29,953 nt of DNA from positions 6,221,654-6,251,606 of the forward strand of contig CP070771.1 in assembly GCA_020345785.1 (NCBI GenBank), in the 5' to 3' direction. The notes beneath the pieces are model-generated. The model did not search any database, was not told where the DNA came from, and saw only the letters and a program-made list of their open reading frames with translations. Origin of the DNA: Desulfobacterales bacterium (GTDB lineage Bacteria; Desulfobacterota; Desulfobacteria; Desulfobacterales; JAFDCJ01). Made by a program: the position numbers and the translations under genes. This document shows, one piece after another, positions 1 through 29,953 of the stretch (the first letter of the stretch is position 1; every line of letters begins with the position of its first letter).

Positions 1-117
1 ATAAACCAACTTCAAAAAGGCGGATACTGCATTAATTATGACGCTGGTTATAGAATAATAAATACACCCCCCGATGGTCAATTTGTAACAGGAAAACGGT
101 CAATTGTCGATGAATAA
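1..117 (+). CDS. possible 3' end of a gene entering from the left edge
   Basis: Frame 1 is open from the first base to a TAA at 115-117 (38 codons, ending ...GKRSIVDE), while the other two forward frames stop early. The segment is rich in Tyr, Gly and Asn. It may be the C-terminus of an upstream gene, but an open stretch of this length can arise by chance and I recognise no family. The 55 bp that follow lead to the ribosome site of the next gene. Confidence 0.25.
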   Translation: MNQLQKGGYCINYDAGYRIINTPPDGQFVTGKRSIVDE

Positions 118-172
118 CCAACCGATTTTCCACGTGTTCGATATATAGCCATTAAACAATCAGGAGGAAGTC

Positions 173-1414
173 ATGAAAAAAATTATCATTCTAGGTTCAG
201 GTGCCGGCGGCACGATGGTGGCCAACAATTTGCGTAAAAAGTTAAGCCCCAGACATTGGGAAATCACCATCATCGATAATGACGAAATCCATCATTACCA
301 GCCCGGGTGGTTGTTCATCCCCTTCGAAGTTTACACACCTGAAGATTGTCAAAAGCCCAAACGGGAATTTATCCCTTCCGGTGTCAATTTCGTTCTGGAT
401 GAGGTTGTCGGTGTGGATAAGAGCAGCCGCACGGTGGAAGGTAAAAAGGGCAAATATGATTATGATTGGTTGATCATCGCCAGCGGATGCACGATTGTAC
501 CCGAGGAAGTCGAAGGCATGAAGGCAGATTACTACAATAATATTCACGATTTTTACACCCTTGAGGGTGCAGTAAAGCTGCGCGAGAAAATGAGATATTT
601 TAAAAAAGGAAGGGTAGTGGTCAACATCGCCGAATTGCCCTACAAGTGCCCGGTGGCGCCGCTGGAATTTATCTTTATGGCCGATTGGTTTTTCGATGTC
701 AAAGGTGTGCGAAAGGACGTCGAAATCGAGTTGGTCACCCCCATGGCCGGCGCCTTCTCAAAACCGATTGCCTCCAGTATCCTGGGTGATATCGCCATTC
801 AAAAGAATATTAAGGTTACCCCCAATTTTGATATCGCGAAGGTCAACTCGGAGGAAAAAACCATCGAATCCCATAAAGGAGAGAAGGTAGATTATGATCT
901 ACTGGTAGCCATTCCACCAAATTTCGGCGCCGGGTTCCTTGAAGGTTCAGGTCTGGAAGATCCCCTTCGATTTGTCGAAACAGACCATTTCACCCTGAAA
1001 GCAAAAAACGCGGACAACATCTATGTGGTCGGCGATGCCACCAACGTTCCGGCATCCAAGGCCGGCGCAGTTGCCCACTACGAATCAGAAACCGTGGTCG
1101 AAAACATCCGGCGTGAAATTGACGGCCAGGAACCCAGGGGCACATTTGACGGACATGCCACCTGCTTTATCTGTTCAGGCTACGAAAAAGCGTTTCTGAT
1201 CGACTTTAACTATGAATACGAACCCCTGCCGGGCAAATTTCCTTTCCCGGGTATCGGTCCCTTCAGTCTGCTTGGCGACAGCTACTTAAATTACTGGGGC
1301 AAAATGATGTTTAAATGGGTCTATTGGAACATGATGCTCAAAGGCGTTGAGCTACCCTTAGAGGATCAATTGACAATGGCCGGCAAATTGCGGCACACCC
1401 CGGTGACGGCATAA
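173..1414 (+). CDS. sqr: sulfide:quinone oxidoreductase-like FAD flavoprotein
   Basis: Flavoprotein of the SQR / flavocytochrome c sulfide dehydrogenase superfamily, expected to oxidise sulfide at the membrane and pass electrons to quinone. Residues 8-13 (GSGAGG) form the N-terminal FAD-binding Rossmann motif, and VVGDAT at 285-290 is the second FAD contact. Cysteines sit where SQRs carry redox cysteines: Cys106 (ASGC), Cys159 (PYKCPVAP) and Cys331/Cys334 (CFIC). The C-terminal 60 residues are aromatic and amphipathic (around NYWGKMMFKWVYWNMML), fitting monotopic membrane attachment. The length of 413 aa is normal for the family. The start has a strong AGGAGG site 6 bp upstream. The next gene begins 10 bp after the stop and encodes DUF1641, a frequent partner. 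Sulfide as substrate is inferred from the family; polysulfide or another thiol is possible. Confidence 0.85.
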   Translation: MKKIIILGSGAGGTMVANNLRKKLSPRHWEITIIDNDEIHHYQPGWLFIPFEVYTPEDCQKPKREFIPSGVNFVLDEVVGVDKSSRTVEGKKGKYDYDWLIIASGCTIVPEEVEGMKADYYNNIHDFYTLEGAVKLREKMRYFKKGRVVVNIAELPYKCPVAPLEFIFMADWFFDVKGVRKDVEIELVTPMAGAFSKPIASSILGDIAIQKNIKVTPNFDIAKVNSEEKTIESHKGEKVDYDLLVAIPPNFGAGFLEGSGLEDPLRFVETDHFTLKAKNADNIYVVGDATNVPASKAGAVAHYESETVVENIRREIDGQEPRGTFDGHATCFICSGYEKAFLIDFNYEYEPLPGKFPFPGIGPFSLLGDSYLNYWGKMMFKWVYWNMMLKGVELPLEDQLTMAGKLRHTPVTA

Positions 1415-1424
1415 GGAGGCAGCC

Positions 1425-2117
1425 ATGACAAACGAAGAATTAATTCTGGAGCGACTCGATCGCATAGAAGCCCAGCTGGCTCCGATTACCCATACTGCCA
1501 GCGGTATTAGAGAACTGCGCGAAGACTTAATTCCTTTGAGCGGTCAAGCTATCCGCCTTTTAATCCGGGAATTGGAAGATGTGGAGTCCAGTTTCCAGTT
1601 GGAGGATTTGATGACCCTGCTGAAGCGGTCGTTGCGCAGCGTCAAAGACATCGTATTCGCCCTGGATCAGCTGGAAAACATCGTAGACTTTACCCTGACG
1701 ATTGAGCCGCTGCTCAAGTCCGCTGTACCCCAGATAATAAATTATCTGGATGATCTAGAACAGCGCGGCGTGCTGCGGATCATCACCTCGATGCTGGATG
1801 TCCGTGCGAAAATTGCTGCAGCATACAGTCCGGAGGATATCGATCAAATCGGCGACGGCGCGGTGGCCGCACTCGGATTGGCCAAAAAGCTGAGTGATCC
1901 GCAAGCGAAACATTTTTTGGAGAAATTTGCTGAACTCCCGTCTAAAGTCGATCTGGCCGGTGCCAAACCTTTAGGGCTATTCGGAATGTTGGGTGCATTG
2001 TCCAGCAAACAGGCGCGGGAAGGTCTCGGTGTACTCATGGAAATAACCAAGGCTATGGGAGAGCTTAAAAACGGCGGCAGCCAAAAAATTTCGGGAGAAT
2101 CAGAGCCAATTGCCTGA
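1425..2117 (+). CDS. DUF1641 family protein
   Basis: A 230-residue, largely helical soluble protein of the DUF1641 type (my recognition of the family pattern). It has an N-terminal amphipathic helix (LDRIEAQLAPI) and then hydrophobic heptad-like helices, including a LEQRGVL...L segment near the middle. There is no signal peptide, cysteine cluster or cofactor motif. AAGGAGG lies just before the ATG, and the gene is only 10 bp behind the SQR-like gene, so the two are almost certainly co-transcribed. In other bacteria DUF1641 proteins accompany SQR-like flavoproteins or formate dehydrogenase subunits. An accessory or membrane-docking role is inferred; the biochemical function is not established. 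Confidence 0.8.
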   Translation: MTNEELILERLDRIEAQLAPITHTASGIRELREDLIPLSGQAIRLLIRELEDVESSFQLEDLMTLLKRSLRSVKDIVFALDQLENIVDFTLTIEPLLKSAVPQIINYLDDLEQRGVLRIITSMLDVRAKIAAAYSPEDIDQIGDGAVAALGLAKKLSDPQAKHFLEKFAELPSKVDLAGAKPLGLFGMLGALSSKQAREGLGVLMEITKAMGELKNGGSQKISGESEPIA

Positions 2118-2157
2118 TCGCTTCGGTGTTGACAGCTTGATTGATAACGCATGGATA

Positions 2158-2202
2158 CGGGTGTCTGCCATATCTAACCCAAGCCCGCAATGAGGACACC
2201 CG
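2158..2202 (+). promoter_or_regulatory. inverted repeat in the leader of the 147-aa gene
   Basis: CGGGTGTC (2158-2165) and GACACCCG (2195-2202) are perfect 8-bp complements around a 29-nt loop, directly upstream of the ribosome site of the 147-aa gene. A TTGACA hexamer lies at 2129-2134, but no convincing -10 follows at 16-18 bp. It could be an operator or an mRNA stem. Confidence 0.4.
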
Positions 2203-2226
2203 CATGAAGTCTAGGGGAGAATTCCT

Positions 2227-2670
2227 ATGGAAAAGCAGATGGTCCAATGTGAAGACGGGCGCCGCCGACAGGCCCGCATTCATGGAATTCCCAAGCAGGA
2301 AGGGGATTTCAAGATCTGGAAAGCCGGCGTCCGCTTAAAAGGCAAACACGTCGCCGGAGAAGCCTGGTACAGCTATAAAACCAAGACCTGGTATTTCCTG
2401 GCGGACCCGGAAGGCAAGCACGTTCACCTGATGGAGCGTCTGAATACACAGCTCAAAGAGGAGTCTATCAGACAGCTTGAAGAGCAGTTGAAGGTGCTTG
2501 AATCCCGGCACATGGTGGAGCAGAAAAAGATTGCCCAACATCGCACCGCCAAGGAAGCCATTGAAAATGAGATGGAGGCGCTTAAAAACAAAATAAAACT
2601 GGTGAAATCAGGGGCTCCACTGGAATCGGACAAGCCGCTGGAATACTCGCGTCATGTAAAGCGGCAATAG
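2227..2670 (+). CDS. small coiled-coil protein of unknown function
   Basis: I recognise no family. The protein (147 aa) has two parts. Residues 1-75 are basic with many aromatics (GEAWYSYKTKTWYFLADPEGKH), suggesting a small beta-rich domain. Residues about 76-130 are a charged helix with heptad spacing (LKEESIRQLEEQLKVLESRH), probably a coiled coil. There is no signal peptide or membrane segment. An AGGGGAGA ribosome site precedes the ATG by about 6 bp, supporting translation. It lies 109 bp after the DUF1641 gene on the same strand and may be in its operon or have its own promoter. It is followed by a strong hairpin at 2783-2814. Confidence 0.65.
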   Translation: MEKQMVQCEDGRRRQARIHGIPKQEGDFKIWKAGVRLKGKHVAGEAWYSYKTKTWYFLADPEGKHVHLMERLNTQLKEESIRQLEEQLKVLESRHMVEQKKIAQHRTAKEAIENEMEALKNKIKLVKSGAPLESDKPLEYSRHVKRQ

Positions 2671-2782
2671 TCAATATCGATGAACAATCAACTGAACCAA
2701 ACCCCTTGAGTCCTAATATACAAAAGAGGTCGGAAAAGCCAGCGGTGAGATAATCGTTCGATCCGATCCCCTCAAAAGACCG

Positions 2783-2814
2783 GCAGGCGAAACAGCCAAT
2801 CAGGTTTCGCCTGC
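2783..2814. terminator. hairpin between convergent genes, possible bidirectional terminator
   Basis: GCAGGCGAAA (2783-2792) pairs perfectly with TTTCGCCTGC (2805-2814) around a 12-nt loop. It lies between the end of the plus-strand 147-aa gene and the end of the minus-strand DUF2156 gene, the expected place for a terminator, but no clear T-tract follows on either strand. Confidence 0.5.
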
Positions 2815-2843
2815 GGACGGTTCAGTTTCCAGGATAAAATTTA

Positions 2844-3734
2844 TCAAAATGAGCCTGTCAGCGCTACGCGATATTTACGGAGAAATTCTACCGGATGGTA
2901 GGATAGTTTGGCCTTGCGAAGGCCTTCGTCGTTTAAATCCTGTTCACGGTTTACCAATGCAAAATCGGCCGCCTCATGCGCCAGAAACATCTGATTGATG
3001 GCCTGGTAAACTCCTTTGTACTGCGTGTCGCCTTTTTCAAAGTGGATCACGACCGTGTCTTGAGTCAAACGGTCGGCAACCGTGTAGGCCGCCATTCTGC
3101 CATCGACAATAATGGCGCCCCCCATGGTACCGTCCAAATTCTGCCAGTCCGTAAGTATCTTGGAAATTGCTTTATTTTCAGCTGAAAGAACCTCGGAGGA
3201 CTCGCAATCCCGCCAGGTACACCAATCTTCCTGCATGTCCATCGCTTGTTTGATTAAATCAGGTCCGAACGGGACATAGGTATACTCGTAATTCTTTATA
3301 AATTGGTTGAACAGGTTCTTTTTTTTGTGATAGCGGTTGCCCCTTAATTCAATGAGATCCTGCACCGCATATACGTAATCCCAATGTTCTCTTGCCTCGG
3401 CAGTTTCTATCCGATTTCCCAGAGCTGCACGCCAGCATTCGACCAGCTTTTCCGGTACCCGAATGAATATCATCGGGGTATTTATTCGTCCGGCGAATCT
3501 GCTTTGCCAGTCGATTAAATCCCACGCGCCAATCGGCGCCCACCAATACGCCTCGGGACGAGTTTGCTTGATCCATACTATTTTCTCATCCCAGGCCCAG
3601 CTCAAACCGTAATCTTCAGCCCAGGCCCACAAATTCAGAAAACTGTAATCGGAAGCAACCTGGGGGCAGGAATCCAGCAGCTTGTTATATTCATTTTGTT
3701 TATCCAGGCGTATCGGTTCAAAATTTAGATTCAT
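2844..3734 (-). CDS. DUF2156 (phosphatidylglycerol lysyltransferase C-terminal-like) protein
   Basis: About 296 residues resembling the DUF2156 family, which has a duplicated GNAT-like acyltransferase fold related to the catalytic part of aminoacyl-phosphatidylglycerol synthases. Recognisable traits are the opening FEPIRLDKQNEYNKLL, aromatic SDYSFLNLWAW, a central NRYHKKKNLFNQF motif, and GGAIIVDGRMAAYTVADR followed by a late FEKGD segment. There is no membrane domain, so it is a soluble stand-alone member; such proteins are common in anaerobes and their substrate is unknown. I place the start at 3734 because the family-like sequence begins there and it gives a 17-bp overlap with the flavodoxin-like gene. 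An upstream ATG at 3779 would add 15 residues and lengthen the overlap. No clear ribosome site separates the two choices, so translational coupling is likely. Confidence 0.72.
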   Translation of the reverse strand: MNLNFEPIRLDKQNEYNKLLDSCPQVASDYSFLNLWAWAEDYGLSWAWDEKIVWIKQTRPEAYWWAPIGAWDLIDWQSRFAGRINTPMIFIRVPEKLVECWRAALGNRIETAEAREHWDYVYAVQDLIELRGNRYHKKKNLFNQFIKNYEYTYVPFGPDLIKQAMDMQEDWCTWRDCESSEVLSAENKAISKILTDWQNLDGTMGGAIIVDGRMAAYTVADRLTQDTVVIHFEKGDTQYKGVYQAINQMFLAHEAADFALVNREQDLNDEGLRKAKLSYHPVEFLRKYRVALTGSF

Positions 3735-4335
3735 GACGAAGAACTTCGGTAAACTCCTTTCCTGCTTGATATGCTTCATCCAAATATTGCGGAAATTTTA
3801 ACACATCCCCCTCAAAATCAAGACCTCGATAGAGAAGTGCTTTCCAGAGTTCCATATCAATAACTTCAAAGAAATACTTCAGACTGAGCAGTATTCCGTC
3901 AAACAATTTTTTACCCTTTGTGGCACCGGCGGAGATGAAAAGCCCTTTTCGGTGTGTGGTTTGTTGAGCCCTGGAAGTCTTTTCAATCCAGTATTTTTTA
4001 ACCCAAAGAGATTGAAAACGGTCCATTAGAATCTTTGTGTGGGCACTGACCGTATAAAAAAAGACCGGCGAAGCCAGCATTAAACCATGGGAGGCCAAAA
4101 TTTGATTCCGCGCTTTCTGAAAATCGTCTTTTAGCCTGCATTCACCGGCCTTATTGCAGCCGTAAATCTCAAGACAGGGAGACATTTTTAAGTCTCGCAA
4201 TACGATTTCTTCCACTTGGGCTCCTGAATCGACTGCACCCGCCACCGCTTTTTTCAAGAGCGTTGCCGTATTGCCTGTTCTTCGCGGGCTACCATACACG
4301 GCAACTATCCTTGGCTCTTTCACATTTATATCCAT
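3718..4335 (-). CDS. flavodoxin-like / NADPH-dependent FMN reductase family protein
   Basis: A 205-aa FMN-binding redox protein of the flavodoxin-like fold. GSPRRTGNT at residues 15-23 is the phosphate-binding loop for FMN. SPVFFYTVSAHTKILMDR at about 89-106 is the second flavin loop and dimer contact of this family. Cysteines 54, 60 and 66 (C-x5-C-x5-C before RLKDD) occupy the place of the iron-sulfur motif of archaeal Isf-type proteins, but the pattern is looser and one cysteine short, so a 4Fe-4S cluster is doubtful. Overlap with the DUF2156 gene downstream suggests a two-gene operon. Expected to act in the cytoplasm in electron transfer or quinone/azo/nitro reduction; the substrate cannot be told. 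Confidence 0.8.
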   Translation of the reverse strand: MDINVKEPRIVAVYGSPRRTGNTATLLKKAVAGAVDSGAQVEEIVLRDLKMSPCLEIYGCNKAGECRLKDDFQKARNQILASHGLMLASPVFFYTVSAHTKILMDRFQSLWVKKYWIEKTSRAQQTTHRKGLFISAGATKGKKLFDGILLSLKYFFEVIDMELWKALLYRGLDFEGDVLKFPQYLDEAYQAGKEFTEVLRHESKF

Positions 4336-4448
4336 GCGCTTTCGTGATTAATTTGCCCTATTTGGTTCCGGTTCATCCGGGTTAGGTGCTTAGCCAAGCG
4401 AAACCGACAGATTTCAGTTGTTTTCAAAATAGCCGGAATACCTTTCTT

Positions 4449-4469
4449 CGACATTCGAGATTCGATATT
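4449..4469. repeat. heptad repeat, word cgaNatt x3
   Basis: Three consecutive 7-bp units, cgacatt, cgagatt and cgatatt, lie 17 bp beyond the stop codon of the exonuclease III gene. The 14-bp sequence at 4446-4459 (CTTCGACATTCGAG) recurs exactly at 18538-18551, in the gap between the AraM-like and kinase genes, so this is a dispersed element. Confidence 0.7.
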
Positions 4470-4485
4470 CTCTTTTTTAGTTATT

Positions 4486-5286
4486 TCAGATCTCAAGCAC
4501 CAGCCCAATCGGACAATGATCCGATCCATATATGTCATTGTTGATGGTTGTCTCTTTAATCCAGCCTTTGTCGATCATGTCCCGGGTTACAAAAAAATAA
4601 TCAATACGCCACCCGATGTTGCGGTCTCGCGCCTTGAAGCGGTAGGTCCACCACGAGTATTTTATCGTGTCCGGGTTAAAATAACGAAAGGTATCGACGT
4701 ATTCGTTTTGTATTATACGGTCGAGCCAGTCCCGCTCAATTCTTAAAAAGCCGGAAGTATTTTCATTGGCTTTCGGGTTTTTCAGATCGATTTCATTGTG
4801 GGCGGTATTGTAATCTCCTGTGATGAGAAGACTTCGTCCCTGCTTTTTATACTCATCTGCGTAATTGAAAAATGCTTCGTAAAAATCAAGTTTGTACTGC
4901 AGCCGTTCTTCACTCATCTGTCCGTTGGGAAAATATACGTTAAAAAAAACGAAATCATCGAAATCCATTTCCAGAATGCGGCCCTCATCATCGTATTTGG
5001 GTTCACCGATGCCGTGTTTGACACGTGTGGGTTTGATTCGCGCATAAACGGCAACACCGCTGTATCCCTTTTTCACAGTGGCATGGGACCAATGGGATTC
5101 ATATCCTTGGATGTCGGCGATTTCCGGGGTAAGCTGGGACTGCTGGAGTTTGGTTTCCTGCAAAGCAATAATGTCGGCGTCCAATTGCTTGAAGGAGCCG
5201 AAAAAATCCTTTTTTACAGCGGCTCGCAGTCCGTTTACATTCCAGGAGATCAGCGATATTCTTTTCTTCTTCTTTTTCGTGGTCAT
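4486..5286 (-). CDS. xth: exodeoxyribonuclease III
   Basis: Exonuclease III-type AP endonuclease of the endonuclease/exonuclease/phosphatase fold, which cleaves DNA 5' to abasic sites in base excision repair. All active-site motifs are visible in 266 aa: SWNVNG (Asn16), LQETK (Glu44, metal ligand), NVYFPNG (Tyr118), GDYNTAH (Asp158, Asn160), WRIDYFF (Asp229) and the terminal GSDHCPIGL (Asp256, His257). The length is typical. The N-terminus carries a run of lysines (TTKKKKKR) ahead of the domain. It appears to be a single-gene unit: upstream is a 168-bp gap with an inverted repeat, downstream a heptad repeat. Function is well supported by the motifs. Confidence 0.95.
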   Translation of the reverse strand: MTTKKKKKRISLISWNVNGLRAAVKKDFFGSFKQLDADIIALQETKLQQSQLTPEIADIQGYESHWSHATVKKGYSGVAVYARIKPTRVKHGIGEPKYDDEGRILEMDFDDFVFFNVYFPNGQMSEERLQYKLDFYEAFFNYADEYKKQGRSLLITGDYNTAHNEIDLKNPKANENTSGFLRIERDWLDRIIQNEYVDTFRYFNPDTIKYSWWTYRFKARDRNIGWRIDYFFVTRDMIDKGWIKETTINNDIYGSDHCPIGLVLEI

Positions 5287-5343
5287 TCTCTCGACTCTAA
5301 CGGAGTTAAAAAAATAAATCGATCATTTTGACAATAATGGGTG

Positions 5344-5430
5344 AAGACACGAAAAAGAAGTAAAAAATTTTTCTTGTTTTTTGAAGTTTATGAAAAGGTT
5401 AAAATATACTTCTTTGCGCCTTCGTGTCTT
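5344..5430. repeat. two-part inverted repeat in the xth upstream gap
   Basis: AAGACACGAA (5344-5353) matches TTCGTGTCTT (5421-5430) perfectly in inverted orientation. Inside it AAGAAGTA (5355-5362) pairs with TACTTCTT (5407-5414). The right arm carries a 5-nt longer joint (tgcgcc). The right arm reads roughly in 7-bp words (ctttgcg, ccttcgt, gtcttat) and lies about 25 bp after the stop of the small unknown gene. It resembles the other gap elements but is less regular. Confidence 0.6.
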
Positions 5431-5454
5431 ATTGGCTAAGTGTCCGCAGCTGAT

Positions 5455-6003
5455 TTACTTACCCAACAATCGGTTGACTCTGCCATTCAGACTGCTGTTG
5501 GGTGTGGCCTTCAAAACGCCGCTAATCGAAACGAAACACTGCCTGACGATTGCCGTTTTGGGCCGTGATGATTCCAGCTGTGCATCAATGGTTTTCAAAT
5601 CAGCCATCAATTCGGTCAGGGTATCAAAGTCCAGCCCCAGAGAGCCGACTTGGTCTTTTATTTCTGTAACAATTTGCTCAACCGCCTGCCGGCCGGCCAA
5701 ATTTAACAGCGGTTCATCACCAAGTTTGGTTGACTCGCCGGCATCCGAAGCAGGTGGCCCGACTAAGTTTTGCACCATCTCTGATCCAGCCGCGCTGATT
5801 CCAATCCCACCGGAAAGCGTTCTAATTTCCACCAGCTGTGAGCCGATCAGCCCCTCGGCCACCCTGGATGCGGCATCCCGCTCCAGGCCTATCAGTCCGC
5901 CGATATCATACATGGATACCTGTACCGAAGAATCACCGCGGGTTTGTTCAAACAATTGAATTAAAAACTGCTTGCCGGTTTCATCAATGTCACAATCTGT
6001 CAT
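5455..6003 (-). CDS. small protein of unknown function, possible winged-helix
   Basis: About 182 residues, no family recognised. The N-terminal 70 residues (KQFLIQLFEQT...VSMYDIGGLIGLERDAASRVAEGLIGSQLVEIRTL) have the helix-turn-helix-then-hairpin rhythm of a winged-helix domain, with GLIGLERDAASRV as a possible recognition region and a following GGIGISAAG wing-like turn. The rest is a helical segment with a conserved-looking QLESSRPKTAIVRQC. I choose the ATG at 6003, 4 bp after the stop of the epimerase gene, because GGGGGAAGGA at the end of that gene can serve as ribosome site; the ATG at 6045 would create an overlap. It is therefore probably translationally coupled to the epimerase gene upstream. 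The DNA-binding idea is only a structural guess. Confidence 0.6.
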   Translation of the reverse strand: MTDCDIDETGKQFLIQLFEQTRGDSSVQVSMYDIGGLIGLERDAASRVAEGLIGSQLVEIRTLSGGIGISAAGSEMVQNLVGPPASDAGESTKLGDEPLLNLAGRQAVEQIVTEIKDQVGSLGLDFDTLTELMADLKTIDAQLESSRPKTAIVRQCFVSISGVLKATPNSSLNGRVNRLLGK

Positions 6004-6007
6004 ATCA

Positions 6008-6919
6008 TCAATTTGATCCTTCCCCCACAACCGCTCGAATTGCATCTTTGATTTGTGCGTAGCGAAACGAAAATCCGTGGCTTAACAGTTTATCAGGAAC
6101 TGTCCGCTGACTGGCTAAAAACACGTTACCGAATTCACCCATAACGAGGCGAATCATAAAAGCCGGTGCCGGCATAACAGATGGACGCTTCAAAACCTCG
6201 CCCAGCGTTCGGGCCAGATCACGATATTGAATCTGGTTGGGAGCGCAGAAATTCACGGCACCTTCGATTTGATCACTTTCCAGGATAAATAGGATGGCCG
6301 CCATCAGGTCATCCAGATGCATCCAGGGAAACCATTGCTTCCCGCTTCCCATAGAGCCGCCAACAAATAGTTTAAAGGCCGGAATCATTTTGGCCATGGC
6401 ACCGCCGTCTTTACCAATGATCACGCCGAAGCGCATAACAACTGCTCGAATTCCCTTATCGGCTGCCTGCATCGCCTCCTTTTCCCAATCCACCGATACT
6501 CCTGCCAGAAAGTCATTACCAGGTTTTTCATCCTCCTTGAGGATATCATCTCCCCGGTCTCCGTAAAATCCGGCGCCGGAAGCACTGCAGAGGGTAATGT
6601 TTGCTCCCGTGGGAAGCGCGGCGACAATATTGCGGGTGGTCAGTATGCGACTGTCGTATATTTGCTTTTTATAGCCGGCGGTCCAACGTTTGAATATCGT
6701 TGTTCCTGCCAGATTTACCACTGCATCGACATCTTCCAATTCTGTCTGCCATTTGCCCGGTTGAGTGGTGTCTGCTGAAATATAGCGGTAACTTTCATGA
6801 CGGATTCGATTCTGCCCGGCAGATCGGCCGGTAGCAATTATCCGGTGTCCTCGGTCCAGCAAATAGTCCGCAAGATTCGAGCCGACAAAGCCGGAACCGC
6901 CAGTGATGAGTATTTTCAT
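6008..6919 (-). CDS. TIGR01777-type NAD(P)-dependent epimerase (YfcH-like)
   Basis: Extended short-chain dehydrogenase of the TIGR01777 family (E. coli YfcH and relatives). It opens with GGSGFVGSNLADYLL, whose GGSGFVG (7-13) binds NAD(P). A VVNLAGTTI segment follows, then SASGAGFYG in the position of the catalytic Ser and Tyr, and MRFGVIIGKDGGAM. The C-terminal part has the family's DUF1731-like ending (LLSHGFSFRY). At 303 aa it is full length. The true substrate of this family is not known. A sigma-70-like promoter at 6970-6998 and a GGGGGGG ribosome site next to the ATG support this start; the small unknown gene follows in the same transcript. Confidence 0.85.
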   Translation of the reverse strand: MKILITGGSGFVGSNLADYLLDRGHRIIATGRSAGQNRIRHESYRYISADTTQPGKWQTELEDVDAVVNLAGTTIFKRWTAGYKKQIYDSRILTTRNIVAALPTGANITLCSASGAGFYGDRGDDILKEDEKPGNDFLAGVSVDWEKEAMQAADKGIRAVVMRFGVIIGKDGGAMAKMIPAFKLFVGGSMGSGKQWFPWMHLDDLMAAILFILESDQIEGAVNFCAPNQIQYRDLARTLGEVLKRPSVMPAPAFMIRLVMGEFGNVFLASQRTVPDKLLSHGFSFRYAQIKDAIRAVVGEGSN

Positions 6920-6969
6920 ACCCCCCCCTTACCCCACGAATCACGCGGGACACGTTCGTTTACCGCTTC

Positions 6970-6998
6970 ATCGTATGTAGTGAAAAGGGATTTGTCAA
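6970..6998 (-). promoter_or_regulatory. sigma-70-type promoter for the epimerase operon
   Basis: On the minus strand TTGACA (6998-6993) is followed after exactly 17 bp by TACGAT (6975-6970). This matches the -35 consensus fully and the -10 in four of six positions. The predicted start point near 6963 gives a leader of about 45 nt before the epimerase ATG at 6919. Confidence 0.65.
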
Positions 6999-7096
6999 CA
7001 CTTGAGGAGCAATTAAAATATTGCGATATGAAGTATTTAGAATTTTATAAAAATGAACGATGACGAAAATTGAAGCGCGGCGGGCGGGCCGTAATT

Positions 7097-7120
7097 GCCG
7101 GAGGCACGGAGTCACCGAGG
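7097..7120. repeat. short octamer repeat overlapping the fur 3' end
   Basis: Three 8-bp units, gccggagg, cacggagt and caccgagg, run across the stop codon of the Fur-family gene at 7112. It is similar in style to the 7-bp arrays but has period 8, and it encodes part of that protein's terminal THPR tail. Confidence 0.5.
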
Positions 7121-7546
7121 GTGGGTTCTGTTTAAACAATCGGAGCAAATGCCGATAAATTCGAGTTTGTGGCCGATGATTTTATAGTCGGTGAATCCTT
7201 TTAGTTCATGTTTAATCGCCACATCAAACTCAAGCGGCGCATCATCCACCCGATCACAGTGAATGCAGCGGATGTGGTAATGATAACCAGCCACACCATC
7301 AAACCGTTTCTGCGTGCAACCCAGTTCAAGCCTCTGAATTTCACCGCTTTCGGAGAGAATTTCAAGATTACGATAGACGGTTCCAAGGCTGATGCGTGGC
7401 AGACGCTTACGAACCATTTCGTAGATCTCATCAGCACTGGGATGGGTATGTACTTTTTGAAGTTCTTCCAGGATGACTTTACGCTGGCGCGTCATCCGAA
7501 GATTTGATTGCTTCAGCAAACCTGCAAACTCCCGGCATGTTGTCAA
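7112..7546 (-). CDS. Fur family regulator, PerR-like
   Basis: A 144-aa metalloregulator. The N-terminal winged helix has NLRMTRQRKVILEEL and the DNA-reading ISLGTVYRNLEIL. The structural zinc site is complete: C94-x2-C97 (CIHC) and C134-x2-C137 (CSDC). Asp83 in RFDG with His89 and His91 in GYHYH fit the regulatory metal site of PerR-type peroxide sensors better than Fur proper, so peroxide- or iron-dependent repression is the best inference. The start is a TTG with CCAGGA a few bases upstream; no in-frame ATG lies before Met18, which is already inside the DNA-binding domain. It stands alone, transcribed toward the epimerase genes. Its target genes are not evident here. Confidence 0.85.
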   Translation of the reverse strand: MTTCREFAGLLKQSNLRMTRQRKVILEELQKVHTHPSADEIYEMVRKRLPRISLGTVYRNLEILSESGEIQRLELGCTQKRFDGVAGYHYHIRCIHCDRVDDAPLEFDVAIKHELKGFTDYKIIGHKLEFIGICSDCLNRTHPR

Positions 7547-7628
7547 TAATCCTGGCGCTAAGAACCAGAATTTGGTTATCCTTTATCGTCTCGCAAGACG
7601 TAATATGAAAATCCCGACTCTTCCAACA

Positions 7629-7733
7629 CGCACCCCGCACCTCGCACCCCGCACCTCGCACCCCGCAACCCGCACCCCGTATCCCGCACCCCGTATCCCG
7701 CACCCCGTATCCCGCACCCCGTATCCCGCAACC
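7629..7733. repeat. 15-unit heptanucleotide tandem array
   Basis: Fifteen uninterrupted 7-bp units. The first seven are cgcaccc, cgcacct, cgcaccc, cgcacct, cgcaccc, cgcaacc and cgcaccc. Then cgtatcc alternates with cgcaccc, giving a 14-bp higher-order unit in four copies, and cgcaacc closes the array. There are no spacers, so it is not a CRISPR. The array ends 3 bp before the stop codon of the citrate synthase gene, i.e. it lies in that gene's 3' untranslated region, C-rich on the plus strand and G-rich in the transcript. Confidence 0.95.
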
Positions 7734-7736
7734 GCT

Positions 7737-8921
7737 TCACCTTTCTTCCAAGGGTGTATATTCGCAAACTTCAGGGCCGCAATAATCTCCAACGTACTCG
7801 GATTCCGGTCGATAGAGCATCGGTTTGGGAGCGGCACCTGCAAATTGCTCCTCGATGACGTGGGCACACCAGCCGGCTATCCTGGCAACGGCAAACACCG
7901 GTGTAAAAAGGTCCACGGGAAATCCCATCAAGTGATACAATGGACCGCTGTAAAAATCCACATTGACATATATATCCTTTTCCTTGCGTTTTCTAAATTC
8001 GTCTTTGCCAGTTTTTTCAAGCAGCGTGGATATTTCGTACCACCTGCTATCCCCGGTTCTTTCTGCCATGACCTTAATCATGTCCTGCAGAATGGGTGCG
8101 CGGGGATCATCGGTATCGTAGACGGCATGTCCCAAACCAAAAATCACCCGGCCGGCATCAAATTCCTGATTGACATAATCACGTACCTTGTCAGGTGAGC
8201 CGATTTTGAAAAGCATTTCCATGACCCGTGCATTGGCACCGCCATGCAGATCACCGGACAGTGAGCCCACCGCGGCTGCAACCGACGCAAACATATGGGC
8301 CCTGGTGGAAGCAACCTCCCGGGCGGCAAAGGTTGAGGCATTAAAGGAGTGCTCGGCGTGACAGACAAGTGCCACATCCAGAAAGCGGGCCACTTCTTCA
8401 TCGGGGATCTCGCCATTGAGCATGTAAAGAAAATTTGCCGCATGATCCAGATTGGGTGACGGTTGGACCGGTTCTTTCTGGTTGCGAATCCGGTGCCAGG
8501 CGGCGATGATCGCCGAAAATTTGGCAATCAGTTTGGTGGCCATACGCACTGACGCATCCATGGTCTGATCTCTGTTAATTACATCTTCATCATGCTGGGC
8601 CAGCATGGGAACCACAGACTGCAAAACGTCCATGGGCATGGCATTCTTGGGCATGGTCTTCATCGCAGCAAGCACCGCGTCGGGCAGGCCTTGCTGGGCA
8701 AGGATGCGGCGCTTGAACTCTTCAAGTTCGGCCGTGTCGGGTAATTTTTCGTAAAGCAGCAAATAAGCGGTTTCTTCAAATGATGCCCGTTTTGCCAGAT
8801 CCTGAATCAAATACCCCCTGTAAATCAACCGGCCGTTGGCACCATCCACATCACATATGCGTGATTGCGCGATGACAACACCCCGCAAGCCGGTATTCAA
8901 GATCGGTTTACATTCTTCCAT
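7737..8921 (-). CDS. gltA: citrate synthase
   Basis: Si-type citrate synthase: condenses acetyl-CoA and oxaloacetate to citrate in the cytoplasm, here feeding the TCA cycle or glutamate synthesis. The catalytic triad is visible: His226 (LSGDLHGGAN), His265 (GLGHAVYDTDDPRA) and Asp322 (NVDFYSGPLY), with substrate-binding HAEHSFNAST around 188-197. At 394 aa it matches the short bacterial CitZ-like type. I start at the ATG at 8921, preceded by GAGAGGTGAG; an in-frame TTG 15 bp upstream lies within that ribosome site and is unlikely. 2-methylcitrate synthase is a close relative and cannot be fully excluded, but no other methylcitrate-cycle gene is nearby. The 3' end abuts a 15-unit heptamer array. 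Confidence 0.92.
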   Translation of the reverse strand: MEECKPILNTGLRGVVIAQSRICDVDGANGRLIYRGYLIQDLAKRASFEETAYLLLYEKLPDTAELEEFKRRILAQQGLPDAVLAAMKTMPKNAMPMDVLQSVVPMLAQHDEDVINRDQTMDASVRMATKLIAKFSAIIAAWHRIRNQKEPVQPSPNLDHAANFLYMLNGEIPDEEVARFLDVALVCHAEHSFNASTFAAREVASTRAHMFASVAAAVGSLSGDLHGGANARVMEMLFKIGSPDKVRDYVNQEFDAGRVIFGLGHAVYDTDDPRAPILQDMIKVMAERTGDSRWYEISTLLEKTGKDEFRKRKEKDIYVNVDFYSGPLYHLMGFPVDLFTPVFAVARIAGWCAHVIEEQFAGAAPKPMLYRPESEYVGDYCGPEVCEYTPLEER

Positions 8922-8975
8922 ACTCTCACCTCTCAAGGAATTTTGGATCGATTTAGATTTTTAAATTAAAAGGAT

Positions 8976-9000
8976 AAAAGCTCGAAATTTGACAGCTTTT
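8976..9000 (-). terminator. weak hairpin after the glutaredoxin-FTR pair
   Basis: AAAAGCT (8976-8982) and AGCTTTT (8994-9000) are perfect inverted 7-mers with an 11-nt loop. On the minus strand the hairpin follows the FTR-like gene by 34 bp and is itself followed by T-rich sequence, as expected of a weak intrinsic terminator. Confidence 0.4.
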
Positions 9001-9034
9001 AAGATGGGGGTTGCGGAAAAAAAAGTCAAGCAAA

Positions 9035-9370
9035 TTAAAACGTCATTTTCTCCGGTGGCCTGCGTTCGGGAACATACTCGTGTGGGATTTTACTGTCGTT
9101 CCATTCCTGCGAAACATAAAGGTTGCAGTAGCAGCTGCCGTATTCCTCAATATCGGGTACGCTGTAAGTACAGGGGCATATGATGTCCCGGTCGGCTTCT
9201 CGATCGCCGGAAACCAGGCGGCACGGGCAGCCCATATATCCATAACGCGCTTTGTTAACCAGCAGCGCCTCCAACAGCTCCAGGGTCCGTTGCTCGTCCT
9301 TGTTAAAATAATACCCCTTGGGTTCCTGAACCTTTTTCATTCTTTCATAAAGCTCTTTTGCATCCATCAC
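9035..9370 (-). CDS. ferredoxin-thioredoxin reductase catalytic-domain protein
   Basis: A 111-aa protein with the full cysteine signature of the FTR catalytic (beta) subunit: CPC (48-50), CPC (65-67) and CYC (80-82). In plant FTR these six cysteines hold a 4Fe-4S cluster next to a redox disulfide and pass ferredoxin electrons to thioredoxin. GYYFNKDEQ and the YGYMGCPCRL segment are also typical. No variable (alpha) subunit is visible, as in many anaerobic bacteria and archaea where the catalytic chain works alone. The gene overlaps the end of the glutaredoxin-like gene by 4 bp, so the pair is co-translated and the glutaredoxin is the likely partner. The start is GTG at 9370 or ATG at 9367, with GGAGG slightly far upstream. 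Confidence 0.9.
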   Translation of the reverse strand: MMDAKELYERMKKVQEPKGYYFNKDEQRTLELLEALLVNKARYGYMGCPCRLVSGDREADRDIICPCTYSVPDIEEYGSCYCNLYVSQEWNDSKIPHEYVPERRPPEKMTF

Positions 9371-9621
9371 ATTCCCAATGCCTCCTTAATTTCTTTCTCC
9401 TTGAACCCGACGATAACCTTATCTCCGATAATGATGGTGGGAAAGGAGCAACGTGGATTAAATTTTTTGACATCCTCAATAATTGCTTTTCTTTCATCGC
9501 CCTGGAGCAGATCCACGTCGACGAATTCGTACTTGATCGTGCAATCGCTCAGATATTTTTTTGTTGCTTTACAATGGCTGCAGGTACTCAGAGAAAATAC
9601 TTTTACTTCAGGATTAGACAT
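9367..9621 (-). CDS. glutaredoxin family protein
   Basis: An 84-aa thioredoxin-fold protein with a CSHC active site (Cys14, Cys17), the cis-proline loop SFPT and a VGFKEKEI C-terminal helix start, all glutaredoxin/NrdH features. It should carry dithiol electrons for protein or substrate reduction in the cytoplasm. The ATG at 9621 is chosen because AAAGGAAG is correctly spaced from it; an in-frame ATG two codons upstream overlaps that site. Coupling with the FTR-like gene suggests a ferredoxin-FTR-glutaredoxin electron path replacing NADPH-thioredoxin reductase (inference). It is preceded by a long leader hairpin at 9643-9720. Confidence 0.88.
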   Translation of the reverse strand: MSNPEVKVFSLSTCSHCKATKKYLSDCTIKYEFVDVDLLQGDERKAIIEDVKKFNPRCSFPTIIIGDKVIVGFKEKEIKEALGM

Positions 9622-9642
9622 GGACATCTTCCTTTCAAAATT

Positions 9643-9720
9643 CAGCGACCACCAGCAGAGCTGGAGGTATCAAGAAGGCCCCTGGATGGGGCCGGGACCA
9701 CGCTCTGCCGCTGGTCGCTG
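9643..9720 (-). promoter_or_regulatory. structured leader RNA candidate of the grx-FTR operon
   Basis: The ends of this stretch pair over 19 bp with two mismatches (arms 9643-9661 and 9702-9720). Inside is a second perfect stem, GGCCCC (9677-9682) with GGGGCC (9688-9693), around a 5-nt loop. On the minus strand a TATATATA stretch at about 9723-9731 precedes it, so a transcript would begin almost at the outer stem, and the glutaredoxin ribosome site follows about 15 nt after it. This would be a leader of about 100 nt. It matches no riboswitch class I recognise; it could equally be a mobile palindromic unit. Confidence 0.55.
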
Positions 9721-10462
9721 ATGTATATATAAAATTTTGGCGGCATCATAAGTGTTTCCGGCTGGCGCTTGCCCTTGTAGGTTCTTGTGGCATATTTTCA
9801 TCATGCCTGCGTCTGATCTGTCTGGTTTAGCGAGCATCAGTATTAATGACCGGTAACCATTTGATTTTAGATAATCATTTAAGATAGCAAAAAATCGGGT
9901 ACATGAACACAGAAAATTTCAAATAAATTATTCGAAACCTACAGGCGTATGCAATCAAATTTTGTACCAAAAATATGACTAATTATCCAATATATTAATT
10001 TAATACGATTTTAGCAGGTTAATCAGGCACTGTAAATCAATGGTCTCATTATTCAATACAATGAGACGGATGAGACACTTGGCCTGTCAGCTGAGGAATA
10101 AAAAATAAAAAATTTCGAAATTGGCCATGACCGGTCTTCAAAATCATTATTTCAACAACGAAATCCTCTATGTCTTAAAAAAAAGTCAATATAACACTCT
10201 ATTATCGTTATTATTTTTGTTGACAATTAAATATTGGGGCCGTACGTATGGCAAATGGCTTCCCAAATCAAAAACGATCCATCGTCTCAGGTAAATTTTC
10301 GATACAACCATGTATCATAAGACAATATTCGGTATCTCGCGAAACAAAAAGGATATGTTTTTAGCCGGAAATTCTTTGCATCGGTTGTGAAATTTTATTA
10401 TTTATTAGGTAGTTACGCAATCTACGATGGATATACCGATTAATTAATTTTTCGCGTAAAAC
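9721..10462. other. long AT-rich gene-free region upstream of cooS
   Basis: About 740 bp without a credible coding frame on either strand, clearly more AT-rich than the flanking genes. It holds a perfect inverted repeat at 10043-10067 with an extra half-site, a second GTCTCA at 10284-10289, and GATAC-N6-GTATC at 10301-10316. A TTGACA at 10220-10225 has no good -10. The size and palindromes suggest a control region for cooS. Confidence 0.5.
10043..10076. promoter_or_regulatory. GTCTCATT palindrome with extra half-site, candidate activator site
   Basis: GTCTCATT (10043-10050) and AATGAGAC (10060-10067) are exact inverted copies separated by 9 bp. A third half-site ATGAGAC follows directly at 10070-10076. 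This is a plausible dimer-binding site, about 400 bp upstream of the sigma-54 promoter, within the range used by enhancer-binding proteins acting by DNA looping. Which protein binds is unknown. Confidence 0.45.
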
Positions 10463-10477
10463 TGGCATGTAATTTGC
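10463..10477 (+). promoter_or_regulatory. sigma-54 promoter of cooS
   Basis: TGGCATGTAATTTGC matches the sigma-54 consensus TGGCACGNNNNTTGC at every defined position but one (T for C at the sixth base), with correct GG-to-GC spacing. The start point would be near 10489, leaving a leader of about 195 nt before the cooS ATG. Sigma-54 promoters need an AAA+ activator, and one is encoded at 13787-15145. Confidence 0.75.
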
Positions 10478-10683
10478 CATAGTTAGTAGGATACGAGAAA
10501 ACTTAACAATTTGCCGGAGAGTTGGCGTCTTGAGGAACGGCCCACTTATTTAAGGTTGACCGATAATCGTTTCCAGCAATCTGTCCTAATTTTGCCACCG
10601 AACTGAATTTCCATCATCTCGTTTTAGATGAAGATCCAGCCAGGTCAATTGATTTTCAATAAATCCAGAAAGGAAGGCTATGT

Positions 10684-12666
10684 ATGGAAGAAAAAAAAGT
10701 CATCTCCAAAACGTCCAAAACAAAGGAGATTGAAATCAGGGATTTAACATCCTGCGATGCGACAGCTCAAATGCTGGCGAAAGCCAGACGGGATGGCGTT
10801 GAAACCGCCTTTGATCGGGCAATTAATATGAAGGCTTGTCCCATCGGGGCAGATTCAGCCTGCTGCAAACACTGCATGATGGGGCCCTGCCGGCTGAATG
10901 CCAAGGATCCTTATTCCAAGGTAGGTGTATGCGGTGCCACTATCGACACGATCATGGCTCGCAATTTTGCAAGAATGGTTGCAGCCGGCACTGCTGCCCA
11001 TACCGACCACGGTATGGGAATGCTCGATCTTTTTCGCGACGTATTGAATGGCAAGATAAAAGACTATACGATCAAAAACCCGCTGAAGCTTATTGAAGTC
11101 GCCAAATCCATCGATATCGAGACCGAAGATCGTGAAATTCAAGACATCGCCATGGATCTCTATCATGAGCTCGAACGAACCTACATTCAGGTTGACGGAG
11201 AAATTCCCTTCGCCAAACGGGTACCGCCAAAAACCCTGGAAACCTGGCGCAAAGAAGGTATTGTTCCGCGCGGGGCCATGCGCGAAATTATGGAATTGAT
11301 GCACCGCTCTGCCATGGGCGTGGACCAGCACTATGAAAATATCACCAAAGGATGCAGCCGCACAGCGCTGGCTGACGGTTGGGGCGGCTCCATGGTCGCC
11401 ACCGAGATTTCCGATATCCTGTTCGGCACCCCATCGCCGGTGGCCGTAGAAGTGAACATGGGCGTATTAAAGGAAGACCAGGTCAACATCATCATTCACG
11501 GCCATGAACCGAATCTGTTTGAGTCCATCGTCGAATCGGTGAATGAACCGACCCTGTTGCAGGCCGCCAAAGACGCCGGCGCCAAAGGCATCAACCTGGT
11601 GGGTATGTGCTGCTCGGGCCTGGAAATGTTTGTCCGCCACGGCGTTCCTCACGCGGGCAACTTTATGTCCACCGAGGCCGTTTTGGTCACCGGTGCGGTA
11701 GACGCCATGGGCGTAGATGTCCAGTGTATCAAGCAGGGTCTTGTAAAAGTAGCCGACTGTTACGGAACACCGCTTATTACGACCAATCGGCGCGCCCACA
11801 TTGAAGGCGCCTTACATATTGAGTTTCATGAACACGATCCCAAGGCCTGCACCGATGAGATCGTCATTCAAGCCATCGGACGTTTCAAAAACCGCAAAAT
11901 GCCGATCGAAATTCCAAAAATCGTTAACACCGGCGTACACGGATTTTCCCACGAGTACATCAATTACATGCTCGGCGGAACGTTTCGGGCTTCCTACACG
12001 CCCCTAAATGACAATATTATCAATGGCCGCATTCGCGGAGTGGCCGGTGTGGTCGGATGCACGAATCCCAGGATGAAACAGGATTGGGTGCATGTGGAAC
12101 TGGTTAAAGAGCTGATTAAAAACGACGTGCTGGTGGTGCAAACCGGCTGCTCCCAAATCGCTTTGGCCAAAGCCGGACTGACAACCCCGGAAGCGGCCCA
12201 TCTGGCCGGTCCCGGCCTAAAAGAAGTATGCGAAACCGTGGGAATGCCGCCGGTTCTGGGCTGTGGTGCCTGCGTTGACAACAGCCGCATCCTGATTGCC
12301 TGCGCTGAAATGGTCAAGACCGGCGGTCTCGGAGAGAGCATCGCGGATCTGCCGGTGGCCGGATGTGCACCGGAATACATGAGTGAGAAAGCAATTGCAA
12401 TCGGCCAGTACTTTGTGGCATCGGGTGTCTACACCGTATTCGGGGTTACCTTCCCAATCGTAGAGGGAACCAAATTCCAAAAACACCTGTTTGAAGAGCT
12501 GGAGAAAAAGGGTATGGGGAAATGGGGTTTCGCAACCGATCCGTATGAAATTGCATCGAAGATGATCGCGCATATTGACAAAAAACGTAAGCAGCTCGGT
12601 ATCGACAAGGCCAGAGAGCGGACGCTGGTTGATATGGCGGATCGTCGGGCGATGGATGCGGCGTAA
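10684..12666 (+). CDS. cooS: anaerobic carbon monoxide dehydrogenase catalytic subunit
   Basis: Ni-Fe-S CO dehydrogenase (660 aa) that interconverts CO and CO2 with ferredoxin-type electron carriers in the cytoplasm. The N-terminal cluster cysteines are complete: Cys52 and Cys60 for the shared D-cluster; Cys61, Cys64, Cys69 and Cys83 for the B-cluster. C-cluster ligands are all present: His in HGHEP (272-276), Cys in MCCSG (309-310), Cys348 (DVQCI), Cys459 (GCTNPR), Cys489 (TGCSQ) and Cys530 (GACVDNSR). Catalytic Lys569 (YMSEKA) and the AAHTDHG histidine region (105-110) are also there. AAAGGAAG precedes the ATG. It is monocistronic: sigma-54 promoter upstream, terminator 40 bp downstream, no cooF, cooC, hydrogenase or acetyl-CoA synthase genes adjacent. 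The role (CO oxidation, redox balance, or supply of CO/CO2 to a distant Wood-Ljungdahl cluster) cannot be decided from this context. Confidence 0.96.
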   Translation: MEEKKVISKTSKTKEIEIRDLTSCDATAQMLAKARRDGVETAFDRAINMKACPIGADSACCKHCMMGPCRLNAKDPYSKVGVCGATIDTIMARNFARMVAAGTAAHTDHGMGMLDLFRDVLNGKIKDYTIKNPLKLIEVAKSIDIETEDREIQDIAMDLYHELERTYIQVDGEIPFAKRVPPKTLETWRKEGIVPRGAMREIMELMHRSAMGVDQHYENITKGCSRTALADGWGGSMVATEISDILFGTPSPVAVEVNMGVLKEDQVNIIIHGHEPNLFESIVESVNEPTLLQAAKDAGAKGINLVGMCCSGLEMFVRHGVPHAGNFMSTEAVLVTGAVDAMGVDVQCIKQGLVKVADCYGTPLITTNRRAHIEGALHIEFHEHDPKACTDEIVIQAIGRFKNRKMPIEIPKIVNTGVHGFSHEYINYMLGGTFRASYTPLNDNIINGRIRGVAGVVGCTNPRMKQDWVHVELVKELIKNDVLVVQTGCSQIALAKAGLTTPEAAHLAGPGLKEVCETVGMPPVLGCGACVDNSRILIACAEMVKTGGLGESIADLPVAGCAPEYMSEKAIAIGQYFVASGVYTVFGVTFPIVEGTKFQKHLFEELEKKGMGKWGFATDPYEIASKMIAHIDKKRKQLGIDKARERTLVDMADRRAMDAA

Positions 12667-12705
12667 TCAATCCGACAGGCCGCGACAGTCAAAAACATCA
12701 AATCA

Positions 12706-12740
12706 AAAGGGGCTTTCCAACGGAAGCCCCTTTGTTTTTT
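12706..12740 (+). terminator. intrinsic terminator of cooS
   Basis: AAAGGGGCTT (12706-12715) pairs with AAGCCCCTTT (12724-12733), and the stem is followed by a T-run to 12740. It lies 40 bp after the cooS stop and closes it as a single-gene unit. Confidence 0.9.
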
Positions 12741-12883
12741 GAGTTTGGAGTGCGACCAGGCTGTCCTGCTCCTGTTACGAAGCGATGCGGCAACCGATTG
12801 GAACTCAAGAATCAGCAGGACTGGAAACCCAAACGGTTCTACCCTCTTATGAATCTTCAAATGGTCGGGCCAGTTAACGGATT

Positions 12884-13101
12884 GAACATCGAAGGTCGAA
12901 CGTCCAATATGGATGGCGCTACGCTCTATCTGTTTTAAAAAAAGTGAACCGATGCCTGCAAAACGCTGCACCGAGTTGGATTTCGACGGGTCGATTCGAT
13001 CGCCAGAGCAGGCATTCCCGCAGCGCCAGCGCTTGCGCGGTGTTTTATTCAGCATTTTTTTTTGATAGACAGGATTCAATATTCGATGTTGGACGTTCGA
13101 C
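12884..13101. repeat. inverted pair of heptad repeats (gaacNtc words)
   Basis: The left arm has 7-bp units gaacatc, gaaggtc, gaacgtc (12884-12904) and then caatatg. The right arm (about 13074-13108) has attcgat, gttggac, gttcgac, gttcatt. GTCGAACGTCCAA (12895-12907) is the exact inverse of 13089-13101. Between the arms another inverted pair, ATGCCTGC and GCAGGCAT, makes the element nested. It fills most of the gap between the cooS terminator and the 117-aa gene; no coding frame here is credible. Confidence 0.75.
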
Positions 13102-13156
13102 GTTCATTCGTTTCTTTTACAGATTAAACTGACCGCTCCGCGGCCAGCGCTCGGGC

Positions 13157-13191
13157 TGAAACCTGAACCTCTGAACCCTGAACCTCCAACC
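13157..13191. repeat. heptad repeat, word ctgaacc x5
   Basis: Units tgaaacc, tgaacct, ctgaacc, ctgaacc and tccaacc run in strict 7-bp register and end 9 bp from the stop codon of the 117-aa gene, i.e. in its 3' untranslated region. The boundary text aaccccctaa recurs in the same position at the 3' end of mobB. Confidence 0.75.
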
Positions 13192-13200
13192 CCCTAAAAT

Positions 13201-13554
13201 TCAGCTTGCCAATCCCAATTCACTTTTCAGCCAGGCTTTTAAATCGTCCTCGAGCGCATATACCCCTTTCAGTTCGCAGACATCCTTTTCATACTGCTGC
13301 GGCAATTCAAATCGTGCCAGTTCAACCGCTTCTTCCGAATTGCGCCGAATCAGATAAATAAAATAGGGTTTGCGCCAGCAGTTTACCACAAAATAGGTAG
13401 AATAATCGCTTTTCGAACGTATGGTATACTTCCCAGATCCCCAATCCGTATTGCCCCATTCAAGATAAAGTTTGACAGCTTCTTCAGGTCCCAGATCCCA
13501 GTTGATCTCGTTGATCAGATCAGTTTTCTTTTTTAATTCTTCCAACGACAGCAT
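13201..13554 (-). CDS. small conserved protein, possibly DVU0772 family
   Basis: A 117-aa soluble acidic protein. The pattern EINWDLGPEEAVKLYLEWGN, then GKYTIRSKSD, YFVVNCW and YLIRRNSEEAVELARFELP, is what I recall for the DVU0772-type small proteins of sulfate-reducing bacteria; this is recognition from memory and not a search. No cofactor motif, signal peptide or membrane segment is seen, and the function is unknown. A perfect AAAGGAGG lies before the ATG, so translation is likely strong. It lies 232 bp downstream of the sigma-54 regulator on the same strand and may be independent of it. Its 3' end abuts a heptad repeat. Confidence 0.75.
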   Translation of the reverse strand: MLSLEELKKKTDLINEINWDLGPEEAVKLYLEWGNTDWGSGKYTIRSKSDYSTYFVVNCWRKPYFIYLIRRNSEEAVELARFELPQQYEKDVCELKGVYALEDDLKAWLKSELGLAS

Positions 13555-13786
13555 TTAGACCTCCTTTAATGACAACTTGGCCTTGGAAAAGTAATGACTT
13601 AACTAACTGCTGTCAAACAGCCCGCCAGGCGATTCCGGCTTATTATGTGGGCCTGCAGATTTAAGCAATCTCACTTCATACGCCAGCGGCATCGTTTAGG
13701 TTTGAACGACTCAAAAATACTCCCGCAGTGACGGAAAAACCTTTTCAATTCTCATCCCGGTAGATCGGGTTGGCTTGTGAATGGAG

Positions 13787-15145
13787 TCACGGCAGCTTAG
13801 CGGATTCATAGAGTTCGGGGTGATCCCCTAAAAACCGATAGAGGGTTGCCCGGCCGACACCGAGCATCTTGGCTGCCTTGGCTTTGTTGCCGCCGGTTCT
13901 GATCAAAGCCGAGCGCACACCTTCCACATTCAATTTTCTGGAGGGACCTCTACGAATACAGGTATTCTCAAGCTCCCGCAGCTCAATTGGCAAATCTTCT
14001 GCTTCTATGGTGCCCGTACTGCATTTGACAAAGGCAAACTGGATGGCGTTCTGCAACTCACGAACATTGCCCGGCCAGTGGTAGTCCATCATTAGAGACA
14101 GGGCCGCAGCGGAGACTTTCAGAGGAGCACGTTGGTAGCGTTCACTGGCTTCCTCCAAAAAGTGCTCGATCAACAAAGGGATATCCATCTTACGTTCACG
14201 CAGGGGCGGCACGTGAATCGGGATAACATTGAGCCGATAATAAAGATCTTCGCGAAACCGTCCAAGTTTGACCGCCTCCTTCAGGTTTTTGTTCGTTGCG
14301 CTGATGACCCGCACGTCAACCGAGACCGTCTTCTCACCGCCGACCCGCTCAAATTGGCCTTCCTGCAGAAAGCGCAAAATTTTGGCCTGCATGTTGTTTG
14401 ATAGTTCGGCCACTTCATCAAGAAAGACCGTACCACCATCGGCCAGTTCAAAACGGCCTTTTTTGTCACGAATGGCACCTGAAAATGCGCCTTTCACATG
14501 ACCGAAAAGCTCGCTCTCGATGAGCCCTTCCGGTAGCGCGCCGCAGTTGATGGGAACAAAAGCGGCGCCGCTGCGCGAACTCTCATTGTGGATGGCATTG
14601 GCGACCAGTTCTTTACCGGTCCCGGTTTCACCGGATATATGAACGGGATAATCGTAGCTCGAAACATCGCGTATATGTTTAAAAATTTTATACATTTTAT
14701 GGTCCTGGCCGATGATGTTGCCAAAGCTGGTCAGTTTGCCGGCCCGTAACTGCAGACTGAAAAGATCGGTAACATCCCGGAAAGAGGCCAAGACCCCTAC
14801 AAATTCACCGCTGTCTCCCCGCATGCTGGTAATGGTCATTTCCACCCGGCGCGATTCGCCACTTTTGGTAGTGATGCTCAGGGTATACTCGGACTTTTCA
14901 ACCAGATCCGGCGCGTCATCGCAAAACTTGCAGCGCCCGCCGCAAAATGGATGACCAAAAGCCTCATGACAGTCTTTGCCCAGAACATCTCCTCTGCTGT
15001 AACCGGAAATACGCTCGGCTTCCTGGTTAAAGAAAAAGATGCGTCGATTCATGTCGTGGGCAATAATCCCTTCCCTGAGATTGTCCAGCACATGCTCCAG
15101 GTTATCCCGTTGACACATTAAATTTTCAAGTGATAGGTCCGACAT
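13787..15145 (-). CDS. sigma-54-dependent activator with cysteine-bearing PAS domain
   Basis: An enhancer-binding protein (452 aa) that remodels sigma-54 polymerase using ATP. Order: PAS sensor (about 12-127), AAA+ domain (about 140-370) with Walker A GETGTGKE (172-179), GAFSGA loop (219-224, Ser in place of the usual Thr of GAFTGA), Walker B TVFLDE (239-244) and arginine-finger region FREDLYYRL, then a Fis-type helix-turn-helix (about 405-437, NKAKAAKMLGVGRATLYRFL). There is no receiver domain, so it senses a signal directly. The PAS carries Cys59, Cys68, Cys72 and Cys75 (C-x8-C-x3-C-x2-C), a possible metal, Fe-S or thiol switch site. GAAAGG precedes the ATG. It lies 1.1 kb downstream of cooS, which has a sigma-54 promoter, so cooS is a candidate target (inference). 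Confidence 0.92.
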   Translation of the reverse strand: MSDLSLENLMCQRDNLEHVLDNLREGIIAHDMNRRIFFFNQEAERISGYSRGDVLGKDCHEAFGHPFCGGRCKFCDDAPDLVEKSEYTLSITTKSGESRRVEMTITSMRGDSGEFVGVLASFRDVTDLFSLQLRAGKLTSFGNIIGQDHKMYKIFKHIRDVSSYDYPVHISGETGTGKELVANAIHNESSRSGAAFVPINCGALPEGLIESELFGHVKGAFSGAIRDKKGRFELADGGTVFLDEVAELSNNMQAKILRFLQEGQFERVGGEKTVSVDVRVISATNKNLKEAVKLGRFREDLYYRLNVIPIHVPPLRERKMDIPLLIEHFLEEASERYQRAPLKVSAAALSLMMDYHWPGNVRELQNAIQFAFVKCSTGTIEAEDLPIELRELENTCIRRGPSRKLNVEGVRSALIRTGGNKAKAAKMLGVGRATLYRFLGDHPELYESAKLP

Positions 15146-15266
15146 AAATTCCTTTCAATGAACCCTAATGACTCCGCCCTGAAAAATACAAACTGCTTGG
15201 CGTCGAGGAACGCATTGACCGGTTTCAAGCTGATGGTTTTTTTCGCACACGGATCGGGCGGATTAA

Positions 15267-15998
15267 TTACAATTCACAGGGTATTTTCCGGTTCAATTGA
15301 ATCCCGCTTAAATCAATGCAGACGTCATAAGCCAGTATCTCGACGCCCCGCTTGAAGGCCCGTCGCAATCCCCGGCCGTATTCGGAATCAATGAGATCGG
15401 CAGATTTAAAAATTCTGGCATCCATTCTCTGGATGAGGTAGAACATAACGCAACGAGAGCCGGCATTGACAAGGGTCTCAAGCTCTTTGAGATGTTTGAG
15501 CCCTCTGGAAGTGACGGCATCAGGAAACAGGGCGATACCGTCGTTAACCAGAGTGCAATTTTTTATCTCGACGTAACAACGATTCCGTTGCCCGTTGCTC
15601 AACATCAGGTCGATTCGAGAGCCGTTTCCGATGCTGACCTCACGCGCCGCTGTCTTATATCCAGCTAGTTCGGGTATCAATGCCGCCTGCGCCGATTGGA
15701 AAACCAGTCGATTCGGAACCAGGGTGTTAATCCCGACCAGTGAGCCCGGCATTTTGATCAGCTGCCAAGTGTAATTCAGCTTGCGTTTGGGATCATCGTG
15801 CCGCGACAAATATACCGGCCGTCCCGGCTCAGAGCAACCCTGCATGCTTCCCGTGTTCGGACAATGGGCTGTGACAATTTTACCGGTATCCAATCTTACA
15901 TCTGCCAAAAACCGTTTATAGCGTTTTATCAGAATTCCCCGAATAAGTTCGGGCCATAGCAGTAAACCTGTCTGGTCGGTATATTTTTTTTTATTCAT
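15267..15998 (-). CDS. sfsA: SfsA family DNA/RNA nuclease-like protein
   Basis: SfsA homologue (243 aa), called sugar fermentation stimulation protein in E. coli after an overexpression effect; the true role is unsettled. Typical segments: KRYKRFLADVRL, the AHCPNTGSMQGC signature, RKLNYTWQLI, VGINTLVPNRL, then a nuclease-like core with SRIDLML and CYVEIKNCTLV (the D...EIK pattern of PD-(D/E)XK nucleases) and FPDAVTSRGLKHLKEL. Full length. No clear ribosome site precedes the ATG, so expression may be modest. It sits alone between the sigma-54 regulator and mobB, with a cluster of strong hairpins just upstream. Confidence 0.92.
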   Translation of the reverse strand: MNKKKYTDQTGLLLWPELIRGILIKRYKRFLADVRLDTGKIVTAHCPNTGSMQGCSEPGRPVYLSRHDDPKRKLNYTWQLIKMPGSLVGINTLVPNRLVFQSAQAALIPELAGYKTAAREVSIGNGSRIDLMLSNGQRNRCYVEIKNCTLVNDGIALFPDAVTSRGLKHLKELETLVNAGSRCVMFYLIQRMDARIFKSADLIDSEYGRGLRRAFKRGVEILAYDVCIDLSGIQLNRKIPCEL

Positions 15999-16062
15999 CG
16001 AAGAAGCTAAAATAGGAGTTTTTCTTTTATCAAATCCAAAATCCGCATTCCGGAGTATACGA

Positions 16063-16213
16063 CCACCTGCGGAGCAGGTGGCTTATCGTTGAACTTGCAA
16101 TCCTGCCTCGGCGCGATACGGAGTCCCGCCGAGGCAGGGATTTGTATGGCAAGAATCAATTCATCCCTTGGACCCTGCTGGTGGGGTCGACTTGGGGGGG
16201 TCGAAGCCCCAAG
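16063..16213. repeat. cluster of three perfect hairpins between sfsA and mobB
   Basis: Three independent stems: CCACCTGC-gga-GCAGGTGG (16063-16081, 8 bp with a 3-nt loop); a 12-bp stem CCTGCCTCGGCG (16102-16113) with its exact inverse at 16127-16138; and CTTGGGG (16191-16197) with CCCCAAG (16207-16213). Each is far stronger than expected by chance in 150 bp. They could act as terminators for mobB or be palindromic REP-like units; none has a clear T-tract on the minus strand. Confidence 0.7.
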
Positions 16214-16230
16214 CGCGCAGCGCAAAGCCC

Positions 16231-16251
16231 CCAACCCTGAACCCCCTAATT
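16231..16251. repeat. short heptad remnant at the mobB 3' end
   Basis: Units ccaaccc, tgaaccc and cctaatt lie immediately before the mobB stop codon on the plus-strand map. The word and boundary sequence are nearly the same as in the ctgaacc array next to the 117-aa gene at 13157-13191. Confidence 0.45.
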
Positions 16252-16737
16252 CTATTTTAAATATTTTTTTTCAATGAAGTCTGCTAAAGAGTCAATGTCT
16301 TCAAGATCGAACACAGGCACATCCAGTTCAAGACCGGCATCACTGACAACGGCAACCAGATAGGGGTCCTTTAGCAGAAGCGCTTGGCGGTGTCTGGCTG
16401 CTCGCACCACCTCAATTTTGGGTTTGCGCGCTTTTTTATAGCCTTCGGTAATCACCAGATCCAGATCGTCAAAATAGTCTTGCAGGCTTTCCAGGGTTCC
16501 TTGGTGATCATTTTTAACCATGGCAATTTTTCCCGGAGAAGCAATAATTACCGTTTCAGCTCCGGCATCTTTATGGCGCCAGCTGTCTTTGCCGGTTTTG
16601 TCAAAATCAAAAATATGGTGAGAGTGTTTAATGGTGCCGATTCGATAACCTTTGCTTATGAGCACAGGAATCAGTTTCTCAATAAGCGTGGTTTTACCGG
16701 ACTGTGATCGACCTACGATGCAAATAATCTGAGGCAT
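16252..16737 (-). CDS. mobB: molybdopterin-guanine dinucleotide biosynthesis protein B
   Basis: MobB-type P-loop GTPase that assists MobA in attaching GMP to molybdopterin, supplying cofactor for formate dehydrogenase and DMSO-reductase-type enzymes. GRSQSGKTT (9-17) is the P-loop. GTIKHSHHIFDFDKTGKDSWRH is the family's second motif, then AGAETVIIASP and DLVITEGYKKARKPKIEVVR. About 161 aa, normal for MobB. I prefer the ATG at 16737 because GGAG stands 6 bp upstream; an in-frame ATG at 16749 has no ribosome site. No other molybdenum gene is adjacent. It is divergent from the AraM-like gene with a spacing of about 195 bp. Confidence 0.93.
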   Translation of the reverse strand: MPQIICIVGRSQSGKTTLIEKLIPVLISKGYRIGTIKHSHHIFDFDKTGKDSWRHKDAGAETVIIASPGKIAMVKNDHQGTLESLQDYFDDLDLVITEGYKKARKPKIEVVRAARHRQALLLKDPYLVAVVSDAGLELDVPVFDLEDIDSLADFIEKKYLK

Positions 16738-16932
16738 ACCGAGCTCCATACCAGAATCTTTTATCCATTCAGAACCAAAATTGAATGCTACACACCATCA
16801 GGTAAACGGCGTGAAAGTGAAAATTATGCTGCAAATGACGCATTGTCAAGAATAACCGGAAAAGCACCTGGAACCTGAAGGGTGATCAGTATTGACAATA
16901 AAGCCCGCTTTCGTTATCGGATGATTGTGGAT

Positions 16933-18378
16933 ATGAACAAGGCTAAAATAAAAAACGCAATCAAGTCGGCCGCCGATACAGCGGAATGTCTCATCGGACC
17001 TGATTGCATTTATCAACTACCCGACATTTTTAAGAAATATTTTCCCGGCGCTAAAGCGGTCGTGGTTGCCGATGACAATACGTTTAAAGCAGCTGGTAGA
17101 CGTGTCAATGACAAGCTAAAATCTATTGGATTTGAGGTTATCAATCCCTTTGTTTTCCCCGCCAAACCTATGCTTCATGCCGACTACCGGCACGTTGAAG
17201 CGCTAAGGGATTTTTTAATCACATACGATACCATCGCCATTGCGGTTGGATCCGGAACCATCAACGATATTGTCAAGCTGGCCTCACATGAAAGCAGCCG
17301 AAAGTACATGGTGGTACCGACGGCAGCCTCGGTTGACGGCTACTCCGCCTATGGTGCCTCCATTTCGATAAATGGCCTTAAACAAACCCTTGAATGTGCA
17401 GCCCCATTGGTTATTGTGGCCGACACCCAAGTTCTGCAAAAAGCACCCACGGAAATGACCGCTGCCGGATATGCCGACCTGCTAGGCAAAATCACGGCGG
17501 GTGCTGATTGGATTATCGCCGACAGCATCAACGTGGAGGCTATCGGGCCGGCGAGCTGGAATATGGTCCAAACAGATTTGCGCCAATGGACCAGTCAACC
17601 GAAAAACCTCTCAGAAGGTGACCTCCGGGCCATAGAGCACCTTTTTGAGGGTCTGATAATGACCGGCCTGGCCATGCAGACTCAGAAGAGTTCTCGTCCG
17701 GCTTCGGGAACCGAACATCTTTTCAGCCACACCTGGGAAATGCAGAACCTTGAAAAAGACGGTGTTCCGGTTTCCCATGGGTTTAAAGTAGGCATCGGCA
17801 CCCTAGCCGCCTGCGCCATGATGGAAACCATCTTCGCTAAAGATATCAATCAGCTGAACATCGACACGGCCTGCGACAAATACCCCAGTCCGACAGAGCG
17901 GGAAAAGCAGGTACGCAATGCTTTAGGCGCGACGCCGGCTGGCATCGGTCCCGGCGGGAGGTGGGCCAAGCGCCGATCCGCCAAGGAAAACCTCCTTGGC
18001 AGCCAAAGCATCGGCCGGCGCATCGTCGAGCAGGCCGGGGAAGGCATTGTCAGCGGCATCGTTACAGCGAGTCGCTCGAAACACTTGTCAAAGAATGACC
18101 TGCGAGACCGGCTTGGTCTCATTAAATCTCGCTGGAATGATATGCGGTCAAAGGTGAGCACTCACTTGCTGCCATACTCCGAATTGTTGGCCAGGTTGGC
18201 CGCTGCCGGGTGTCCTACGGCCCCTGATCAGATCAATCTTTCCCGCGAGCAGGTCAAAGAGACATTCCTCCTGGCCCAGATGATTCGCGAACGATATACG
18301 GTGCTGGATTTAGCCTATGAAATGAGCTGGCTGGAAGATGGTGTGCAAGAGATCTATTTGTCAGACACTTATTTGTAA
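16933..18378 (+). CDS. AraM / sn-glycerol-1-phosphate dehydrogenase-like enzyme
   Basis: Metal-dependent NAD(P) dehydrogenase of the glycerol-1-phosphate dehydrogenase / AraM branch of the iron-alcohol dehydrogenase-like fold. The NAD-binding part contains AIAVGSGTINDIVKLAS and VPTAASVDGYSAYGASI. Metal ligands are the Asp in AAGYADLLGK and the histidines of GTEHLFSH and VSHGFKVGIGT. The C-terminus RERYTVLDLAYEM is characteristic. Known members interconvert DHAP and glycerol-1-phosphate. About 481 aa, longer than the roughly 400-aa bacterial AraM, with extra sequence in the C-terminal half. The start is uncertain: GTG at 16882 or ATGs at 16921 and 16933, none with a good ribosome site; I use 16933, which leaves about 20 residues before the conserved IGPDC region. 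It is convergent with the FGGY kinase operon and may oxidise that kinase's product or a related polyol phosphate (inference). Confidence 0.85.
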   Translation: MNKAKIKNAIKSAADTAECLIGPDCIYQLPDIFKKYFPGAKAVVVADDNTFKAAGRRVNDKLKSIGFEVINPFVFPAKPMLHADYRHVEALRDFLITYDTIAIAVGSGTINDIVKLASHESSRKYMVVPTAASVDGYSAYGASISINGLKQTLECAAPLVIVADTQVLQKAPTEMTAAGYADLLGKITAGADWIIADSINVEAIGPASWNMVQTDLRQWTSQPKNLSEGDLRAIEHLFEGLIMTGLAMQTQKSSRPASGTEHLFSHTWEMQNLEKDGVPVSHGFKVGIGTLAACAMMETIFAKDINQLNIDTACDKYPSPTEREKQVRNALGATPAGIGPGGRWAKRRSAKENLLGSQSIGRRIVEQAGEGIVSGIVTASRSKHLSKNDLRDRLGLIKSRWNDMRSKVSTHLLPYSELLARLAAAGCPTAPDQINLSREQVKETFLLAQMIRERYTVLDLAYEMSWLEDGVQEIYLSDTYL

Positions 18379-18382
18379 TTTC

Positions 18383-18665
18383 AGGTTTCGGGTGTCAGGT
18401 GTCAGCCCAGCCGCTGGTTTCGGAAGGCGGCCAGTCTGATCGAAGACGAAACTCTTTAAAGGCGAAAATCGAATACCGAATGTCGAAGGAAGGCATTCTA
18501 TCTATTTATTAAAAAGACTGAGCGAAGCGAAACCACCCTTCGACATTCGAGTCGCAGATCACGTCTTTCGCGTTATTCGATATTCAAAGGTTCGCTGTTC
18601 CGACGATGCGAATTTTCATATGAGTCTGCGGTTCTTGGGTTTCTGACACCTGACACCTGAAACCT
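18383..18665. repeat. nested inverted heptad element between convergent genes
   Basis: The outer arms are 23 bp (18383-18405 and 18643-18665), inverted with one mismatch, each made of 7-bp words (ctgacac, ctgacac, ctgaaac on the right). Inside lies a second inverted pair, CGAATGTCGAAGG (18477-18489) and its exact inverse (18537-18549), built from different words (gaaaatc, gaatacc, gaatgtc). The whole gap of about 300 bp is this element; no coding frame is credible. The right arm ends 11 bp from the kinase stop codon. Confidence 0.85.
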
Positions 18666-18676
18666 CGAAGCCTAAT

Positions 18677-20233
18677 TCACTCTTTGCCCTGCCGATGCCT
18701 TCCCATGCGCTGCATCAGCTCTTTCAAACGTGGATACGTATCCTTGTAAAGATTAAAGTAAAATTGGTAAGCTTCATGGTGACCCATATTCGGCTCATAG
18801 GTTTTCGTCATCCGGACCATTTGCTTTGAGGCCGACGGGATGTCCGGATATAGTCCCGATCCAACAGCCGCCAGAACCGCGCCGCCGAGAAGCGAAGCCT
18901 CGGCAACCTCGGTCAGGGATATGGGAATACCGCAGACATCGGCCATAATCTGCATGAATACCCCGCTCTTAGTCGCACCGCCGCAAGCCACCATCCGATG
19001 CGGAGCACATCCCAAATCAGCCAAAGCCTCCAGAACGTGAGCGGTGCCGTAGGCGATACCTTCCATCAGACCCCTGAACAGATGCGCCCTGGTGGTATGC
19101 AGCGACAATCCCCAAAAAGCGCCCCGGGCCAAAGAATCGGTATAGGGCGTCCGGTTGCCCTGAAAATAGTCAAGGACCATCAGACCGTCCGAGCCGGGAG
19201 AAATCTTGGCCGCTTGATTATCCAGGGTGGCATAAACCATATCGGGTTGAATATCCAGTGCGAAATAGCGCTTGAACCAGGCCAGGATGGAGCCCGTGGA
19301 TACCTGTCCACCCTCAATCAACCAGAGGCCGGGTATCAGCGCATCAGGAAAGGCGCCAAAAACACCGGGTCCATGAACCTCCCTGTCGACAAAGCCGGCA
19401 ATCACATTGGATGAGCCGGCGATTAGACCGATCTCACCCAGCCCCGTTACACCCATTCCCAACAATGCCACAAATGCATCCCCGCCGCCTTGAATAACGG
19501 GGGTTGATTCCGGCAAGTTTAGCGCCGCTGCCGCTTCCGATGTCAAGCAACCGACCTGCTCGCCGGCCGGCAGAATCTGCCGGGGGATCTTTGAGATCAG
19601 CTCCGGCATTCCGATTTCTTCAAACAGGTCAACCGGAAAGCCTTCTAGGCGCTGGTTGTAGTACCAGCGCTGGGTCGTCGTGTTCAAATTCAGAACCAAA
19701 CGCCCGGTGAGCCGGTATACAAGCCAATCCAGATACTCAACAAAATGCGCTGTATCCTGATAGATGCTGTCTTTATTTTCACGCAGCCACAGGGCTTTGC
19801 ACAGCATCCATTCGGCATTGCATCCGGCCGGACTGTATTGAAGCGCCCGGTGTCCGGTCTGAAATATTCGCTGGGCTTGATCAGCCGCTCTGACATCCAT
19901 CCATAGCAGGGCGGGCGATAAGTGTCTGCCATCCGCACCCAGCGGCACCAACGTACAGGTGGTGGCATCGAGGCTGATGGCCGCAATCGGTTTGCCTCTG
20001 ACCATCGGGTTCTCAAGACATCTTCGCGTTGCACGCGTCAGCGCAGCCCACCATGCATCCGGATTCTGCTCTGCCCAGCCGCTTTGAGGATAAACTGTTT
20101 CATAGGCCTCGGCCGCCGAAGACAGGAGACTGCCAAACTGGTTAAAAACGCCCACCCGAACACTCTCCGTGCCGGCATCCACCGCCATGATATAGCAAAA
20201 GTCCTTTTCCGTTGGCACGTTGTCGCCCCCCAT
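18677..20233 (-). CDS. FGGY family carbohydrate kinase
   Basis: Sugar or polyol kinase (518 aa) of the FGGY family, expected to phosphorylate the substrate brought in by the adjacent ABC importer. The N-terminal ATPase lobe begins MAVDAGTESVRVGVFN (phosphate 1 motif), followed by SLDATTCTLVPL. The catalytic base is Asp252 in QGGGDAFVALLG. The C-terminal lobe has FQGNRTPYTDSLARGAFWGL and ACGGATKSGVFMQIMADV (adenosine motif). GNRTPYTD...RGA resembles the ribulokinase / YpCarbK-like branch more than glycerol kinase or classical xylulokinase. It is the last gene of the operon, 62 bp after an ABC ATPase. The start is uncertain (ATG 20233, GTG 20218 or ATG 20188); none has a strong ribosome site. 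Confidence 0.88.
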   Translation of the reverse strand: MGGDNVPTEKDFCYIMAVDAGTESVRVGVFNQFGSLLSSAAEAYETVYPQSGWAEQNPDAWWAALTRATRRCLENPMVRGKPIAAISLDATTCTLVPLGADGRHLSPALLWMDVRAADQAQRIFQTGHRALQYSPAGCNAEWMLCKALWLRENKDSIYQDTAHFVEYLDWLVYRLTGRLVLNLNTTTQRWYYNQRLEGFPVDLFEEIGMPELISKIPRQILPAGEQVGCLTSEAAAALNLPESTPVIQGGGDAFVALLGMGVTGLGEIGLIAGSSNVIAGFVDREVHGPGVFGAFPDALIPGLWLIEGGQVSTGSILAWFKRYFALDIQPDMVYATLDNQAAKISPGSDGLMVLDYFQGNRTPYTDSLARGAFWGLSLHTTRAHLFRGLMEGIAYGTAHVLEALADLGCAPHRMVACGGATKSGVFMQIMADVCGIPISLTEVAEASLLGGAVLAAVGSGLYPDIPSASKQMVRMTKTYEPNMGHHEAYQFYFNLYKDTYPRLKELMQRMGRHRQGKE

Positions 20234-20295
20234 AAAAACAGATTTTCACAAAAACAATCCATGCTTCGCGGCCTTGGCGCTGAAGTGGGGTACCG

Positions 20296-21402
20296 TCATT
20301 TGGGAATCGCTTTTGCGGTTTTCTTGTCGAAAATATGGATATAGTCGGTTGAAAAACTGACGACCCGCTCCTGCTCCTCTCTGAGGTCAAAGGATCCTAA
20401 AACGGTTGCCAGCAGACGTTCTTCCCCGGCCTTTAAATATACCACCGTCATATCCCCCACCGGTTCGACGGCATATACATGGCCGGGAAAAGAGATGAAA
20501 TCGGGCGTATCAATTCGATCCAGTTCAAAATCTCCCGGACGGATTCCGACGACCAACTCCGCCACGTTATTCTCCTGGAGCCGCTGGGCCTGTTGCCCGG
20601 AAAGCGGTAATTTGAAAGAAGCACTTTGCACATAAAGCTGATCGTTTTCCCGGACGATCGAAGCATCGATAAAATTCATCGGCGGCTCCCCGATGAAGCC
20701 GGCAACGAAAAGGTTGGCAGGATGGTCATAAAGCTCATCGGAAGTTCCAATTTGTTGCAGAACGCCCAGATTCATGACCGCTATCCGGTCTCCCAGGGCC
20801 ATTGCTTCGAGCTGATCGTGGGTCACGTATACGATCGTATTGCCTAATTCCAGATGAAATCGTTTTATTTCGGTCCGAATTTCGTTTTTGAGGGTCGTAT
20901 CCAGGTGGGAAATCGGTTCATCCATCAATATCAACTCCACCCCTTCTTTGACCAGGGCGCGTGCCAATGAAATTCGTTGTTGTTGTCCGCCGCTCAATTC
21001 AGAGGGCGTTTTGTCAAGGACCTCCCCGATTTTGAGAACATCGGCAACCTGCCGGACCTTTGTTTTGATCTCAGCTGCAGGCAAAGCCTTGGCCTGCAGC
21101 GGAAAGGCGATATTTTCAAACACCGTCAGGGGCGGATAGAGGGCATAATCTTCAAAAGCCATGGCGATGTTGCGATTCTGGGGGGGAAGATCATTGACGC
21201 GTTTGGTACCGATATAAATACTTCCCTCTGAAATCGACTCAAGGCCTGCGATCATGCGCAGGGTGGATGTCTTGCCGCAGCCGGAGGGCCCCAGGAAAGC
21301 TAGGCACTCGCCTTCTTCACATACCAGATTGAGATCCTTAACCGCCTGAACTTCCCGGCCGCGGTAATACTTCCAGACATTTTCAAGCTTTAGTTTGTGC
21401 AT
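20296..21402 (-). CDS. ABC importer ATPase (sugar/polyol), second of pair
   Basis: MalK/UgpC-like ATP-binding subunit (368 aa). Walker A GPSGCGKTS (38-46), signature LSGGQ (136-140), Walker B ILMDEP (158-163), D-loop SHLD, and H-loop His195 (VTHDQ), then a C-terminal OB-fold regulatory region (about 235-360). The Q-loop has Glu84 in AMAFEDYALYP where most relatives have Gln. The start has AGAGGAAAG upstream, overlapping the stop of the other ATPase gene 12 bp away, so the two are coupled. Importers with two different ATPases and this gene set resemble the GlpST-type glycerol transporter of rhizobia (established there); here the substrate remains open. Confidence 0.92.
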   Translation of the reverse strand: MHKLKLENVWKYYRGREVQAVKDLNLVCEEGECLAFLGPSGCGKTSTLRMIAGLESISEGSIYIGTKRVNDLPPQNRNIAMAFEDYALYPPLTVFENIAFPLQAKALPAAEIKTKVRQVADVLKIGEVLDKTPSELSGGQQQRISLARALVKEGVELILMDEPISHLDTTLKNEIRTEIKRFHLELGNTIVYVTHDQLEAMALGDRIAVMNLGVLQQIGTSDELYDHPANLFVAGFIGEPPMNFIDASIVRENDQLYVQSASFKLPLSGQQAQRLQENNVAELVVGIRPGDFELDRIDTPDFISFPGHVYAVEPVGDMTVVYLKAGEERLLATVLGSFDLREEQERVVSFSTDYIHIFDKKTAKAIPK

Positions 21403-21414
21403 GCCGCTTTCCTC

Positions 21415-22533
21415 TTAACCGGCTAGAATGTTGGAACCGTCCGTTGCATCAAACACATGGATTTTGCTTTCATCAATATACAGCTTGACCGGCTCACCAG
21501 CCGTGGCTTTCGGCACCCTGGCGCTGGTCTGAACTTTGAGAACCTCGTTTCCGACCTTTACCGATAAAGACCCTTTGGTTCCCAGTGGCTCGTAAACATA
21601 TACCTCTCCCCTAAGCGACGGTTTATCGGGGTCATCGGCCTGCATCAGCGCGATCTCACTGGGGTAGATCCCAATGTTCAGCGTTGAGGCATTCTTTTTT
21701 TCGATTTGGTTCTGCTGGGCTGACTGGATCTTGATGCGGCAGCCATTGGTTTCCAGAAACATTCGCCCCTCTACCGTCACGGGCTTCGCATTTTGAATCA
21801 CATTCATCGGCGGTATGCCAATCAGTTCCCCCACTTTCTCGCTGGCCGGCCGGCTCAATATCTCTTGGCGCGTACCGATTTGCACCACCCGGCCTTCACT
21901 GAGAATCATCACCCGATCGGCCATCCCGAGCGCCTCGATATAATCGGTGGTGGCATAAAGCGTGGTAACCTGGCGCTCTTTTAAATAATTTCTTAAATCC
22001 GGACGCAGTCCATGTCTCAGTCGGGCGTCCAGATGGGCGATGGGTTCATCCATCAGATTCAGTCGCGGGTTTCGGACCAACGCTCTGGCCACTGCCACGC
22101 GCTGGCGCTGTCCGCCGCTGAGTTCCCCCGGCCTTCTATCCATCAGATCGGATATTTCCAGCATCGTGGTCAGCGCTTGAACCCGCCGCTTAATCTCGGC
22201 GTTGTCCACCTTAACCGACCGTGCCGGTGCTTTGAAGGAAAAGCTGATGTTGTCGAAAACACTCAGATGGGGATAGAGCGCATAGGTCTCAAAGACCATG
22301 GCCACGTCCCGTTCTTCGGCCGGCAGCAGAGTAACATCCTCGCCGCCGATAAACACCAGTCCCGCGGTGACAGGCTCTAATCCGGCTGCGATTTTAAGCG
22401 TTGTTGTCTTGCCGGCGCCCGGGCGCCCGAGCAAGACCAGCAGTTCCCCATCGCCAACCGTGAGATTGAGACGGTCGATGGCGGTTACCTTTTCGTATTT
22501 TTTAACCACATCCCGCATTTGAAGATCAGCCAC
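21415..22533 (-). CDS. ABC importer ATPase with degenerate H-loop, first of pair
   Basis: Second MalK-like ATPase (372 aa) of the importer. Walker A GRPGAGKTT (36-44), signature LSGGQRQR (138-145), Walker B NLMDEP with Glu163 and D-loop AHLDA are intact. The H-loop His is replaced by Thr196 (YATTDYIEAL), and the Q-loop Gln by Glu82 (AMVFETYALYP). With its partner at 20296-21402 it should form a heterodimer with one weakened ATP site. The C-terminal regulatory OB-fold region is present. I start at GTG 22533 because GGAGG lies 5 bp upstream; the longer TTG reading runs through that ribosome site. Upstream is a 340-bp heptad-rich gap inside the operon. Confidence 0.9.
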   Translation of the reverse strand: MADLQMRDVVKKYEKVTAIDRLNLTVGDGELLVLLGRPGAGKTTTLKIAAGLEPVTAGLVFIGGEDVTLLPAEERDVAMVFETYALYPHLSVFDNISFSFKAPARSVKVDNAEIKRRVQALTTMLEISDLMDRRPGELSGGQRQRVAVARALVRNPRLNLMDEPIAHLDARLRHGLRPDLRNYLKERQVTTLYATTDYIEALGMADRVMILSEGRVVQIGTRQEILSRPASEKVGELIGIPPMNVIQNAKPVTVEGRMFLETNGCRIKIQSAQQNQIEKKNASTLNIGIYPSEIALMQADDPDKPSLRGEVYVYEPLGTKGSLSVKVGNEVLKVQTSARVPKATAGEPVKLYIDESKIHVFDATDGSNILAG

Positions 22534-22603
22534 ACTTTCCTCCCGGAACTTCAAAGTAGAATCCAGCTGCCTCAGATATTGGCAATTGCTTCTTTGAAAA
22601 CAT

Positions 22604-22749
22604 TCCTAATATCCCAAATCCCAATACCCAAATTTCAAATAATCCCCAAATCCGAAAATCCAATGTCCGAAACCTTCCGATCTCTCTATGAATATTTCGT
22701 TAGATATCTGCTGGTTTTGAATTTTGAGTTTTGGTCATTGGTATTTGTT
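22604..22749. repeat. heptad arms inside the ABC importer operon
   Basis: The left arm has atcccaa, atcccaa, tacccaa, atttcaa (22611-22638), then looser units such as ccaaatc and ccgaaac. The right arm has ttttgaa, ttttgag, ttttggt, cattggt (22715-22742), an approximate inverse of the left words. This is the gap between the permease gene (stop 22871) and the ATPase gene (start 22533); nothing in it looks coding. It is the only such element here lying within an apparent operon. Confidence 0.75.
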
Positions 22750-22870
22750 TGAGATTTGTGTTTTGGTGCTCGAATTTTTAATGCGTTTCATTAAGCCCAT
22801 TAACTACTCAATTTTAGACAGATACTGGCTTAAGCCTAGTGGCCCTGATACTCCCCTGCTTTACCACGCA

Positions 22871-23719
22871 TTATCCTCTAACCGCCCCAAAACTCAGGCC
22901 GGCGACCACGTAACGCTGAATAAACAGCGACAGTAATACGCTTGGAACCATTGCCAAGGTGGCCGCTGCGGCCATTTGACCCCAAAGCACCCGCTCGTAG
23001 GATATGAACCCCAAAAGGGAGGGGGTGACGGGGCGGGCCATTTCACCGGATAAAACATAACCGAACAGAAATTCGTTCCATGAATAGATAAAAGCGACAA
23101 CACTTGTTGCAGCGATGGCGGGCTTGACCAGCGGCAGGGTGATCCGGGTGAAAACGCCCCACCAGGAAAATCCATCCACCCGAGCCGCTTGTTCCACCTC
23201 GATGGGTACGGCAGCGAAGTAGCTGCGCATCATCCAGACCACGAACGGCAAAAGAACCAGTTGGTGAATCAGAACCAGCCCGATGTAAGTATCATACAGT
23301 TTCAGGTTCTGGTAAATCGCATACAGCCCGAATACGACCAGCAGGGCCGGTGCAAACTTAAAACTCAATAAGGTGAAGGCAAAGTCCTCTTTGCGCAGGA
23401 ACTTATAGCGCGCCAGGGAATAAGCGGCCGGCAATCCCAGCAGCAACGCCAACAGGGTTGCCCCCGTGGCGATGATAAGGCTGTTCTTGAAGTATCGCAG
23501 GACCTCCATCTGGACGGTTTCATAGTGGGTGCCGGTCCACTTTCTTCCCAGAAGCACATTCTCCCAGTTGGCCAGGGTGGGTTTGAAAATAAATTTGGGC
23601 GGGTAATGCGTGACGTCCTTGGGCGTCTTAAAGGACATCAAAAGCATCCAGTATATCGGAAAGCAGGTCCAAATCAGGATCAATGCAAGGGCAACAACTC
23701 GCAGGGCTTTTCTTGACAT
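22871..23719 (-). CDS. ABC importer permease, MalG-like
   Basis: Inner-membrane permease (282 aa) with about six helices. The first is at residues 7-29 (LRVVALALILIWTCFPIYWMLL split by polar residues), followed by the periplasmic segment typical of MalG-type subunits (SFKTPKDVTHYPPKFIFKPTLANW). The EAA loop that docks the ATPase is visible as EVEQAARVDGFSWWGVF...LPLVKPAI. A good AAGGAAG precedes the ATG. It starts 19 bp after the other permease gene, so both are coupled in one operon. Role: half of the transmembrane channel for the sugar/polyol importer. Confidence 0.93.
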   Translation of the reverse strand: MSRKALRVVALALILIWTCFPIYWMLLMSFKTPKDVTHYPPKFIFKPTLANWENVLLGRKWTGTHYETVQMEVLRYFKNSLIIATGATLLALLLGLPAAYSLARYKFLRKEDFAFTLLSFKFAPALLVVFGLYAIYQNLKLYDTYIGLVLIHQLVLLPFVVWMMRSYFAAVPIEVEQAARVDGFSWWGVFTRITLPLVKPAIAATSVVAFIYSWNEFLFGYVLSGEMARPVTPSLLGFISYERVLWGQMAAAATLAMVPSVLLSLFIQRYVVAGLSFGAVRG

Positions 23720-23738
23720 TTTTTCTTCCTTCGCTGGG

Positions 23739-24725
23739 TTAGATCAACCTTCTCCCCAAAGCTCTCCGCCAGGCGCGCACGATAATAAATGAGGAGACAA
23801 ATACCATCGCCCACAGAATGACCAGCTGGACGAAGGCTTCACCCATCATCGTCCATCGCATGGCATGATAATAGGCGTTCACATGCAGACTCATGGTTGC
23901 TTTGGCAGGTCCGCCTTTGGTGCCGGCATAAATCATATCAAACATCACCAGAGACTCGATCAACCGGAACAGGATCACCACGTAGATGACCGGTTTTAGC
24001 AGGGGAATCGTCAACTTTCTGAATATAAACCAGTTGGAGGCACCATCAACGCGCGCGGCCTCATAGGGTCGCGTGGGAAGTGACTCCAGACCCGCCAGCA
24101 GAATAATGGCCGCGAAAGGTGTAAAATTGTGGACGTCAACCAGCACCACAGAAAGCATCGCGGTATTGGCTTCACCAAACCACCCCAAGCGCGGCATGCC
24201 GACGAACGAACCGAGATAATTGACCACCCCGATCACCGGGGCCAGCATCAGTTTCATCATAATTGCTTCGATGACCGGAGGGATCATGAACGGCAGCAGG
24301 ATGATCGCCCGGTAAATCGTGCGGCCCCGGATGGGCTTGAGCAGCAGCAGCGCAATGGTAAATCCGAGGATCAACTCCATCGTCGTCGCCGAAATGGCAT
24401 AGACCAGGGTCGCCCGAACCGAGTTCCAAAAATCCGAGGAGGTGAACATCTCAATATAGTTTTCAATTCCGATGAAGTGAGCGGTCCGATAGGTGAGGTT
24501 GTAATCGGTGAGGCTGTAATAAAAAGAGCGGAAGAACGGATACAGGATACCGACGGTGACAATAAAACACGGCATATACAAAAAATAAGGAATCGAGCGG
24601 GGCGTGATAATTCTCCTTTTAAGCCGCTTCAGCCGATTCCTAAAGCCATAATTTCGGACAGGGGTCCGGGAAGGCTGCGGAATCGCTTCATGGGCATCGG
24701 CGCCAACACCTTTTTTGTCTCTCAT
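23739..24725 (-). CDS. ABC importer permease, MalF-like
   Basis: Inner-membrane permease of about 328 aa. A basic cytoplasmic N-terminus (RNRLKRLKRRIITPRS) leads into the first helix (YFLYMPCFIVTVGILYPF) and SFYYSLTDYNLTY, the standard opening of MalF/UgpA-type subunits. The EAA loop is RPYEAARVDGASNWFIF...IPLLKPVI. I place the start at the ATG at 24725, which has AAAGGGGGG just upstream; the longer reading from 24782 would translate through a hairpin and the ribosome site. Together with the MalG-like subunit it forms the channel of the importer. Confidence 0.9.
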   Translation of the reverse strand: MRDKKGVGADAHEAIPQPSRTPVRNYGFRNRLKRLKRRIITPRSIPYFLYMPCFIVTVGILYPFFRSFYYSLTDYNLTYRTAHFIGIENYIEMFTSSDFWNSVRATLVYAISATTMELILGFTIALLLLKPIRGRTIYRAIILLPFMIPPVIEAIMMKLMLAPVIGVVNYLGSFVGMPRLGWFGEANTAMLSVVLVDVHNFTPFAAIILLAGLESLPTRPYEAARVDGASNWFIFRKLTIPLLKPVIYVVILFRLIESLVMFDMIYAGTKGGPAKATMSLHVNAYYHAMRWTMMGEAFVQLVILWAMVFVSSFIIVRAWRRALGRRLI

Positions 24726-24745
24726 CTGCCCCCCTTTAAATCGGT

Positions 24746-24781
24746 TGGGCTGCCCCGGCCCCTCGGAGCAAAGGCAGCCCA
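24746..24781 (-). terminator. intercistronic hairpin after the binding-protein gene
   Basis: TGGGCTGCC (24746-24754) pairs perfectly over 9 bp with GGCAGCCCA (24773-24781). It starts 8 bp after the stop of the solute-binding-protein gene and ends before the permease ribosome site. Such a stem is commonly used to raise binding-protein levels above permease levels by partial termination or mRNA protection; that role is inferred here. Confidence 0.6.
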
Positions 24782-24788
24782 TTTACAG

Positions 24789-26207
24789 CTACTCCTTTTT
24801 GCCCATGGCCATGCGCCACTTTCTCATCACGCGATTGATGCGTTTGGCCGAGTCGTTCAGAGCTTTCTCGGCGGATTTCTGGCGGGCATAAGCTTCATGC
24901 AGCGCGTCAGCCCACAGGTCACCGACGGTGGTGACATCGGGATTGGGCGTCCAGCGAATATCGCCGTATTTATCGTACAACTGATCGACAACATCCTTGT
25001 ATTCTCCCGGGCGTGACCCCCAGGGCTTGATTTTTTCGACCACCAGCGGGTCATTCCATATGGATCTTCGGGTGGGGTTGAAATTGTCGTGTTTCAACGT
25101 GCTGTCCACCATGGTCTTGCGTGCCGTCGCCCATTGTAAGAACAACCAGGCAGCTTCCTTATGTTGGGAAAGACTGCTCATTGCCAGGGCCCAAGTCCAC
25201 ATGTTGGAAACAATCCTTCCGTCAGGTCCTGCAGGCGGCAGGGCATAACCGACTTTACCGGCAACCACCGACTTTTCGGGGTCTTCGTAGCTGGCTGCAA
25301 AGAAGTCACAGTCATTGTACATATAAAACCGGCCGGCGGCAAAACTCTGCTTGGCATCATACCAGGTATACGTCGGCCACCCGGGAGGACCGGCATCCTG
25401 CAGGCCTTTGACCCAGATCTCGGTAAACTCGATGGCCGGTTTTGTATTGACGGCCGCACGCAAATCCTCCGTCAGATCCTTTTGGCCCCACGAATTGAAA
25501 CCCGTAAAATAGCCGGAATGGACCGTCGACCAGCTGCGGATACCCCTTTCCACGATTCCGAAAAAGTCTTCCCCGCCGGCCTCGCTGGCCTTGGTGACCA
25601 CGCTCAGCCACTCGGGATAATCTTTCGGTACGGTCAGACCCCATTTTTTCCTCAAATCCTCCCGATAGGCCTGAACATAATACTCTACCATGACCGGGAT
25701 GGCATTCCAGCTTCCTTTTCCCATTCCACCGCCTATAGTGGCATCCCAATTGTTGGCGTTCATGACGGTTGTGATGAAGTCTTCGCGGTTATACCATTCC
25801 TTATCGGTGAGCTCATCGTTGTTGTAATACGGCCAGAGATCCTCGATCCAACCCGCATATTGGTATCGCCATTCGAACATCGGAGAAGTCATGTAGACAT
25901 CAAACACTCCCGCCCCGCTGGACAAATCGATCAGGAGTTTCTCAAAATATTCTTGTTCCGGCAGAATAATATAGGCCACCCGAATTCCCGTCAGTGCTTC
26001 AAATTCCGGAATCAACGGACGTAAAGACTCGGTAAAGGGATGTTTGTTCAGTCCGATGGTCAGTGTCTCTCCGCTGCGGGCGGTCCATTTGACATTTGCG
26101 ACCTCGGGACCTTGCATGTATTTTTCCACAGCCAATGCATTCATGCCCACGAAAAGAAGGCCCACGGTTATCAATGCGCACACCCAAAACGGTTTTCCTC
26201 TTATCAT
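24789..26207 (-). CDS. ABC importer periplasmic solute-binding protein, family 1
   Basis: Secreted binding protein (472 aa) for a carbohydrate or polyol. The signal peptide has a basic start (MIRGK), hydrophobic core to about residue 22 and an Ala-Leu-Ala cleavage site (24-26), so it is free in the periplasm; there is no lipobox. The mature part shows the family-1 pattern: ESLRPLIPEFEALTGIRVAYIILPEQEYFEKLLIDLSSG is the usual opening (here broken by family-typical polar positions), GVFDVYMTSP, and later AALPPAG-like GYALPPAGPDG. Many Trp and Tyr residues fit sugar stacking. GGGGGG precedes the ATG. It is the first gene of a six-gene operon, preceded by a short leader frame with an unusually strong ribosome site. 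Confidence 0.9.
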   Translation of the reverse strand: MIRGKPFWVCALITVGLLFVGMNALAVEKYMQGPEVANVKWTARSGETLTIGLNKHPFTESLRPLIPEFEALTGIRVAYIILPEQEYFEKLLIDLSSGAGVFDVYMTSPMFEWRYQYAGWIEDLWPYYNNDELTDKEWYNREDFITTVMNANNWDATIGGGMGKGSWNAIPVMVEYYVQAYREDLRKKWGLTVPKDYPEWLSVVTKASEAGGEDFFGIVERGIRSWSTVHSGYFTGFNSWGQKDLTEDLRAAVNTKPAIEFTEIWVKGLQDAGPPGWPTYTWYDAKQSFAAGRFYMYNDCDFFAASYEDPEKSVVAGKVGYALPPAGPDGRIVSNMWTWALAMSSLSQHKEAAWLFLQWATARKTMVDSTLKHDNFNPTRRSIWNDPLVVEKIKPWGSRPGEYKDVVDQLYDKYGDIRWTPNPDVTTVGDLWADALHEAYARQKSAEKALNDSAKRINRVMRKWRMAMGKKE

Positions 26208-26223
26208 TTTTCCCCCCTTTCTG

Positions 26224-26298
26224 TTAAATTAGGTCTCCAAATGGTCTTGGTCCGAAGCGTAACGCAACCCTTGACCTGTCAGTTGACCTCTTTGCCAA
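26224..26298 (-). CDS. possible 24-codon leader peptide of the importer operon
   Basis: On the minus strand a 12-nt match to the complement of the usual bacterial 16S rRNA 3' end (AAAGGAGGTGAT, 26313-26302) is followed 7 bp after GGAGG by a TTG that opens a 24-codon frame (begins MAKRSTDRSRV, ends FGDLI) with a TAA at 26226-26224, only 16 bp before the binding-protein ATG. An overlapping frame from the ATG at 26303 is also open for 24 codons, but its spacing from the ribosome site is too short. Either is a candidate leader peptide. The alternative is a ribosome standby site without a product. Confidence 0.4.
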   Translation of the reverse strand: MAKRSTDRSRVALRFGPRPFGDLI

Positions 26299-26460
26299 CG
26301 CATCACCTCCTTTCATCCACCGCAATTCAATCAATTCGATAAACATCTTCCACCTGATCCGCCTACGGAACACATTCTTTTTCTTACAACATGCTCTCAA
26401 AAAATACCGATTAGGGCCTGATAGGGCTCAAAGCATTCAATTTGAAGTTGGCTGCGAAGA

Positions 26461-26569
26461 GTTATTCGTTGTTTGAGTAGACAGAGGGCGGCATTCCAAA
26501 TGCATTTAGAAGTGATGAGCTGGGGTACAGTAATCGATGACGTAAAACGAATAACCATTAACGAATAAC
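26461..26569. repeat. heptad inverted element, word aacgaat/aaccatt
   Basis: The right side reads aacgaat, aaccatt, aacgaat, aacaccc in strict 7-bp steps from 26546. AACGAATAAC occurs twice, 14 bp apart (26546-26555 and 26560-26569), and both copies are exact inverses of 26461-26470. A separate imperfect hairpin (CCCTATTGAAT with ATTCAATTAGGG) follows at about 26571-26597. The gap 26299-26687 has no credible gene; it should also contain the importer operon promoter, which I cannot pinpoint. Confidence 0.75.
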
Positions 26570-26687
26570 ACCCTATTGAATTCTGATTCAATTAGGGGTT
26601 GAGTTAATCTTCTGGCTCCGCCTCTGCATCAATAACCGGATAAGGTGCTTTGATATATCTGCTGGTGAAATCTGCTTACAGTCGACT

Positions 26688-26891
26688 ATGCTAGATCAAT
26701 TACGTTGGGGAATGTTCCTTTTTTTGGCTTCGAAAAGTTTTTTGACGGAATTCCTTATCACTTTAGTAGTTTTTTCTATGGGTTACGTCTTCGCCTATCA
26801 CAAGCTACTCAGAAATGTCAAGAGAAATGAATCAAAAGGATTTCAGCGTCTTAATAGATTTCGGGCGGGTAATCGACTCAAAACTCAATAA
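26688..26891 (+). CDS. doubtful small membrane protein
   Basis: A 67-codon frame with a hydrophobic stretch (LTEFLITLVVFSMGYVFAY) and a basic tail, the shape of a single-helix membrane protein. There is no ribosome site before the ATG, the frame runs into a heptad repeat at its end, and it is isolated on the plus strand between two minus-strand operons. It may be spurious. Confidence 0.25.
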   Translation: MLDQLRWGMFLFLASKSFLTEFLITLVVFSMGYVFAYHKLLRNVKRNESKGFQRLNRFRAGNRLKTQ

Positions 26892-26923
26892 ACCCGATCA
26901 ACTATAAACGATCAACTTTCAAC
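26875..26923. repeat. heptad repeat, word gatcaac, at a gene 3' end
   Basis: Seven 7-bp units: gactcaa, aactcaa, taaaccc, gatcaac, tataaac, gatcaac and tttcaac. They end 5 bp from the stop codon of the 450-aa exporter-associated gene. The AAGCGGTTG boundary in that gene's sense strand also flanks the stop codon of the citrate synthase gene next to its array. Confidence 0.8.
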
Positions 26924-26928
26924 CGCTT

Positions 26929-28281
26929 TTAAGCCAACTTCCACCGCCGCCAAATAAACACTGGCGCCCACACCATCAGTGGCAGGATCACGGCGGCCAA
27001 GTGCAGTCGCCAGGTATTGACAACTTCGACGTCACGTAATTCTCGAATGCTTCCGTCAACCACCGTCCCGGCCTCATCCACCAGTTGGATTTGATAGCCG
27101 CCTTTTCCAGGCTCAAATTCGACCTTGTATCCCACCAGACTCGGCCCACGATCTCCGAATGCTGCCGGCTCGTAATCAATAATCGTATAGCCAAGCTCAG
27201 CACCTGGAATCTGTTGAACGTGGTACGGTTTTTCTTCGATGCTGGCAACCGGCCGTCCGTCTTTGACGAGCTGAAGTCTGCCTTTCTCGATTTGCTTAAT
27301 GTTGACCCAACGCCACATATCTGCAAAACCGTCATTCTGGGGATCCAGAAGCTTCGAATAATAGAGGTGATTGTACTCAGTTTGAAGGTACGGCCTGAGG
27401 TAAAGCGTTTGCTGGCCTTCAAGATAGAAGACATCTCCCGGATCGCCGGACGTTTCGGGCATGGTCCACCTCTTGGCCGAGATCACTTCGTACCCAACCT
27501 GCCCGCTGCGCCGGTGCGTGAAGCTGACCACCCATTTTTCACTTCCCTCAATAATGCTGCCGTCTGAAGCTCGAAGCCTGATGCGATATTTGCCGGCCTT
27601 CAGATGAATGATAAAAGCGTGCTCGGGTTGCTGAACGAAGAATTCCGGAGCCGCAGGGAAGGCCGGCTCCTGGGGCACAGGAATGGCGGGCTCGGGCGTT
27701 GATTTGCTCCCCGGCTTTTGAGGCCGTCGCGTCTTAGCGAAGAAATCTTCCATTTGCCTTCGGTACGCCTCTTTTTGGTCCCGGTAAATTTTGAGTTGTG
27801 CAGTATAATTCTTCAGGGCCTGCTGGTATTGCTCATAGCGCCGGGTTGCATTTTTATCCAGGATAATTTCTGAGGTACCGGCATACCACCCCTTGGCACG
27901 CGCGAACGTATAGGTTCTGGGTTGCAGTCGCTCGATAACCTTTTCCCCTTGAAGCAATTCGACGACGCCGTCAACCGGTTCGTTCAACGTCTTGAAACCG
28001 GCCTCGTAGCGACGTGTGATCGGCCAGTAGTAGACCAGCGTCATCGTGGGTAGGAAAACATTATCCGAATCCGCGATGACATAGATCGTATCCTCGGCCT
28101 GCGGGCAAAAGGAATGTTGATAGCCACTACCACTGAACACACGAAGCCGAAAAACCATCTGCTCTTCCTTAGGCGGTGCCTGGGCATGGACGGTGCCGAT
28201 GACCAGCGCGGTGAGGACCAGAGCTCGGAAACCCCTTCTAAGACAACTTGCAGGCCCGACAGTTCGACGATTCCATGCCAT
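26929..28281 (-). CDS. membrane-anchored periplasmic protein linked to an ABC-2 exporter
   Basis: No family recognised. Of 450 aa, residues 15-34 are a signal sequence (ALVLTALVIGTVHAQA, cleavage after the Ala-Gln-Ala). A beta-rich domain follows. Residues about 145-190 are strongly charged and helical with coiled-coil rhythm (YEQYQQALKNYTAQLKIYRDQ begins it, ending near QMEDFF), then a Pro-rich linker (about 193-218) and a second beta-rich region. The C-terminus has one membrane helix (LHLAAVILPLMVWAPVFIW) and a short basic tail. It is thus mostly periplasmic and anchored at its end. It starts 4 bp after the ABC-2 permease stop, with GGAGAG upstream, so it is co-translated and probably serves that exporter. 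Confidence 0.65.
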   Translation of the reverse strand: MAWNRRTVGPASCLRRGFRALVLTALVIGTVHAQAPPKEEQMVFRLRVFSGSGYQHSFCPQAEDTIYVIADSDNVFLPTMTLVYYWPITRRYEAGFKTLNEPVDGVVELLQGEKVIERLQPRTYTFARAKGWYAGTSEIILDKNATRRYEQYQQALKNYTAQLKIYRDQKEAYRRQMEDFFAKTRRPQKPGSKSTPEPAIPVPQEPAFPAAPEFFVQQPEHAFIIHLKAGKYRIRLRASDGSIIEGSEKWVVSFTHRRSGQVGYEVISAKRWTMPETSGDPGDVFYLEGQQTLYLRPYLQTEYNHLYYSKLLDPQNDGFADMWRWVNIKQIEKGRLQLVKDGRPVASIEEKPYHVQQIPGAELGYTIIDYEPAAFGDRGPSLVGYKVEFEPGKGGYQIQLVDEAGTVVDGSIRELRDVEVVNTWRLHLAAVILPLMVWAPVFIWRRWKLA

Positions 28282-28285
28282 GGTT

Positions 28286-29110
28286 TTACTCTCCGTTGGT
28301 TTTTCGAACCCCCTTAATCTTTAGAGCCAGGATGGAAAGCAAGAGAAAAGCCGCCGAATAGATGGTCGAAGAAATTCCACTGACGGCATACTTGGCGACA
28401 CTTCCCAACGAGATCGCCTCCATTCCTTTGTCCAGATAGTAAAAAGGCGACACCCATTTTACAATCGCATGCAGGACGGATAGTGTCTTGCGCAGATAAA
28501 GAAGGGAGGGGGCCAGGTTGTCTCCCATGGTCATCAACACCTCCAGGGCAATTTGGATGGCAATCAAGCCACCGACGATCCCTAGAAGCAGCAGCACGGC
28601 GGTGCGCACACTTTCGGCAAGCGTGGACATGAAGATTCCGAAAGTGATGACACAAGATGAAAGAAATAGGGACAGGACCAGAACCTCCAGGAACTTGAAG
28701 GAGAGCCCCAGATTCGATGTCAGCGAGGCAATCCCAAAGTAACACACCAGCAATATGGCAATGAAGAGATAGCTTAAAACGGCTTTGAGGTATTTTGCAA
28801 AGATATAGCTGGTATGGTCCACCGGACCGTAAAAAAGTAACTCCAGCGTTTGCATATCACGTTCACGGGCGATGGAAGTCACCGAGGCGAGGGCCAGATA
28901 GACGGCACATACACCGGCAGCAATAAAGAGGGGGTAAGCAAGGGGACTTGCGGTAATCAGCAGCCCATCCCGGCCGACCGCTGCTAGATGATTTCGGAGG
29001 ATTATCGATGATATGACAAGCGAAGTCAGAAGGGCGAGATATATCCCGCTGCCAAACAGGGTCAAGCGCAACTCACGCTTGGCCAGCACCCAAACCGTTT
29101 TCACCTTCAA
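28286..29110 (-). CDS. ABC-2 type transporter permease
   Basis: Integral membrane protein (274 aa) with about six helices. It follows the ABC-2/NosY-like plan: a short cytoplasmic start VWVLAKRELRLTLFG, the first helix (YLALLTSLVISSIIL), then a cytoplasmic RERDMQTLELLFYGPVDHTSYIFAKYL segment, which in this family contacts the ATPase, and three further hydrophobic stretches to LLLSILALKIKGV. It starts 9 bp after the ATPase stop. The ABC-2 class exports lipids, drugs or polysaccharides, or assists cofactor assembly; the substrate cannot be inferred from this window. Confidence 0.88.
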   Translation of the reverse strand: MKVKTVWVLAKRELRLTLFGSGIYLALLTSLVISSIILRNHLAAVGRDGLLITASPLAYPLFIAAGVCAVYLALASVTSIARERDMQTLELLFYGPVDHTSYIFAKYLKAVLSYLFIAILLVCYFGIASLTSNLGLSFKFLEVLVLSLFLSSCVITFGIFMSTLAESVRTAVLLLLGIVGGLIAIQIALEVLMTMGDNLAPSLLYLRKTLSVLHAIVKWVSPFYYLDKGMEAISLGSVAKYAVSGISSTIYSAAFLLLSILALKIKGVRKTNGE

Positions 29111-29119
29111 AGCCGTCCC

Positions 29120-29953
29120 CTATGTCTCAGCCTTTGCAAGAAGCGAGATGTTTTCCGTGGTAATGGCAATAAACGCTTCCTCGAGCGTCATCGACCCCGT
29201 CCGGATACCGACCGGAACATGACCGTGGGACATCAACGCCTGCACCACGTCTCGGCGATAGTCACTGTCGGTCTTCATTTTTAGATTGAGAAATCGTCCA
29301 TCGATAGAAATTTCGGATACAAAATCAAGCTCTTCCAGGGCATCGGCGGCCTCCCGTTTCTCGTCGGCGAGTTCAACTTCAAGGTTAATCTCCGCGCTCA
29401 GCCGTCTCACCAAATTATCCATCGTATCCTCGGCTAAAAGTTGCCCTTTGTTCATGATACCGACCCGATGGCAGAGCTTCTCAATCTCTGAAAGCAGATG
29501 CGAGGAGATAAAAACCGTCTTTCCTCTTTTATTTTCTTCTTCAATCAAGCCTCTGGCCTGGCGAATTCCCACAGGATCAAGTCCGGATACAGGCTCATCC
29601 AGAATGAGCAGGTCGGGATCGTGAAGCAGCGCCCGGACAAATCCCACTTTTTGCTGCATTCCTCGTGAGAGGGTCCCCAGTCGTTTATCCAGGACATCCA
29701 CCAGTTCAACTTTTTCGGCCAGTTCCTCCAATCTTCTCTTGCGATTCAGCACTCGGTAGATTTCTCCGAAAAAATCAAGGTATTCGCGCATGGTCATTTC
29801 CGGATAGAAATACTGCTTCTCCGATACCACACCGATTTTGCGGCGCATTTTTAGGTTGGAACCGCCGGTCTCATTTCCAAAGAGAAAGAATTCGCCGGCA
29901 CTCGGTCGCAGGATGGCAAGTATCATCAGGATGGTGGTGGTTTTCCCGGCCCC
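29120..29953 (-). CDS. ABC-2 type transporter ATPase, 5' end beyond the window
   Basis: ATP-binding subunit of the exporter; at least 277 residues are visible and the N-terminus lies outside. The frame is open to the right edge, where GAGKTTTIL completes a Walker A motif, so the ATG at 29926 is internal. Also seen: Q-loop region VVSEKQYFYPEMTMREYLDF (an unusual EKQ), signature LSRGMQQKVGFVRALL, Walker B LLILDEPVSGLDP and H-loop ISSHLLSE. About 100 residues follow as a C-terminal domain. It is followed by the permease (9 bp) and the anchored periplasmic protein, forming a three-gene export operon. Confidence 0.92.
   Translation of the reverse strand, partial: GAGKTTTILMILAILRPSAGEFFLFGNETGGSNLKMRRKIGVVSEKQYFYPEMTMREYLDFFGEIYRVLNRKRRLEELAEKVELVDVLDKRLGTLSRGMQQKVGFVRALLHDPDLLILDEPVSGLDPVGIRQARGLIEEENKRGKTVFISSHLLSEIEKLCHRVGIMNKGQLLAEDTMDNLVRRLSAEINLEVELADEKREAADALEELDFVSEISIDGRFLNLKMKTDSDYRRDVVQALMSHGHVPVGIRTGSMTLEEAFIAITTENISLLAKAET

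What the first reader, a model, noticed from the sequence alone, without database searches (positions are those of the whole stretch)
4449..26923. A family of 7-bp-period repeats with different words fills the gene gaps
At least eight gaps (4449, 7629, 12884, 13157, 18383, 22604, 26461, 26875) hold runs of degenerate repeats. The word changes from gap to gap (cgaNatt, cgcaccc/cgtatcc, gaacgtc, ctgaacc, ctgacac, atcccaa, aacgaat, gatcaac), yet the period is 7 bp each time. Shared period without shared sequence argues against copies of one insertion element and for a process that makes or selects 7-bp spacing. Heptamer repeats (STRRs) are known in filamentous cyanobacteria, but I know of no described counterpart in this group.
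Basis: partly seen in the sequence, partly recalled or inferred. Interest (0 to 1): 0.85.

Follow-up and report, generated by a model that had tools for sequence, protein, structure and literature searches.

The report
Heptamer-armed selfish elements of S23 proteins
The 7-base repeats in these gene gaps look like the ends of small selfish DNA elements built around a little-known four-helix protein (S23); the copies here have no protein gene, and the same link may explain puzzling heptamer repeats in other bacteria.

Summary
The repeats are real: lag 7 is the dominant periodicity of the gaps in the window and in two relatives. "Shared period without shared sequence" is half right: the words form a lexicon shared between genera, and the arrays form word-matched INVERTED pairs, sometimes nested. 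I traced them to S23/IVP four-helix-bundle genes (PF05635/TIGR02436, known from 23S rRNA intervening sequences). In Desulfobacterota 55 of 67 S23 genes are framed by matched inverted flanks (44 of 67 at the stricter score) against 19 and 6 of 889 control genes, best period mostly 7, sometimes 8; in plasmids, mostly cyanobacterial, 13 of 14. The word goes with the protein: among framed copies 28 of 32 pairs with proteins at least 60% identical share their word, although silent sites are mostly near saturation. Plasmid pairs show sites with and without the element. The window holds no S23 gene; its 18464-18550 matches both sides of an S23 element (91% each) with the gene missing between. So the arrays are best read as termini of S23 elements and their non-coding derivatives. 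That S23 recognises its word and drives movement is inferred. Heptamers in one rRNA IVS and in Geobacter, Xanthomonas and cyanobacteria were in print; my searches listed no paper making this link.

The parts
18464..18550 (.). Non-coding S23 element copy with the S23 gene missing: 18464-18507 matches the 5' side and 18516-18550 the 3' side of S23 element L366
   Evidence: 91% identity on each side; 8 bp between in the window, 432 bp including the S23 domain in L366; L371 likewise 83% and 85%; core family hit 18479-18548, E 6e-21
18458..18490 (+). Left arm of that element, CGAATRT word
   Evidence: lag 7; inverted with 18537-18585; matches both arms of S23 copy L366 at 21 and 23
18535..18590 (-). 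Right arm of that element
   Evidence: inverted repeats 18537-18549 and 18571-18585; arms of L366 at 14 and 16 only
18383..18405 (+). Left arm of an outer pair, AGGTKTC word, just after the stop at 18378
   Evidence: 96% complementary to 18643-18665; matches an arm of S23 copy L325 at 23
18643..18665 (-). Right arm of the AGGTKTC pair, just before the stop of the gene on the minus strand (18677)
   Evidence: L325 at 23
12885..12913 (+). Left arm of a TTCGATG/TTGGACG-type pair
   Evidence: 81-87% complementary to 13075-13105; S23 arms only 14 and 18 (L371)
13075..13105 (-). Right arm of that pair
   Evidence: S23 arms 17 and 17 (L363)
4442..4478 (-). Right-arm array, CGAATRT word, with part of the conserved core at 4414-4455
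   Evidence: core hit E 0.00044; L366 arms 21 and 26; no left arm found
7620..7733 (-). Long GGGTGCG/GGGATACG array after the citrate synthase stop (gene on the minus strand); no inverted partner found
   Evidence: TRF score 141 at period 14; a GGGTTGC array lies at the same place in L001; S23 copy L316 arms 25 and 41
13150..13196 (-). GGTTCAG-word array (CTGAACC on the plus strand), unpaired
   Evidence: S23 copy L358 arms 20 and 24
22605..22643 (+). Left arm, CAAATNN/CCCAAAT word
   Evidence: inverted score 15 with 22712-22765; S23 copy in L098 (G1c) at 16
22712..22765 (-). Right arm of that pair
   Evidence: L098 S23 copy at 23
26540..26575 (-). GTTATTC-word array; a short GTTATTCGTTG at 26461 may be its partner (by eye)
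   Evidence: S23 copy L324 at 20
26895..26924 (-). GTTGATC-word array; no S23 copy with this word found
   Evidence: best S23 arms 11 and 11

Best explanation
The heptamer arrays are the terminal inverted repeats (arms) of a clan of small selfish elements whose coding members carry one gene, an S23/IVP four-helix-bundle protein, relative of 23S rRNA intervening-sequence proteins and distantly of the retroelement accessory protein Avd. Each element family has its own heptamer (sometimes octamer) word at both ends and its own S23 lineage. The arrays of this window are non-coding, MITE-like remains or derivatives of such elements; copies landing in or beside one another give nested shells, several families in one genome give the many words. 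Shown: framing of S23 genes by matched arms, linkage of word and protein, purifying selection on S23, sites with and without the element, a window copy lacking the S23 gene. Inferred: that S23 binds its own word (as DNA or as an RNA hairpin) and brings about movement, also of non-coding copies in trans, with cutting and copying by a partner not identified; that 7 bp is the step of successive S23 subunits along the arm; that element birth and not slippage makes most arrays.
For: Inverted same-word pairing 46 against 11 direct of 135 neighbour pairs; lexicon shared between genera; S23 framing 40 of 49 against 16 of 889 control genes at equal margins, extended 55 of 67 (44 of 67 at score 20) against 19 and 6 of 889, and 5 and 2 of 260 for genes of 250-600 bp; plasmid S23 genes 13 of 14; Y1-transposase control 2 of 16; 150 of 294 arrays match an S23 arm at 18 or more against 39-40 word-permuted; word-protein linkage 28 of 32 pairs at identity 0.6 or more, 12 of 1394 below 0.3, Mantel p 0.0005; pN below pS in all 20 pairs at identity 0.74 or more, pS 0.44-0.93; sites with and without the element; L348 at the site of L333 with the word but no S23 domain; window copy lacking the gene; S23 found in 51 of 55 genomes with CAGANGW arrays against 88 of 192 without; Coxiella IVS carries heptamers before its S23p ORF (PMC4990558 passage).
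Against: No S23 gene in the window, own genome not held. 12 of 67 Desulfobacterota S23 genes miss the score. About half of the 294 arrays have no S23 arm match at 18, and window arrays at 16215 and 26895 have none. S23 also occurs in genomes without the two tested words (88 of 192), and 4 (CAGANGW) and 3 (CAGGTKTC) word-bearing draft genomes show no S23. 4 of 32 close protein pairs differ in word, 6 of 43 core copies have unlike arms. No clear target duplication; insertion and deletion cannot be told apart from single comparisons. PMC4692102 (passages) found few paired repeats in Nostoc PCC 7120 and generally no association with known mobile elements. No transposition protein or binding was tested.
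Confidence: 0.82

Rival explanations
1. Ordinary simple-sequence repeats: replication slippage with a 7-nt preference makes and remakes arrays in gaps; no element is involved.
For: Array length differs between window and L001 at the citrate synthase gap; unit identity falls with distance, 0.62 to 0.35 over lags 7-35, partly an edge effect; heptamer repeats are reported as the most abundant long repeats in many genomes (PMC4679880 passage).
Against: Does not predict inverted same-word pairs, a shared lexicon, framing of S23 genes, word-protein linkage or polar unit order. It may still alter unit number.
Confidence: 0.07
2. Paired binding sites of chromosomal regulators or nucleoid proteins, for instance ribbon-helix-helix proteins with 7-8 bp operator steps (recalled), as Geobacter authors proposed.
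For: Geobacter metallireducens paper calls paired tandem heptamers/octamers predicted global regulator sites (PMC2700814, passages); conserved words; period 7 or 8.
Against: Presence/absence at orthologous gaps, patchy distribution, depletion in divergent (promoter) gaps, 0.64 against 1.21-1.26 per kb, link to S23. No ribbon-helix-helix search was run.
Confidence: 0.05
3. REP/REPIN elements moved by Y1 (RAYT) transposases.
For: Small inverted dispersed repeats; PF01797 present in 10 of 10 genomes searched.
Against: PF01797 also in array-free G007 and G008; 5 arrays in 30 PF01797 loci; framing 2 of 16.
Confidence: 0.02
4. RNA hairpins kept by selection on pairing (terminators or mRNA 3'-end protectors) at gene ends; word is incidental.
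For: Arrays often touch gene 3' ends (44 of 295 distances negative); strong fold of window 18376-18673 (z -5.7).
Against: Arms of a pair are not better matched to each other than to same-word arms elsewhere (21 of 42, p 0.19); pairs span up to 562 bp; framing of S23 genes. A hairpin followed by a T run at 12693-12746 lies apart from the arms in the same gap (sequence).
Confidence: 0.04

Closest known systems
23S rRNA intervening sequences (IVS) with an S23p ORF (PMC4990558, passages)
   Same: S23 ORF inside inverted repeats; the Coxiella IVS has tandem heptamers GACAGAT/GACAGAA before the ORF, differing in number among strains; called selfish, origin unclear
   Different: Those sit in rRNA helices and are cut out as RNA; the ones here lie in gene gaps (not tested for rRNA), with many words, non-coding copies and word-protein linkage
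Heptamer repeats of Xanthomonas (GGGAATC) and Nostoc (GGGGAYT) (PMC4692102, passages)
   Same: Degenerate intergenic heptamers; 70 and 75 inverted pairs reported in two Xanthomonas strains
   Different: One word per group, read as quadruplex elements; few pairs in Nostoc PCC 7120; no S23 link mentioned (0 hits for S23, four helix and xcc0516 in the text)
Geobacter metallireducens predicted global regulator sites, classes 1-3, and GGGACCG elements (PMC2700814, passages)
   Same: Tandem 7- and 8-mers, paired on opposite strands at variable distance, in the same group
   Different: Read as regulator sites; S23 link not tested there or here
REPIN/RAYT and MITEs (PMC3116915 listing only; rest recalled)
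   Same: Small inverted-repeat elements, non-coding copies outnumbering coding ones
   Different: No Y1 association; arms are tandem heptamers with a protein-specific word; no transposase found
Avd of diversity-generating retroelements (PMC10053308 passage; NF033474)
   Same: Distant sequence relative of S23, four-helix fold
   Different: Below the Avd family cut-off (34.6 against 80 bits); RT and template repeats not searched

Membership tests
S23/IVP (IVS-type) elements | S23 four-helix-bundle ORF (PF05635/TIGR02436) in coding members | tested here: met
   85 of 85 loci taken have the domain by my profile; NCBIfam TIGR02436 E 2.5e-41 and 1.6e-22 for two of them
S23/IVP (IVS-type) elements | ORF framed by inverted repeats | tested here: met
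   55 of 67 and 13 of 14 against 19 of 889
S23/IVP (IVS-type) elements | Insertion in a 23S rRNA helix and excision by RNase III | not tested
   flanks seen are protein genes where annotated; no rRNA search was made
S23/IVP (IVS-type) elements | The window copy itself belongs (arms plus element interior) | tested here: met
   18464-18550 matches both sides of L366; for the other window arrays only arms were compared
MITE (non-autonomous derivative) | Shares ends with a coding element, internal deletion | tested here: met
   window against L366 and L371; L348 against L333
MITE (non-autonomous derivative) | Moved by a transposase acting in trans, target duplication | tested here: inconclusive
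   no clear target duplication in the plasmid pairs; movement not testable here
REPIN/RAYT | Associated Y1 transposase flanked by the repeats | tested here: not met
Diversity-generating retroelement (Avd) | Avd family score over cut-off | tested here: not met
   34.6 bits, cut-off 80
Diversity-generating retroelement (Avd) | RT with template and variable repeats nearby | not tested
   no search made
Cyanobacterial STRR heptamers | Tandem heptamers in cyanobacterial gaps | tested here: met
   seen around S23 genes of cyanobacterial plasmids; the classical chromosomal STRRs were not examined

The most novel reading that the evidence does not exclude
S23 proteins are word-specific mobility proteins of a new kind: each subunit or dimer reads one heptamer of a tandem array, the two arms are bridged as a hairpin, and the element moves without a nuclease of its own, perhaps as an RNA or single-stranded hairpin copied by a borrowed reverse transcriptase or by repair. 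Protein and word change together, so the clan holds a natural recognition code of dozens of S23-heptamer pairs, and intergenic heptamers of Desulfobacterota, cyanobacteria and perhaps Xanthomonas and Geobacter, with the rRNA intervening sequences, are one phenomenon.
Probability: 0.4. Interest if true: 0.95.

Novelty: new variant of a known kind. Interest (0 to 1): 0.88.

Why it matters
It joins two things that the papers I saw leave open: what heptamer repeats in bacterial gaps are, and where rRNA intervening sequences with S23 ORFs come from (PMC4990558 calls their function and origin unclear). It turns both into one testable question, whether an S23 protein recognises its own heptamer, and offers many natural protein-word pairs from which a recognition code could be read. 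It also warns that arrays read as regulator sites or quadruplex elements may be ends of selfish DNA.

Tried and rejected
Slippage alone, regulator sites, RAYT/REPIN and selection on RNA pairing are treated as rivals. A general YRRR rule for the words is weak (0.815 on the inward strand, 0.784 with the word permuted, maximum of 50 permutations 0.797). A conserved core (GAGCGNAGCGA plus an A/T stretch; 51 pattern matches in 4 genomes, 0 reversed controls; 50 distinct copies) was first taken for an independent mobile core whose arms are exchanged; 37 of 43 assignable copies have word-matched arms after I merged two CGAATRT clusters, 6 do not, 7 unassigned. One search shows its two halves to be the inner ends of S23 elements. 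That GCGNAGC could be a DNA mini-hairpin is recalled; DNA folding gave it no support. The regex word table was poor and is not used. The 6 genes framed by array pairs in about 1.6 Mb include five that are not S23. The long array at 7629 folds worse than shuffles as DNA (z +3.5) and the 22611 pair only weakly better (z -1.6). Rfam at gathering thresholds found nothing in the window. Tandem pairs L335/L345 and L340 against L350/L351 did not give clean sites; for L332, L341 no useful relative was found.

Literature: ten searches, listings only. Passages read in PMC2700814, PMC4679880, PMC4692102, PMC10053308 and PMC4990558; no paper was read whole and no supplement could be read. Cyanobacterial STRR/SDR work, ribbon-helix-helix operators, mini-hairpins and the organism of PDB 2GSC are recalled.
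Full report
OBSERVATION. The window (29,953 bp) looks like Desulfobacterota: the best citrate synthase match, 83% identical, is an Olavius-associated deltaproteobacterium (L001 = G001), and a complete Desulfobacterales chromosome (L006 = G003) is 68%. Its gaps hold period-7 arrays; among lags 4-13 only lag 7 has any 28-bp stretch with 19 or more matches. In relatives, 94 and 58 lag-7 segments occur in 394 kb of G001 and 400 kb of G003, against 1-15 for lags 5, 6, 8, 9 and 10, and 0 and 1 in shuffles. In 1.2 Mb of G003, 146 of 161 lag-7 segments are intergenic; lag 8 is a real minority, 37 intergenic. Excess identity at lags 7 and 14 is clear in the gaps of the window, G001 and G003; at lag 7 it is near zero in a small control (9.7 kb of gaps of G007+G008) and in Nitrososphaerota loci. 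Genes outside the window come from a simple hexamer caller of mine, so gap borders are approximate.

STRUCTURE. Arrays pair as word-matched inverted repeats: 46 of 135 neighbour pairs within 600 bp reach inverted score 14, against 11 direct; random pairs 120 and 130 of 3000. 90 of 294 arrays have such a partner. Pairs can be nested: in the window an AGGTKTC pair between two convergent stop codons encloses a CGAATRT pair. Words recur across genera: 80 of 107 arrays of G001+window match a G003 array at 18 or more, against 11, 16 and 17 with the word permuted. AGGTKTC arrays are polar: first unit mostly [AT]GGTTTC, last followed by AG. Arms of one pair are not more alike than same-word arms elsewhere (21 of 42, p 0.19). 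Arrays are rarer in divergent gaps (0.64 per kb against 1.21 and 1.26) and often touch gene 3' ends.

TURNOVER. L001 is syntenic with the window from 90 to 16,857. The citrate synthase gap keeps a GGGTTGC-type array in both. Gap 12666-13201 holds a TTCGATG-type pair in the window but, by eye, a period-8 pair in L001. Gap 5286-5455 has a CAGAAGT pair in L004, none in the window or L001. In the genus of G001, 6 of 8 genomes have CAGANGW arrays and 2 have none. Of 247 sampled Desulfobacterota genomes 31 match CAGGTKTC three times over and 55 match CAGANGW, very unevenly.

THE PARTNER. Asking which genes lie between same-word inverted arrays in about 1.6 Mb gave 6; the one with the best score (27) is an S23/IVP four-helix-bundle gene, the others are not. 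I then started from S23 genes. 25 of 29 chosen genomes have PF05635. Of 49 S23 domains with both flanks 40 have an inverted flank match of 15 or more against 16 of 889 called genes, and 29 against 5 at 20 or more; Mann-Whitney p 5.5e-26. With 20 more loci and a 10-bp margin: 55 of 67, and 44 of 67 at 20 or more; 4 further loci lacked a flank. Controls at that margin: 19 and 6 of 889 genes, 5 and 2 of 260 genes of 250-600 bp. The best common lag of the two flanks is 7 or 14 in 53 of 67 and 8 in 9. The loci are the tool's best 30 and 40 that I took from the hit list before seeing their flanks. Controls come from two genomes only. Y1 transposase loci, the 16 of 30 long enough, gave 2 of 16.

GENERALITY. 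33 plasmid records hold an S23 relative, mostly cyanobacteria. I fetched 14 of them (13 cyanobacterial, 1 Gemmatimonadota): 11 of 14 score 15 or more with the tblastn borders, 13 of 14 with the profile borders, best lag 7 in 11, 8 in 2 and 14 in 1. They include Nostoc, Calothrix, Anabaena, Pseudanabaena, Stanieria, Geminocystis and Picosynechococcus, the group known for heptamer STRRs (recalled). The Coxiella IVS paper reports tandem heptamers GACAGAT and GACAGAA before the S23p ORF, differing in number among strains (PMC4990558, passage); that is the CAGANGW type of word.

WORD AND PROTEIN. 66 copies, chosen because framed, enter: 28 of 32 pairs with protein identity 0.6 or more share the word (arm score 17 or more), 3 of 29 at 0.5-0.6, 16 of 178 at 0.4-0.5, 25 of 512 at 0.3-0.4 and 12 of 1394 below; Mantel p 0.0005. 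Three of the four exceptions involve L344, which has period 8. The compared stretches include 20 bp on either side of the arms, so some likeness may come from neighbouring element sequence. In all 20 pairs at identity 0.74 or more pN (0.06-0.20) is below pS (0.44-0.93); dN/dS is 0.02-0.13 in the 7 pairs where dS is not saturated. The protein is under strong purifying selection, and the word stays alike where silent sites are near saturation, which speaks for a tie between the two and against mere recent copying. Across 247 genomes S23 number correlates with word number (Spearman 0.52 for CAGANGW, 0.31 for CAGGTKTC; 51 of 55 and 28 of 31 word-bearing genomes have S23, against 88 of 192 and 111 of 216 of the others); kinship and completeness were not corrected for.

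MOBILITY. Plasmid relatives show sites with and without the element: Calothrix L338 against L352 and L353 (507 bp more), Nostoc L333 against L346 and L347 (444, 441), Aulosira L340 against L349 (403), Picosynechococcus 7003 L344 against 7002 L354 (416); in one Nostoc strain two paralogous operons are each filled where the other is empty (L339/L343). The shorter ones have no S23 domain. L335 against L345 and L340 against L350 and L351 are not clean. At the site of L333, Nostoc ATCC 53789 (L348) has a shorter insert with GGGAAC-type arms by eye and no S23 domain. No target duplication is clear, and single comparisons cannot tell gain from loss.

THE WINDOW COPY. The window has no S23 domain. Window 18464-18507 and 18516-18550 match the two sides of S23 element L366 at 91% each; between them L366 has 432 bp with the S23 domain, the window 8 bp; L371 agrees at 83% and 85%. 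Other window arrays compare with S23 arms of their own word: AGGTKTC with L325 (23), 22712 with the L098 copy (23), 26540 with L324 (20), 13150 with L358 (20 and 24), 7620 with L316 (25 and 41), 4442 with L366 (21 and 26). The TTCGATG-type pair matches weakly (14-18), 16215 and 26895 do not match. Among all 294 arrays 150 reach 18 with some S23 arm, against 39-40 with the word permuted, so about half stay unassigned with the 40 copies then in hand.

MECHANISM. Shown: elements, arms, word-protein tie, loss of the gene, presence and absence. Inferred: S23 binds its arms, one subunit or dimer per heptamer, and acts in trans on non-coding copies. How they move is unknown. Distant kinship to Avd (PMC10053308 passage) and the hairpin form make an RNA intermediate with a borrowed reverse transcriptase the guess I would test first. 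Slippage may change the number of units afterwards.

VERDICT. Not a process that makes 7-bp spacing out of any sequence, but a clan of selfish elements with word-specific heptamer arms. It is kin to known S23 intervening sequences; for its intergenic, many-worded form and the word-protein tie the ten searches listed no paper, in a library that lacks most subscription journals.

Noticed in passing
L331, L335, L344 (cyanobacterial plasmids): S23 elements sit between CRISPR genes: cas6 and cas4 in Pseudanabaena and Anabaena, cas10 and cmr3 in Picosynechococcus 7003; the 7002 relative lacks it.
   Followed up: partly
PDB 2GSC, molecule name XCC0516: A solved S23 structure matches at E 2.8e-27; by its name it is from Xanthomonas campestris (recalled), a species with published inverted GGGAATC heptamers. 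Whether its gene lies between such arms was not checked.
   Followed up: no
G003 222181/222298, 411538/411654, 581578/581702 and others: Period-8 arrays (TGGAATRA, GGCTGGGA, ATTCCTGA types) also lie as inverted neighbours; S23 copies L294, L298, L318, L362, L342 and L344 have period 8 or nearly so.
   Followed up: partly
L219, L226, L231, L235, L239: Copies of the conserved core with arms of 9-10 bp step (GCCTAAAAT), a third period class.
   Followed up: no
L212, L221, L249, L366: An outer GAACCGCAG repeat of step 8-9 borders many CGAATRT arms.
   Followed up: no
G224:C1:3065483-3086641: At least six S23 matches close together, several with the same score and an in-frame TAG, as if recently multiplied.
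   Followed up: no
window 9628-10683: A gap of about 1 kb before the CODH gene (10684) without arrays except AATAAAA at 10097; about 0.95 kb long in L001 and L004 too.
   Followed up: no
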